Positions 1 to 64,000 of a stretch of 64,000 nt of DNA are shown piece by piece. The stretch is from NCBI GenBank assembly GCA_028554795.2, contig JAPYKE020000552.1, positions 124,001-188,000 of the forward strand, in the 5' to 3' direction. This DNA is from Sinohyriopsis cumingii. Its lineage: Eukaryota; Mollusca; Bivalvia; Unionida; Unionidae. Every line of letters starts with the position of its first letter. The first letter of the stretch is position 1. Made by a program: the position numbers and the translations under genes. The notes under the pieces are model-generated. The model saw nothing but the letters and a program-made list of their open reading frames with translations. It was not told the origin of the DNA and made no database searches.

Positions 1-3000
1 ATGTATACTTTTTTTACGCCCCCCCCCCCCGCATACATACGCTTGACTTCCCCCTCCCCATATTCTATAAAACGGCCTATATGTTTAATCCACACAGAAA
101 CCATAAAGGATTAATAATATTAACGTGTTTAATAAAATATTGTCCACCAACGTTGAATGTCTGGCATCAAAGAAATATGCGGGGTAACATTAAACATTTG
201 TCTAGTGTCCGCCAAAATTCAAACTCCAACTGAACAGTCGAACAGGTTACGTATTAGACAAATTATTATGGAGGTTTCACCCCAACCCCGTTTCCTATGC
301 ATATGTACATTATCAGGAAAAGAAAAAAACATGTACTGTACATAAAATTTAATAAATCTGTAAGAAACTGCCTAATCCAGTCGTGTTTGGTTGTGTAGCT
401 GTTTCGCACTGTTTTACACGTGTATATTCTTGGCAATGGAAAATTTTGCTTATTTGCAGCAATTTAAATGTTCTGATCATGTCATTTCAAAGTTTATAAA
501 AGAAATTTCCTATTGAAATAATCACAAAACAAATCACTGACGTTTCCGTTAACTTTTCTGTGACCCAGGTTATCAGAGTACACGGTGGAAGAATTGGCTT
601 GTTAGAACCATTAGAGTGTCCTATGGGGCATGGCTCGGCACAAGCTACTGTAAAAACATCAAAATTAACTTGGTCTATATTAAATAACTTATTAATGATA
701 TGAAATCACTTATAGCTCAGTTTTTATGAAACATCAGATAATAAAACAGCATTTATTTGATATATAAAATATAACATTAAGAAATACCCGAGTACATGTG
801 TACAAAGGAGTGTAAAACCAGAAGGGGTCGCATCCTTGCTTACAATTTAAATGTCAGTCATACAGTAGTATAAAATAATAAAAGTATTATTTTTATACTA
901 AATGTATGACTGACTTTTATACTGTAATCAACGATACAAGCCCCTATGCGTACAACGTGTTTGCTAATAATTTACCCTTTATGGCGTCTCAGATAAACTC
1001 AACAGATGCTGGATGTTGACCTACAGTGTACATGTAGAATAGCACTTTTAAACCGAACAGACAGAAATTTACGCGTGGGCCATGTTCTCTTAGCAAGGGC
1101 CACGCTGTTTATGAAGAAAGTTATTTAATATTCTCCTGCAACACGTTTGCTCTTAAAACATTCTGACAGCAAGAGTGTAGACATTATTAAAATATAGAAA
1201 TTTCCAACACCAACATCTAAAGATGTTAATTGCCAGTACGAAACAGAAGACGTCGACGTGCTGTTAGGGAAGATTCAAGGATTATGAAAGACCGGTTCTT
1301 TGCTGAGAAAGAGGTAAGTTACTTTTTCTCATTTCTTTTTACAATTTTCGCATATAGAACGATCAAAGTGGATAGCCTGAATCATCGACATTATAAGCAT
1401 AAGCATAAATTCGCATGGTCGTTTAAAACTGAGCCAAGGGTTTGTTTCAGATTTTACTTAAAGATCAACCTCCCTGTTTCTAAAAATGATATCTACACCA
1501 CACTATCATCGAATATTTAAGACTTCCACAATTCAACTGTGCAACCATGTCTGGCTCTTACCCCCACCCCCAATAATAATGCGGGCGCCTCAGTGAGGAG
1601 CACTTGCGTTACCGATTGAAACAATATGTAGAAACATAAATGTTCTTCGTATTATTTTATTGCTGATTGGGTGGATCAAGATAAGCATACACGATTGAGA
1701 ACCAAATGCAGTAGCTTAATTCATGATTTTATTCCTAAAAGACATTTGCCCTGTCTGTCAAATATTTTGATTGGTAAATTTAAAATAGAGATTTAATTGG
1801 ATAAGGATTACAGCTTTTCTTAATGCTTATATACACTTATAGACTAGGACTCTTTTGCCAACCAAATCATTTTCTCATTTCAGTGCATTCTTTCTGTTCT
1901 GCATTGATTAAAAAAAAGATCAATTATACTAATTTTTATGTTTTTACAGATTAAATTTCATGAAGGTCACAAAATTTAATGAACACAACAAAGTTAGCAA
2001 TCATTTGAAAGAAGTGCAAAACACTGACAGCAACAGGAAGAAGTCAGACAAAACTGCATTGCCATGCTAGAGGAAATTCCAACTCCAGTAAAGGGTATGT
2101 ATAAGACGCTTCAAATCTTTTGATGTAATACACATGACAACATATGCATTTCAGACTCTAAAATTTGACCCCCAATACATTTTTTTTTTAAAATATAAAA
2201 ATTGGAAACCAGATTTTGAATTTCTTTATATATTGCAAATGTACATATTTTGGAAAAATGTATCCTAAAAGTTTTGGAGAAATCTTCCAGAGCACTGTTC
2301 CAGAAGTAGAGATGTCAATTTTTTGGAAATTTCTAATGTGTACCCATCATTCCTAACGACTGGTAACCAGAGTATACAATCAAAAGGAAATTGTATTAAA
2401 TGTGAAGCTGAACTGCTTTGTTGTAGGTTCACATGTTCCAACCCCAAAAAGAGCTGTAAGCATAATTATTACTAATATAAGTGGCAAAAATCATAATCTG
2501 AGAACAACAAGTATAAATTACATGCCATTATTACAGAAAACTGTATGAAAAATGTATATGCAGTTATAATTTTTGCCACAAATCAGCTGAACTCGTGTGG
2601 ATTAGTAGTATGGATGAGAATAGACACAAAAGAAATTGATAAATTATTTGTGCATAACAGTCATTTCGACTAGTGTACATGTCTACAGTAACTTTCGCGA
2701 ATCGTCATAAAGTCCATAAATGTTGATTGTTGTATTATCCTCAACCTGCCATGGTTCATCCCATAACGACGATCCAGTGCAACATGATTTTAAGTTTAAC
2801 AAAATCTCTTTTCTCTAACATTTTTCAGTTACATAACATCCACCAGTTGCATTGATACATCCCGGGTTATTTTTGTTGTTGTTTTTTCTTCTTTTTCTAA
2901 AAATGATATCTGGTGCCATTTATTTTCTATTTAAGCTGGACTGCTATGTGTGTAGTATCATAATAGAATGAATCTAGGGCAAATGGTTTCACATTCAAGA

Positions 3001-4159
3001 ACCTGTCTGTTTTCTTGGAACTGTTTGATGTAAAATTCATGCAGAAGTTATAAATGCATTAATTTTTATTTGATTTTTTCAAAACTGTTATTAAGTAGCA
3101 AACTTTTTTTATCTTTATATTTCAGTCTGTATTGTTGTCCATTACATTCATTTTTTGTCCTAACATGGTGGTATAAGAAGTGCATGTTACAACAGCCATG
3201 TTAAACCAGACATTCATATTGTGCTTAATTTTATTTGACCCAGATAATGTGACCAGGATCTGAAAACAAGAGTGTTTTAAGTCATGAGAAAAATGGCACA
3301 TGAACCATGGACAGGCATGAAGTTAGGATGGTCAGGCTTGAAATATCAGCGTTGATTCTTAAATAGGTCACTTAGAAAGGATTGTATTATTATACAGACC
3401 ACGTATGACAACTAAATTGTAAGCAACCATATGAGCCCCTGTGAACACTTTTTTTTAACAGGTACCCAATTGTTCGTTTTATTACCCAGGTTATTATCTA
3501 TGGGAGAATACCCAGGTACACATTGGCATCTTTATCCTGAAGTAGTCAAATCTGGAATATGCAACATGACTTGCAGGTATCTCATCAACAGTGCAGTTTA
3601 TATGTTTGCTACTGAACTATGGTAATTCTGTTGGTAGAGCTATTTGACTCATAGTCCAAAGGATGAATTTTCAGACTGGGTTGGCTGCATAAGTGTGTCC
3701 TTGGGAAAACAGTTGGCTCCTACTTTCACAGTGTGATAAAGTGCCATCTAATCCAAACTACAATTATGTATTTTGTCTTTACCTTGTAAAACGAATCTTT
3801 AAAAATCAACCTTACATAATGTCTCAAATGCTGTGATCAGAAGAAAAAAAACTTCTACCAACTTTTTCATCTCCATTTCAGGTTTCATTTTTCAGCAGTT
3901 CAAAACTCAGCCTGCTAACTTAAATTCAGTGGTCAACAGAAAGTGCATTGATTCAAAGAGAACAATCTCCAAGTGAAAATATTGTTGCAGACTGGCAAAT
4001 AATGAAAATCAGAAGCAGGAATGTCAATTACACATTTTGTTTGCTTCGAATTTTCTGGAACAGTGAAGAATGGTCTTCATGTGAAGCAAATTTCCAGCAG
4101 TATCTTTCCATATGACCTTAAAGTGTTTAGAATAAATGTGATGTATTAATATAATAGGT

Positions 4160-4184
4160 ACATACATACATACATACATACATA
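4160..4184. repeat. (CATA)n microsatellite
   Basis: About six uninterrupted copies of the tetranucleotide CATA in host non-coding DNA. Confidence 0.9.
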
Positions 4185-4328
4185 CTCTAGTTGTCTTACC
4201 TTATTAAAAGATCACTAATCGAACTCAAATTATATGCTTATGATTACTAGATTTGAATATTGATCTTACTCTGTTTAATTCTTGTATTCAATAAAAACTA
4301 AATACTATAGTTGTTTTTTGTTGTTTTT

Positions 4329-4458
4329 GCTCATGTGAGCAGATGCTGCTCACGTGAGCAAAATCTTGCTCACATGAGTGAGGTGTGGCTCACGTGAGTA
4401 GATCTTGCTCACGTGAGCGAGGTGTGGCTCATGTGAGCAAGGTGTGGCTCACGTGAGC
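4329..4458. repeat. 20-bp satellite with palindromic GCTCACGTGAGC core
   Basis: Seven copies of the 12-bp palindrome GCTCACGTGAGC, or one- to two-base variants, start at 4329, 4348, 4368, 4388, 4407, 4427 and 4447, so the period is a strict 19-20 bp. Each perfect copy contains a CACGTG E-box. Weaker copies (CTCACGTGAG) continue to about 4590. Spacers include GAGGTGTG and AGATCTT. It lies in host DNA; any function is unknown. Confidence 0.9.
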
Positions 4459-5885
4459 AAGATATTGCTCTTGTTAACAATTCCTGCACATGTGATTTTC
4501 TTATTAGAATCTATTTGCTCACGTGAGTTCTACCTAATTTGCATGTTAAATTGCACATGAGACTAACCTGAGTTAGATCTCACGTGAGAATCTCATGTGC
4601 AGAAGGGTAGGCAGTTTTGGTGTTGGATGTTCTTCAAAGATAATGCAAATCCCACAGTGGACATATGCAACAAAGACATTTACATCTCGTATCATCTGCA
4701 TGATGTAACTGGGATTTTTCAGAAAGTTACATCAACAGACAATGTCATTCAATGAGATGCTAAACTGGATTGACATCAATGGTTGGCTTGCCCCCAGTGG
4801 CAAAATGGAGCATACACTAATGTAGGATGTGTCCTGTGTGTCACATGTACTAATGTGTAGGTAAATATATTTTGGCTGTGTACTATTTGTTTTATTAATA
4901 GTCCTTACCATAACCTAGTTCTCTTGGATGTTATTTTCTTGGGCACATTATACAAACAAACAAAATTAAAATACTGTTGTTTTCTGTATGGTGATGGAAT
5001 AAAGCAAGCTGATTTGTAATCCGTAATCTTCATGGACAAATTGGAAAGTTTCGACCTGCTTATTCTTTTGGCAAATGTTTACTGTGACTAAAGATATTAA
5101 CTAATGCAAGTTCCAAAATACTGATTTATGATCTGTATGTTATGGATGCCCATCTCAGTGGGATGATCTCCTACATTGGCTTGGCTCTGAGCACAAATTC
5201 AGGTTTTTTAGAGCTTGCTAATTGTATTCATTAATGAATACAATATGGCTTATAGTGGTTGAATCAGAAACAAAATATAGAATGTAGGAATGAGTTTTGA
5301 TGATGCTCAACTTGATAAAATTGCTGCCTGAAACTTCCAGTCAAATGAATACTGGATAATAGTCATCCAATATTTAAGATGGAGTCCAATGGCACAACCA
5401 TGGCATATCTGAAAATGACTTATAATGGAGGGTGAAATATTGAAGAAGAGTTGTAATAATAGGATAATGACTTTATAGGTTAAGATAACCTGACTAATTT
5501 GCATTCTCTGACGGATATGTACTATTACCATAAGGACATGTCTTGGCATTAAAGTGAGAGACTTGTGAAGAAATAAGTTCTGACCAGACTTTTTTTTTTA
5601 CCTAGGGGCATTCATGTATAAATTTGGAAATGTCAAAAGCAAAAGCAATTGAGCAATTTAAAAGAATTCAGTTATTAGTTTCTATGGAAACAGAAATATA
5701 GACAAGCATTTAATGATCTTCACCTGAACTAATTTTTATAGTGGTGGACATTATGTAACTTAGTTAAATCTGGATTCAAATGATCATGAATTGCTTGAAT
5801 CAATCAATTTCATGTCAAATTCAAATCTGGACTGTGCACAATCTTTTGGTGATGAATTGAATCTCTCGTACAGAAATTTCTCACG

Positions 5886-6060
5886 GATTCCATATGGAAT
5901 ACTTCAGGAATCCGTATGGAAGAGATATGGACTGAAAAACTTATGGAATCAGACAATTTATTCCATATCAATTCCATAAGTACTTCACAGCAAGTGAAAA
6001 TTCCATGCAGAATAAAGTTGCAACTTTAATCCATATTAAACACCTTTTTCCATATGGAAA
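5886..6060. repeat. Degenerate array of TTCCATATGGAA-type palindromes (copy 1)
   Basis: Several copies of the palindromic word TTCCATATGGAA and decayed relatives (for example near 5886 and 6048) are scattered through about 170 bp. The same word recurs much more densely at 8995-9345, so the two stretches probably share an origin. Confidence 0.6.
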
Positions 6061-6899
6061 GCAGGCTCATGTATTATAGCATCATGGAAAATACCCTCTG
6101 AAGAATTAATAACCTAAACTATCTGATTCAAATAGAAATATTGTGGGAGTTAGAGTACATGTACAGGTCAGTGTAGCTGATGTGGAGGGATGAATATAAA
6201 CTCATATAAATTTGAAAAAACACAAGCATGTCAGTTTTCTGTAATTTATTTCCACAGATTTTTAAAAACAGACAAAGACATGACCCAAAAAGTAGAGAAA
6301 ATGTAAACATCATCAGAAAATTAAAATCTGGTAGTACAAGCATAGATGAATCTTTGGACTTAGAAAATGTTGTGCAAGGTGGATTTTGGGCTTGATCTGA
6401 TGTTTACTCTAAAAAATAATTTGTTTGGCTTCCTATTAAAATATGCTCTACAAAAGTCATACCCTAGTGAAAATGTGACTGAAATTTCAGCAAAATCACA
6501 GTGAACATTTTTTGACATTCACTCAAATGTCCTTTTTCACTACAATTATGGTATCTGAGGAGACTTTACCAAAATTTCTGAAAATATTACTGAAAGTTTG
6601 TCATTGAAATTTCACTGACTCTGCCAACATTTCTGAAAATATCAGTAGGAATTTGTGATTGAAATTTCACTAAGAGTTTGTCAAAAGTTCTAAAAATATA
6701 GTGATATTTTGTGATTGTAATATCAGTGACATTTCAATAAAAAATATCAATAAGATATAAAATTTATTTTTTGCTTCTTGTACAATTTGACTGATTTTCA
6801 GCAGCATTTATATATCCTTTTTCTGATAGCTGTTATTTTATTGTTTATTTTGGGCACAATAACTTCTTTCCACATCTTTCCTTGTTATATTTCTTTTTG

Positions 6900-7156
6900 G
6901 GGGCCCCGAGTGGCCAAGTGGTCTAAAGCGCTCTTCGTTACGGATCACTGCCATCTCACCTCTGTCTGCGGCGGTTCGAGTCTAGGATTCAGCCAATGTG
7001 GGTATGTGAGAAAGCTTGCCAGTAGCTTCTCGTGGGTCGGTGGTTCTTTCCGGGGTTTTCTCGGGTTCTTCCTCCACCATTAATACTGGCCGCCATGTAT
7101 AGCCTATCGTGTGCTGAAAAATGGTGTTAAACCCCACAACAACAACAACAACAACA
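6900..7156 (+). mobile_element. tRNA-derived SINE with (CAA)n tail
   Basis: The 5' part is tRNA-like: an A-box region (GAGTGGCCAAGTGGTCTAAA) and a B box (GGTTCGAGTC) about 50 bp later. It is followed by a GC-richer central region containing TTTCCGGGGTTTTCTCGGGT and a tail of CAA repeats. A 13-bp direct repeat ATATTTCTTTTTG flanks it at 6887-6899 and 7157-7169, which is a clear target-site duplication. The central region resembles conserved-domain SINEs known from bivalves and other invertebrates (MetaSINE/RUDI type), but the family name is from memory and unverified. It is non-autonomous and depends on a LINE in trans. Confidence 0.88.
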
Positions 7157-8385
7157 ATATTTCTTTTTGAAATTTTGCTGTTGTTATTGTTGTATTTTCA
7201 TTTAACTTAAGCTGGATTTAACTGCCCTCAAACAAGTTTTCTGGTTTTCCATTTTAAATCAGAATTTTGCTTTTCTCCTGACCTGAATCTGATTTTCCTC
7301 AATACGGACCCTTTGTTTTAAATATTGTCTCAGAAACTTTTTTTTTTAAAAATGCTCTATCTGGTCCCATTTCACAACAAGCTTTCGAATAAGTATTTGT
7401 TCCATTTATTATTTAAAAGAAGATCACTGTAAAGAGCTTTCTGATTGGTCAAAATTTTGTACTTGCCCAATGAATCGTTGCATAATGGAAACTGATGGGA
7501 ATGAGCATGCTTGCTAACCATGGCGATTCGAATTTTCGAGTGGGATACGAGATTGAATAACCATTTGAAACATGTGTGGCAATGAGAATAGCTTGAATGC
7601 AAAGTCGATGGGAATGTAATTGGTCAATCTGTACGAAAACCGAATGCCATGACTAGCATTTTGCTTTTTGTGCCATAAAGAGCTTTACAGTAGCAGCTAA
7701 CATGCTAAATAGGACAAGGAATTGAACCAGGATGATTTTGAGGTTATTTAACTCAAAACTGATTAACTTCCAGAATGAATTTAAGGAGGGACAACGCATA
7801 GGTCACTGGTGGGAATTGTTACCAAATACCCATGTCTATCAAAGATAGTGATATCTTTGCGTAATGTTCTTGGCCCACACGTATAATCATCTCTGAATAT
7901 CATGAGGCATTATTGTGTATATTATCAAAATATTCTAGGTGTGTTAGAATTCAGTGTAAAATAAAAGTAAATATATCATGATAACGTTTGCCACGGCTGC
8001 TTATGGAACAAGGACTAATTCAAGAGACCACAGCAGCATCATAGTTTGTACATTATTCAAAAATCAAGTATGCAGTACAAGTGACATAAGGCAAGTTCCT
8101 AGCATTTCTTCTTTTTATAATCAAATGGATGCTTTTATGTAATTTTGCATTATTTTCACAGATGAATTTTTCAATGCAGATTAATATTTGATATTTTATA
8201 TATGTTTATGTGTTCACAGTTGCCTGTGCATATGTTCCACTGGCTTGATACTTTGATTTGTAAAATCATTTATTTAGTGTCAAGCCAGATTCTTCACATC
8301 ATGTATATATTGTACATAACAGATAGAATGCCTCAAGGTAGATTAGTTCTGTAACTATCTCAGTTACCTTCTCTAAATAAAGTCA

Positions 8386-8405
8386 TTATTATTATTATTA
8401 TTATT
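8386..8405. repeat. (ATT)n microsatellite
   Basis: Six to seven copies of ATT in host non-coding DNA. Confidence 0.9.
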
Positions 8406-8994
8406 AACTCCCATATCTCTTGCCTTGGATGTCATATAATTACAACATCTGTATATTTGTTTTCATGCACACTTAATATCACCTTGGTTAATAAAGTCAT
8501 GTTTAATTCATATCCATTATTAATTTGAAACCTTCTAAAATGTCTGAAAAACTACTGAAACTTCAGTAAAATACTATATAATGATCAAAAGTTTAGTGAA
8601 GTCTAACAAATATTTCAGTGAAATTTTAGTGAGATCTCACCATATTTTCAGTGAAAGTTTTGGTCAAAATATTTGTGAAATCTCACCAAACTTTTTAGTA
8701 AAATGAAAAAGACTTAAGTGATGCCATCATGGATTAGGTTTTGTATGCAATGAAAGAAAATGAGGACAAGAAAAACCCAAGTCTTACTTGATAATGTCTG
8801 TCAAAATAATCCATTTTATAAAAAAATTGTGAATATTTATCATTGATTGCAAATAATGTCTAAGAATCATTAGGCAGTTTAATAGAAATCTGAAGCAGAT
8901 TTTTTTATGGTTTAGGCAGAAGCACTTAAAAAACCCGTCTGAAATCTGCTTTAAGTATGCTTGGAAAATTTTGTACAGGATGGACTAATACCAA

Positions 8995-9345
8995 ATGCCA
9001 TATGAAATATTTACAAATTCCTATGGACTATTCACAAATTCCATATGGACTATTGCCAAATTCCACATGGATTAATCAGTAATTCCATATGGATTATTGC
9101 CAAATTCCATATGGAATTTTAATTTTGTTCCATATGGACAACCTACAGATCTCATGGACTAATTTGCATATTTCGTGGGATTTTCCATAAGGAGTATGTA
9201 CAGAATCCATAACATTTCCATATGGATACACTAAAATCCATAAGAGTGGTTCAGCTATAGAATAAAAATGTCCATATGGATATTTCTGTAAAAGTACGTA
9301 TGGATTCCATATCAAATCCATGTGGAAAATTTTGTACGGGATACC
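8995..9345. repeat. Degenerate array of CCATATGGA-type palindromes (copy 2)
   Basis: About a dozen copies of CCATATGGA or TTCCATATGGAA and near variants are packed in 350 bp, at irregular spacing of 20-40 bp. It lies just downstream of the kinase hinge exon on that gene's strand. It shares its word with the array at 5886-6060. Confidence 0.7.
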
Positions 9346-9579
9346 AAATCTTTGATATAGAGGTTGACTAGAATTGTATTTCTGGTATATTAATACATGG
9401 AGTGCTCTACCAGCTGCAAAGTTGTAGATTGGATTTTTCACCAAGCAACTGTACATACCTTTGCCCTGATAAAATAATAAATATAGTTGTCCTATCTCTC
9501 TCTCTCTCTCCATAAGTTTGTTTGTCAATATCTTTAAATCCCTTCCTGAGTATGGTACATTTAAAAAAAAACACCAAAC

Positions 9580-9684
9580 CTCTTCAGGAATGGCCTCCTT
9601 GTTTGCCCGACTCTTCTGAATCAGATGCCCAAGATCTCCATTGGGAAAATAGTCCATCAGAATACAGATGTACATCGAGGAGTC
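9580..9684 (-). CDS. Protein kinase gene, hinge-region exon
   Basis: This 105-nt exon is bounded on the minus strand by a pyrimidine-rich acceptor ending in CCCAG and a GT donor after GAAGAG. It encodes 35 residues including MYICILMDYFPNGDLGHLI, which is the beta5-hinge-alphaD part of a eukaryotic protein kinase (hydrophobic strand, acidic hinge, G-D-L). It is in phase 0 with the exon at 12636-12710, and the four exons together read as one continuous N-lobe. The match is closest to NEK-like or STKLD1-like kinases, but I cannot assign the subfamily. The catalytic loop and DFG exons were not found. Confidence 0.85.
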
Positions 9685-12635
9685 CTGGGAAAAAGAATTA
9701 AACTGTGCTGAGTATACCTCATATAACATGAACCAGTAACAAAAAAGGATTCCTGAAAAAGATAATTAAGCATTAAAATATGGAATTAACCTCAATTAAT
9801 TTCTGCAGTAAAACTTGAATAGTTTCTTGGAAAATTGTTGCAAATGAATCAGTACTATCAAGTAAAATGAATGTGCTCTTGACTGCTAATATATTGCCAC
9901 TGAATACAATAGCATCAATAACTTGATGTTCCCTCCTTGCTATAATTAAACTAACTTTTACTGCTACTTGTTGCCACACATTTTACAAGCTGTCAAATCA
10001 ACCAGTACCATCATGTTAATTAATGCTGACCTAGTACTAATGAATTCAACAGAATAAATAATTACATATTCCCTTCTTGCTAAAATTTTATTATTCTTTA
10101 CCACTGCTTGTTTGCAGACATTTAGAAGCTGTAAAATAGCAGAGACAACATAATGGCAAGTCACAGTGCTGACAGATGAAATACATGAGATTGGACACTG
10201 GACACAGTAACAAAAAGGGAAGAGAAAACATGACTATGTTCAAGGCATTTTATTCAAGAGGTGGGACAAATTAGCTTTAATATCTCTAGTATCCCTTACA
10301 ATGCATTGACTAAAAGTATATCTGTATGAGGTATTTTTTACTTTTAACTTTGTTTATTTCCATTTAATAAAAGAAATAAATAGAAAGCACTCTGGAAACT
10401 TGTCATGTGTTCCACAGAATGTTCCACCCAGATTTATTTATTATTCTAAAATCAGAAGCCAATTAATTTAATTACATCACTTAAGTGTATGCTTAAAAAA
10501 AAATCATTAAAAATTCCAAAACTTATTTATAATCATAAAAATAGATTCAAGAAAAGTAAAATTTTCATGAACATTGCAAAAACTACAATACTGGCATCTT
10601 GCATCAAGTCCTAGCTGTAATTGTGAAGTTATCTCCCTTTATTACCTTCTGCTCCCATTTTCTTCTCATATTTCAGGTCTCACTGGATAGTTTCGTATTT
10701 TGACACCCCCCAATTTTTAAGGTAGAAGGCATGAACCTAATTATCACAAGCCTAGCATTTATAAATTCACACAGAAGCTAAATCTGTAATGTGGTTGAGA
10801 TTTACTTTGAGTTAGGCTTGGAAATGGGTTGGCTTGTTGGTGAGACTGCCTGTCACAGTTAGACGAGCATTGGAGATCAAATGCGTAACTTGGGCTGCAA
10901 ATGAGCAGCCAACTTGTCTTACATATTTACATGTGTCTGCTACAGAGGTAAATATCTAAAAATCTAGATGGTTGAGGGGTGATGAAAAGTATGCTAATTT
11001 GTTATAGTACTAGTGAACTTGATTCATGCATAAGGCACATACTGGTTCTTTTAGCTGCCTTGTCACAGGAAAATATTCAAAGCAGCTCTTTCCTCTCAAA
11101 AATGAATGTAAAAAGAGGGGTTGGTGGCAGAGTTGGTTCAGTATAAAAGTCACCAGTTGCATTAGGAATTAACCTGATTGCCGCAGTCAAAATTTCACAT
11201 GTATGCTTTCTACAAAAATCATTAGTTTGTTTTTATTTGTATCTTCAGTGTAAAATTATTCTTATTTTTCTGCAATAGGTCATTGTCAGATGAAAATTCA
11301 CCAGAGAAACTGTCCAGTGAGACCTCAGAATAACGTTCCATAACATTTTTAAAACAATTAAAAAATAAAACAACATTTTTAAAAAAATAATAAAACAACA
11401 AAATCAAGGAAATCTAAAAAACTAAAGTTTGTGAAGTGTAATCAGATTAGTCTACATGATTACACACAAATTATTAAATTTCAAGGTTCTGCATTAAGAT
11501 GCATTTTGCTGCAGACCAAGAAAGTACAACAACTCTTACAACGTCAGGTTGGCAGAGTGATTTATTGACATGCATATCTTCATATAATGACTATAACATG
11601 TATGAAGTTGTTTGGTGATCCTTTAAAATCTGTGTGACTAGTTGTGTTCACAAAATTCCATCAATCACAGTAATTAGTTAATATGCACATATTCAAATGA
11701 TGACCATATGATTACCAAGGTTTCATCCATCAAAACGTCTCAGACCAGTTAAGTTGTGTTGACAAGATTCTACTGTGCAATACATACAGCTGCAATACAA
11801 AGGCAATAACTCTATCTAATATACCAGAAGCATTTTGATTTGTTAGTTACGTGCGTTTCAGATAATTACTATAAGATCTACCAAATTTTTTGACAACCTA
11901 TTGCAAACTGTGCAACTCACTGTGTTAATGATGGCAATAAGATCTAAAAAATTTCTTGCTGACCCGTTTAAAACTTTAAAACTAAATTTAATGTGTTCAA
12001 ACGATTTTGCCATCACTGCTTTCAGCTGCAAGTCAATCAGAGCAACAATGTTCAACAAAAGTGTAGGTGGAAAGTGATTTATCAATACGAACATCTTCTG
12101 ATGATGACCATAATATTTACCAAATATTATTGGACATCTTATTGATGTCATAAATCTGATGTAAGTAAACATAAACTATAATGAAGTCATGTTCAATATA
12201 TAGTCAACATCCTTGACCTGGTCTTATCATGATACATTTACAGCCTACATGTTGCTTTAAAAAAACACCCCGTGCCCTAGAGGAAGTTGCACATGCCTGC
12301 TAATGTGAGTATCTTCTACCTTAAGCAAGCAAATTATGAATCAAAGAATTTAGATTTTTATATTTCAACAGCTTTCAGCAATATTTCATAAATATTTCAA
12401 CCATGTGTACAACTGTCAAATAATAATCAATACTGACCTACAGCTCAAAGTTCTAACTTAAGCCCATGCTACCAGGTTTTGAAGCAAAGTGCGACAATGT
12501 CTGTAACTAAATATGGGACTTGCAAAGAAATGCTGGTTTAATCCAAACACTATCTTAATCAAATATACTGGCTTAACCCATACACTATTTTAATGAGATA
12601 TATTATTCACTAATTAAAACTTTAAATTTTCTCAC

Positions 12636-12710
12636 ATTTTTCTCCCAGTGCACAAAAAAATCCCTGTATCCAGAAACATATGGATGGTAGAGATTTTGAA
12701 GAGATTCTGC
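12636..12710 (-). CDS. Protein kinase gene, alphaC-beta4 exon
   Basis: This 75-nt exon (25 codons) lies between an acceptor TTATTTCCAG and a GTGAG donor on the minus strand. It encodes AESLQNLYHPYVSGYRDFF followed by VHWEKN, matching the end of helix C, the conserved H-P turn and strand beta4 of kinases. Both boundaries are phase 0, in register with the flanking exons at 15530-15574 and 9580-9684. The whole exon is shorter than usual gene-finder thresholds. Confidence 0.82.
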
Positions 12711-15529
12711 CTGGAAATAAAAATAGTAAATAAACATAAATTACTGCTCAAAGTGATATTATACAAATTTCAGATCTGAATCAAACCCATTTGAAATTTA
12801 GTACATTAAAACCCATCTAAAAACGTCACCCCTTCTGCCCAAAAAATGATCTCCAAACAGGTGGTCTCTCTTGACAGGTTATAACATTATATCATCAATA
12901 AATCTGTGTATTAAGTACTGTTCTCTCCTGGCAGTGGTGTTTTCAAGGCAGGTTTTACTGTTCTACATTGGCTACTTTCTGGCTGGGTTTAAGAAAAACT
13001 GCATTTAGGGTCTATCCATGACCTCTGGCATTTTGCAAGTATTTTCAGCTCCTCTGTGGAGAAGGTATGAAAAAAGGAAGTTGCTTCAAGGATTCTAGAA
13101 TATCTGTAAAATTCTCAAAGAACACACCATTAATCCCTGTAATGCGTCCCCATGATGCAATAATTTTCTCCAGGATGCTCCCCCTTTTCATATTCTGGTC
13201 AGTCATGGCCCAGTTTATTCAATAAATAGGTAAGATGCTAGTGTAATTAATTAAACAGGTAATACTTATCATTGCAATTAGCTTGTGAAAGGGAATGACC
13301 CTCAGAATGCTAGGTGTTTACTCATGTTAGTTTCTTTGGTATGTTCATGGGAATGGAGATGTTATTTCACATGCAGAGAAAATAAACATCATTGTAAATA
13401 ATCATGCTTGGGATTAAAACTAATTGTTGACAATTTTGTTGTGGTTTATTTTAGTGCACTTGTACTGGTCAAAAATTATTTTTGAATTTACATATATTAT
13501 GTTTAAACTTAACATTCTATTTACTGAAAAATATTTTTGTTTCAGTGTGATATTATAAATGGCTAAGAATTAAATCATTATCTTTGTTAAAACAATGATC
13601 ATGAGATTTTTCATTTTCCTTTATATCCTTCTGAAAATGAGGTGAAATGAGTCCAGTGCTCCCCATCCTGAAATTCTGTTGAGATCCTTGCTTGTATCAG
13701 CCTTTGATCTTTTAATATTTTTTACAGCAGGATTAATTTCATGCTGCACATAAAACATTATTATAACATGCAATAATCATTCCACTAACATTGCTCCAAG
13801 CAGTTTGTAATTCATTAATTGTACAGGTACTTTTGGGGAATTCAGCAGGACTTTCTTTACTATACAGAATCAGGGTTGTACTTTAAACATACTGTTCTGT
13901 ATAAAGCATGTAAAATCTACTAACTGATGATTTATTTTCTCTCTTCATATTGAATTTTTAATTATTTATCATTAAGCATAAACACACAATTGCAGTTTCT
14001 GTTCTGTGTTGCTTGCCTTGAAGTGTCTGTGAAAGGTAGATGGCTTCCATTTACTTGGCATGACATAGCCAAACAAAGTTTGATAATGCCATTAGAAAAA
14101 TAAACCAAGTTTTGAGTTATATTTATCCCATACTACTATCCTATCCAGTTTATTAACAGTTCTACTGTCAGAGATAACTGGAGGGGTAAACAATTTGACA
14201 AAAAGAAACTACAGGGGTGAAATTAACAACCTGAAATAAAGATAAATAATTCAGCTTGGTAATAATCTCTGCAAGTCAGACAATTTTGCGGGTCACTGAT
14301 TATGAATTATGATAGGCATGCAAGTTTGGTGTGGCAAAATTTGGACTTTTCAATCGACTCTGATGCCACCCATCATAATGAGATCAAATATCATGAATGG
14401 AGTGACATCTGAGACTCAGACTATTCTACAAAGAAAATCTCAATGCAGCTAGTGGGAGCTAACTCTTCCTTTATGTATATACATGTGATGAAAACACAAG
14501 CTAGTCAATTGGAGCATCTTCTGCCTTCTAAGTCAAGTTAAGAAAGAAACTGATGTGATTTGCCACCTTTGAACATTTGCTCACATGATGCAATGTGGTG
14601 GCAGAAAGAAGACAAATTATAACATTTTTGGCCTTTTAAAGTGCATCATATGTGGTATTCTCCACTGGAGGTATATAACCAAACCCATTAAATGTAATGT
14701 GTATTCCTACAACTACATCTTAAGTTTTTTGTCAACTTCATGGAATGGACATGTGCATGCCTGACAGTGATGCAGGAACAACTCATTCTAATTAAATGAT
14801 ATATTTCTGTACCTCTACTTAAGACAACTGTGAGATTTTTCTGTTAATTCTTCTCAGAAATTTTCAGACTGAATGTGGCATTGCTAGCAAAAAGCTAAAG
14901 TTGACGATATAACTTATGTAAGACACATGATTCATCGGTTGATTTACTGATAACCATTATCATGGCAACAATTTCTCTAAAGTACATTATTTACCTCTAA
15001 AAACATGATTCTTAACAGAACATTGATGAGTAACATTTAATTTAAAGAAACACCATTTTAAGTTTAAAAGTCTCAATATAGTTTCTTAGTCAATGTAGAT
15101 CCTAAAAAAGCACCTTCTGTATATAACAAGGCAGTACATCCAGTTGCATTACTGAGCTTTCATAATGTACATAATATAAAATAGTACAAAACAAAATCAC
15201 AATGATCCCAAAATGTTTAACCTAACTTGCCAGATATATTCAAGAGCTAAGCATATCTTGCAAACAAAAATGGAATTGACTCCTAAGAGGTAAAATTCAT
15301 ACAGCAAATAAATTAATTACAATCTATAGCTGTCACTGCAAGCCTAATGAACATACAATAGGAAAGGCTTGTTTTAAATCAATTCAATTAAAAGCATTGT
15401 TTTGTTACTTTATACAAAGTACACTGAATTATATATTTAAGTTAACCACATAAAATTTATATTCATTCATCACTTCTGTTACCATAGTTGCATTTGATTG
15501 TATTTGCAGAATTTGTAATCCATTCATAC

Positions 15530-15574
15530 CTCTTTAAAGGCCTTATTAGCAGCACTTTCATCAAAGCATTCAAC
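15530..15574 (-). CDS. Protein kinase gene, helix C mini-exon
   Basis: A 45-nt exon with acceptor AATTTCAG and donor GTATGA on the minus strand, encoding VECFDESAANKAFKE. It joins in phase 0 to the upstream exon ending in VLKK and supplies the start of helix C; the second E of VECFDE is a candidate for the conserved glutamate that pairs with the ATP lysine. The pattern VEC-acidic-(x)5-A-KE is seen in NEK/STKLD1-like kinases. Confidence 0.8.
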
Positions 15575-17614
15575 CTGAAATTGAATGAGCATGTATTGAG
15601 AAATAAAGCTTGCATACCATATGTCAACGTTATATTCCATATACATTTCTTTGCATGCTTAACAACCAGATGACCCCTTGTCAGAATGCTCATGCATTAA
15701 ATCAATTGCTGATACACTTCATGTGAATATATTTCTTCCAATTAGCCTACACCATTGCACATGTGATCAGTGACAATGATGTATCATGGAGTAACATCAA
15801 CATTACATTGACAAAACAAGTTTGTAGTAAACAAAGCACATACAGAAACATAATTTATCAATCCTAAGCAGCCATGGCTTGTCTTATTTCATCATAATTT
15901 TGTTTTTGGGAGATTTCTTCTCAGAATTTAAAGGAGTCAAATTCAGAAAAATCATGGTGACATTTATACAGACTGATTGATCCATTTAGACATACATAGT
16001 TACCAGGGAATGCAGTTTTCCAAAAATGTATGCTAGGGTGCTCTAAGGATTCAAAAAGTTTATATGAAAATAATACAAAGTCTAAAGAGACTACACCACA
16101 TGAAAAGTGTCATCCTTGGGTCCCAATATTTACAAGAAGAATCTTAAAAGAATTACTTACTTGTATGGAAGAAAAGCATTACATTTAGGTTGCTAATTAT
16201 ATTTTAAAAAATTATAATGACAATATGAGCATGCAGAACATCAATCACTTCAAGTCTATCTTGCATTCTTCATAATCCATTTCTTTAAAAGTGCGAATAA
16301 TTGTGGACAGCAAACATTTAGTTTGAGTACAAAGGTTTTATTTTCAGTTTATTATCATTTTTACTACTTTATACAAACTAAGATTATTAAATATGCACAA
16401 TAATTTAAATCCCAGGATTCAGTTACAGGATACAAGAAATAGATACTGCTAAAGTGAAAAATGGTTTAATTACCAACTGATAGAAAAGATTAATACTTGG
16501 ATATATATAAGAAAACATGCTGATCATGCTGACTTAACTATAAAATATACAGCAAAAGTATTTTTTTTCATGTAAACATGAACAAATTGTAATAAGACAG
16601 AGTCATATTTGGACATTGGTGATGACAGATCCCTGTAAAACTTTATAATGAAATACACCATTATAAACAGTTGTCCATTGTCAGTCACAATGCTATCACA
16701 GATGCCTATTATGGTGGTGAGATGATCTGCCCCATCAGATTATAGTCTGAATATACCTCCCCATCTGTTTGTACCCACCTGCCAATTTAAAAAATGAAAA
16801 GCACAAATGAGATAAAAGATGAACAGGACTTATTTCTTTTATTGATTTATAATTTCAAACCTGATTATGCCCAGGGAAGACCTAACACTGCTATCATCTG
16901 TGCATTTTATTCCAAATGGAACTTTTCAGTGTAAAAGACTAACTGCTTGCCAGTCATTTCCACTTCCTGGACAAGTCCATTTTCAGCAAAGGGGTGTATG
17001 CATGACTATGCATGCACATACATAGAAGGAAAATACTATGTTATCTGCTTCTGATATTTACAATGTTGAATCAAGTGAAGGAAAATAATGACAACTACAA
17101 ATTTGCTTTTAAGGTGGATATAACAAGAGGTGTAATTTCTATGGTCATGTGCACAAAGGGATATATATCTAAACTCTCAACATTATGTTAATTTATGGAA
17201 TTATCCAGCAGTTACTGAATAGGATGAACTACACCACTCTTTTTGTCAGCGGAAAATAAACTAGCTCATAGCGTACTCAATGTGGTGCCGTGTTACTATG
17301 GAAGGTCCATTAAGCAAGAATGGCACAGAGGATGCCAGTATATTTGGGTCACTTTGGTCACTCAGGTTAAAAATCATAAAACACTGAATGAACTGACTAA
17401 GTTCTGTGCACTTTTTATCACATGATAGATTTAAGTTATTGAAATCATGGGGGGGGGGGTACAAACAAATGGGGAGGTATATTCAGACTATAGTTTGTAA
17501 CATTATTTAGTTGTATTTATAAGTACAATTGTACTTTTGAATTTAGTTGGGAATAAACAGTCGTGTTGTACAGAACCCCTAAATGTGTGTGTGTCTGTCT
17601 GTCTCTCGTTTTGT

Positions 17615-17619
<5 letters not shown>

Positions 17620-17699
<80 letters not shown>

Positions 17700-17708
17700 T
17701 ACACACAT
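17620..17708. repeat. Compound microsatellite (CT)n(AT)n(AC)n
   Basis: Consecutive runs of CT, AT and AC repeats in the kinase intron directly after the glycine-loop exon. It creates long spurious open frames on both strands. Confidence 0.95.
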
Positions 17709-17731
17709 ATTATATAGCAATCATATGAGAC

Positions 17732-17818
17732 CTTTTTCAGAACGAATGTTTGACGATCCAATTTTCGCTCTACTATGTGAACCATCGCCTGAGCACCCTT
17801 TCCGAGACATTCTTTAAG
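17732..17818 (-). CDS. Protein kinase gene, glycine-loop exon
   Basis: An 87-nt exon (29 codons) with acceptor TTTCATTTCAG and a GT donor. It encodes LKECLGKGAQAMVHIVERK and then LDRQTFVLKK: a glycine-rich loop (LGKGAQAMV) and the ATP-binding lysine in FVLKK. It is the most upstream exon I can see; the initiator exon must lie further right on the plus-strand map (above 17818), possibly beyond the Polinton insertions. A compound microsatellite sits immediately downstream, in the intron. Confidence 0.85.
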
Positions 17819-18334
17819 CTGAAATGAAATATATCGTGATATAATAAGTAAAACTATTGAAACAAATGAGCAACACTTGTTAAATATGCACGCAATTGCA
17901 AAATAACACAATAAGTCACACAGATTGGATAGTTTCGTACAGTATAGTCCTCCATGCTTGACAACACGAAGCTCACTCAATGCGCATGCGTTTTGTTCTA
18001 TGACGTTTATCAAATAAAGAAAGAAAGGGCAAAAATGAAACGGAACGATGATATTACGCGTCCAATATCAGCTACCATTAGGTACTAGGTTACTATGCAT
18101 ATATAAATACTCATACACAAAAGCACAATTCAAAATATTGCTATTTTAATATAGTTAAACGTTTGTTATAGAATTAAATAGTGTTCAAGATAACACGATA
18201 AAAGGGATTCATATGAATGTGCAGTTATAAGCCATTCACGGCAGAACGAGATATAAATTATGAGATATTCTAAATGATTATTTTGTAACTCATGTGACAA
18301 TGTTCTGCTTCATTCATTATACTTTATGTCCCTC

Positions 18335-18466
<132 letters not shown>

Positions 18467-18599
18467 TGATGTATATTATTACAGTAAAAAAATAATGATT
18501 GATCCGATAAAATCTGTACAGATGGTAAAAAAAAAAAAAAAAACAAAGCACCTACACTAACTACATGGAATTCAAACGCTTGGAATTGCTTAATAGATT

Positions 18600-20283
18600 A
18601 CCAGCATGACATTAGCTTGAAAAAAATTCAGCTGTCGAAATAGTGCATAATAATATATACTCTGATATAAAATGGAACCTCAAAGGGATTTATTTAATGC
18701 GAAGGTCGATAAGGATTGGTTAGTCATTTCTGAGACAGTGATACGAATACCTTTGAATGGCGATTACTTCATAATATTCCGCTGCTCGTCGATCAATATT
18801 CCTTGCAAAATTATTAGAAAACTGCTCCATGAAATCCATCCAGTAAAATCAGATGAAGGCAAATAAGAGGTCATTCAATTAAAACCAAATTCGAATGTCG
18901 CACGCTATGACGTAACACCGAAAGCACTGAATATTGGAGAAATTATAAATGTGCTTCCTCTTGTATAGCCAGTGATTAGACCCGATCACTGCTTTTTCTG
19001 ACCAAATTTGGTGCTCGTCTTGTCGCTACATAAATTCAGAGTTCTACTGCAACAATCGACGGTATCCTTTACAAAGAAATATGTCTGAATGATTAAATCG
19101 ACAACACGAATGGCAAACTATCCATATCGCTGTAATTAATTAAATAATATATATTTTTATTGGTTACTTCAGTATTTCAGATGAACTGACCACCCCTACC
19201 CTCGAACGTTGAATTGGACCAAAAAGGAAAAATGAAACAAAGTCTGTTTTATTGGTTGAATTTACATCCTTGATATCTATATAAAAAGTAAAGGAAAGAA
19301 CGACTGCAGCTGGTGACAACGAAGAAAGCCTTGATATTGAATGTTTGAAAAACAATTCAAAAATTGAAATAACTACAAGCAATGACAAGCAAATGCCGCG
19401 CTTGTGTATTCGTATTCACAATCCCGTTACTTTTCCTGGGAACCTGAGCGTATTCGCGGACCTTTTACATGTAAATATTGATGCATCACTCGAATGTTAA
19501 TGAAACAGATATCTTTTGTCTTTGTTTTCACTTGTTAAAATGTTTTTTTTTTTTAAAAATCTCCACAGGGTGGCTTTGTTTCAGAGGATGATAATGGCTA
19601 TTACTAGCAGCAAAGGAGAAAAATACTATTTAGAGATTGGATATCAGCGTAGCATATGCATTTAATGATTACAGGGATATATCTGAGAGGACCAAACGAG
19701 CTCATTTAAGATTTAAACACTGAGACAGAGGACATATAAAACTTAGGACACTGGACAAAGTCACAAAATTAAATAAAACAATTAAAATGACATAGTCCTC
19801 AGGAAGAGCCGTATACTTTCTTTTCGTTATCCTGTTAAATTAAATAATAAAGCTACTAAATGGTTTTTACAAAAACGTATTACTGAGTAAATACGCAGGT
19901 TTTCAGGAACAATAATTCGAAAAATATTAGACAAGAGAGAAGCCAGTTGACAATACATTAACAGCTATTCCACAGAAGTGTACTGAAAAAGCTAACAACA
20001 TATCAGATATACCGATTAAGAAAAAGATGAAAATCGTTTTATGCGCATAATTTGTATTTATAGATACCCAATAACATATCAGATGTAGTACGTGACCCGA
20101 AAATCGCAAGGAAAAGAGTAATTGTTTAAATATAAATTATTCGCTGCACACATTTCACAGCAATATTTTTCAAGCACCAAAACCAGGCTAAATCACAACT
20201 TTTGTTAATTTTCACAGTGATAATGCAAAATTCTCTTGTGACATTTTAAAATGATTTTTATGTTAAAACTACCCGTTTGATTA
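18600..20283. other. Host DNA upstream of the kinase exons, no gene seen
   Basis: AT-rich sequence with only short, non-conserved open frames. It lies between the first recognised kinase exon and the left end of element 1, so it may hold the 5' part of the kinase gene or its promoter, but I see no supportable exon. Confidence 0.5.
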
Positions 20284-20289
20284 CTTATA
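20284..20289. repeat. Target-site duplication of element 1, left copy (CTTATA)
   Basis: CTTATA directly precedes the terminal AGTAGTAAATGG of element 1 and is repeated directly after the other end (37295-37300). A 6-bp duplication is the hallmark of Polinton integration. Confidence 0.95.
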
Positions 20290-20309
20290 AGTAGTAAATG
20301 GGGATACCC

Positions 20310-20520
20310 TACGTACAATGGGAATTAGCATTACAAACCACCCTGGGACACTCTACGTACAATGGGAATTTAACATGGCGAAAAATCGTGGGTCAGATTA
20401 CGTACAATGGGAATTAACATGGGAATAAATCGTGGGTTACTTTACGTACAAGGGAAATTTAACATGGCGAAAAATCGTGGGTCACTCTACGTACAAGGGG
20501 AATTTAACATGGGGAATAGA
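20310..20520 (+). repeat. Subterminal 44-bp repeats, core TACGTACAATGGGAATT
   Basis: TACGTACAATGGGAATT or its variant TACGTACAAGGGGAATTT starts at 20310, 20354, 20399, 20443 and 20488: spacings 44, 45, 44, 45. Units continue TAACATGG and then alternate CGAAAAATCGTGGGT with related words. The mirror array is in the right repeat. The core ACAA(T/G)GG(G/A)AATTTAACATGG recurs in the otherwise different termini of element 2, which points to a bound protein (integrase, terminal protein or replication initiator), though this is inference. Confidence 0.85.
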
Positions 20521-20636
20521 GTTTGGGCTTGTTTAGGGACAAGGAGAATTGAATATGGGATTTTTTTTTTTTTTTTTTAAATTTTTAAAAAAGGGGTAGG
20601 CAATGGAAAGGCTATCTCTTTTCGAGAAATATGGCT

Positions 20637-20652
20637 GGCCCTGAAAAGGGCC
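20637..20652 (-). terminator. Histone-type 3' stem-loop after left terminal gene of element 1
   Basis: On the minus strand GGCCCTTTTCAGGGCC forms a 6-bp stem with a TTTC loop, preceded by CCCAAA and followed by AGCCA and then, 9-18 nt on, CTCGAAAAGAGAT. It begins 24 nt after the stop codon of the gene at 20677-20913. Stem length, tetraloop, A-rich 5' flank, ACC-like 3' flank and purine-rich downstream block all match the replication-dependent histone mRNA 3' end. Confidence 0.85.
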
Positions 20653-20676
20653 TTTGGGTTTATGTTAATATTAATA

Positions 20677-20913
20677 TTAACATAGATGGCATCTGTCACA
20701 TCTTCTTCTTCTTCTTCTTAAACTCCTTCTAACTGCCGGTCCATACACAAGTACCCTCTTGAGACATCCTTGTCTTTCTATGTAAACTCTCCTCATCCAT
20801 TGACTAGTATCTGTCCTATCAACAACAGTCCACTTGGACCTGACATACATGAGCATGTCCGTCCTAAACATCATGGAAGACACAAGGGTGGATGACTCAA
20901 CTGTGGTCCACAT
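20677..20913 (-). CDS. Left terminal small protein (78 aa), outward-facing
   Basis: Unrecognised protein. Its start MWTTVESSTLVSSM is conserved in the homologous gene of element 2 (MWTNVESSTLVSSM at 38199-38384), with the same strand, position, TATA box (minus-strand TATAAATA at 20958-20965) and stem-loop 3' end, so it is a real gene. After about 20 conserved residues the two copies diverge. The element 1 C-terminus is very basic (RRSLRRRRRRCDRCHLC), suggesting nucleic-acid binding or nuclear targeting, but this tail comes from a TTC repeat that may be a local expansion. It is transcribed outward, toward the left end, and divergently from the gene at 21133. Confidence 0.7.
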   Translation of the reverse strand: MWTTVESSTLVSSMMFRTDMLMYVRSKWTVVDRTDTSQWMRRVYIERQGCLKRVLVYGPAVRRSLRRRRRRCDRCHLC

Positions 20914-21132
20914 CTTGAAGCGACGAGAATAGGTGAATCAATGCAGTGAACTGCGCTTATTTATAGGTACAGGAAGGATTGAAACGGATTGAATTCATTC
21001 ACCAATCCGAACACGCGTTACAAAATTCAGTCAGCTCGCATCCAATCCGAAGAGAGCAGTCTGTGACGTCACGTGGTCTATATAGATTCGTTAGCGCTTG
21101 TGTGCAGTCAATCTATGCGACAGTGATTCAAC
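20914..21132. promoter_or_regulatory. Divergent promoter with CCAAT, CRE, E-box and TATA
   Basis: Between the two left-end genes: two CCAATCCGAA boxes (21002 and 21042), a perfect palindromic CRE TGACGTCA (21064-21071) overlapping an E-box CACGTG (21070-21075), a plus-strand TATATAG (21079-21085, 54 nt before the ATG at 21133) and a minus-strand TATAAATA (20965-20958, 45 nt before the ATG at 20913). The CCAAT, CRE and both TATA motifs are conserved at the same places in element 2 (38385-38602). The CRE suggests CREB/ATF-type host control; that is inference from the motif. Confidence 0.75.
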
Positions 21133-21693
21133 ATGACGGAAACTCAGAAAACGATCCATTGGGGTGCACCAGCAGGGGAGACTGCCCAAGGGAACCCGGA
21201 CTTACTTTCAGAAGAGGTACATTGGGATTTTGTGGATTTTCTTACCTCGCAAGAATTTGTTCCGGAACCTTCGTTACCTTCTTCATTACCGCAAGTGGAG
21301 AATTTTAGACAGAGACAGAAAGAAGAATTGGAGAAATTTATGCAACGACAAAAGGAAGCGGAACAAGCTTTTCTCCTACAGCAACAGCAACAGCAACAAG
21401 AAGAGGTAAGAAAAAAACAACAGCAACAACAGCAAGAAGAAGTAGCAGCAAAGAAACAAGAGGGTGAAAATCAAACGGCTACGGTACTGTTGGACATTTT
21501 AGCGGAGTTAAGAAGTCTGAAACAAATGTATCAGACTTCTTTATCACGACCGAAGAGAATACGACCTTCCCGAGCTAAACACGCCAACCCTGTGACTAAG
21601 CCTGTCGTACCACCCTTAGTGATTTCAACCCAATCATCAGAAGTAGGCCTTGGCCGTGGCAAAGGCTTAAGGCAGTTAAAGTTGATTGGTTAA
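21133..21693 (+). CDS. Q-rich coiled-coil protein with basic tail (186 aa)
   Basis: No known domain. Residues 1-50 include a conserved WDFVDFLTSQEF segment (also in element 2). Residues about 58-110 form a charged, glutamine-rich coiled coil (QQQQQQQEEVRKKQQ). Residues about 116-135 (LLDILAELRSLKQMYQTSL) are a conserved leucine-heptad helix. The tail is basic (RPKRIRPSRAK) and ends in GLGRGKGLRQLKLI, both conserved. The ATG at 21133 is chosen because a TATA box lies 54 nt upstream and the same start is kept in element 2. The mRNA appears to end at a histone-type stem-loop 26 nt after the stop. Confidence 0.85.
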   Translation: MTETQKTIHWGAPAGETAQGNPDLLSEEVHWDFVDFLTSQEFVPEPSLPSSLPQVENFRQRQKEELEKFMQRQKEAEQAFLLQQQQQQQEEVRKKQQQQQQEEVAAKKQEGENQTATVLLDILAELRSLKQMYQTSLSRPKRIRPSRAKHANPVTKPVVPPLVISTQSSEVGLGRGKGLRQLKLIG

Positions 21694-21718
21694 ACTCACC
21701 CCTACACCAAAATAAAAA

Positions 21719-21734
21719 GGCCCTTTTCAGGGCC
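21719..21734 (+). terminator. Histone-type 3' stem-loop after Q-rich gene (element 1)
   Basis: GGCCCTTTTCAGGGCC: perfect 6-bp stem, TTTC loop, preceded by AAAAA and followed exactly by ACCCA, then CTCGAAAAGAAAT about 12 nt later and CAATTTGCCAA further on. This is indistinguishable by eye from a metazoan histone 3' signal. It starts 26 nt after the stop codon. Confidence 0.9.
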
Positions 21735-21981
21735 ACCCACATTTCTCGAAAAGAAATACAATTTCAATTTGCCAATAACTCAAAAATAAACCCCACCCAT
21801 TTTAGCCTTATAGTACGTGTCTGTGTATGAGTGCGTGAGTGTAGCTTCTTATTTTAAAATCAAAACTCAAAGACACTTACCTTATATCATTCATGTATTC
21901 TTTTATCCATTTTTTACAATCCAATTCACAATTCACCACAGAACACTTTAAAAAGTTCGTAGACTTCTTCTTTCTCATTAT

Positions 21982-22473
21982 TTAGTCTCTCTGTTTTTTG
22001 AATTTCTTCACCGTTTTTTCCTCATTTTCTTCCCTTCTTCTTTTCTTCTCCTGTTTCTTTGCCTCTTTTAAATAGAATTGTCTTCTTTCTTCCTCTTCTT
22101 CCTCTGAAGAATCCCTCTCTTCTTTCGAAGAATCCCTCTCTTCTTCCGAAGAATCCCTCTCTTCTTCTGAAGAATCCTTCTTTTCTTTTGACTCCTCTTG
22201 TTTCTTTTTTGGGCAATCTGGAGACCAATGTCCTTTTTCTTTACAATAATAACAGGTATCTTGACTTTTGTCTTTTTTAGCCCCTGTTTTTTTTCTTTTT
22301 TGACGGTCTGGACAGTCTGAAGACCAATGCCCTTTCTTCTGACAGATATAGCAAGTATCTTGACTTTTATCTCGAAAGGAAGGAGAGTAGTCCGTCGGCT
22401 GGTCTGAAGAGAATTTTCTAATGACCCCTCGCAAAGCTCTCACGAAACGTTCCATCTGGGTAGTCTCTTCCAT
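21982..22473 (-). CDS. Zinc-knuckle protein with two CCHC motifs (163 aa)
   Basis: Two Gag-type zinc knuckles of the form C-X2-C-X4-H-X4-C: CYICQKKGHWSSDC and CYYCKEKGHWSPDC, each preceded by KSQDTC-type spacing. They are followed by a run of four DSSEEER-like acidic repeats (casein kinase 2-type sites) and a lysine-rich tail (KKFKKQRD). It probably binds single-stranded nucleic acid. An upstream ATG at 22527 is open, but the TATA box TATATAAA abuts it, so transcription must start downstream; I therefore choose the ATG at 22473 (MEETTQMERF), which is also conserved in element 2. It is divergent from polB. Zinc knuckles are not part of the standard Polinton gene set. Confidence 0.8.
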   Translation of the reverse strand: MEETTQMERFVRALRGVIRKFSSDQPTDYSPSFRDKSQDTCYICQKKGHWSSDCPDRQKRKKTGAKKDKSQDTCYYCKEKGHWSPDCPKKKQEESKEKKDSSEEERDSSEEERDSSKEERDSSEEEEEERRQFYLKEAKKQEKKRRREENEEKTVKKFKKQRD

Positions 22474-22606
22474 CGTTCTCCTCGGTTTGAGAGTGAAATG
22501 AATAGTGAAAGGACAAGACACACCCATTTTATATACGCTGGTTTGCCATGACTATAAATTAGTCTATGGTGTTTGAACTTGAGTCATTTGACGTTTTGCA
22601 CTCAAG
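22474..22606. promoter_or_regulatory. Divergent TATA boxes for zinc-knuckle gene and polB
   Basis: Minus-strand TATATAAA at 22535-22528 serves the zinc-knuckle gene. Plus-strand TATAAATT at 22553-22560 lies 47 nt before the polB ATG. Equivalent TATA motifs are kept in element 2 (39930-39960 region), which supports the start sites. Confidence 0.65.
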
Positions 22607-25600
22607 ATGAAACGATCCTATTCATTCGAGAAGAAAGAAGAAGAAGAAGAAAGTAAGAGGCAGAAACGTGATCTATCGCCTCGTACCAGGGCTGAAATCT
22701 TGGCACAAATTCATGCCAGTGATTTTGAAGAGGACATGAGTGAACCAGAATCCGAACCCTCTAAACCAAGTTCACCACCCTTAGTCAACCCTGAAAAATA
22801 CTATTCCATTCGAGAGACGGAAAAGCGCTCCTCTAGAAAATTTAGAACCACGGCTTACACCTACACGGTGAAGTTTAAAGATTTCAAGACCGAGGTACCC
22901 TTGGAGAAAGCAGAAGGGTTTATCACCGAGATGTGGGATTCTTTGCTCACCGCACTCAAGCGACAATGTCAACCCAAAGAAGACGATCGCTTGACACTAT
23001 CCATAGATCACGACGGTTTGAAATCCCCTGTTTGGATCGAGTTTAGCAGACCCGCAGAACTAACCCCTTCCAAAATCATGGACAAGATTCAACACGTACA
23101 ACAATCTAATGACCAGTTTGACATCACCGATGGTAAAGCCACACCGAAAATGGCTCACGTCTCTCTTCCTCAAGGGACAGGACGCAAAAATATGTTATTG
23201 GTGGACGACCTTCGCAACACCAAAACAAGTCTCGTCCGAATTAACAACCCTCAAGACCAGATGTGTTTAGCTCGAGCCATCGTGGTGGGACGAACCTATG
23301 CCAACAAGAACGACACGGTAGAATGGAAAAGAACCTGGAACACTATTCAACGTTCCTATCGAGCCAAACAACGAAACGAAGCAGAACTCCTGTTACAACA
23401 AGCCGGACTGTCCAAAGACACACCCTGTGGCATTCCTGAGATGCAAAAATTGCAAGATGCCCTAGCTCCACGCTACACCTTGAAAGTGCACCCTCAAGAA
23501 ATGCGCGGGCCTCTGTTGTTTCGAGGCCAAGATTTTAAGGACGGAAAATACATTCATGTCTATCATCACGATGACCATTTCGATACCATTACCAGTATCA
23601 CTGGATTCCTGGGATACGGTTATTATTGTGAGAAATGTGACTATGGTTATAACAATCGAGAGCAACACAAGCATTGTGGAATGAAATGCCCAGGATGTTT
23701 GGCCTCTCCACCCTGTCTGAGCGAAGGACCAGTGCCTTGTTCCACTTGTTTGCGCACGTTTGTCAGTCCTACCTGTTACCAGCAACATCTGAAGACGCAA
23801 GGTTCACAGCAGAAATGTGCTTGTCAACTCTTGAGATTGTGCCCTACGTGTAGACAAGGCATACGTACCAATAGTACCAAGGCACACGTATGTTCAGGAA
23901 AAAAAAATGTCACATTTGTCATCACATCGTGGACTTGGAACACCAATGCTACGTGCAAAAATACCAACCCCCACCAGAGAAAGAGGACGGTCACAAGAAG
24001 AAAGGCAATTTCATCTTTTTCGATTTCGAATGCATGCAAGAGACCGGCATTCACATTCCTAATTTCTGCGTGGCTCATCGAGCGTGCGAGAAGTGCATTC
24101 AAGAACCTATCTTCAGTCATTGCCCTCACTGCAGCAAGATTCCTGGAGGACGTGAAAAAATCTTTCGGGGACCAAACACGTTAGCCGATTTTGCACAATG
24201 GGTCTTAGACCCCATCGACAAGACGTGGAGCCAAGAGGACATCGAACGTTACGGAGATTGTCATCGTCATGCCACGGTGATGGCTCACAATTTCTCCGGA
24301 TACGATGGACAGTTTCTTCTCAGATACTATACGGAACAAGGCACCGAACGTCCTAAAGTGACTTTGAACGGAGCCAAAATCATTTTCATGCAAGTGGGAC
24401 AAGTACAGTTTAAAGATTCGATGAGTTACTTGGCCATGCCTTTGAGCCGAATGCCTAAAACGTTTGGAATGACAGAAATGGCTAAAGGGTACTTTCCACA
24501 CTTTTTCAATACGGAAGCCAATCAACATGCCGTTCTACCCCATTTGCCTGAGGCTCACTATTACGACCCCGACAACATGCGTACCGAACAACGAGAAGAT
24601 TTCTACGCTTGGTACCAGGATCACGCCTCGGACCCCTTCGACTTTCAGGAAGAAATGTTAAAGCATTGTCGTTCCGACGTGGACATTTTACGACGTTGCT
24701 GTGGAAAATTTCGAGAACTGTTCATGGAACACGGAGGGGTCGATCCTTTGAAAGAAGCTTGCACCATTGCCAAAGGGTGTTCCTTAGTGTACCGCCAACG
24801 ATTCATGCCTGAAAACACCGTGGCTGTCATCAGTCCTTAAACGACCCACTTTGTCAAACGTCAATACTTGGTCAAAGCCCTACGCTGGTTACATTACTTG
24901 TGCGACAAGGAAGACAAATGGATCAGCATGCCCGCAACGGAGGAGGCGAAAAGACCATCGGAACGTATTCGGTCGATGGCTGGGACTTAGAAAACCCCAA
25001 GATCGTGTACGAGTTTAACGGTTGCTTATTTCACGGATGTCCCGTCTGCTACCCTGACCGTGACACTAAAAATCAGTTTTTACAACGGACCATGGAAGAC
25101 CTGTACCAGGACACTTGTCAGCGACGCCTAAAGTTAGAACAGGAAGGATACCAAGTGGTGGAAATGTGGGAACACGAGTACGATCACCGTATGAAAACCG
25201 ATCCCGAGTTTAAACGCCTCGTGGAAAGTTACCCGAGGGATAGTTTGTACGGAGGAAGGACCAATGCCACCTGTTTGCTGTACCAAGCCGACGAAGAGAA
25301 AGGAGAAGAAATCAAATACTTGGACGTGTGTTCGTTGTATCCCTACGTGTGCAAATATTGTCGCTTTCCTGTAGGGCACCCGCAATTGCTGACGGAACAC
25401 ATCGACCTGAAAAACATTCGACAATACGAAGGCTTGATCAAGTGCAAAGTTTTGCCTCCCACGAACCTATACCATCCCGTCTTACCTCACCATTGTCAAG
25501 GCAAACTGATGTTTCCCTTGTGCCGTACTTGTGCCGAAACGTGCAACCAGGACCAACCTTGCCATCACAGCCAGGAAGAACGTGCCTTGACGGGAACCTG

Positions 25601-26651
25601 GGTCAGCGTGGAATTGTTCAAAGCTCTGGACATGGGATACCAACTGTTAGAAGTGTACGAAATTTGCCACTTTCCCAAGACACAACAGTACCACAAGGGT
25701 GACCCTACTCAGAAAGGCATTTTCGCCGACTACGTGGATGCCTTTTTGAAACGGAAACAAGAAGCCAGCGGCTATCCTTCCTGGTGTCACACTCCCGAAG
25801 ACCAAATACAATTCAAAGAGAAATACTACGAACAAGAAGGCATCTCTTTAGACCACATCGAAAAAAACGAAGGCAGGCGATCGTTTGCCAAAGTGATGTT
25901 AAATTGCTTGTGGGGTAAAATGGCACAACGACCGTGTTTACCCAAGACGGAATATTTGACAGAACCTTCCCGCTACTTCCAGATGATTCACGACAAAACC
26001 AAATACATGAAACACGTGGACGTCGTTCGAGAGGATTTGATCTTGGTCAATTACGAAGAAGATCTGGACTTTGTACAAGACGACCCTTTTGGAAATGTCA
26101 TCATTGCGGCTTACGTGACAGCTCATGCTCGCTTAAAATTGTACGAAGCTTTAGAACTGTTAGAAGAACGCGTCCTGTACTTTGACACGGACAGTTGCAT
26201 TTACATCCATCACCCGATTCAACAGCACCCTGACATCGAAGGAGACCGTTTAGGAGCCTGGACAGACGAGCATCCCGACGACAAGATTCTAAGTTTCGTC
26301 AGTGGTGGTCCCAAAAATTACGGCTACGAATACCGGGACAAACAAGGAGAAGTGCACACGACGTGCAAAGTGAAAGGACTGACTCTGAATCATCGTACCA
26401 GTCGAGTGGTCAACTTTGGGGTATTGAAAGAAGCCTTGCAATCGGGAGAGGATGGAAACTTTAAAGTGACCACTTATCAACCGAACAAGATTGTACGTTT
26501 ACCCACTCACCACATCGTCAGTCGGCCCCTGGAAAAAATCTATCAAATCGTGTACCAGAAGCGAGTGAGACTTCCCAATCACTTTACGTTGCCGTACGGT
26601 CACATCGATATTGGTCAGCATATAAAAAGGGACAACGTCCAAGACCAATAG
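22607..26651 (+). pseudogene. polB: Protein-primed family B DNA polymerase (Polinton PolB), broken
   Basis: Replicates the element from protein-primed ends. The span of about 1,348 codons fits Polinton PolB. Order: charged N-terminal region, a Cys/His-rich zinc-binding region (about 23626-23890), the 3'-5' exonuclease with Exo I DFE (near 24021), Exo II NFSGYDGQ and Exo III SDVDIL, then polymerase motifs A (DVCSLYPYV, near 25321), B (KVMLNCLWGKM) and C (YFDTDS, near 26178). Three lesions relative to element 2: a missing base in an A-run at 23899-23907, a CAA-to-TAA nonsense at 24838-24840, and a missing base near 24923. All catalytic motifs remain. The A-run lesion could be an assembly error; the nonsense codon is less likely to be. 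Confidence 0.93.
26621..26629 (+). promoter_or_regulatory. TATA box inside the 3' end of polB
   Basis: TATAAAAAG lies within the last codons of polB and precedes the next gene. The matching TATAAAAGG is kept in element 2 at about 43988. TATA boxes overlapping the end of the preceding frame are seen at several junctions in these elements. Confidence 0.55.
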
Positions 26652-26775
26652 TTCATTGTTCATTGAAGTAACTTACCATGTCGTTGACGAAGAAGAAACC
26701 AGATTGGTTAGGAGTCAAATGTTGGACATCACCGAGACCAGGGTTTTGAGGCTTGGACACAAGAGGTGGCCCAGT
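26652..26775 (+). other. Deletion scar of the accessory block found in element 2
   Basis: Between the polB stop and the membrane-protein gene, element 1 has only about 120 bp, whereas element 2 has about 2.6 kb of extra genes (44028-46660). The last part here (GGTTTTGAGGCTTGGACACA) matches the 3' end of the last accessory gene of element 2 (46636-46658). So element 1 either lost the block or represents a state with a different, shorter insert. An ATG in good context at 26677 opens only 23 codons. Confidence 0.6.
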
Positions 26776-27061
26776 ATGCACGAGAGTTATTCAAGGAAAA
26801 AAGTTACTTTTCAACCTGTGTTAGTGACGGTGCCAGAAGAACCCGTCACCCAGGACAGGACTGTCGTGGACAGGCCTGAAAGACCCTTTCGGGAGGACAC
26901 TTGTGTGACCTTACCCCCTACTATAGAACTGGTTAGAACTTTACCCAAAACATGTGGTTGTTGTACAGACACTTGTTTTTTATTCCACGTTTATGTGCCT
27001 TTTATTCTTGTACTTAAGCCTTTGGCTTTTATGTATTTTTGTCTTTCGTATTCATGTTTGA
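26776..27061 (+). CDS. Small tail-anchored membrane protein, C-terminus frameshifted
   Basis: Conserved between the two elements over about 70 residues (QPVLVTVPEEPVTQDRTV, then PERPFR, DTCVTLPP and RTLPKTC) followed by a hydrophobic segment that looks like a single C-terminal membrane anchor. No known domain. I take the ATG at 26776 (MHES), which is conserved at 46669 in element 2. A T-run near 26982 has one T more than element 2, shifting the frame just before the anchor; both frames stay hydrophobic, and the element 2-like frame would stop at 27059-27061. AATAAA follows at 27073. Confidence 0.5.
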
Positions 27062-27072
27062 AAAAAACATTC

Positions 27073-27078
27073 AATAAA
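27073..27078 (+). terminator. Poly(A) signal AATAAA
   Basis: AATAAA 12 nt after the conserved stop of the small membrane-protein gene, kept at 46978-46983 in element 2. No histone-type stem-loop is present here. Confidence 0.6.
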
Positions 27079-27093
27079 CGTGTTCTGAAAAAG

Positions 27094-27100
27094 TATATAA
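27094..27100 (+). promoter_or_regulatory. TATA box of the packaging ATPase gene
   Basis: TATATAA, 50 nt before the ATPase ATG at 27150. The surrounding 60 bp are nearly identical in element 2. Confidence 0.7.
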
Positions 27101-27149
27101 ACTCTTGTCTTGTTTGTTTTTTCGTGTCACAAGTGACATTCCTCACACC

Positions 27150-27893
27150 ATGGCTACCTCTACTGTCTCTGCTCCTTCTTCCTCTACTGTCAAAGTCATC
27201 GACGAACACTTAGATCGTGCCAGTTGGGAGGCTTTGTATCTTCGCCATCCCTTTAACATGCTCATTGCTGGACCTAGCGGTTCTGGCAAAACCGAATTCG
27301 TCAAACGTTTGATCGAACATAAACATCATTTGATCGATCGGCCCCCTCAACGGATCGTGTGGTGTTACAAAGAGTGGCAATCGGCGTACAGCCTCTTGCG
27401 AGAAAGTCAAGGCGATTCCATCGTGTTTGTGGAAGGCATTCCTAAAGAAGACGACGGCATCGTCTCTGACTCCCGTCAAACCCATTTGGTCATTTTCGAC
27501 GACATGTTAGGAGAAGACGAAGAAGAAATTAAACTGTGGTTCACGCGCAAAGGGCATCACCGTAATGCCAGTGTCGTTTACATCACCCAAAATTTGTTTC
27601 AACAAAGTAAAGCCCATCGCACCATCAGTCTCAATGCGCATTACGTGGTCTTGTTTAAAAGACCTCGAGATAAATCGCAAGTGCAAGTCTTAGCCAAACA
27701 GTTAGGAACGCCTTGGCTGACTCAGGCGTACGACGATGCCACTCAAACGCCACACGCCTATTTACTCGTCGATTTGAAACCTACGACTCCCGAGGATTTG
27801 CGATTTTGTACCCACTTGTTTCACCACTGGTGCCAAGACGGAGGGCCTGTCCTGTACACGTCTCCGTCCTCGACTTCATTTCACTCCCCATAA
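27150..27893 (+). CDS. FtsK/HerA-type genome-packaging ATPase (A32-like), 247 aa
   Basis: Pumps the DNA genome into the capsid in Polintons and related viruses. Walker A is GPSGSGKT at residues 41-48, Walker B is HLVIFDDM at about 112-119, followed by an asparagine-containing sensor strand (VYITQNLF). Length and motif spacing fit the compact Polinton ATPases. The start at 27150 (ATGGCTACC, good context, 50 nt after a TATA box) is preferred to upstream non-ATG extension and is identical in element 2. The frame is intact in element 1. It is followed closely by the next gene, whose TATA box overlaps its end. Confidence 0.93.
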   Translation: MATSTVSAPSSSTVKVIDEHLDRASWEALYLRHPFNMLIAGPSGSGKTEFVKRLIEHKHHLIDRPPQRIVWCYKEWQSAYSLLRESQGDSIVFVEGIPKEDDGIVSDSRQTHLVIFDDMLGEDEEEIKLWFTRKGHHRNASVVYITQNLFQQSKAHRTISLNAHYVVLFKRPRDKSQVQVLAKQLGTPWLTQAYDDATQTPHAYLLVDLKPTTPEDLRFCTHLFHHWCQDGGPVLYTSPSSTSFHSP

Positions 27894-27900
27894 AAAAATC

Positions 27901-27908
27901 TATAAAAA
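27901..27908 (+). promoter_or_regulatory. TATA box of the SPKK-rich protein gene
   Basis: TATAAAAA, 46 nt before the ATG at 27947 and 8 nt after the ATPase stop. Conserved in element 2 at 47799-47806. Confidence 0.65.
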
Positions 27909-27946
27909 CCTCAGACCCTTTTTCGTCTGTCTCACACAGTGTAAAC

Positions 27947-28867
27947 ATGACGTCCCTTCAGTCGCATCTTCCCGTCAAATTGATTCGTGCCTTGTATGGC
28001 ATCAGTCGAGAAAAAAATCCACAAACACGAGCTCGTGTCTTAGAAGCTAGTCTCAAAGAAGTCTTACGATGGTTCACGGTGACGGCACGTCAATTACTCC
28101 AAGGAATCATTCAGATTCCTCATCAAACCAAACGCTTTTTTGATCGAAACAAAGTCGCTTTGGTCCAACTGGCCGATCCCCGCATCGACACTCAAACCAA
28201 AAAACAAATCATTTTGAAACCTGGAGGGAGCGGTACTCTAGGAGGGGTCATCATTCGCTCACTCTTAAGATGGGATCCTAATGCCCCCAAAGTTATACCC
28301 AAGACAAAAGTCCAACGAAGCCCCAAGAAAAAAAAGACCAGGTCCCCAAGGAGAACTTCTCCAGTGGCAGGACCCTCCTCTGACCAGACACCACCACCAC
28401 CCCGGAAAAAGAAAAGAAGCCCCCAGAAAAAGAGAAGTCCACAGAAAACTAGTCGCAAGAGAGGCACTTCGGCCAGGACGCAACCTTACACTCGCAAACC
28501 ACGACCTGCCACGGCGGTGACTGCGTCTCCGGCAGCTTCACGTTTGTCCACTTCTCCGTTAATGACACCCAGAACTGAAGAGTACTTGGAGACGTTGATC
28601 ACACCAAGAACTTCTCCGTTGATGACCCCCAAAAGAACTTCCCCAGTGGCAGGACCTTCCAATTTAGTGGCAGTGGCTGCTGCTCACAAAGTACCTTCTC
28701 CCAAAATCAAAGTTCAAGAAAGATCGGGCATGTTACAAAGTTTACTGGATTTGTCCAAGCAAGAACTGGCTCGATTTAGTCCGTTACGTACCCCTGCACG
28801 ACGTGTCATGCCTGTCCTCAAACTAATACGACGTAAAGACAATCAGTGGCGACGCGTTCCAGTATAA
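27947..28867 (+). CDS. Basic SPKK-rich late/core protein (306 aa)
   Basis: Residues 1-105 form a conserved helical domain (LIRALYGISREK, then EVLRWFTVTARQLLQG) ending in a glycine-rich KPGGSGTLGGVIIRSLL. Residues about 110-180 are a low-complexity basic region with repeated SPKKK, SPRR and SPQKK motifs, like DNA-compacting tails of histone H1 or protamine-like proteins. Three TSPVAGPS or TSPLMTP repeats follow, then a conserved C-terminal region (SGMLQSLLDLSKQELARF and a basic end). A genome-condensing core protein is plausible, comparable in role to adenovirus core proteins, but that is inference. The ATG at 27947 is chosen because of the TATA box 46 nt upstream; the longer upstream frame overlaps the ATPase. 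Confidence 0.75.
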   Translation: MTSLQSHLPVKLIRALYGISREKNPQTRARVLEASLKEVLRWFTVTARQLLQGIIQIPHQTKRFFDRNKVALVQLADPRIDTQTKKQIILKPGGSGTLGGVIIRSLLRWDPNAPKVIPKTKVQRSPKKKKTRSPRRTSPVAGPSSDQTPPPPRKKKRSPQKKRSPQKTSRKRGTSARTQPYTRKPRPATAVTASPAASRLSTSPLMTPRTEEYLETLITPRTSPLMTPKRTSPVAGPSNLVAVAAAHKVPSPKIKVQERSGMLQSLLDLSKQELARFSPLRTPARRVMPVLKLIRRKDNQWRRVPV

Positions 28868-28872
28868 AAAAG
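28863..28872 (+). promoter_or_regulatory. TATA box overlapping the end of the preceding gene
   Basis: TATAAAAAAG spans the stop codon of the SPKK-rich gene and lies 54 nt before the ATG at 28926. Element 2 keeps TATAAAAGG at about 48700. Confidence 0.6.
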
Positions 28873-28925
28873 GCCTGTGACCAAGTCGGGTATCAGTGTT
28901 TTTTGGTGCTCCTGAAGACTCAAAC

Positions 28926-29312
28926 ATGTCACCCTCCAGAAAACCCCAAGGAAAGAAAAGGAAAGGACTGCCACCACGTTTAGCCAAACATGGGGACATG
29001 TTATCTGTCCTGTCCAAAGCTTCTCCACCCCTACGAAAAAAATTCATTCAAACAGCCTCCAAAGAGGTCATCGATACCGTGTGCGAATGTTGTTTGAACG
29101 TTTTGAAAGGCACGATCCCTTTGTCCAAACACCAGAAACAATGCTTAGGCAAACATCGTCACGTTCTTCGCCAAATGGTTCAAAAGAAAATTCCCATTCG
29201 TCAAAAAAAGAAGATGTTAGTGCAACGTGGAGGTATTTTACCTCTCTTGTTAGGCCCCATACTGAAAGGAGTCTTGGGAACCATGTTGGGAGGACTGGTG
29301 GGAGCAAGATAA
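28926..29312 (+). CDS. Small basic virion-type protein with hydrophobic glycine-rich tail (128 aa)
   Basis: Basic N-terminus (SRKPQGKKRKG), a central region with two close cysteines (VCECCLNVLKG), then IRQKKKMLVQRGGILPLLLG and a small hydrophobic GTMLGGLVGAR tail. The lysine-rich stretch plus VQRGG and hydrophobic glycine-rich tail is a recurring pattern among small late proteins next to Polinton capsid genes, sometimes compared with adenovirus pX/mu or membrane-active proteins. The exact role is unknown. Intact in element 1, frameshifted in element 2. Confidence 0.7.
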   Translation: MSPSRKPQGKKRKGLPPRLAKHGDMLSVLSKASPPLRKKFIQTASKEVIDTVCECCLNVLKGTIPLSKHQKQCLGKHRHVLRQMVQKKIPIRQKKKMLVQRGGILPLLLGPILKGVLGTMLGGLVGAR

Positions 29313-29317
29313 AAAGG
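29309..29317 (+). promoter_or_regulatory. TATA-like box (GATAAAAAG)
   Basis: Overlaps the stop codon of the preceding gene, 45 nt before the ATG at 29362. Kept at about 49434 in element 2. Confidence 0.45.
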
Positions 29318-29361
29318 TCCTCGGAAGTTCCAAGATCTCAGAATCGACCCCTGACAACCCC

Positions 29362-30006
29362 ATGGAAGGACGAAAACTAGCTTTAGTACCTTACAAACGA
29401 TGGATGGAATACCATCGGTGGCAAGAACAACGCACCCCGCATTTACCTCCCAATCCCCATTTGAGCGAGATGTCCCAGTTACAACACGAATTGCAGTCCT
29501 TGATGGATCGCCAAGATTTGTCCGAAACAGAAAAATCGCAAAAGTACGGTCAACTCTTGCAACGACTGCAACTCTTTCACCAGAAAGCTTTAGACGAAAC
29601 AGCTCTACCCACTCTGAAAGATTTTAAGACCTTGATGAAAAGTCCAGCACCATCACCAGTACCAGTACCAGTACCAGTACCACCAGTACCCGTGACCAAG
29701 ACAGAAAAAGGAGAAGAAGAGGAAGGGTTTCAAACTCCACCAGAAAAAGTACGCAAGTTAACAACACCACCTACCTCCAGAATTGGATGGATGAAAAAGA
29801 TGATGGCCACCCCTTCTTCCTCACAAGAGAAAAAGAAAGTGAAGACAGAAGTGAAGACAGAAGTGAAACAAGAACCGATATCCCCCGCTCAGACATCCTT
29901 CTCCTCTTCGACACCTATTGCTGGCCGCACACGCAAAGCATTGCAATCCAAGAAAATACCCCAAGAGAAAAAGAGTAGCATCCTCCAAGAGTGGGTGTCT
30001 TATTAA
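29362..30006 (+). CDS. Coiled-coil late protein with proline and VKxE repeats (214 aa)
   Basis: Begins MEGRKLALVPYKRW, a start style common to a coiled-coil virion protein of Polintons. Residues about 30-80 are a helical coiled coil (LSEMSQLQHELQSLMD, then LQRLQLFHQKAL). A PVPVPV repeat (about 97-110) and acidic linker follow. Near the end the tandem VKTEVKTEVKQE gives three overlapping psi-K-x-E sites, the consensus for SUMO attachment; this is only in element 1. The protein ends in a conserved EWVSY (EWVTY in element 2). Function unknown; location suggests a virion or assembly role. Confidence 0.7.
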   Translation: MEGRKLALVPYKRWMEYHRWQEQRTPHLPPNPHLSEMSQLQHELQSLMDRQDLSETEKSQKYGQLLQRLQLFHQKALDETALPTLKDFKTLMKSPAPSPVPVPVPVPPVPVTKTEKGEEEEGFQTPPEKVRKLTTPPTSRIGWMKKMMATPSSSQEKKKVKTEVKTEVKQEPISPAQTSFSSSTPIAGRTRKALQSKKIPQEKKSSILQEWVSY

Positions 30007-30027
30007 CACACCAACCAACACAAAAAA

Positions 30028-31112
30028 ATGGAAAAAGTCTTAGCCATCATTTACTACGATCCCTCCCATCCTGCAGGTTACGCAGGAGTTCAAAAATTGT
30101 ATCATGCTGCCAAAACGCGACTGAAAAGTCTCCGTTTACCTCAAGTGCAACGATGGTTACAAGAACAAGCTACCTACACTTTACACAAACCCATTCGACG
30201 CAAGTTTGCCAGAAGTCGCACCCGAGTGGAAGGCATCGATCATCAATGGCAAGCCGATTTAGCCGATGTCTCTCATTTGACCAGCTACAATCGTGGCTAC
30301 AAATATTTGTTTTGTGTCATCGACGTCTTTTCCAAATTTGCCTGGGTCGTGCCCTTGACTTCCAAATCGAGCAGCGAGTTAGTGCGAGCCCTGCAACGAG
30401 TGTTGAAACAAAGCGGTCGTCACCCTCTTCGATGGCAAACGGACAAAGGCACCGAATTTCTGAACCAAGCTTTCCAAAAAGAATTACCACCGAGAATCCC
30501 GAAACCAAAGCCAGCATCGTGGAACGTTTTCAACGCACTTTGAAAGAACGCATGTGGAAATATTTTACGCATCACCACACTCTGAAGTACATCGACATCT
30601 TACCGCACCTGGTGCAAGCGTACAACCAATCTTACCATCGAAGCATTGAACGTGCCCCGCAAGACGTGACTCCCGACAACGAAGTGTTGGTGTTTGAGCG
30701 CCTGTTTGGTACGTCCCCGACGAGGGCTGTCCCCGAGAAAAGTGGAATGTTGGCCGTAGGAGATTGGGTGCGCATTGGCAAAACCAAACGCACTTTCGAC
30801 AAAGGTTACTTACCTAACTGGACGACCGAATTGTTTCGCGTCACTGGACGAGTGCATGGCCGTCATCCTGCCGTCTATAAATTGGAAGACATGAACGGAG
30901 AAGTGCTCAAAGGAACGTTTTATTTGCCCGAGTTACAACGTGTCACCAAAATTGAAGACGACGTGTACGACATCGAAAGCATTCTCGAACGCAGAACCCG
31001 TAAAGTGGGCAAACGACGTGTCAAAGAAGTCAAAGTACGTTGGAAAGGATATCCACCCAGTTTTGATTCTTGGATCGACGCTTCGCAAGTCATCGACTAT
31101 AAAAAGAAGTGA
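30028..31112 (+). pseudogene. Retroviral-type integrase with chromodomain, frameshifted
   Basis: Integrates the element and makes the 6-bp duplication. N-terminal half: YDPSHPAGYAGVQKLYHAA and TYTLHKPIRR, typical of Polinton integrases, then the catalytic DDE: first D in HQWQADLADV, second D in WQTDKGTEF, E in the helix SIVERFQRTLK. The C-terminal 55 residues are a chromodomain (VYDIESILERR, VRWKGY, SFDSWI), which may target heterochromatin. About 25-30 bp are missing near 30487 relative to element 2, splitting the frame between the second D and the E. All catalytic residues survive in separate frames. Confidence 0.93.
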
Positions 31113-31117
31113 CCATC

Positions 31118-31537
31118 ATGCCCTTTCACACAGCAGACGCAGCTACGTCGACCACTCCTCCTTCACCTAGTTCTTCTGTGCAAGATTTACAAAAACAACC
31201 CTTGTGGGTGTGGTGTGGAGAACGTGTGCCTAAAACGCAAATCGTCTTTTTCTGCCAAATCTTCGTGGTGTATTGTGTCATCGGGGCAGCCATCGCCAAT
31301 TTGAGTTTGCAACAAGGAGACAAACAATTGTGGACCATTTTATTGAGCAGTTGCATCGGTTACCTGCTTCCTAATCCCTCCCTGAAATTCACCTCGAACG
31401 GGAACCCCGGGAACCTTGTGTCCAGTGCCAGTGTCAGTCACCACTTCAATCACAACCAGAACCCCATTTTAGACGGAGACACGCCTCTGACGTCCAGTAA
31501 TATTCCCTCGGACAGCCACAGAACTCTGGAATTATGA
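31118..31537 (+). CDS. Two-pass membrane protein, conserved Polinton type (139 aa)
   Basis: A short polar N-terminus rich in S, T and P, then two hydrophobic segments: IVFFCQIFVVYCVIGAAIAN and LWTILLSSCIGYLLPNP. This pair, including the GYLLPNP ending, is characteristic of a small membrane protein near the capsid genes of many Polintons. The C-terminus is polar and S/N-rich. ATG at 31118 is 5 nt after the integrase stop. Its stop overlaps the penton start by 4 nt (ATGA). Role unknown, perhaps internal membrane or entry/egress. Confidence 0.75.
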   Translation: MPFHTADAATSTTPPSPSSSVQDLQKQPLWVWCGERVPKTQIVFFCQIFVVYCVIGAAIANLSLQQGDKQLWTILLSSCIGYLLPNPSLKFTSNGNPGNLVSSASVSHHFNHNQNPILDGDTPLTSSNIPSDSHRTLEL

Positions 31538-32457
31538 GTCACCAAAACCAATTTTACTTAACTTTACCCAGTGACAGTTCCATGGAGGTGTTTCCCAAGA
31601 ACACGTTGTGCTGTTACACGGCCAAATTACCTCAGGCCATCCAGTTAGATCACGAAGCCCATTGGGAAGTGGCTTTAGTAGAAATGATTCACCCGACCCA
31701 AGTCCTCACTGTCCTTCCCAATCAAAATTTTTTTGATGTGGAAGTTCATGACGAGCAAATGCAACAGTGGATGGATAGCAATGTCAAATATGACAAGAAA
31801 ACCCGTACACAAAAGTACACCACCTATCACTTGTTCATTCCCCCAGGCTATTATTTTAGTGGTCAACATTTGGTCAGCACCATAACCTCCAGGTTTAATG
31901 TCGTGTTTCTGAAAGCTTTGGAGCATGTCAACAAAAATGTCACCATGGAGTACCACAAAACAGCTCGTCGCTTCTTGATGAAATTTGAACGGAGTAAAAT
32001 CCTGTCCATTTTATTTTGTCCTGAATTGTATGACATGTTGGGCGGAGACATGGACATGAGAAAGACCATGATCAAGAAAAACGAATTACCCATCGTTTAC
32101 GACAACGAGTCTTTTAGCAAGTTATTTCGTGCCCCGGTAGAACTGAACCAAGGACTGAATTTGATGTTCGTGTATTCCGATGTGGTGGAGTACAACGTGG
32201 TGGGACACACCTCCGTACCGTTACTGCGTGTCATTCCTTTCAAAGTGGATTCTGCCACGAACACTGACGAGGAAGGTGGAAACACTTACCACGTCCACCG
32301 CGAATTTGTCCATCCTCACTATTTGCCGGTCAGTAAGTCGTATTTGGACACGGTCAACATTGCTATAAAAGGAGATCTGGGACAAAATATTCCATTCACC
32401 AAAGGAAAAGTCACGGTGAAACTCCATTTTCGAAAACGGTTCTCTCACGACTCTTAA
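31534..32457 (+). CDS. Penton/minor capsid protein (single jelly roll), 307 aa
   Basis: Begins MSHQNQFYLTLPSDSSMEVF and continues NTLCCYTAKLPQAI and WEVALVEM, the signature start of the Polinton/adintovirus minor capsid (penton) protein. The predicted fold in this family is a jelly roll forming vertex pentamers; that is family knowledge. The frame is intact here. A conserved middle (LFCPELYDMLGG) and end (GHTSVPLLRVIPFK, HPHYLPVSKS, VKLHFRKRF) match two copies in element 2. The start overlaps the previous stop; the next gene begins 3 nt after its stop. Confidence 0.9.
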   Translation: MSHQNQFYLTLPSDSSMEVFPKNTLCCYTAKLPQAIQLDHEAHWEVALVEMIHPTQVLTVLPNQNFFDVEVHDEQMQQWMDSNVKYDKKTRTQKYTTYHLFIPPGYYFSGQHLVSTITSRFNVVFLKALEHVNKNVTMEYHKTARRFLMKFERSKILSILFCPELYDMLGGDMDMRKTMIKKNELPIVYDNESFSKLFRAPVELNQGLNLMFVYSDVVEYNVVGHTSVPLLRVIPFKVDSATNTDEEGGNTYHVHREFVHPHYLPVSKSYLDTVNIAIKGDLGQNIPFTKGKVTVKLHFRKRFSHDS

Positions 32458-32460
32458 GTC

Positions 32461-32877
32461 ATGTATCCAGTGTATCGAGGGGTTGCTCGACAGCGAGGAC
32501 ACGGCTTAGGAGATATATTAAAATCGGCCTTTCGTTCGGTGGCCCCGGTGTTGAAACCGATGGTGACACGCGGATTGCACGCCTTGAAAGATGCGGCACT
32601 GACGCAAGGCAAAGAATTTCTCCAAAATGTCATCATCGACAAACAAAACCCTAAAGAAGCCTTCATGAGGGCAGGCAAAAATGTCTTGCTGCAAACGGGC
32701 AAAGACATTTTAGGCCAACGAGAAACACCTATAAATGCCCTGCACGCTACCGAGTCAGGCATTCAGCAAGGACAAGGCAGAAAGAGACGACGAAGAAAAC
32801 ACCCTTTCACCAGACTTCAAGCGAGAAAGGCCAAGAAAAGAAGAACCGTTCGAGACTTAGACGTTTTCGATTATTGA
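32461..32877 (+). CDS. Basic Polinton virion protein between penton and MCP (138 aa)
   Basis: Starts MYPVYRGVARQRGHGLGDIL, a form (VYRG-x-QRGHGLG-hydrophobic-F) typical of the small protein encoded between penton and MCP in Polintons. A helical middle (KSAFRSVAPVLKPMVTRGL) is followed by a strongly basic tail (KRRRRKHPF, KAKKRR). It probably binds DNA or the inner capsid face; role not established. Intact in element 1; two decayed copies exist in element 2. Confidence 0.75.
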   Translation: MYPVYRGVARQRGHGLGDILKSAFRSVAPVLKPMVTRGLHALKDAALTQGKEFLQNVIIDKQNPKEAFMRAGKNVLLQTGKDILGQRETPINALHATESGIQQGQGRKRRRRKHPFTRLQARKAKKRRTVRDLDVFDY

Positions 32878-32893
32878 GAAAAGAGACAAAAAA

Positions 32894-34187
32894 ATGATGC
32901 ACCGAGAATCTTGCTCCAAGACGGAACTGGATCTGTTTGCCATGCCCCCCACGATGATGACGATGCAAGAATCCCAGTGGGTGGAATTTCACCCCGTCTC
33001 CTCACTGACCGATTCCGCTCCCATCGAGTTTGAAATCAAAGGACAGCCCGAAGATTACATCGATCTGAATAGCAGTTACTTGTACCTGAAAGTCAAAATT
33101 CAAGATAAGACTGGAGGTGCTATAGACGATGAAGCAGTAGCTCCCGTCAACAATTTCATGCATTCCTTGTTCAGTGGAGTGGACTTGTACTTGAATAACA
33201 AACTGGTCAGTAGCAGCATGGATACTTACCCTTATCGTGCCTACCTGGAAAATCTCTTGACGTACGGAATAGATGCCAAGAACACTCATCTCAATGCCTG
33301 TGTGGTATGGGAAGCTGACGAACCTACCAAGTTTGAAATATTGGAAACTGATGAAAAGAAAGACAACAATGATGGATTTCTAGAACGAAGAAAGAGAATC
33401 ACGGGAGCCGACACAAGTTTAGAACTGAAGATTCGTTTGCATTTGGACATGTGGTTGCAAGAAAAGTATTTGCTGAACGGGGTGGATGTCCGCCTGAGAC
33501 TGAATCGTAGCAGTGCCGCTTTCCATTTGATGGCTGATAGTGACGGTTACAAAACCAAAATCCTAGAAGCCAGACTCTACGTACGCCGTGTGGAAGTGTT
33601 ACCTAAAGTGGGAAACGACATCAGTCAGACGTTGAGCAGAACGACTGCCAAATATCCCATACGACGCGTGGAAGTGAAAACCTTCACCATTCCCAAGGGA
33701 CAGCGATCATCTGTTCCAAGGACAGTTACCCAAACGTTTGATCGTTGGTATCGTCGAGAATACAGCCTTCAACGGAGCTGCCGAAAAAAATCCTTTCTAC
33801 TTTCAACACTTTGGCGTGTCCAAAATCGAAGTCAGTCGCGATGGCAAGACCTTGTGTACCCGACCTTTCGAACCTGAATTTAAGAAGAAGAATTACTTGA
33901 GATCGTACTTGTCTTTGTACGAAGCCACCGGACAGTTAGGAACCAATACCAGTCACGGTATTACGTACGAGGATTATGCAGGAGGCTACGCTTTGTGGGC
34001 TTTCGATTTCACTCCAGACCAAGGCAGCGACGAGGGACATTTCCACCCTATAAAATCCGGCCAGATTCGTGTGGAAATTCAGTTTAAAGACCGAGACCCT
34101 GATGAAACGGTGAACGTCATCCTGTATGCAGAATTCGATAATACCATAGAAATCAACAGTTTGAGAGAAGTCATCCTAGATTACTAG
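32894..34187 (+). pseudogene. Major capsid protein (double jelly roll), 14-bp deletion
   Basis: Forms the capsid shell in Polintons. The start region has LDLFAMPPTM, SQWVEFHPVSSLTDSAPIEF and DDYID-like EDYIDLNSSYLYLKVK, the hallmark N-terminal jelly-roll strands of this MCP family. The last part includes HFGVSKIEVSRDGK and YEATGQLG. Compared with element 2, 14 bp are missing at about 33706 between two GATC words, consistent with a microhomology deletion, so the downstream half (from about 33738) is in another frame. The rest is open. About 430-436 codons in total, short for Polinton MCPs. Confidence 0.92.
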
Positions 34188-34192
34188 AAACC

Positions 34193-34276
34193 ATGGAAGA
34201 CTGTTATCCCTCTTTACCTAGTGGAGAAACTTTTAGTGTTGCATTGTTGTTAAAAAATGCTAGAGTTGTTGTTTAG
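34193..34276 (+). pseudogene. Remnant of the post-MCP gene (28 codons)
   Basis: Starts MEDCYPSLP in the same place, 5 nt after the MCP stop, as a 171-codon gene in element 2 (55874-56389, MEDFNECLY). Here only 28 codons remain before a stop, so it is probably a deletion remnant. Confidence 0.4.
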
Positions 34277-34292
34277 TGTTAAGTGATTTTTG

Positions 34293-34298
34293 AATAAA
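34293..34298 (+). terminator. Poly(A) signal after the capsid cluster
   Basis: AATAAA followed within 25 nt by a GT-rich stretch (TGTTGTGTTTTG). The same arrangement lies after the MCP of element 2 (56464-56469). This is the ordinary polyadenylation class, in contrast to the stem-loop class downstream. Confidence 0.65.
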
Positions 34299-34426
34299 AA
34301 ATGTTGTGTTTTGAAAAAAATGCCTTTGTCTTTTGTTTAGCTATAAGAATGTTGGATTGATGCTCTTTCATTTCTTACTATCCCTCTCATGACACTCACT
34401 AAACGTTGCGACTCAAAAACCGTGTG

Positions 34427-34466
34427 GGGGATGTTTTCCTTCACGTCCGCGCTTTGACTTTAAGAA
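34427..34466 (+). promoter_or_regulatory. Right-end promoter box, copy 1
   Basis: GGGGATGTTTTCCTTCACGT then CCGCGCTTT, followed by the TATA-like TTTAAGAA and, 50 nt on, the ATG at 34518. The box recurs before each right-end gene in both elements (35301, 36359, 36427, 56597, 57777). Confidence 0.75.
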
Positions 34467-34517
34467 CCGGGTTGTTTCCAGTCTAACCATCCATTGTCGA
34501 CTCATCCTCCTAAGAAG

Positions 34518-34874
34518 ATGTGCTCCAAACTAGCTAAACTCAACGAAGCCTACGTAAATTTGCATAGGGTCAGACACAGTCTGATACCGAAGCCAGAAGA
34601 AATAGAGAATGTGAGAATGTTAAAAATCACTGAAGACCTGATAGAAGAGCTCTTCAGAGACGAAATGAACAGGGAAAAAGAAGAATGGACAGAGAAGTAC
34701 AGACTTCAGAGACAGCAGCAACAACAACAACAAGAGCAGCAGCAGCAACCTGAAGCTGACAGAGGCTTTGTCGATTGTCGTATCGACACCAAAGAGTTCT
34801 TCTTCTCTTTCCGAAGAAGCAGACCTATCGCCAGAAAGTCTATCTTCAGAGGACATCGCATTCTTAGAAACTAA
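34518..34874 (+). CDS. Right-end gene 1, Q-rich helical protein (118 aa)
   Basis: Unrecognised. MCSKLAKLNEAYVNLHRVRH starts a leucine-rich helix, followed by a charged helix (EELFRDEMNREKEEWTEKYR), a polyglutamine stretch encoded by CAG/CAA, and a basic end. The first ATG is at 34518; the frame upstream lacks an ATG. The homologue in element 2 (56687) shares most of the sequence. It belongs to a tandem family with 35392 and 36517, sharing the promoter box and a stem-loop 3' end. Confidence 0.75.
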   Translation: MCSKLAKLNEAYVNLHRVRHSLIPKPEEIENVRMLKITEDLIEELFRDEMNREKEEWTEKYRLQRQQQQQQQEQQQQPEADRGFVDCRIDTKEFFFSFRRSRPIARKSIFRGHRILRN

Positions 34875-34916
34875 AAAGAATGCCATAGCAAAACAAAAAA
34901 AAAACAAAAAAAAAAC

Positions 34917-34932
34917 AGCCCTTTTCGGGGCT
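34917..34932 (+). terminator. Histone-type 3' stem-loop after right-end gene 1
   Basis: AGCCCTTTTCGGGGCT: 6-bp stem closed by one T-G wobble, TTTC loop, preceded by AAAAAAC, followed by ACCCA and CTAGAAAAGAAAT, then GATTTGCCAAT. It begins 42 nt after the stop codon. Confidence 0.85.
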
Positions 34933-34939
34933 ACCCAAT

Positions 34940-35300
34940 ACTCTAGAAAAGAAATAACAATCGATTTGCCAATGTGTGTAGGTAGAGTAGTGTGAAAATA
35001 AACACTAACTCTTTTTTAAAAAAATGTGAGGGTATGTGTTTGTGTGTTTGTGTTTGTAAGTGGTTAAGTAAGTTGGTATGGATAGTAGATTAAAATGATG
35101 TCTTTTTTTTTGGTGTTTGAGGTGTAAATTTGGGCTTAGATTGGATTGCTTTGCGTATGTGGATAGTCTATTGAAGTGATTTATAAAAAATTTTAAAATA
35201 GTGATGGGTAGCATAAAAAAGTGAGTGAGTGTTTCTTTTAGGTCCGCGCGTTGTTGTTTTTTTTGGTTATGATCTAGGTAAGATCAATTTTATGTTTTTA
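34940..35300 (+). other. Intergenic, GT-rich, with partial promoter copy
   Basis: Post-stem-loop spacer with GTGTTTGT-rich sequence. At about 35239-35253 (TTAGGTCCGCGCGTTG) it has a truncated copy of the promoter box, followed by GATCTAGGTAAGATCAATTTTA, the same linker found at 36400-36420. No gene seen. Confidence 0.55.
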
Positions 35301-35340
35301 GGGGCATGTTTTCCATCACGTCCGCGCTTTCAATATAAAT
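35301..35340 (+). promoter_or_regulatory. Right-end promoter box, copy 2
   Basis: GGGGCATGTTTTCCATCACG then TCCGCGCTTT, followed by TATAAAT at 35334-35340, 52 nt before the ATG at 35392. This copy has the clearest TATA box. Confidence 0.75.
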
Positions 35341-35391
35341 TGAAACTCGTTCGGCAGTCCAGCTACCCTTGTTGATTGATCAACACCAAAA

Positions 35392-35769
35392 ATGAACACG
35401 AGACTGGAGAAACTGTTGGAACTTCATGTGCATCTGGAATATGCCAGGCGCATATTAAATGAACTGGCCGCGGAAGCCATTGTGGAGGAGGGAAGGATAA
35501 GAGAGGAGGAGGAAAGAAGAAACAAAGAAGAGGAGGAGAGAAGATATAAAGAAGAAGAGGAAAGAAGATACAAAGAGGAGGAGAGAAGATACAAAGAAGA
35601 GGAGGAGGAGGAAAAGGAGAGAAGAAGAAGAAATTTCAGAATCCCAGAGAGCGAAAATTGGGATTCTGAAGCGACATATCCTGCCTCTGCTCTCTCCCCC
35701 AAAAAGGTAAAAAGTAACTGGGGGACAAGATGTGTATGCGGCGCCAGGCCTGGAAGGTGCCACCATTAA
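35392..35769 (+). CDS. Right-end gene 2, charged coiled coil with CxC...CHH tail (125 aa)
   Basis: LEKLLELHVHLEYARRILNE gives a leucine helix like that of right-end gene 1, followed by five RRYKEEEE-type repeats (a long charged single helix) and a tail ending CVCGARPGRCHH. That cysteine/histidine tail is conserved at the end of the element 2 gene at 56687-57183, suggesting a small metal site. Unknown function. Promoter box upstream, histone-type stem-loop 31 nt downstream. Confidence 0.75.
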   Translation: MNTRLEKLLELHVHLEYARRILNELAAEAIVEEGRIREEEERRNKEEEERRYKEEEERRYKEEERRYKEEEEEEKERRRRNFRIPESENWDSEATYPASALSPKKVKSNWGTRCVCGARPGRCHH

Positions 35770-35800
35770 CCAGGTGTCCATGAAGTTCCCAAAAAAAACC

Positions 35801-35816
35801 AGCCCTTTTCAGGGCT
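35801..35816 (+). terminator. Histone-type 3' stem-loop after right-end gene 2
   Basis: AGCCCTTTTCAGGGCT: perfect 6-bp stem with TTTC loop, preceded by AAAAACC and followed by ACCCA, then CTAGAAAAGAAAT and CAATTTGCCAAT. It begins 31 nt after the stop. Confidence 0.9.
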
Positions 35817-35869
35817 ACCCAATACTCTAGAAAAGAAATAACCGTCAATTTGCCAATGTGTAGGTAGAG

Positions 35870-36358
35870 TAGTGTGAATATAAACACTAACTCTTTTTTA
35901 AGATAGTGTGAGGGTATGTGTTTGTGTGTTGGTGCTTGTAAGAGCTAAGGTATGTTTGTGGGAATAGTAGATTATGGGTTTCTTTATTGTTTCTTAGCGT
36001 AGGTGAAGAGTATAGTTAGGGTTCTGTAAGCGCTCACGTACGATTGTGTGGATAGTAGATTATGGATTTTGTTTATTGTTTCTTAGCGTATGTGTTTGTG
36101 TGTTTGTGTTTGTGTGTTTGTGTTTGTACCCGCTCACGTACGATTGTGTGAATAGTAGATTATGGATTTGTTTATTGTTTCTTAGAGTATGTGGAGAGTA
36201 TAGTTTGGGTTTTGTAAGCGCTCACGTACGATTGTGAGGATAGTAGATTATGGATTTTGTTTATTGTTTCTTAGCGTATGTGGAGAGTATAGTTTGGGTT
36301 TTTATTATATGAAATGAGAAAGTATAGTTTGGGTTTTATTATATGAAATGAAAAAGTA
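35870..36358 (+). repeat. Intergenic tandem repeats (GTGTGGATAGTAGATTATGG units)
   Basis: Three diverged copies of an approximately 90-130-bp unit containing CGCTCACGTACGATTGTG, GGATAGTAGATTATGGATTT and TTTATTGTTTCTTAG, with GTGTTTGT stretches. Element 2 has a related array with 42-bp period in the same place. Small open frames here are artefacts of the repeat. Confidence 0.7.
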
Positions 36359-36468
36359 AGGGATGTTTTCCTTCACGTCCGCGCGTTGTTTGGTCATGAT
36401 CTAGGTAAGATCAATTTTACGTTTTAGGGGGATGTTTTCCTTCACGTACGCGCTTTAAGTATAAGAAC
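36359..36468 (+). promoter_or_regulatory. Right-end promoter box, duplicated copy 3
   Basis: Two boxes in tandem: GGGATGTTTTCCTTCACGTC then CGCGCG (36359-36387), a linker GATCTAGGTAAGATC, and a second GGGGGATGTTTTCCTTCACG then TACGCGCTTT (36426-36456), followed by TATAAGAA at about 36459. The ATG at 36517 is about 50 nt later. Confidence 0.7.
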
Positions 36469-36516
36469 CCACAGTATTCGTCGTTCAAACCATTCTGCAA
36501 AGAATAAAAAAAGAAG

Positions 36517-36903
36517 ATGGCTTCTAACCAAATGGACAAAATACAAACATTACAAGACGTTTTAGACAACTTAGGAATGATGGAGCAGATGTTGATAAGA
36601 CTGGTTGAAGACCATTAATCCTATAGTCCCCATCGTGTAAAGATGGAAATTAATAACTTAAAAAAGGTAAAGGACAAGATTAGTGGTGTCATGAAAGAGA
36701 TAAAGGAGGAGAAGGAGGATGAAGAGGAAAGAATAAGAATAAGCAAATGGAACGAAAATATTGAAAAAGAAGAAGAAAATGAGAAGAGGAAGAAAGAAGA
36801 GGAGGAAGAGAAGAAGAAAGAAGAGCAGGAGAAAAAGAAAGAGAAGAAGAGAAAGAGTGTTGGAGATAAAATAAGAACTTGGTGGAGAAAAAGAAGAAAT
36901 TAG
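36517..36903 (+). CDS. Right-end gene 3, lysine/glutamate helix with cationic amphipathic end
   Basis: One frame with an in-frame TAA at 36616-36618 (codon 34). Before it, MASNQMDKIQTLQDVLDNLG is a leucine helix like the starts of right-end genes 1 and 2. After it the ATG at 36643 begins a K/E-rich coiled coil ending KSVGDKIRTWWRKRRN, a cationic amphipathic helix. Element 2's gene in this position also ends with such a helix (GLLGKVRNWMKNWRK). Either the first 34 codons are a separate small frame or the gene has one nonsense codon. It ends 26 nt before a histone-type stem-loop in the right TIR. Confidence 0.6.
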
Positions 36904-36919
36904 AAGCAGAAGAAGAAGA

Positions 36920-37294
36920 AAACCCAAAGGTCCTTTTCAGGGCCAGCCATATTTCTCGAAAAGAGATAGCCTTTCCATTGCCTACCCCTTTTTTAAAAAA
37001 TTTTAAAAAAAAAAACAAAAAAATCCCATATTCAATTCCCCTTGTCCCTAAACAAGCCCAAACTCTATTCCCCATGTTAAATTCCCCTTGTACGTAGAGT
37101 GACCCACGATTTTTCGCCATGTTAAATTTCCCTTGTACGTAAAGTAACCCACGATTTATTCCCATGTTAATTCCCATTGTACGTAATCTGACCCACGATT
37201 TTTCGCCATGTTAAATTCCCATTGTACGTAGAGTGTCCCAGGGTGGTTTGTAATGCTAATTCCCATTGTACGTAGGGTATCCCCATTTACTACT
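36920..37294 (-). repeat. Element 1 right terminal inverted repeat
   Basis: Inverted copy of 20290-20661. Contains the outward-facing stem-loop at its inner edge, the poly-A tract (poly-T in the other orientation), the five 44-bp units and the terminus TTTACTACT. Confidence 0.95.
36929..36944 (+). terminator. Histone-type 3' stem-loop in right TIR of element 1
   Basis: GGTCCTTTTCAGGGCC: 6-bp stem with one T-G wobble relative to the left copy, TTTC loop, CCCAAA before, AGCCA after, then CTCGAAAAGAGAT. It begins 26 nt after the stop of right-end gene 3 and faces outward. Confidence 0.85.
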
Positions 37295-37300
37295 CTTATA
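37295..37300. repeat. Target-site duplication of element 1, right copy (CTTATA)
   Basis: Direct repeat of 20284-20289, immediately after the terminal TTTACTACT. Confidence 0.95.
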
Positions 37301-37770
37301 TTTACGTTGAAACTGACTATAAGCCTAATCATTTGGTTATTTTTGCAGAATCACTTAACTGCTATAAAATAAAATATTGTTTTAATACTTATTCTGCTTA
37401 TTCGGAATCTAAATGAAAACAGGCAGCAGGCTTAAAATACATTGCTCACAATTATTTTGCCTGAAATTGACACAGTTTTTTGAGAAACAAATGCTAACGA
37501 TATAGCATTTACTGGAAGCAACATTTTGTTATAGTTATTTGCTTCTGATGGATTGGTACAACACACAACCGGCGGCTACATGCGCTCTGGACGTATCAGG
37601 TTACATTTACATATTACGGACATTTACCATAACACAATTTAGTTAATTCTGTAGAAGACAATACTAAATTCTGCATTAAAATACTGCATGAAAAACTGGT
37701 GATTTCGAACTAAATGTTAAAGGATAGATTTGATTACTTGTTGAAGCATTGATAGTAATTAATATGATTG
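37301..37770. other. Host spacer between the two elements
   Basis: 470 bp of AT-rich host DNA with no gene or repeat that I recognise. It shows that the two Polintons are separate insertions and not one composite element. Confidence 0.85.
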
Positions 37771-37776
37771 TAGCTT
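37771..37776. repeat. Target-site duplication of element 2, left copy (TAGCTT)
   Basis: TAGCTT precedes AGTAGTAATATGG and is repeated at 58874-58879. Confidence 0.95.
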
Positions 37777-38188
37777 AGTAGTAATATGGGATACTCTGGA
37801 GACAATGGGACTTTAATGTTAAAATAGGGGGGTTGTACCCTGGCCACAAGGGGAATTTAACATGGGGAAATTTAACAGGGATGGGACTATAGAGCGACAA
37901 GGGAAATTTAACATGGGGACTTTAAGAAGGATGGGACTATAGAGCGACAAGGGAAAGAGAGCGTCTGACGTCACGGTAGGGGAGATTGGTAACACTGTAG
38001 CAGCTAGTGGCAGGTGACGTTACAGGACTGAGCAAAGAGCGGAGTGTACAGAGAGAATACATACAAGACGTACATTGTATAATGCATACAGACAACATTT
38101 TTTTCAAAAAAAAATTGTTTGGGAGTTAGGCAAGAAAGCAAATTTCTTTTCGAGAGATAGGAGGGGCCCTGAAAAGGCCCTTGGGTTT
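37777..38188 (+). repeat. Element 2 left terminal inverted repeat
   Basis: Inverted copy of 58474-58873. It has subterminal units with core GACAAGGGAAATTTAACATG (at 37801, 37845, 37896 and 37946; spacing 44, 51, 50), a CRE-like TGACGTCA at about 37973 and TGACGTTA at about 38017 (TGACGTCA in the right copy), and an outward stem-loop at its inner edge. Confidence 0.92.
38164..38180 (-). terminator. Histone-type 3' stem-loop in left TIR of element 2 (decayed)
   Basis: On the minus strand GGGCCTTTTCAGGGCCCC follows CCCAA. One stem pair is lost relative to the canonical form, though an alternative 5-bp stem is possible. CTCGAAAAGAAAT follows. It starts about 19 nt after the stop of the terminal gene. 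Confidence 0.65.
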
Positions 38189-38198
38189 ATGTTAAAAC

Positions 38199-38384
38199 TT
38201 ATTTCATGTTAACGTAGAGAGTAATGCTTAGGTCTTCTTCTTTTCCTGAAACTTTGTCTTTAAACAACCTTGCCTCTCCACGTAGATTCTTTTCTTCCAA
38301 AGGCTTGTATCTGTCATCCAGACAATAGTCCGACCGGAACAGCATTGAAGAGACTAGAGTAGAGGATTCCACGTTGGTCCACAT
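38199..38384 (-). CDS. Left terminal small protein, element 2 copy (61 aa)
   Basis: MWTNVESSTLVSSMLFRSD matches the start of the element 1 gene at 20677-20913; the remainder is charged and diverged. TATAAATA is conserved upstream on the minus strand (about 38434-38441), with the stem-loop downstream. It is one of the few open frames in element 2. Function unknown. Confidence 0.6.
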   Translation of the reverse strand: MWTNVESSTLVSSMLFRSDYCLDDRYKPLEEKNLRGEARLFKDKVSGKEEDLSITLYVNMK

Positions 38385-38602
38385 CTTGGTGACGAGAACA
38401 GGTGAAGGAATGCAGCGAACTGCGGTTATTTATAGGCGAAGGGAGGATCGACACGGATTAAGTTCATTGACCAATCCAAACACGCGTTACAAAATTCAGT
38501 CACCCCACGTCCAATCCGAAGAGACCAGTCTGTGACGTCACATTCCCTATAATAGAGTCGCTAGCGTCTGTGCGCAGTCAATCCATGCGACAGTTTTCAA
38601 AC
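38385..38602. promoter_or_regulatory. Divergent promoter of element 2 left-end genes
   Basis: CCAATCC (38471 and 38511), CRE TGACGTCA (38533-38540), plus-strand TATAATAG (38548) and minus-strand TATAAATA, in the same order as in element 1. Confidence 0.7.
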
Positions 38603-39196
38603 ATGACGGAAACTCAGAAGACGATGAATTGGGGTGCACCGGCCATGGCAACGAAACGCGATGGAATAGCATCGACTACCCAAGTGAACCCAGACTTACT
38701 TCCAGAAAAGGTGAATTTAAATTGGAATTTTGTGGATTTTCTTACCTCGCAAGAATTGGTTCTGGAACCAGTACCTTCGCCACTTTCTCCTTCTTTACCA
38801 CACGTGTAGAATTGTTAACACAGACAGAAAGATGAATTGGAGAAATTTATACAACAGCAAAAGGAAGCAGAACAAGCTTTTCTCCTACAGCAGCAAGAAG
38901 AAGAGGTAAGAAGGAAACAAAAAGAAGAAGCAGCAAAGAAACAAGGATGTGAAAATCAAACGGTCACGATACTGTTAGACATTTTAGCGGAGTTAAGACG
39001 TCTGAAACAAATGTATCAGACTTCTTTATTACGACCGAAGAGAAAAAGGCCTTCCCGAGCTAAACAACCCAATCCTGTGACTACGCCTGCCATACCACCC
39101 TTAGTGATTTCTACCAAATCATCATCGACAGTACTCAATCCAGAAGTAGGCCTTGGCCGTGGCAAAGGCTTAAGACAGATAAAGTTGATTGTTTGA
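38603..39196 (+). pseudogene. Q-rich coiled-coil protein, element 2 copy with two stops
   Basis: Same frame throughout as the element 1 gene, with in-frame TAG at 38807-38809 and TAA at 38816-38818. It keeps NFVDFLTSQE, the leucine helix LLDILAELRRLKQMYQTSL and the GLGRGKGLRQIKLI end. The polyglutamine part is shorter than in element 1. A canonical stem-loop follows 18 nt after the stop. Confidence 0.85.
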
Positions 39197-39214
39197 ATCA
39201 ATAAATTACCCAAA

Positions 39215-39230
39215 GGCCCTTTTCAGGGCC
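39215..39230 (+). terminator. Histone-type 3' stem-loop after Q-rich gene (element 2)
   Basis: GGCCCTTTTCAGGGCC preceded by CCCAAA and followed by ACCCA: every position of the histone-type core is intact although the gene itself is dead. A purine block CTAAAAGAGAT follows. It begins 18 nt after the stop. Confidence 0.9.
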
Positions 39231-39472
39231 ACCCATTTCTCTCTAAAAGAGATAGTATTTCAATTGCCAACATCAATTAAAACTCAAAAAGCCCTTTTTT
39301 ACCCTTATGGTACGTGTGAATGTATGAGTGCGTGAGTGTCGATTCTTATTTTAAAAATCAAAACCAAGAGACACTTAAGTTTTATGACAGGTCTATTCTG
39401 GTGCAAATTTTTTACAATCCAATTCACAACATAGCACTTAAAAAAGTTCATATGCTTCTTCTGTGTCTGTTT

Positions 39473-39865
39473 TCACTCTCTCTGTTTCTTTAATGTCTTC
39501 ACTTTCACAGCTTTTTCCTCCTCTTCATCCTCATTTTCTTCCCTACTTTTCTTCTCCTGCTTCTGTTTCTTCACGTGTCTGGGTTCTTCCTGTTCTTCCT
39601 CTCCAGATTCCCTCTCTTCTTGCTCCTCTTGTTTCTTAGGGCATTCTGAAGACCAACGTCCTTTTGTCTCTTCTAGCCCCTGTTTTGCTTTTTTGACTAT
39701 CTGGACACTCTGAAGACCAATGTCCTTTATTCTTACAGATATAGCAAGTATCTTGACTTTTATCTCGAAAGGAAGGAGAGTAGTCCGTCGGCTTGTCTGA
39801 AGCAAATTTTCTAATGACCCTCGCAAAACTCTGATGAAAAGTTCGATCTGTGTAGTCTCTCCCAT
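39473..39865 (-). pseudogene. Zinc-knuckle protein, element 2 copy, frameshifted
   Basis: The start MGETTQIEL corresponds to the chosen start in element 1. The first knuckle survives (CYICKNKGHWSSEC) in a shifted frame; the second has lost its first half, leaving GRWSSEC. The DSSEEER repeats of element 1 are absent. The tail is K/E-rich. Confidence 0.8.
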
Positions 39866-40002
39866 CGTTTTGCTCAGTTTGAGAGTGAAATGAATAGTGG
39901 AAGGACAAGACACACACCCTTTATACATACGCTGGTCTGCCATGGATATAAAGTGACCCATGGTGTTTTTCACATGTAGTCATTTTACTTTTTTCAGTCA
40001 AG

Positions 40003-43000
40003 ATGAAACGATCGAATCCATTCGAGAAGAAAGAAGAAAGGAAGAGGCAGAAACGTGATCTATCGCCCCGTACCATAGCTGAAGTCTTGGCACAAATTCA
40101 AGCCTGTGATTTTGAAGATGACATGAGTGAACCAGAATCCAGACCCAGAGAGTCTGGATCTAACCAAAGTTCACCACCCTTAGTCAACCCTGAAAATTAC
40201 TATCATATTCAAGAGACGGAAAAGCGCTAATCTAGAAAATTTAGAACAACAGCTTATACTTACAGGGTGAAGTTTAAAGATTTCAAGTCCGACGTACCGT
40301 TGGAGAAAGCAGAAGGGTTCATCACTGAGGTGTGGTTTTCTTTGCTCACCACACTAAAGCAACAATGTCAAGCCAAAGAAGACGATCGTTTGAGACTTTC
40401 CATACAACATAAATCCCCTGTTAGGATCGAGTTTAGCAGCCCCACAGAATTGATCCCTTCCAAAGTCATGGACAAGATTCAACACGTGCAACAATCCAAT
40501 GACCAGTTTGACAACACCGATGGAAAAGCCACACTGCCCATGACCCACGTCTCTCCTCCTCAAGGGACAGGACGCAAAAAGGTGTTATTGGTGAACGAGC
40601 TTCGCAGCATTAAGCGTAGCCCCTTCCAAATTAAGAACCCTCAAGACCAGATGTGTTTAGCCCGTGCCATCGTGGTGAGACGAACGAATGCCAACAAGAA
40701 CGACACTGTAGAATGGAAAAGAGCCTGGAAAACTATTTGAAAATCGGACCGAGCCAAACAACGAAGTGAAGCAGAACTCCTGTTACAACAAGCCGGCCTG
40801 TCCAAAGACACACCCTGTGGCATTCCTGAGATGCAAAAATTGCAAGATGTCCTAGCTCCACATTACACCTTGAAAGTGCACCCTCAAGAAGTGCGCGGAC
40901 CTCTGTTGTTTCGAGGCCAAGGCTTTAAGGACGGAAAATACGTTCGTGGCTATCATCACGATGAACATTTCAATACCATTACCAGTATTACCGCATTCCT
41001 GGGATACGGTTATTACTGTGAGAAATGTGACTATGGCTATAACAATCGAGAGCAACACAAACATTGTGGATCGAAATGCTCAGGATGTTTGGCCTCTCAA
41101 CCCCGTCTGGACGAAGGACAAAAAAGAGTGCATTGTCCTGCTTGTCTGTGCACGTTTGTCAGCCCATCCTGTTACCAAGAACATCTAAAGACGCAAGGTT
41201 CACAGCAGAAATGTGCTTGTCAACTGCTGAGATTATGCCCTACGTGTGGACAAGGCATACGTACCAATTGTGCCAAAGCCCACGTATGTCCAGGAAAGAA
41301 ACGATGTCACATTTGTCAACAAATCGTGGACTTGGAACATCAATGCTACATGCAAAAATATTATCCCCAACAAGAGGAAAATGAGGACCTCAAGAAGAAA
41401 GGCAATTTCATCTTTTTAGATTTCGAATGCATGCAAGAGACTGGCATTCACATTCCTAATTTCTGCTTGGCTCATCGAGCGTGCGAGAAGTTCATCCAAG
41501 AACCTATCTTTAGTCATTGCCCTCACTGCAGCTAGATTCCTGGAGGACGTGAAAAAATCTTTCGAGGACGGAACACGCTAGCCGATTTCGCTCAATGTAT
41601 CTTAGACCCCATCAACGAAACTTGGAGCCAAGCGAACATCGAACGATACGGAGATTGTCATCGCCATGCCACAGTCATGGCCCACAGTTTCACTGGATAC
41701 GATGGACAGTTTCTTCTCAGATACTATACGGAACTTGGTACCGAACGTCCTAAAGTGACTTTGAATGGAGCCAAAATCATTTTCATGCAAGTGGGACAAG
41801 TACAGTTTAAAGATTCAATGAGTTACTTGGCCATGCCTTTGAGTCGAATGCCTAAAACATTTGGAATGACAGAAATGGCTAAAGGGTACTTTCCTCACTT
41901 TTTCAATACGGAAGCCAATCATCATGCTGTTCTGCCCCATTTGCCTGAGGCTAAAGACTACGACCCCGACAACATGCGTACCGAACAACGAGAAGCTTTC
42001 TACGCTTGGTACCAGGCCCATGCCTCGGACCCTTTCGACTTTCAGGAAGAAATGTTTAAAGTATTGTCGTACCGACGTAGACATTTTACGGCGTTGCTGT
42101 TGAAATTTTCGAGAACTGTTCATGGAACACGGAGGGGTCGATCCATTGAAAGAAGCTTGCACCATTGCCAAATCGTGTTCCTTAGTGTACCGACAACGAT
42201 TCATGCCTGAAAACACCGTGGCTGTCATCAGCCTTCAAACGACCAACTTTGTTAAACGTCAATACTCGGTCAAAGCCCTACGTTGGTTACATTACTTGTG
42301 CGAAAAGGAAGACAAATGGATTCAGCATGCCCGCAACGCAGGGGGTGAAAAGACCATCGGAGCTTATTTGGTAGATGGTTGGGACTTAGAAAACCCCAAG
42401 ATCGTGTACGAGTTTAACGGTTGCTTATTTCACGGATGTCCCATCTGCTACCCTGAACGTGACACTAAAATCAGTTTTTACAACGAACCATGGAAGACTT
42501 GTACCAGGACACTTGCTAGCGACGCCTGAAGTTAGAACAGCAAGGATCCCGAGTTTAAACGTATCATAGAAAGTTACCAGTGGGTGGACCCCCTGAATCC
42601 GAGGGATAGTTTGTACGGAGGAAGGACCAATGCCACCTGTTTGCTGTACCACGCTAACGAAGAGAATGGAGAAGAAATCAAATACTTGGATGTGTGTTCG
42701 CTGTATCCGTACGTGTGCAAATATTGTCACTTTCCTACAAATCACCCGCAATTACTAACGGAACACACCGACCTAAACCACATTCGACAATACGAAGGCT
42801 TGATCAAGTGTAAAGTCTTGCCTCCCACCGACTTTTACCATCCCGTGTTACCTTACCATTGTCAAGGCAAACTGATGTTTCCCTTGTTCCGTACTTGTGC
42901 CGAAACGTGCAACCACCATGATCAGCCTTGTCAGCACACCCAGGAAGAACGTGCCTTGGCGGGGACGTGGGTTAGCATGGAATTGTTCAAAGGTCTGGAC

Positions 43001-44027
43001 ATGGGATACCAACTGTTAGAAGTGTACGAAATTTGCCTTTCCCAAGACACAACAATACCACAAGGGTGACCCCACTCAGAAAGGCATTTTCGCAGACTAC
43101 GTGAATGCCTTTTTGAAACTGAAACAAGAAGCCAGTGGCTATCCTTCCTGGTGTCACACTCCCTAAGACCGAAAGACATTCAAAGAGAAATACTGGGAAC
43201 AAGAAGGGATCCCTTTAGATCACATCGAGAAAAACGAAGGCAGGCGAACGTTTGCCAAAGTGATGTTAAATTGTTTGTGGGGCAAAATGGCACAACGACC
43301 GTGTTTACCCAAGAAGGAATATTTGACAGAACCTTCCCGCTACTTCCAGATGATTCAAGACAAAAATAAATACATGAAACACGTGGACATCGTTCGTGAG
43401 GATTTGATTTTAGTCAATTACGAAGAAGATCTGGACTTTGTACAAGCCGACGCATTTGGAAATGTCACCAGTGCGGCTTACGTAACAGCCCATGCTCGCT
43501 TAAAATTGTACGAAGTTTTAGAACTGTTAGGGGATTGCGTCCTGGACTTTGACATGGACAGTTGCATCTACATTGATCGACCGGGTCAACATCACCCTAA
43601 CATCGAAGGAGACCGTTTAGGAGCCTGGACAGACGAACACCCTGACGACAAGATTCTAAGTTTCGCGAGTGACGGTCCAAAAAATTACGGCTACCAATAC
43701 CGGGACAAACAAGGAGAAGTGAACACGGATTGCAAAGTGAAAGGATTGATTCTGAATTATCGTACCAGTCGAGTGGTCAACTTTGGGGTATTGAAAGAAG
43801 CCTTGCAATCTGGAGAGGATGAAAACTTTAAAGTGACCACCCGTGAATCGGATAAGATTGTACTTTTACCCACTCACCAAATCGTCAGTCGACCCTTGGA
43901 AAAAGTCTATCAAATCGTGTTCCAGAAGCGAGTGAGACTTCCCAATCACTTTACGTTGCCGTATGGTCACGTCGATATTGGTCAGCATATAAAAGGGGGC
44001 AATGGCAAGATCGATAGTTTATTGTGA
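40003..44027 (+). pseudogene. polB: Protein-primed DNA polymerase B, element 2 copy, multiply broken
   Basis: Homologous along its length to 22607-26651. Stops include TAA at about 40228, TGA at about 40738 and TAG at about 41533; frameshifts occur near 42055, 42480-42560, 43040 and 43165. Motif C reads DMDS instead of DTDS (near 43551), an added catalytic-site defect. It keeps the base run and codons that are lost in element 1, so it shows which of element 1's differences are lesions. Confidence 0.93.
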
Positions 44028-44049
44028 CTACCAAGACCAAGTGAAGAAG

Positions 44050-44794
44050 ATGAATCCTTTGAAAGAGACATCATTCAAGTTTGGGGATTGTAAAAAAAAT
44101 TACCTTCCCATAGTGTGACTAATATTGGATGGATAAGACCCATGCATTGCGACGGAAAATGTCCGGAAGGAAACTGCAAGTGTCCATGCGGTTACCATTG
44201 TAATTGCGTAACGGAGTTTGCAGACGTGTGCGATGCTGAGCCTTGCGACGTGAACTATGCTGTACGCTGTGACCTCAGTAATGCAGTAAAGCATCATGGG
44301 AACTTTGTTCTCACTACAACTACCCCTGTCATGGAAAGTCATGCTGTGCGTGTCAAACCTGATGGATGCGAAAGCGATGCTGCTCCTTATCGTGGACACT
44401 TTACTGGGTTTCATGGTAAATGTGGATGTCAACCTTCACGTCCTCCACCCTACGGATGTCATACAGCCCTGAGCAGACTCCTGTCGATGTCACCTTACCC
44501 TCATCAAGAACCTGTGAAAGACGAATATTCGTTCCCTGTGCGTTTGTCTGAATACTGCAACTTTGAAAATCGTTTTCAATCATTCAAAGGAAAATGGCCT
44601 AGGTATCTAGGAGGACCAACCCCTGAAGAATAATCAGAGCCGGATTTTTCTACTTGGGCGAAGGGGATAAAGCCAAGTGCTTCAGTTGCGGTCTGTCTCT
44701 TCACCACTGGGAACCACAAGATTCGGCCTACCTGGAACATTCTCGATGGTCACCGAATTGTCATTACTTACCCTTAGTAGGATCAAGGCATTGA
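44050..44794 (+). pseudogene. BIR-domain (IAP-like) protein, frameshifted
   Basis: A BIR zinc fold is readable: ENRFQSFKGKWP and PTPEE (near 44565-44630), then after a one-base shift AGFFYLGEGDKAKCFSC, WEPQDSAYLEHSRWSPNC. The zinc ligands fit C-X2-C-X16-H-X6-C exactly. BIR proteins bind caspases or IAP antagonists and block apoptosis. Upstream (44115-44530) is a cysteine-rich stretch with no recognised domain, and the start may be the ATG at 44050, out of frame across an A-run. No RING is seen. Element 1 lacks this gene. It was probably captured from a host IAP gene; that origin is inference. Confidence 0.8.
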
Positions 44795-44859
44795 ACTCAA
44801 ACCATGTCAGTGCAAACATGACACTTATTACATTAAAGAGAGTTTAGTATGGCCTGATC

Positions 44860-45321
44860 ATGGATCCTTTACAAGAGAACATTCATGGCTTGCCTGTGGA
44901 ATTGAGAGAACGCATTTACTGAGAATTGGTCAAAATACAAGTCAACCGTAAAGAACAATGGCATCCGTTACGTCACCGGTGTTTGAAGCACTGGTACCTG
45001 AATGATATAAGAGGACTGATTCAGTTGAAAGTGTTTTATTTGACAGACCTTCATAAACTATCCCGTCGTTCAAAGGATTGTTTTGTTACTGATGATTCTA
45101 TTTGCTACCAGGTAGACTTACTGCAACACATTTCAGAGGAAGAAGAGTTAAATGAATACCAACATCTTTTACAGAATGTCACCTTAGTGAATGAGGACAC
45201 TTCTAAACGAACTGTGATGTGCAAGTTAGTGACTGAACGGTTTAGATTTCCTACTGGAGTAAAACCAGACAGTACACTTATTGTCTCCGACAAAACAAAA
45301 GGTTTTTTTAGTATGACCTGA
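44860..45321 (+). pseudogene. F-box-like repeat gene, copy 1 (one nonsense codon)
   Basis: About 153 codons with TGA at codon 21 (44920-44922). The start has GLPVELRERIY, resembling the LP-x-EL-x-x-x-I core of an F-box, followed by a basic region (HPLRHRCLKHWYL) and a C-terminal part (VMCKLVTERFRFPTGVK). If F-box-like, it could recruit a host SCF ubiquitin ligase; the match is short and weak. It is one of three tandem copies with 464-468-bp spacing. Confidence 0.55.
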
Positions 45322-45323
45322 TC

Positions 45324-45780
45324 ATGGATACTTTACAAGAGAACATTCGTGGCTTACCTGTGGAATTGAAAGAACGCATTTACCGAGAACTGGTCAAAAT
45401 ACAAGTCAAACGTAAAGAACAATTGCATCCGTTACGTCACCGGTGTTTAAACCACTGGTACCTGAAAGCAATACAAGGACTGATTCAGTTGAAAGTGTTC
45501 CATTGGTCAGACATTCATCAACTACCCCTTGGTTTTAAAAAGGATTGGCTTGTTATTGATGATTCTATGTACTACGTTGTAAACTTACTGCATTGAATTC
45601 CAGAGGAAGAGTTAGTGGATTACCAAAATCTTTTACACAACGTAAGCTTAATGAAAGAGGAAAATTCTGAACGAAATGTGATGTGCAAATTAGTGACTAA
45701 ACAATTTAGTTTCGACACTGAAGTAAAATCATATCTGTGTAGACAGTACATTTCTTCTGTCACACAAAAGAGGATTTAGT
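45324..45780 (+). pseudogene. F-box-like repeat gene, copy 2 (one nonsense codon)
   Basis: MDTLQENIRGLPVELKERIY start; TGA at 45594-45596, after which the same frame continues to about 45780 with VMCKLVTKQFSF matching copy 1. It begins 2 nt after copy 1 ends. Confidence 0.55.
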
Positions 45781-45791
45781 ATAACCTATTC

Positions 45792-46229
45792 ATGGATACT
45801 TTACAAGGGAACATTCGTGGTTTGCCTGTGGAGTTGAGAGAACGCATTTACCAAGAACTGGTCAAAATACATGTCAAACGTAAAGAACAATTGCATCCGT
45901 TACGTCACCGGTGTTTGAACTACTGGTACCTGAATGGTATAAGAGAACAGATTCGTAAGAAATTGTTTTACGCTTCAATACTTCCAGCTCGCAAATGATC
46001 CACATGTTCATGATTTTGGATACTTCGAGATTCACCTACTGCAAAGAAATGAGGAAGAAGAGTTGAAGGATTACAAAATTCTTTTACGTGGAATCTGCTT
46101 AGTGGAAGAGGAAACGTCTGAACGATCTCTGAACTGTATGTTACAGTTTGGAAGATTTAAATTTCCAACTGGAGAACGAAGATCTCTGGGTAGAAAGTAC
46201 ATCTATTGCTTGCGAAAAAAGAGAGTATA
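45792..46229 (+). pseudogene. F-box-like repeat gene, copy 3 (frameshifted)
   Basis: MDTLQGNIRGLPVELRERIY start; the frame stops at 45998 and continues in another frame to the TAA at 46227-46229 (GRFKFPTGERR matches the tails of copies 1 and 2). All three copies share the leader TTTAGTAT then (G/A)(G/A)CCT and ATCATGGAT. Confidence 0.55.
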
Positions 46230-46242
46230 AAAACAGGCTGCC

Positions 46243-46658
46243 ATGCCACGATTTTTATCACAAGTGATTCAACAAATTCCGTGGAAGGAACTCAATGACA
46301 AAATTCAAACCGTGGATCATTACCATCAATTATTACAAGAACTGTTTCCGTTGAATTTCGGTCGACAAGTGGTGTGTGTCTTAGTGACTTGTTTTCTGGG
46401 ATTTCGTTTACCAGCCGATTCCTTGTGAACTGTTTACGAACAGTACTTACCACCCGAATGGCCTTAAATATTCACGAGACACTCAAAGCCTTCCGCTTTC
46501 ATCTGGATACTTCTCGACCTCTACGGGAAAAAAAGATTCGTCAACTTTTAGTTTCCGAAGACGTGTATGACGATGTGTGTATAGCTTGTGACTTACACCC
46601 CCATTGGACAGATGTACGTGACTGGAAAAAATGGGGTTTTGAGGCTTGGACACAATAA
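46243..46658 (+). pseudogene. Unknown accessory protein, frameshifted
   Basis: MPRFLSQVIQQIPWKELND starts about 30 nt after a TATAAAAAC (46226). Frame changes near 46400-46450. The last part (RQLLVSEDVYDDVCIACDLH and GFEAWTQ) ends where homology with element 1 resumes, and element 1 keeps the GFEAWTQ codons in frame with about 45 more, so the gene may once have run further. No domain recognised. Confidence 0.45.
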
Positions 46659-46668
46659 GTGGCCCAGT

Positions 46669-46971
46669 ATGCACGAGAGTTGTGATCCTTCCTTTCAACG
46701 TCAAAAGAAAAAAGTCACTATTCAACCTGTGTTAGTGACAATACCAGAAGCACCCGTCACCCAGGACAGGACTGTCATGGACATTCCTGAAAGACCCTTT
46801 CGGAAGGACACTTGTGTGACATTACCCCCTGTAGAACTTATCAGAACATTACCCAAAACATGTTGTACAGAGACTTGTTTCTATTCCACTTTGGTCGTTT
46901 TCATGTGCATTTTATCATTGTACGTAAGCCTTTGGCTTTTATGTATTTTTGTATTTCGTGTTCATTTTTAA
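46669..46971 (+). CDS. Small tail-anchored membrane protein, element 2 copy (100 aa)
   Basis: Open frame with MHES start, conserved QPVLVTIPE, PVTQDRTVMDIPERPF and TCVTLPP, then a hydrophobic C-terminal anchor (LVVFMCILSLYVSLWLLCIF). AATAAA at 46978-46983. It shows the likely intact form of the element 1 gene at 26776. Function unknown. Confidence 0.55.
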   Translation: MHESCDPSFQRQKKKVTIQPVLVTIPEAPVTQDRTVMDIPERPFRKDTCVTLPPVELIRTLPKTCCTETCFYSTLVVFMCILSLYVSLWLLCIFVFRVHF

Positions 46972-46977
46972 AACATC

Positions 46978-46983
46978 AATAAA
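46978..46983 (+). terminator. Poly(A) signal AATAAA
   Basis: Follows the membrane-protein gene, conserved with 27073-27078. Confidence 0.6.
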
Positions 46984-47053
46984 CGTGTCCTGAAAAAAGT
47001 ATATAAACTCTTGTCTTATCTGTTTTCGTGTCACAAGTGACATTCCTTACACT

Positions 47054-47795
47054 ATGGCTACCTCTGCTGTCTCTGCTCCCTCTTCCTCCACTTTCAAAGT
47101 CATCGACGAACACTTAGATCGTGCCAGTTGGGAGGCTTTGTATGTTCGCCATCCCTTTAACATGCTCATTGCTGGACCTAGCGGTTCAGGCAAAACCGAA
47201 TTCGTTAAGCGTTTGATCGAACATAAACATCATTTGATCGATCGTCCACCTCAACGCATCGTGTGGTGTTACAAAGAGTGGCAATCGGCGTACAGCCTCT
47301 TGCGAGAAAGTCAAAGCGATTCCATCGTGTTTGTGGAAGGCATTCCTATAGAAGAAGATGAAATCGTGTCTGACTCCCGTCAAACCCATTTGGTCATTTT
47401 CGACATGTTAGGAGAAGACGAAAAAGAAATTAAACTTTGGTTTACGAGCAAAGGGCATCATCGTAATGCCAGTGTCATTTACATCACTCAAAATTTGTTT
47501 CAACAAAGTAAAGCCCATCGCACCATCAGTCTCAATGCTCATTACGTGGTATTGTTTAAAGCCCTCGGGATAAATCGCAAGTGCAAGTCTTAGCCAAACA
47601 GTTAGGAACGCCTTGGCTGACTCAGGCGTACGACGATGCCACTCAAACTCCACACGCCTATTTACTCGTCGATTTGAAACCTACTACCCACGATTATTTG
47701 TGCTTTCGCACCCATTTGTTTCACCACTGGTGTCAAGACGGAGGGCCTGTCCTGTACTCGTCTCCGTCCTCGACTTACCCCCCCCCCAAAAAAAA
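47054..47795 (+). pseudogene. FtsK/HerA packaging ATPase, element 2 copy, frameshifted
   Basis: Walker A GPSGSGKT is intact. Walker B reads VIFDM, one aspartate fewer than in element 1 because of a 3-bp deletion. A one-base deletion near 47562 shifts the frame, and the stop region is replaced by a C-run and A-run at 47779-47796. Confidence 0.9.
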
Positions 47796-47841
47796 ATCTA
47801 TAAAAACCTTAGACACTTTTCGTCTGTCTGACACAGCGTCA

Positions 47842-48703
47842 ACAAGACGTTCCTTCAGTCTCATCTTCCCGTCAAATTGATTCGTGCCTTGTATGGCATC
47901 AGTTGCGAGAAAAATCCACAAATACGTACTCGTATCTTAGAAGACAGTCTCAAAGAAGTCTTACGATGGTTCACGGTGACAGCACGTCAATTACTGCAAG
48001 GCATCATTCAGATTCCTCATCAAACCAAACGCTTTTTTGATAGAAACAAAGTAGCTTTGACCCATCTGGACGATCCCCGCATCGACACTCAAACCCAAAA
48101 GCAAATCACTTTGAAACCTGGAAGTAGCGGTACTCTACGAGGTGTCATCATTCGCTCCCTCTTAAGATGTGATCTTAATGCTCCCAAAATTCTCCCCAAG
48201 AGTAAAGCCAACCGATGCCCCAAGAAGAAAAAGAGCAACGGTGTTAAGACCAGGTCACATCCCCACAAAAAGAAAAGTCTCCAGAAAAAGAAACAGAGAA
48301 GTCCTCCGAAAAGAAAAGCCCCCATAAAACTAGTCGCAAGAGAGGTACTTCAGCCAGGACGCAACCTTACATTCACAAAGCACGACCTGCAACGACGGTG
48401 ACCGCGTCTCCGGTAGCCTCAGGTTCATCCACTTCTCCGTTGATGACACCATGGAAGCCCGTGTCTCCAAGAACTTCTCCAGTGGCGGGACCCTCCTCTT
48501 TAGTGGCAGTGGCAGCTACTCACAAAGTACCTGCTCCCAAAATCAAAGTCCAAGAGAGATCGGGCATGTTACAGAATTTACTGGATTTGTCCAAGCAAGA
48601 ACTGACTCGATTTAGTTCGTTGAGAACCCCTGCACGACGTGTGTTGCCTGTCCTCAAGTTGATACGACGTAAAGACAATCAGTGGCGACGCATTCCAGTA
48701 TAA
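47842..48703 (+). pseudogene. SPKK-rich late/core protein, element 2 copy
   Basis: The ATG equivalent to 27947 is mutated to AAG, and a shift occurs near 48395. The N-terminal helical domain and C-terminal SGMLQNLLDLSKQEL are retained. TATAAAAA (47799-47806) is kept upstream. Confidence 0.8.
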
Positions 48704-48745
48704 AAGGCCTGCTACAAAGTAGAGCTATCAGTGAACTCCCAAAAG

Positions 48746-48952
48746 ATGTCACCTCAAAGAAGTGCACACCGTCAGTATCGTCAAAAAGGAAAGAGACAGA
48801 GACAGTCTCGTCATCCAACAAAGCACTTAGCCAAGCATCGACGTTACCCTAAGAAAAGACACAGTCGTTCAAAGAAAAAGAGGAGTCACCAAAGGGGAGG
48901 ATTCCTTGGCGATTTTGGAAAACACATTGTCATCTTTATGACAAAGCGATAG
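48746..48952 (+). CDS. Extra small protamine-like basic protein (68 aa), element 2 only
   Basis: MSPQRSAHRQYRQKGKRQRQ begins a protein rich in R, K, H and Q, followed by SKKKRSHQRGGFLGDFG. Composition resembles protamine-like DNA condensers, and the QRGGFLG motif resembles small core proteins (pX/mu-like) of Polintons. It lies between the SPKK-rich gene and the VQRGG gene and has no counterpart in element 1. It starts about 40 nt after a TATAAAAGG. Confidence 0.55.
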   Translation: MSPQRSAHRQYRQKGKRQRQSRHPTKHLAKHRRYPKKRHSRSKKKRSHQRGGFLGDFGKHIVIFMTKR

Positions 48953-49034
48953 TCGAAAAGAAGTTAAAAGGACGTGTGCTTAGACATTGACGTTAGTGTA
49001 GTTTTGGTGAATGTCCCTGAACCAACAAGCAAAG

Positions 49035-49437
49035 ATGTCACCCTCTAGAAAACATACCTCTTCTAAACCTCAAGGAAAGAAAAGGAAAGGACTGCCTCCT
49101 CGTTTAGTCAAACATGGGGACATGTTATCTGTCCTGTCCAAAGCTTATCCACCCATGCGAAAAAAAACTTATTCAAACAGCTTCCAAAGAGGTCATCGAT
49201 ACCGTGTGCGAATGTTGTTTGAACGTTTTGAAAGGCACGATCCCTTTGTCCAAGCACCAGAAACAATGCTTAGGCAAACATCGTCACATTCTTCGCCAAA
49301 TGGTTCAAAAGAAAATCCTCATTCGTCAAAAGAAGATGATGTTGGTCCAACGTGGAAGAATTTTACCCCTCTTGTTAGGACCTTTGCTGAAAGGAGTCTT
49401 GGGAACCATGTTAGGAGGACTCGTGGGAGCAAGATAA
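49035..49437 (+). pseudogene. Small basic protein with VQRG motif, element 2 copy, frameshifted
   Basis: Homologue of 28926-29312. An extra base in the A-run near 49165 shifts the frame. LVQRGRILPLLLGPLLKGVL and the glycine-rich end remain readable. Confidence 0.8.
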
Positions 49438-49485
49438 AAAGGACCTCTGAAGTCCCAAGATCTCAGATATAACCCTTGACATCGA

Positions 49486-50180
49486 ATGCAAGGAAGAAAA
49501 CTAGCTTTAGTGCCATACAAACGATGGCTGCAATACCATCGTTGGCAAGACCAACGAACCCGGCATTTACCTCCCAATCCCAATTTGAGCGAGATGCCCC
49601 AGTTACAACACCAATTGCAGTCGTTGATGGATCGCCAAGACTTGTCTGAAGCAGAAAAATCGCAAAATACGGGCAACTCTTGCAACGACTGCAACTCTTT
49701 CACCAAAAAGCTTTAGACGAAACAGCTCTACCCACACTGAAAGATTTTAAGACCTTGATTACAAGTCCATTCCCCACGCCACCAACACCACCACTACTAC
49801 CATCCCCAGGGGTTACCAGAGACGCTACCCCACGAAGGCCTGAGGAAGAAGATATACGAGAAGTTTTTCAAACACCGTCAGCAGCTCCCATTTCTAGTAA
49901 GATTGCAGCATCTTTGTTGACCCCTTCCCCCACGCCCCAACGAGAAGAAATGAAATCTTGGGCTAAAAAGATGATGTCCACTCCTCCTTCGACAGAAGTG
50001 AAAAAGAAAGAAGGGAAACCAGAAGTGATAAAAGAAAAGAAGACCAAAGCCATTCCATTACCACCTCCACCACTTGCTTCGACTTCTACTCCTGTTGCCT
50101 ATCGGACACGTAAATCCGTTTCCAAGCCACCCTTTCGCCCCATTCCAAGTAGCATCAGCGAAGAGTGGGTCACTTATTAA
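49486..50180 (+). pseudogene. Coiled-coil late protein, element 2 copy, frameshifted
   Basis: Homologue of 29362-30006 (RKLALVPYKRW start, EWVTY end). One base is missing near 49668. The central linker differs from element 1: it lacks the VKTE repeats and has a different proline-rich stretch. Confidence 0.8.
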
Positions 50181-50188
50181 CAAACAAA

Positions 50189-51164
50189 ATGGAAAAGCCA
50201 TCATTTACTACGATCCATCCCATCCCGCAGGTTACGGAGGAGTTCAAAAATTGTATCGTGCTGCCAAAACTGGACTGAAAAGTCTCCGTTTACCTCAAGT
50301 GCAACGATGGTTACAAGAACAAGCTACCTACACTTTACACAAACCCATTCGACGCAAGTTTTCCAGAAGTCGCACTCAAGTGGAAGGCATCGATCATCAA
50401 TGGCAAGCCGATTTAGCCGATGTCTCTCATTTGGCCAGCTACAATCGCGACTACAAATATTTGTTTTGTGTCATTGACGTCTTTTCCAAATTTGCCTGGG
50501 TCGTGCCATTGACTTCCAAATCGAGCAACGAGTTAGTGCGAGCCCTGCAACGAGTGTTGAAACAAAGTGGTCGTCACCTTCTTCGATGACAAACGGACAA
50601 AGGTACCGAATTTCTGAACCAAGCTTTCCAAAAAGAATTAATGAAACGTGACATTTACTTTTTATCACTGAGAGTCCTGAAACTAAAGCCAGCATCGTGG
50701 AACGTTTAAAACGAACCTTGAAAGAACGCATTTGGAAATATTTTACGCATCACCACACACTGAAGTACACCGACATCTTTTTACCCCACCTGGTGCAAGC
50801 GTACAACCAATCTTACCATCGAAACATTGAACGTGCCCCACAAGAGGTGACTCCCGACACCGAAGTGCTGGTTTATGATCGCCTGTTTGGTACGTCCACG
50901 ACGGGGGCTGTCCCCAAGAAAAGTGAAGTGTTGACTGTAGGAGATTGGGTGCGCATTGGCAAAACCACTTTCGACAAAGGTTACTTACCTAACTGGACCA
51001 CCGAATTGATTCGTGTCACTGGACGAGTCTATAAATTGGAAGACATGAACGGAGAAGTGTTAAAAGGAAGGTTTTATTTGCCAGAGTTACAAAGTGTCAC
51101 CAAAAAAGAAGACGACGTGTACGACATCGAAAGCATTCTCGAACGGAGAGCCCGTAAAGTGGGC
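50189..51164 (+). pseudogene. Integrase, element 2 copy, chromodomain truncated
   Basis: Homologue of 30028-31112 with a short deletion just after the ATG, a TGG-to-TGA change at 50587-50589 and further shifts near 50650-50700. The DDE residues are recognisable. The chromodomain stops after its first strand (ESILERRARKVGKR) because a deletion joins it to the middle of the next gene. Confidence 0.9.
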
Positions 51165-51530
51165 AAACGACTGCGACCACTACTTCACCCAGTTCTTCTC
51201 TGCATGTGTTGAGATGAACGTGTGCCCAAAACGCAAATCATCTTTTTCTGCCAAATCTTTGTGGTGTATTGTGTCATCGGTGCAGCCATTGCCAATTTGA
51301 GTTTGCAAGAAGCAGACAAACAATTGTGGACCATTTTATTGAGCAGTTGCATCGGTTACCTGCTTCACAATCCCTCCCTGAAATTCTGCTCGAAAGGAAA
51401 CAACGGGAACCTTGTGTCCAGTGCCAGTGCCAGTCACCACTCCAACAACAATAACAACCCCATTTTGGGTGGAGACACTCCTCTGACTTCCAGTAACCTC
51501 TCGGACAACCACAGAACTCTGGAATTAGGA
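51165..51530 (+). pseudogene. Two-pass membrane protein, copy A (5' truncated)
   Basis: The hydrophobic pair IIFFCQIFVVYCVIGAAIAN and LWTILLSSCIGYLLHNP is present. The start and N-terminus were removed by the deletion that also cut the integrase chromodomain. The ATGA overlap with the penton gene is mutated. Confidence 0.8.
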
Positions 51531-52409
51531 ACAATAACAACCAATTTTACTTACCCTTACCCAGTGACAGTTCCATGGAGGTGTTTCCCAATAACACTTT
51601 GTGCTGTTACACGGCCAAATTACCTCAGACCATCCAATTAGATCATGAAGCCCATTGGGAAGTGGAAATCATTCACCCAACACAAATCAAAAACATCACC
51701 TAAAAGCAAAACACTTTCCAGGTGGAAATCCTGAATGCCCAAGTGCAAGAAGAAATCAATAAAATCGGGTTTTTAGGGGACACAAGACGAGCCTTCAGTA
51801 TCTACACCTTAAAAATCCATGCAGGGTTTTATTTTAGTGGTGAACATTTGGTGGACACTATTGCAGATAGAGTCGACTTAGCCTTTGGCAAAGCCCTGAA
51901 CAGAGCCAAAAAAGTGTCAAAATTGAGGACCATAAAGTGGCTCATCGCCTCACGATCAATTTTCAAGATACGGACAAATTGTCCCTCAGGTTTAATGGTA
52001 GTTTGTTTGAAATTTTGGGTGGACATGCACCAATGGTAACAAACAATATGAGCCCCAAGATCAACAGTAATATGGATTTTTACAGAGCTTTTGGAAACCT
52101 GGTAGAACTGAACCAAGGACTGAATTTGATCTTTGTGTATTCCGATGCAGTGGAGTACAACGTGGTAGGACACACCTCTGTACCGTTACTGAGTGTCATA
52201 CCTTTCAAAGTGGATAATGACCAGGAAGGTGCAAACACCTATCACGTACACCGTGAATTTGTACATCCTCACTATTTACCCGTCAGTAAGTCGTATTTGG
52301 ACACTATCAACATTACTATCAAAGGAGATCTGGGACAAAATGTTCCATTCGCCAAAGGGAAGTCACGGTGAAACTCCATTTTCGAAAACGGTTCTCTAAC
52401 GAATTGTAA
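51531..52409 (+). pseudogene. Penton/minor capsid protein, diverged copy A
   Basis: The N-terminal about 40 codons and C-terminal about 90 codons (VELNQGLNL onward) are close to element 1 and copy B, but the middle 120-130 codons are strongly diverged (for example FYFSGEHLVDTIADRVDLAF). The start ATG is lost, TAA occurs at 51700-51702, and a shift occurs near 51920-51940. This is a mosaic of conserved ends around a different centre. Confidence 0.85.
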
Positions 52410-52412
52410 GTC

Positions 52413-52826
52413 ATGTATCCAGTGTACAGAGGTGTTGCTCGACAGCGAGGACACGGTTTAGGAGATATGTTAAAATTCACCTTTCGTTCAGTGGCCCCCG
52501 TGTTGAAACAGATGGTGACACGCGGATTGCACGCCTTGAAAGATGCGGCATTTATAACAGGTTCAGAATTTCTCCAAAATGTCGTCATCGACAAACAAAA
52601 CTCTTAAGAAGCCTTCTTAAGAGGAGGCAAAACTATCTTCCTGCAAACAGGCAAAGACCTTTTGGGTCGACGAGAAACTCCTATAAATGACCTGCACGCT
52701 GCCGAGTCAGGCATTCCTACTTCCCTGACGCCACAGCAAGAACAAGGCGGAAAAAGACGAAGAAGAAAACACTCTTTGAGAAGACTTTACACTTCTAAGG
52801 CTAGAAATACAAAGAAAAAAAGAAGT
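52413..52826 (+). pseudogene. Basic virion protein, copy A (stops)
   Basis: MYPVYRGVARQRGHGLGDML start; stop at 52604-52606, then the frame continues with QTGKDLLGRRETPIN and the basic tail. Its end is fused to the start of membrane copy B through an AAAGAAAAAAAGAAG junction. Confidence 0.8.
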
Positions 52827-52833
52827 GACCATC

Positions 52834-53244
52834 ATGACCTTTCACACAGACTCAGCTACTGCGACCACTCCTTCACCCAGTTCTTCTCTGCAAGATTTAC
52901 AGAAACAACCATTGTGGGTGTGATGTGGAGAATGTCTGCCTAAAACGCAAATCGTCTTCTTCTGCCAAATCTTTGTGGTGTATTGTGTCATCGGTACAGC
53001 CATTGCCAGTTTGAATTTGCAGCAAGGAGACAAACAAAATTGGACCATTTTATTCAGCAGTTGCATCGGTTACCTTCCTCCCAATCCCTCCCTGAAATTC
53101 TCCTCGAACGGGAACAATGGGAACCTTGTGTCCAGTGTCAGTGCCAGTTATCACTCCAGCAACAACAACAACCCCATTTTGGGTGGAGACATTCCTCTGA
53201 CTTCCAGTAACCCATCGGACAGCCACATAACTCTGGAATTATGA
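52834..53244 (+). pseudogene. Two-pass membrane protein, copy B (one nonsense codon)
   Basis: Full-length homologue of 31118-31537 with a TGG-to-TGA change near 52921. It keeps the ATGA overlap with the penton copy B start at 53241. Confidence 0.85.
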
Positions 53245-54171
53245 GTCACCCTAACCAATTTTACTTAACCTTACCCAGTGACAGTTCTATGGAGGTGTTT
53301 CCCAACAACACTTTGTGCTGTTACACGGCCAAATTACCTCAGGCCATCCAATTAGATCACGAAGTCCATTGGGAAGTGGCTTTAGTGGAAATCATTCAAC
53401 CGACCCAAGTCATTAATGTCCTTCCCAATCAAATTTTTTTCAGTGGAAGTTCATGACAAGCAAATGCAACAGTACTTGAATACCCATGTAAAATATTATA
53501 AGAAAACACATAACTCAGAAACTCAAAAGTCGACCTATCACTTGATCATTACCCCAGGCTATTATTTTAGTGGACAACATTTGGTGAGCACCATTGCTTC
53601 TAGGTTTAATGTCGTGTTTCTTAAAGCTTTGGAGAGTGTCAAGAAAAGTGTCGCCTTTGAGTACCATAAAGTAGATCGTCGCTTCCTAATGAAACTTCCT
53701 GAGGGGAACAAAGTGTTGTCCTTTTTATTTTGTCCTGAACTGTTTGACATGTTGGGCGGGGACATGGAGATAAGGATGAAAATGATCAAGAAAAACAAAT
53801 TATCAGTCATTTCTGAAAACGATTATTTTGCCAAGTTTTTTCGTTCCCCGGTAGAACTGAACCAAGGACTGAATTTGATCTTTGTGTACTCCGATGTGGT
53901 GGAGTATAACTTGGTGGGACACACCTCTGTACCTTTACTGCGTGTTATTCCTTTCAAAGTGGATTCTGCCACGAACGCTGACGAAGAAGGTGGAAACACT
54001 TATCACGTTCACTGTTAATTTGTACATCCTCACTATTTTCCCGTCAGCAAGTCTTATTTTCACACTGTCAACATTGCTATAAAAGGAGATCTTGGATAAA
54101 ATATTGCATTCAGCAAAGGGAAAGTCACGGTGAAACTCCATTTTCGAAAACGGTTCTCTAACGACTCGTAA
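53241..54171 (+). pseudogene. Penton/minor capsid protein, copy B
   Basis: Close homologue of 31534-32457 over its whole length. One base missing near 53440, TAA at 54016-54018 and another stop near 54098. Its middle resembles element 1, unlike copy A. Confidence 0.9.
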
Positions 54172-54174
54172 TCA

Positions 54175-54566
54175 TATATCCAGTGTACCGAGGCGTTGAT
54201 CAACAGCACGGATAAGGTTTAGGAGATATGTTGAAATCAGCCTTTCGTTCGGTAGCCCCCGTGTTGAAACCGGTGGTGACACGCGGATTGCACGCCTTGA
54301 AAGATGCGGCATTGACACATGGTAAAGAATTTCTCCAAAATGTCATCATCGACAAACAAAACCCTAAAGAAGCCTTCTTGAGAGCAGGCAAAAATGTCTT
54401 GTTGCAAACGGGCAAAGACATTTTAGGCCGACGAGAAACACCTATAAATGCCCTGCACGCTGCCGAGTCAAGTATTCCTGCTTCCCTGACGCCACAGCAA
54501 GAACAAGGTAGAAAGATACGACGAAGAAAACAGCCTTTCACAAGACTTCACACTTCTAAAGCTTGA
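54175..54566 (+). pseudogene. Basic virion protein, copy B
   Basis: Start ATG is changed to ATA; the rest of the frame (KSAFRSVAPVLKPVVTRGLH, QTGKDILGRRETPINAL) is largely open and close to element 1. Confidence 0.8.
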
Positions 54567-54626
54567 AAGACAAAGAAAAGAAGAACCGTTCGAGACTTAG
54601 ACATTTTTGGTTAAGAAACAGAAAAA

Positions 54627-55868
54627 ATGATGCACCGAGAGTCTTGCGCCAGTTCCAAGTCGGAACTGGATGCTTGCCATTCCATCCACCATGATGAGAA
54701 TGCAAGAATCTCAGTGAATGAAATTTCATCCCGTCTCCTCTTTGACGGATTCAGCTCCCATTGAGTTTCAAATCAAAGGACAACCCGAAGATTACATCGA
54801 TCTGAACAGCAGTTACTTGTATTTGAAAGTCAAAGTTCTAGATAAGACTGGAGGTACTATAGACGGTGACGAGAAAGTAGCTCCCGTCAACAATTTCATG
54901 CATTACTTATTCAGCGGAGTGGATTTGTACTTGAATAACAAACTAGTCAGTAGCAGTGTGGATACTTACTCTTATCGTGCCTACCTGGAAAATCTCTTGA
55001 CGTACGGAATAGACGCCAAGACTACTCATCTCAATGCCTGTGTGGTATAGGAACCTGACGATGCCGGCGAGATTGACGAAACCGAAATTGATACAAAGAA
55101 AGAACACAATGAGGGATTTGTAGAACTAAGAGACAAAATTATAGAGGGAAGAGTTTAGAACTGATGGATCGTTTGCATTTGGAAAAGTGGTTGCAAGATA
55201 AGTATTTGCTGAACGGGGTGGATGTTCGCTTGAGACTGAATCGCAGCAGTACCGCTTTCCATTTAATGGCTGATAGTGCCGATTACAAAACCATCATCCA
55301 AGAAGCCACTTTGATCAGAACGACCGCCAAGTATCCAATACGACGCGTGGAAGTGAAAACGTTCACCATTCCTATGGGTCAGCGATCCATGATCGAAGAT
55401 CATCTGTTCCAAGGACAGGTTCCCAAACGTTTGATTATTGGTATCGTCGAGAATACAGCCTTCAATGGAGCCTTCACTAAACATCCTTTCCACTTTCATC
55501 ACTTTGGCGTGTCCAAGATTGAAGTCAGTCGCTATGGCAAGACCTTGTGTACCCGACCTTTCGAACCTGACATTGACAAGAAGAATTACTTGAGATCGTA
55601 CGAAGCCGCTGGACATTTAGGGACCAACACCAGTCATGGCATTACGTACGAGGATTATGCAGGAGGCAACGCTTTGTGGGCTTTTGATTTCACTCCAGAC
55701 TAAGGCAGCGACGAGGGATATTTCCACCCTTTAAAATCCGGCCAGATTCGAGTGGAAATTCAGTTTGCAAACCGAGATCCTGATGAAAAGGTGAACGTCA
55801 TCCCGTATGCCGAATTTAACAATACGATAGAAATCAACAGTTTGAGAGAAGTCATTCTAGACTATTAG
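54627..55868 (+). pseudogene. Major capsid protein, element 2 copy, multiply broken
   Basis: Homologue of 32894-34187. Stops at about 54717 (TGA), 55048-55050 (TAG) and 55701-55703 (TAA), and shifts near 54680 and 55150. It lacks an internal stretch around 55315 (the segment LYVRRVEVLPKVGNDISQ of element 1). It keeps the 14 bp that element 1 lost. Confidence 0.92.
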
Positions 55869-55873
55869 AAGCC

Positions 55874-56389
55874 ATGGAAGACTTTAATGAATGTTTATAT
55901 AGTAAAGATTGTTTGGACATGGAATGTGAAGAGTCTGGTGAAGAGCCCGTGGAAGGAGAATCTCAAGACAAAGACGAAGAAGGCATAATGATGAAGTCGA
56001 GATAGTTAAAACAAGAAGCAGAATTAGTTGGCTGTTTTGGTATAGCCCTGACAGAAAAAATTAAGGAATTGATCAAGAAAGATTGCTATGGAAGTCACAA
56101 CGATCATCCCATTAAAATTCAACACGATACATGTCTGATGCTGAGTCAAGAAGAAAAATTGAACAAATATCTGGAAAAAGCTTGGACTCTCATCTCGGAA
56201 GAAGACGTGTTGCAACAGTGGTATAAAGACTTGCGTGAACATTCTTGTTCTCCATTAACAACTCAAGAGATCCATCGCATAGAAGATTACTTGGATCAGA
56301 CTTGGGAGACGAAGCGAAGAAACGGTTACTTGTCAGACCTTTTCATGAACAAATTTAGGATACAATTGATCATTTTTCATTACCTGTGA
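55874..56389 (+). pseudogene. Post-MCP acidic/helical gene, 171 codons with one stop
   Basis: MEDFNECLYSKDCLDMECEE starts an acidic region; TAG at 56004-56006; then helical sequence (LTEKIKELIKKDCYG, QEEKLNKYLEKAWTL, WYKDLREH). It begins 5 nt after the MCP stop. Element 1 keeps only a 28-codon remnant (34193). No domain recognised. Confidence 0.55.
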
Positions 56390-56463
56390 AACAAAATGTT
56401 TGTTAGTTATATTGAACGATTATTGTTAAAAATGTTTGTGAATGGTTAGTGGTGAGTTATTGG

Positions 56464-56469
56464 AATAAA
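56464..56469 (+). terminator. Poly(A) signal after the capsid cluster (element 2)
   Basis: AATAAA followed by GTAGTGTTTG, at the same place as 34293 in element 1. Confidence 0.6.
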
Positions 56470-56596
56470 AATGTAGTGTTTGAAAAAAAATGTCTTTGGC
56501 AATTGTTTTTGCCATGAGTATCATGAACCATGCACTTTGACTTCTCTCTATTCCTCACAAGACACTAATTTAGCGTTCCGACTCGAAAACCGTGAA

Positions 56597-56636
56597 GGGA
56601 TATTTTCCTTCGCGTCCGCGCTTTGACCATAAAAAC
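56597..56636 (+). promoter_or_regulatory. Right-end promoter box, element 2 copy 1
   Basis: GGGATATTTTCCTTCGCGTC then CGCGCTTT, followed by CATAAAAAC; the ATG at 56687 is about 55 nt later. Confidence 0.75.
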
Positions 56637-56686
56637 GGGGTAATCTTCAGTCTGACCATCCATTGTCGACTTATCCTCCTACGAAG

Positions 56687-57183
56687 ATGTGCTCAAGATT
56701 AGCCAAGTTGAACGAAGCCTGCGTGAATTTGCATCGTGTCTGTCAATGTCTGATGCCGAAGCCTGAAGAGATAGAGAATGCTAGAATGTTACAAGTCACT
56801 GAAGACCTGTTAGTAGAGCTCTTCAGAGAAGAAATTAACAAGGAGAAAGAAGAATGGACAGAGAAGTACAGACTTCAAAAACAGCAGAGACAGCAGCAAC
56901 AGCATCAGCAGCAGGAACATGACAGAGGTTTTGCCGAATGTCGTGTCAATACCAAAGAGTTCTCCTTCTCTTTCCGAAGAAGCACCATATCCTGTGAGAA
57001 AGCCTGTCGTCAGAGGAAGCCGCAATCTTAGACCCTAAAAGATTGCCATAGCCTGAAAGTGAAGACTGGGATAGTGAAGCGAATCAACCTGCCTCAGCAC
57101 TTCCAAGAACAATAATAAATTGGGAAGGAGATTGGAGTAGACTTTGTGTCTGTGGTGCCAGACCTGGAAGGTGCCACCATTAA
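56687..57183 (+). pseudogene. Right-end gene, composite of element 1 genes 1 and 2
   Basis: The first 115 codons (MCSRLAKLNEACVNLHRV, EEWTEKYRLQ, Q-rich stretch) match right-end gene 1 of element 1 and stop at 57031. The sequence that follows matches the 3' end of right-end gene 2, ending in CVCGARPGRCHH in a different frame. So either element 2 has a deletion fusing two genes, or element 1's two genes arose by duplication and loss from one such gene. Confidence 0.65.
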
Positions 57184-57211
57184 CCAGGTTCCTCTGGAGT
57201 TCCATAAAAAC

Positions 57212-57227
57212 AGCCCTTTTCAGGGCT
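57212..57227 (+). terminator. Histone-type 3' stem-loop, element 2 right-end gene
   Basis: AGCCCTTTTCAGGGCT: perfect 6-bp stem, TTTC loop, AAAAAC before, AACCA after, then CTAGAAAAGAAAC and CAATTTGCCAAT. It starts 28 nt after the TAA at 57181-57183. Confidence 0.88.
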
Positions 57228-57309
57228 AACCAAAACTCTAGAAAAGAAACAGTAATCAATTTGCCAATGTGTGAATGTGGAGTAGCGTAAATATAAAGAC
57301 TCACTAATT

Positions 57310-57776
57310 TATTGGCATGACTATTATGTGTGTGTGTGTTTGTGTTTTTAAGCGCTCAAGTACGTTAGTGTGGATGGTGTAAGCACCCAAGTACGTTAGT
57401 GTGGATGGTAGATTATTGGTTTTTGTAAGTGCTAAAGTACGTTTGTTTGAATAATAAATTATGGTTATGTTTTTGCTGCTTCCCGTGTGTGGATAGTATA
57501 TTATGATTGTGTTTATGCTGCTTCCGTGTGTGAATATTATAATTTGGGTTTGTTTTTAGCTGCTTCCAGTGTGTGGATAGTATCATCTGGGTTTGATTTT
57601 GCTCCTTCGCATGTGTGGATAGTATATTTGGGTTTGATTTTAGCTACTTCCCGTGTGTGGATAGTAGATATGGGTTTGATTTTAGCTACTTCCCCTCTGT
57701 GAATAGTATATTTGGGTTTGTTTATATGGCTCATCATCTCTGTGTGAATAGTATATAATATGAGATGACAAAAGTA
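57310..57776 (+). repeat. 42-bp tandem repeats in right-end intergenic region
   Basis: GTGTGGATAGTATATTTGGG-type units start at 57487, 57528, 57571, 57613, 57655 and 57697 (spacing 41-43 bp), each followed by TTTGATTTTAGCTACTTCCC or variants. Upstream (57340-57450) are units with GCTCAAGTACGTTAGTGTGG. Related to the array at 35870-36358. No gene seen. Confidence 0.8.
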
Positions 57777-57816
57777 GGGGATATTTTCCTTCACGTCCGT
57801 GCTTTCCAGATAAAAA
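57777..57816 (+). promoter_or_regulatory. Right-end promoter box, element 2 copy 2
   Basis: GGGGATATTTTCCTTCACGT then CCGTGCTTT, followed by GATAAAAAC at about 57809; the ATG at 57864 is about 50 nt later. Confidence 0.75.
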
Positions 57817-57863
57817 CTCAAAGGGTTCGTCGTTCGCGCCATTCTACGGAAGAACCCAAGCAA

Positions 57864-58466
57864 ATGAGTATAGAACTATTTAATGAGCTAAAAGAGAGTT
57901 GGTACCGGATGACAGATGCAGCCTATATGGTGGAAAGGCTAGAGAAGGAGTGGATGTATAAAGTTACGAAGGACTTTGTCAAAAGCGAAGTGACGAGTCT
58001 AAAACTTGCCAGGGATCTGATTGAGGGTATGATTGAAGAAGAGGTTAAAAAGTTAAGAGGCTTGATACAACTTGACTATGTGAAAGTGGGTAAATTGAAA
58101 GAGTCCCTTGATTATGCTACTGACGTCAGGTGTTTTTTAACAGATATCTTGGAGTGGACTGAGTGGTCGTATATGAAATGGGGTTTAAACCAACTGATGA
58201 AAGCAGAGGAAATGATGATGAAAGTGACGAGAGAACAAGTCAAGAAGATCAATGACACTTGGACTGAAGAGAGAAAAGAAAGAGAAAAAATAAAGGAAAC
58301 AAAAAAGAGTTTGAAAGGATAAACAACAACTGGATGAAGATACAGGCCAAGTTCAGAGCATTGGGCCATCCTGACTGGATGCCGGAAAATGATGAGAAGA
58401 AGAAGAAGAAGAAGAAAGGATTATTAGGAAAAGTCAGGAACTGGATGAAGAACTGGAGAAAATAAA
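57864..58466 (+). pseudogene. Right-end gene with long helices and cationic amphipathic end
   Basis: Open for 152 codons from the ATG (MSIELFNELKESWYRMTDAA), all predicted helical and charged, to a stop at 58320-58322. The adjoining frame then continues to 58464-58466, ending KKGLLGKVRNWMKNWRK. That cationic, tryptophan-containing amphipathic helix parallels the end of element 1's gene 3. A shift near 58315 therefore probably separates two parts of one gene. Unknown function; a membrane-active or nucleic-acid-binding tail is possible. Confidence 0.6.
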
Positions 58467-58473
58467 AGAAGAA

Positions 58474-58873
58474 AAACCCAAAGACCCTTTTCAGGGCCCC
58501 TCCTATCTCTCGAAAAGAAATTTACTTTCTTGCCTAACTCCCAAACAATTTTTTTTAAAATTTTGTCTATGTATAATGTAAGTTTTGTCTGTATTCTCTC
58601 TGTACACTCCGCTCTTTGCTCAGTCCTGTGACGTCACCTGCCCCTAGTTGCTACAGTGTTACCAATCTCCCCTACCGTGACGTCAGACGCCCTCTTTCCC
58701 TTGTCGCTCTGTAGTCCCATCCCTGTTAAATTCCCCATGTTAAATTTCCCTTGTCGCTCAATAGTCCCATCCCTGTTAAATTTCCCCATGTTAAATTCTC
58801 CTTGTCGCCAGGGTACAACCCCCCATCTTAACATTAAAGTTCCATTGTCGCCAGGGTATCTCATATTACTACT
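58474..58873 (-). repeat. Element 2 right terminal inverted repeat
   Basis: Inverted copy of 37777-38188. It includes two CRE palindromes TGACGTCA (about 58630 and 58678), the GCGACAAGGG-type subterminal units and the terminus CATATTACTACT. Confidence 0.92.
58483..58498 (+). terminator. Histone-type 3' stem-loop in right TIR of element 2 (one mismatch)
   Basis: GACCCTTTTCAGGGCC: five of six stem pairs kept, TTTC loop, CCCAAA before, CCTCC after, CTCGAAAAGAAAT downstream. It begins 16-17 nt after the stop of the right-end gene and faces outward. Confidence 0.75.
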
Positions 58874-58879
58874 TAGCTT
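58874..58879. repeat. Target-site duplication of element 2, right copy (TAGCTT)
   Basis: Direct repeat of 37771-37776. Confidence 0.95.
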
Positions 58880-60734
58880 GAAAGAAATTCGCACATTTTA
58901 ACAGTTGTTTCTTAGACGTATGAAGTCTCTGTCTCCCGTCTGCTAGTCTTTCTAATTTTTGCGCTGGATTCAAAATGATGTTAGGCTTTAATCTTTAACG
59001 TCTATCACTCTGGGAAAGCAACAAAATATCACGCTTTAGCCTTTGTCTGTTTTATGCTTTGCTGTTTCCGAGTGATTTGATTTTACTTTTAAAACAAACC
59101 ATGCCATAAACAACAAGTCCAACGACTAATCGATATAGCAATTTAATCATGGTTAGAGTATGCCATTGATATTTATGTCATATAATATGTTGGCAATAGC
59201 TTCAATATGAAGAAAATTGGAGTCCAGATACGCGCCGATGAATTTTATTCATAATGTTTTGCGAATTCCTGGAAAAGTTCATACAACTGCTAGTTGCCAG
59301 AAAAGTTGATTTAAAGATAGACGTCAGCTTTGCAAATCCCTGATGAAGTCAATTGGAATTAAATGCCGAACTTTTGTGAAGAATGATGACAACACATTAA
59401 AGAATCGCATTAAGCTCGGTTAGATCAACGATAAATCTTTCTATTCTTTATAGCAGTGACTTGATTGTTAGGCTAAACGTTTCTAAATATTGTATACCCC
59501 TTAAATTTATTATCATAAATCTACCATTTTTGGGCCACTGAAATAGTGAAACCCAAACAGGATTTGTCGAACACTCATTAAACAAAATGCAAATAAAAAC
59601 AAAACAACCCCAACACAAACAACCACCACAACCACCACCAACAACGAGGACGTTATAAAATAAAAACGAAACGATACTAATTGTACCTAAACGTAGGCGG
59701 CGATTTACATTTTCGCATTTTGTACAGGTTTGATTTTTAAAGAAAAATAATTTTCCACTTCTTCCCCACTGGTTATTTTAAAAGAGACCTTATATATCCC
59801 AGAACCTTTAATTCCCTTTATTTTATGATTGATAGGTGTAATATGGGTGGGTTAATTCCCTTTATTTAGTGATTGATGGGTGTAATATGGGTGGGTTAAT
59901 TCCATTTATTTTGTGATTGATGGGTGTAATATGGGCGGGTTAATTACATTCATTGCATAAATGATGGATGTAATATGGGTGGGTTATAGCATAAACAGCT
60001 TGGCCATGCTTCAGATGTGTTCCTTAATAAAATCCCTTTTAGCTCCCCTTAGTCATTTCTACTTCCTGGATTTCAGAAGTAAATTTAGAAAAGAGCCAAT
60101 AACTTGTTTACATGTAATATATTTGACGATTCATTTACAGCCGTTTCAGGAGCTTGTAATGTCTAGTTTGACAAAATTAGTTTTCACTAGACTTTAGACT
60201 AATTCAGGCTAATATATCGATCCTATGAGAGCAATCATTTTGGTTGACGGTGTGCTTAGATAATTTCCACAATTACAATACCCAAAGAAATTTGAGACAC
60301 AATACATGAAAGTGCCATAGAGGTATATATGGGCAGACTTCACCACCAACATTGCATTAATCAAATGATGTAGATGCAAACAACTTCCCCTTACACCTGT
60401 CACACTCTCAGAAGTTCATAATATCGGAAGAGTACCCCATAAACAAATTGCAGCAGCAGGGATGGTGAACAGATCACTTGTTTTGAAGTTCATTTACGAA
60501 AAATAAAAGCTCATATGAAAAAATGAAAATATAAGGTCAATAACGTCAAATCGAAGCTTCTAACCAAAACCGAGAGTTTCTCTAATTGGGTTAGTTTATT
60601 TTGTTACTCTATCTTTATCGTTCGTGTTTTTCTAAATTTGTGTATGTTTTGATTACCCACCGTGACAATTATTTTTGGTCACACCCTCTCTGCTGCTGTA
60701 TTGTGTGAGTAATTAAATCATTATTACATCAATA
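58880..60734. other. Host DNA right of element 2, no gene seen
   Basis: AT-rich host sequence with no convincing exon. It contains a 44-bp minisatellite (59820-59990). Confidence 0.5.
59820..59990. repeat. 44-bp minisatellite, four copies
   Basis: TGTAATATGGGTGGGTTAAT starts at 59837, 59881, 59925 and 59969, exactly 44 bp apart, with a CCCTTTATTT...GATTGATGGG remainder. The period equals that of the Polinton subterminal arrays, and it lies about 0.75 kb from a third Polinton-like relic, so it might be part of that relic's terminus; this is only a suggestion. Confidence 0.8.
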
Positions 60735-61163
60735 ATGGAATCTCGCACTGCTAGATTAGCTCGTGAGCGACTAGAGTCAATTATGAAATATATCCCTCTT
60801 CGTGATTCTGTCTAGCAGCAACTACAAGCGCGTTAGGAGTCTCAAGTGGAATTTACAAAAGGTACAGAACAGTTATTTAAACAAATTGTTGAACCAACAA
60901 CGAAACGTGTAACAGCAACTAAGGCGGCTCAAAAAGCTCATGCCATATACATCATTGACGGAAAGAATATTGAATCATGCCCGGAAAACTTTGATGTTGC
61001 CACGACGATACTTGGCCTCTCAAGATACGGCGATGATTACTCGAGATCAGCTGGTCCATCAATGATGTTCGCAAAGGATAGAACTGATCATCCAGAAAAC
61101 AGAAATGTAACACTAAATGCAGCTGGAACTCAAGTTGCATCAATGAATGAAAATTTCAACTAA
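60735..61163 (+). pseudogene. Third Polinton-like relic: coiled-coil and capsid N-terminal part
   Basis: One frame with two early TAG codons (60813 and 60834). MESRTARLARERLESIMKYI and EFTKGTEQLFKQIVEPTTKR resemble the coiled-coil protein found next to the capsid gene in another Polinton lineage. The later part (IIDGKNIESCPENFDVATTI) may belong to the next protein. It has no sequence relation to elements 1 and 2. Confidence 0.5.
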
Positions 61164-61169
61164 GGATCA

Positions 61170-61994
61170 TATACACACATCGAACAATGTTGAACGGCGA
61201 TGAAGATTTCATATGTGTGATTCCACTATCGCATATATTTGGATACTGTAGAAATGTTAGAAGGTTATATTTGAAGCTAAACACACCGTGCTACTTTGTC
61301 AGAAAAGCCACCGACAATGATACAATATGGCTTGATGCTGCCTTTTGTGATGGTAAAGTAATACTAACACAACTGTCGTTGTGGATGCCAGTAATGACTC
61401 CATCACTTGCTGACGAACAATGGTTCCTTTCTTTCATGGATCAAGGTGGTAAATAAATATCATGTTTGACTTGACCACATTCAGTATTCAAAGAAATGCT
61501 GCCGGGTTATTCACATGGCAGATAGTATCACAGGATTGAGTGTCAGCACCACGACATATATTAATGACATTTCAGGAAAATGCTAGAGTAGATTCACAGG
61601 AACGAAATCCAATGGTGTTTGATACACATGGAGTTTTTAACGTTGCTTTGAGGATAAATGGACATCAAGACTTTCTAAATAAATGTTGCTGCATTTTGAG
61701 AATTATCATGGTGCACGTGGTTATCATCTGTTGGTGACATTTATGGGGTGTGATCACAATGTTGATTCTGGTTTGCAGATATCTTAGCGGGATTTCAGAA
61801 CATTATATCCGATCTATTACTTTTCACTGGAACATTTGGATTTATTCAGACAATCAGTTGTTGATATACACTTCGGATCTCGTACAGCTCGACTGTCCGC
61901 TGCTGGTTATAGAGCAATCGCTGTTATATTCAGTGATAAAACAATGTTACTTGAAGGTGTTAGTGAACGAATGAGAGTTATCTATGCCCAGTAG
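61170..61994 (+). pseudogene. Third relic: capsid-like protein, frameshifted
   Basis: Fragments in three frames: FICVIPLSHIFGYCRNVRRL and KATDNDTIWLDAAFCDGKV, then ARVDSQERNPMVFDTHGVFN, then a C-terminal part ending near 61994. The words IPLSHIFGYC, the NDNDAI-like stretch and NPMVFD are typical of a putative double-jelly-roll capsid family seen in many invertebrate genomes. Assignment is from memory of that family, so moderate. Confidence 0.5.
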
Positions 61995-62027
61995 AAAGCA
62001 TATAATTAAATTGCTCATAATATTATA

Positions 62028-62407
62028 ATGTCATATCATCATGTTAGTGTCAGTTTGACTCCTGGTCAGATTAAAAAACTACATACAATCAGTATCAAAA
62101 AGGAACCTTGGAATACAAATATCACTAAAAAAAAGATCAGATCACAGGTGGTCAAAATAAGCTATCATTGTCAGAACGTCAACTCAGACATTTCAATTGC
62201 GTCAAACAATCAAAGACTGACGTTAGACTTAATCTTTATGCGGGTGCGATTAAAGGCGCAGTCAAGATGGGTGATATATTTCAACTTCTTGCAGCAATAC
62301 TAGCATTAATAGCCGCTGCGGCTCCAGCTGTTGCAAAAGCAGCAGCACTTGGTGCTGTTGGAACGGCTGCTGGAATGGAATTAAAAAAGCAACAGGAAAA
62401 GGAATAA
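62028..62407 (+). pseudogene. Third relic: small LTxxQ / alanine-rich hydrophobic protein
   Basis: VSVSLTPGQIKKLHTISIKK, then in another frame LSERQLRHFN and LLAAILALIAAAAPAVAKAA. The pairing of S-L-T/S-x-x-Q motifs with an alanine/glycine-rich hydrophobic end is common in a small protein beside capsid genes of this lineage. Confidence 0.45.
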
Positions 62408-62505
62408 AAACTTCTAATACAGGGAAAGGGTCTAAGATTACCACGAACTCATAATTGGTGCGGAAAAGGTCTGAAACTTCCAGGAACACTTCGCTGATCC
62501 TTCCT

Positions 62506-62869
62506 ATGTCAAATGTTGATTTGCTCAATGCTGCTTTAAAAAATTCAGGTATTTTTACGCGTGATCAATTACCGAAACAACCAAAAAAATGTTGAAACCG
62601 GTATAATTAATCTTGATACAAGTTCCGGTCCTGGTACTCATTGGGTTGCATACGCGATTGATCCACGTCGAAATGTTTATTTTGATTCGTATGGGTTGGT
62701 TCGACCAAAAGAATTTTTAAATTCCGTAAAAACAATAAACACTCCAGCCTCTTATTCAACATTACCAACATAGACAATAACAGATCCGCCAATATGCGGG
62801 AGTGAAGTAATTGATGTACTCGACGCTGTGTCATCATCAACAATACCACCCCATAAAGTCGTGCACTAG
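62506..62869 (+). pseudogene. Third relic: adenain-type cysteine protease, broken
   Basis: After a short first frame (MSNVDLLNAALKNSG, stop near 62595) a second frame reads GPGTHWVAYAIDPRRNVYFD and SYGL, then past a TAG at 62771-62773 PPICGSEVIDVLDAV. This gives the His (GTHW), Asp (YFDSYG) and Cys (ICGSE) of adenovirus-type maturation proteases that process capsid precursors in Polintons. It is clearly inactive. Confidence 0.65.
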
Positions 62870-64000
62870 TGTACAATACAAGTGTTTAAACAAAAGAGTG
62901 TTTTAAAGGTGATCATGAATATATACAATCAGGTTAAAAATAATGTTCACCCACAAAATAAGCAACCTCACGCTATATCATCATCATTATCACTAGCAGC
63001 ACTATCATCATTGTTGTCATCACCATACCATTATATCAATTTAGATAATTCATTTCCTTCTTCTTCTTTCTTTTCTTCTTCTTGTTCATGTAGGAAGAAG
63101 AATAAATATATTAATTAATTAAGTATTGCCATGGTAGCTTATAACTTTTCAGTACTGACTAATTTTAAGATCAACCAATAACAGCGTTATCTCCAAAAAT
63201 GTATAAGCCTGTCAGTTTCACAGACTTCCACATATCAAGAAACTCGGTGTATATGTTGCTTTATTTCTAATATGTTGGTCACTTCTTGATCAAAGTACAT
63301 AAAGGAAGAAGTACTTTAGGTATGACATTGTTTTTGGCTATATTTTAAATGTATTATCAGTAAACGGTAATAATATATGGCTATATGTATATTAGAAATA
63401 ACAGTGAAGAAACTATGACCATTAAAATATTAAATTAAAATAAATAATTTAAAATAAAATTAAAATAAAAATTAAATTAAATTAAAATAAAGTTTTTGAA
63501 ATGCACATTAACATGGAAGTTTATAAAAGCATATGATCAAAATTTACACGAACCTTGTGCATGCAACATTCGTGCAACAAGTTTTAGCAATTTGCATAAT
63601 AGTTCAATTATTCTTTTGTAGTTTCTATTTCTGTCACATTTCATTTTTTTTATAAACCAAAAATTTTAGTCTTTTATCATCCAATATATAAATCCTTGAA
63701 CCGAAATAATTTCTTTGCATTTTATATGAATATCAAGTTTGAATGAATTATTAATGTCAGGTAGTTTTATAATTCCATTCCAGTTTTCCAGCTGTATATT
63801 ATTTCTGGTACGTCTACATTTGTAATAAAAACGAAGATGGAACTTTGATAGTGATATATGGTTTTGTAAAGTTCCTTAAAAAAATTTGAAAACAGAAAAT
63901 ATTTTACAAGAATCCTAAAGACATGATACTGAGATAATTCAGACAGAAGAAAAGAAAATGATTCCATTGCTGTCTTTCTTTCTGTATATGTTTCAACACT
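62870..64000. other. Host or relic-flanking DNA, no gene seen
   Basis: AT-rich, with an A/T-only low-complexity stretch at about 63430-63490 and a short serine-rich open frame that looks like a TCA/TTC repeat. No second terminus of the third relic could be identified. Confidence 0.5.

Follow-up and report, generated by a model that had tools for sequence, protein, structure and literature searches.

In Sinohyriopsis cumingii, a Polinton family very probably expresses its outer genes by way of the pathway that the host uses for replication-dependent histone mRNAs. We analyzed a 64-kb stretch of contig JAPYKE020000552.1 (the window) and searched the 2.9-Gb assembly. Judging from the signals at their ends, the outer genes most likely make S-phase, non-polyadenylated, histone-type mRNAs.

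Two Polintons and their terminal stem-loops

The window contains two Polintons, E1 and E2, with 6-bp TSDs, TIRs, PolB, an rve integrase and an A32-type ATPase. E2 is decayed and carries internal duplications. The TIRs were aligned with blastn over 375 (E1) and 418 (E2) columns, and the alignment of the left E2 repeat takes in 5 TSD bases.

20290..37294: Polinton E1, 17.0 kb; TSD CTTATA at 20284-20289 and 37295-37300
20290..20661: E1 left TIR, 98.7% identity to right arm; stem-loop 9 nt from inner edge
21133..21693, +: left-end gene of 186 aa; coiled-coil-like on visual inspection; no Pfam hit over the cut-off
22607..26651, +: DNA polymerase B region split over several reading frames; PF03175 matched at 23890-24840 and 24900-26651
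27105..27893, +: A32-type packaging ATPase; PF04665, E 9.8e-08
29991..31112, +: integrase region; frame 30028-30543 has the rve core (PF00665), frame 29991-31112 the C-terminal chromodomain
34518..34874, +: right-end gene, 118 aa counted from ATG, no Pfam family
35392..35769, +: right-end gene of 125 aa, rich in charged residues; no Pfam hit over the cut-off
36920..37294: E1 right TIR; stem-loop 9 nt from inner edge
37777..58873: Polinton E2, ~21.1 kb; TSD TAGCTT at 37771-37776 and 58874-58879
37772..38188: E2 left TIR, 90.7% identity to right arm; stem-loop 8 nt from inner edge
58474..58878: E2 right TIR; stem-loop 9 nt from inner edge

PF03175 (family B DNA polymerase) was matched at E = 6.3e-26 and 1.8e-13, and positions 22607-24184 of the polymerase region had no Pfam match. 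The E1 integrase is broken, with its rve core and chromodomain in different frames; PF00665 scored above the cut-off in E1 (E 8.7e-13) and below it in E2 (4.8e-06). For the double jelly-roll major capsid protein, the ORFs searched against Pfam and PHROGs matched no capsid family. The predicted fold of a capsid candidate, ORF 27713-28867, had a mean pLDDT of 43.5, too poor for use.

A search of the window for RGCCCTTTTCAGGGCY with up to two mismatches returned 10 matches, compared with 0.10 expected per shuffled window; none of 100 shuffles reached 10. Nine of these matches, five exact and four with one mismatch, are the following stem-loops.

20637..20652, -: E1 left TIR, exact; RF00032 35.6 bits; purine block ~20617-20623
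21719..21734, +: 25 nt past gene 21133-21693, exact; 41.2 bits; purine block ~21748-21754
34917..34932, +: A-U outer pair, 42 nt past gene 34518-34874, one mismatch; 28.2 bits, below gathering; purine block ~34946-34952
35801..35816, +: A-U outer pair, 31 nt past gene 35392-35769, exact; 29.9 bits, below gathering; purine block ~35830-35836
36929..36944, +: E1 right TIR, one mismatch; 28.2 bits, below gathering; purine block ~36958-36964
38165..38180, -: decayed, E2 left TIR, one mismatch; not listed by RF00032
39215..39230, +: behind broken E2 homologue of gene 21133-21693, exact; 40.4 bits; purine block ~39244-39250
57212..57227, +: A-U outer pair, E2, exact; 26.4 bits, below gathering; purine block ~57241-57247
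58483..58498, +: decayed, E2 right TIR, one mismatch; 21.2 bits, below gathering; no fold

The tenth match (51892, minus strand, two mismatches) is without histone-type flanks. It is the sole match among the inner genes (21735-34916 and 39231-57211), where no stem-loop module was found.

All nine stem-loops named by an earlier sequence-only reading exist, although its left E2 copy was placed at 38164 instead of 38165. As it stated, they follow stop codons closely on the coding strand, at distances of 17-42 nt rather than 17-43 nt. A 6-bp stem with a tetraloop had been ascribed to all nine but folds in seven; the stem at 38165 is shifted in register, and 58483 fails to form the fold. These two are the copies in the decayed terminal repeats of E2. 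The purine block said to follow each stem is present throughout, with AAAAGA beginning 14 nt past the stem in 9/9 copies. The copies at 21719 and 39215 do match the histone core exactly, the latter intact behind a dead gene. The RF00032 search that the reading proposed placed three copies above the gathering score and another five between E 0.00017 and 0.29, giving eight of nine at E ≤ 0.29.

All nine stem-loops are placed as the 3' ends of outer frames; four sit at the inner edge of terminal repeats and five lie outside them. Several are behind short or broken frames. Frames of more than 100 codons from ATG precede only 21719, 34917 and 35801 (186, 118 and 125 codons), the ATG-counted frames before 20637, 36929, 38165, 39215 and 58483 have 78, 86, 61, 61 and 43 codons, and the frame before 57212 has 43 codons and no ATG. 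AATAAA or ATTAAA occurs within 80 nt of the stems at 21719, 34917, 39215 and 58483, which leaves room for polyadenylation. As a control, we searched IMG/VR viral contigs for the bare 16-base core and located it 107 times: an ACC-like 3' flank accompanied 4 of these places, an A(3-5)GA block lay no more than 40 nt from 7, and none had both.

Recurrence in the genome and likeness to host histone genes

Genome-wide, RF00032 gave 75 scored hits, all 75 of those listed exceeding the gathering score; 72 adjoin a Polinton gene and none adjoins a core histone gene. From these 75 loci and the window we collected 158 modules, about half of them found via RF00032 and all required to match the stem with at most two mismatches. 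AAAAGA stands at offset 14 in 149 modules and at offset 15 in 2; the other 7 lack it. At offsets 13-15 it was found in 96% of the 158 modules versus 0.2% of shuffled flanks.

Other Polinton copies, to which the sequence-only reading had pointed, carry the signal after homologous genes. In 30 other loci, a stem with at most two mismatches lies 20-40 nt past the matched gene end in 28/29 terminal genes (left-end, 16/17; right-end, 12/12), against a background of 162 in 3000 random 160-nt windows from the same loci. In the right-end class, mean pairwise identity was 0.94 for the stem, 0.97 for ACCCA and 0.92 for the purine block, whereas the coding end reached 0.67 and the sequence past the module 0.74. 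Left-end genes show little such contrast: their stem (0.90) and purine block (0.84) barely exceed the coding end (0.83), and the sequence past the module was at 0.88.

The host histone array consists of ~8.3-kb repeats. The stem GGCCC/GGGCC (GGCCCT/AGGGCC) occurs in four of its five histone genes (H2A, H2B, H3 and H4), and that of H1 differs (GGTCCT/AGGACC). Compared with the Polinton stem-loop, H2B is identical at 16/16 bases, and H3, H4 and H2A are unlike it in the loop only. A GAAAAG block lies 13-14 nt past the host stem, and H4, H2B and H2A are alike in a second histone unit. Measured as AAAAG, the offset is 14 in H4, H2B and H3 and 15 in H2A and H1; H4 has an additional, earlier AAAAG at offset 3. 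The comparison with the species' own histone genes proposed earlier thus revealed a shared stem and purine block at nearly equal spacing. The 3' flank is ACCCA in 123/158 Polinton modules versus ACACA, ACAAA, ATACA or ACTTT in the host, and the Polinton module is therefore not a plain copy of this host's histone genes. A search for the host U7 snRNA gene did not find it, and for this reason U7 pairing is treated below as inferred.

Promoter blocks at right-end genes

Right-end Polinton genes have a further feature in common with host histone genes, one that the earlier reading did not cover: a promoter block of 21-23 bases that occurs at host H2B and H4 and, as a close variant, at H1.

34431..34455, +: block A, 87 nt upstream of start codon 34518
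35232..35252, +: block B, 21/21 bases identical to host H4 promoter
35306..35330, +: block A, 86 nt upstream of start codon 35392; 23 bases identical to host H2B promoter
36363..36387, +: block A, with a second block A 69 nt downstream
36432..36456, +: block A, 85 nt upstream of ATG 36517
56600..56624, +: block A, E2, 87 nt upstream of ATG
57781..57805, +: block A, E2, 83 nt upstream of ATG

The distance from block to start codon is similar to that in host histone genes: an ATG follows at 83-87 nt in 5/6 window copies of block A, and at 84 nt in host H4. Across the Polinton loci, block A (at most 5/25 mismatches) was detected in 20/20 loci with a right-end gene, with 51/51 hits on the coding strand. 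Distances to the gene start could be given for 44, of which 14 lie 82-94 nt upstream and 30 lie 585-859 nt downstream. The downstream class falls where the window carries the next right-end gene.

The histone unit has four block matches, 84-169 nt upstream of the start codons of H2B, H1, H4 and, inverted, H2A; none was found at host H3 or in shuffled windows. Left-end genes have the block in only 1/51 loci. Of the 11-mers in the E1 left promoter, none recurs on the plus strand of the histone unit and only two, which overlap, on the minus strand. Collectively, the RF00032 scores, the likeness to the host stem and purine block, and the shared promoter block support the earlier proposal that these elements use or mimic the host histone pathway. 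Two of the outcomes that the earlier reading named as refuting it, background-level RF00032 scores and a different stem-loop in the species' own histone genes, were checked, and both checks favored the proposal.

Proposed route, alternatives and known systems

We propose that SLBP would bind the host-type stem-loop at the 3' end of the pre-mRNA and that U7 snRNA would pair with the purine block GAAAAG 13 nt past the stem. Cleavage would fall between these two elements, most likely behind ACCCA, and the transcript would receive no poly(A) tail. At the element tips, the terminal repeat would itself provide the 3' signal at its inner edge, so that a single repeated signal could serve the outward-facing frames at both tips. 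Right-end genes would be driven by a form of the promoter block seen at host H1/H2B (block A) or H4 (block B), followed by a TATA-like stretch and a start codon at H4-like spacing. Expression is predicted to rise in S phase, when replication of the element needs nucleotides and replication factors, which may benefit the element. The inner genes (polymerase, ATPase, integrase and their neighbours) would use other signals. A fuller version, which we favor with some reserve, is that the outer genes are imitation histone genes at both ends. They would yield non-histone viral proteins from non-polyadenylated, S-phase-restricted mRNAs via the host machinery for histone mRNAs, perhaps within the histone locus body, with the TIRs doubling as a 3' processing signal.

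The alternative that we take most seriously, though we doubt it, confines histone mimicry to the 3' end and regards the promoter block as a common promoter element of many host genes. The lack of the block at host H3 and its inversion at H2A fit this idea. Against it are the placement of the four histone-unit matches before start codons, their absence from shuffled windows, and the exact stretches of 21 and 23 bases, which are long for a general core element. It is unlikely that an ancestral Polinton captured one or more histone genes, lost the coding part and keeps the ends as a relic or ordinary regulatory DNA that does not depend on S-phase processing. The presence of both ends of a histone gene, and of blocks B and A in tandem before one gene (35232 and 35306), would accord with capture. 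However, queries with H2A, H2B, H3 and H4 found no match in the window (E ≤ 0.1) or in the 75 RF00032 loci (E ≤ 1e-4). The module also follows unrelated genes, and it is near-intact over right-end genes with 40-91% protein identity to E1, which speaks against a relic. As an origin, capture is compatible with use of the host histone route.

Very improbable is the idea that the stem-loops act as DNA hairpins in replication, packaging or recombination near the TIRs and resemble histone signals by chance. The copies at the inner edges of terminal repeats would suit such a role, but the uniform orientation of the stem-loops, the five copies outside the repeats, and the match in stem, purine block and spacing to the histone signal of the same host argue against it. 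We give hardly any credence to the reverse direction, in which the signals passed from Polintons to the host histone array. Sequence likeness alone gives no direction, but use of the histone stem-loop and purine element is widespread in animals. It is described for Hydractinia in the available text of PMC5011920.

Use of the host histone route is our preferred explanation, and the data suggest that the outer genes borrow a host expression system timed to DNA replication. If so, the histone route can be hijacked by a virus-like element for non-histone genes, Polinton expression is tied to S phase, and a class of non-histone animal protein-coding mRNAs has replication-dependent histone-type ends. 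It would also explain why such transcripts escape poly(A)-selected RNA data. The histone-type signals offer a direct test of when and where Polintons switch on.

The terminal early genes E1A and E4 of adenovirus, a related linear DNA virus, are likewise outer genes and act on the cell cycle; they are polyadenylated and not histone-like, and the comparison with Polinton outer genes concerns role only. E1 and E2 resemble Polinton/Maverick elements and adintoviruses in their TIRs, 6-bp TSD, PolB, rve integrase with chromodomain and A32-type ATPase, but differ from those described in the histone-type 3' ends and promoter blocks at their outer genes. A non-exhaustive search of the Polinton and adintovirus literature found no description of such ends or blocks. 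In the available text on a collection of Polinton-like viruses and virophages (PMC12220804), six hits named 'histone 3'UTR stem-loop' appear in a tally as a count only, with no tie to genes, hosts, purine element, promoter or function, and none in cryptophyte elements. Bracovirus histone H4 genes (PMC9145170) are a similar case of a virus-derived element using host histone biology. Unlike E1 and E2, the bracovirus encodes the histone protein itself, and in the main text available from that paper the words 'stem-loop' and 'polyadenylat' are absent. According to the available text of PMC6303110, no protein-coding mRNAs of animals other than replication-dependent histone mRNAs are known to end in a stem-loop in place of poly(A). 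The Polinton module matches this metazoan 3' end (RF00032, SLBP/U7) in its 6-bp stem, UUUC loop, A-rich 5' flank, ACCCA and spaced purine element, and departs from the RF00032 type in the A-U outer pair of one Polinton gene class. Unlike metazoan histone mRNAs, the genes that carry it match no core histone and sit in a mobile, virus-like element.

The two Polintons and their nine stem-loops

Two Polintons lie in the window, each flanked by a 6-bp target-site duplication:

20290-37294, Polinton E1, target-site duplication CTTATA
about 37777-58873, Polinton E2, target-site duplication TAGCTT

The terminal inverted repeats are 98.7% identical over 375 aligned columns in E1 and 90.7% identical over 418 in E2. 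E1 encodes PolB (PF03175), an A32-type ATPase (PF04665), an rve integrase core (PF00665) and a chromodomain, in frames that are partly broken. A capsid protein was not identified among the ORFs queried against Pfam and PHROGs. PHROGs returned weak matches to nameless families only, PDB sequence searches returned chromodomains or no match, and the predicted structures of two ORFs were poor models (mean pLDDT of 35.6 and 43.5). No relatives were confirmed among IMG/VR viral contigs using the ATPase, polymerase and integrase frames; of these queries, the integrase one covered the chromodomain but otherwise fell outside the rve frame.

Several other features were observed. The E1 terminal repeats (20310-20511 and 37072-37274) carry internal repeats around TACGTACAATGGGAATT, spaced about 44-45 and 89 nt apart, and tandem repeats separate the last two right-end genes of E1 (35964-36260, 88-100 nt spacing) and E2 (57444-57735, 42 nt). 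A minus-strand reading frame with CCHC zinc knuckles (PF00098) at 21982-22527 faces the left-end gene. E2 contains an internal duplication (51205-54471), in which stretches that are single in E1 recur at a spacing of ~1.7 kb.

The sequence-only reading had described nine histone-type stem-loops behind the outer genes of these elements, and this description was right in nearly all details. Nine sites, all located at outer genes, are either identical to RGCCCTTTTCAGGGCY or differ from it at one position. Each stem starts 17-42 nt after a stop codon, and three of the frames run for more than 100 codons from an ATG. A 6-bp stem with a 4-nt loop is the predicted fold of seven of the nine copies, the two failures being the copies in the decayed terminal repeats of E2. 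Using the Rfam model of the histone 3' stem-loop (RF00032), three window copies scored 41.2, 40.4 and 35.6 bits (gathering threshold, 34), and five more fell below the threshold at 29.9 to 21.2 bits (E of 0.00017-0.29); the copy at 38165 (minus strand) was not reported in this search of the window. Four of the nine stem-loops mark the inner border of a terminal repeat, which begins 8-9 nt before the stem in both elements, so a single signal can serve as the end of both tip frames that read outward.

Could these stem-loops be chance matches or simple inverted repeats? Shuffling the window yielded 0.10 matches to RGCCCTTTTCAGGGCY at up to two mismatches, and none of 107 stem-loop cores in viral contigs had both flanks; on this basis, we rejected that explanation. 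The inner genes of E1 (21735-34916) contain no match to the stem pattern, and the sole match in those of E2 (51892, minus strand) has two mismatches and is without histone-type flanks. The one viral-contig match to a degenerate pattern fell within a long reading frame, on a contig otherwise without signs of the module (the stem-loop together with its ACCCA-like flank and downstream purine block); we took this match as chance. In some copies the purine block was predicted to lie within a second hairpin; this hairpin was absent from the predictions for modules with an A-U outer stem pair and was dropped.

Recurrence and conservation of the module

We searched the 2.905-Gb assembly with RF00032 and scored 75 of 589,472 first-look candidates (30 + 40 + 5 loci), all of which were above the cut-off (45.6 to 34.5 bits). 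A terminal Polinton gene adjoins 71 of the 75, with 20 right-end and 51 left-end genes. At L183 the polymerase alone is the Polinton neighbor, and three loci (L147, L170 and L176) gave no tblastn match, yet have modules of the terminal-repeat type. No H2A, H2B, H3 or H4 match was found in any scored locus, each of which spans roughly 3 kb; this is not a genome-wide ranking, because the host histone stems (35.0-39.4 bits) would outscore the lowest rows. Among the 29 terminal genes of L109-L138 whose matches reach the gene end, 28 are followed 20-40 nt later by a stem within two mismatches (the sole failure is L135). For comparison, 162 of 3,000 random 160-nt windows from these loci contained such a stem, and some of the random windows overlap modules.

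Conservation was profiled on the nine aligned window copies, and a set of 69 modules was drawn from 30 other loci and the window. Information per column was 1.83 bits in the stem-loop (which was selected for), 1.71 in the next five bases and 1.57 in the purine block, vs 0.21-0.26 bits in the upstream (11-60 nt) and downstream (61-104 nt) flanks. The outer stem pair of the 69 modules is G-C in 51, A-U in 14, a G-U wobble in 1 and mismatched in 3. Of 158 modules (75 loci and the window, stem within two mismatches), 149 have AAAAGA starting at offset 14 and 2 at offset 15, whereas 7 lack it; this count is not fully independent because RF00032 favors A-rich downstream sequence and supplied about half of the modules. 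Second modules within the same loci resemble those found through RF00032. Additionally, all nine modules of the window, and most of those at other loci, have TTGCC or TTTGCC about 25-40 nt after the stem, 3' of the purine block; host H2A has TTTTGCC at the equivalent place, and related words occur in other host genes.

Pairwise identity was compared among 17 left-end and 12 right-end genes of L109-L138, plus one of each from E1. In the right-end class, identity was 0.94 in the stem, 0.97 in ACCCA and 0.92 in the purine block, compared with 0.67 at the coding end (gap-rich pairs, 55 of 78, excluded) and 0.74 beyond the module. In the left-end class, the corresponding values were 0.90, 0.87 and 0.84, compared with 0.83 at the coding end and 0.88 beyond (136 of 153 pairs excluded). 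The contrast in the left-end class is weak and does not help the claim.

Shared 3' signals and promoter words of host histone genes

An H4 search of the assembly gave 114 matches arranged in tandem units of about 8.3 kb, and 109 of these cover the whole query without a difference. One such unit, L185, encodes H4, H2B, H2A and H3 (by tblastn) and H1 (by translation), and each of the five genes is followed by a stem-loop that RF00032 scores at 35.0 to 39.4 bits. A different stem-loop in the species' histone genes would have refuted the sequence-only reading, but four of the five genes share the Polinton stem: GGCCCT/AGGGCC is found in H2A, H2B, H3 and H4, whereas H1 has GGTCCT/AGGACC. The host purine block follows the stem after 13 or 14 nt and is CTAGAAAAGA in H1, H2B, H3 and H4 and CCCGAAAAGG in H2A. 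The former is present in 34 of the 158 Polinton modules, including the window copies at 34917, 35801 and 57212, and at most right-end genes of L109-L138; the commonest other Polinton forms contain TCGAAAAGA or TTGAAAAGA. The five bases after the stem are ACCCA in 123 of the 158 Polinton modules, whereas the host has ACACA, ACAAA, ATACA or ACTTT, which argues that the Polinton signal is not a recent plain copy of the host array.

We also searched for the host U7 snRNA, and its gene was not found by an Rfam search or a U7 pattern. With 65 of 801,960 candidates scored, the sole Rfam U7 candidate was below the cut-off (29.3 bits vs 34) and splice-site-like, and was rejected. A U7 pattern matched 16 places vs 9 for a reversed control, and Rfam called none of the 11 places examined U7. 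A U7-like Sm site is present at L193, but the 3' hairpin there is weak and U7 was not matched even at E ≤ 10. One pattern match recurs at 35-kb intervals on contig C340 and on C17, which points to a long tandem repeat with no relation to U7.

Alignment of the histone unit with E1 and E2 by blastn revealed a second stretch in common, in addition to the 3' ends. In the host, block A (ATGTTTTCCATCACGTCCGCGCT and variants) precedes the start codon of H2B by 106 nt and that of H1 by 104 nt, and block B (TTTCTTTTAGGTCCGCGCGTT) lies upstream of H4; neither word was seen upstream of H3 in L185. An inverted block A (L185, 1628-1652) lies 169 nt before the H2A start codon. The window contains six copies of block A, all on the plus strand, and one of block B (21 of 21 bases), and 20 shuffled windows contained no block at up to seven mismatches. 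Of the six copies of block A, five start 83-87 nt upstream of an ATG and 22-28 nt upstream of a TATA-like word (from a loose ad hoc list). The host H4 block is akin to these, with the ATG at 84 nt and the TATA-like word at 30 nt; in H2B they are at 106 and 51 nt, and H1 has no TATA-like word by this list.

Across the 75 loci, block A (up to five mismatches) was found at 20 of 20 loci with a right-end gene, where all 51 matches were on the coding strand, and at 1 of 51 with a left-end gene. Block B's 20 of 20 at up to four mismatches was not used, because block B then also matches block A sites. An 11-mer test of left-end promoters covered E1, whose left promoter has no 11-mer in common with the plus strand of the histone unit and two overlapping ones with the minus strand.

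Putative histone-type expression and comparison with known systems

The RF00032 matches and the shared host stem and purine block support, at the sequence level, the earlier interpretation that the outer genes use the histone pathway, and the promoter words support extending this reading from the 3' end to the promoter. In the most likely mechanism, Pol II would transcribe the outer genes, using a histone-type promoter for those at the right end, and the SLBP/U7 machinery would cut the outer-gene transcripts between the stem and the purine block. Cleavage at this position is an established pathway (PMC7026596). The products would be non-polyadenylated, S-phase mRNAs.

In passages of PMC11071296, PMC9145170, PMC5011920 and PMC7026596, there is no relevant mention of histone-type ends in Polintons. 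The first of these notes that adomaviruses and related viruses have histone-like proteins, and the word stem-loop occurs zero times in that text. Within a literature on Polintons, Mavericks and adintoviruses and on viral or transposon histone stem-loops that included few subscription papers, such that a report elsewhere is possible, the sole relevant mention is in PMC12220804, where six "histone 3'UTR stem-loop" matches are tallied in genomes of Polinton-like viruses and virophages, undiscussed in that section.
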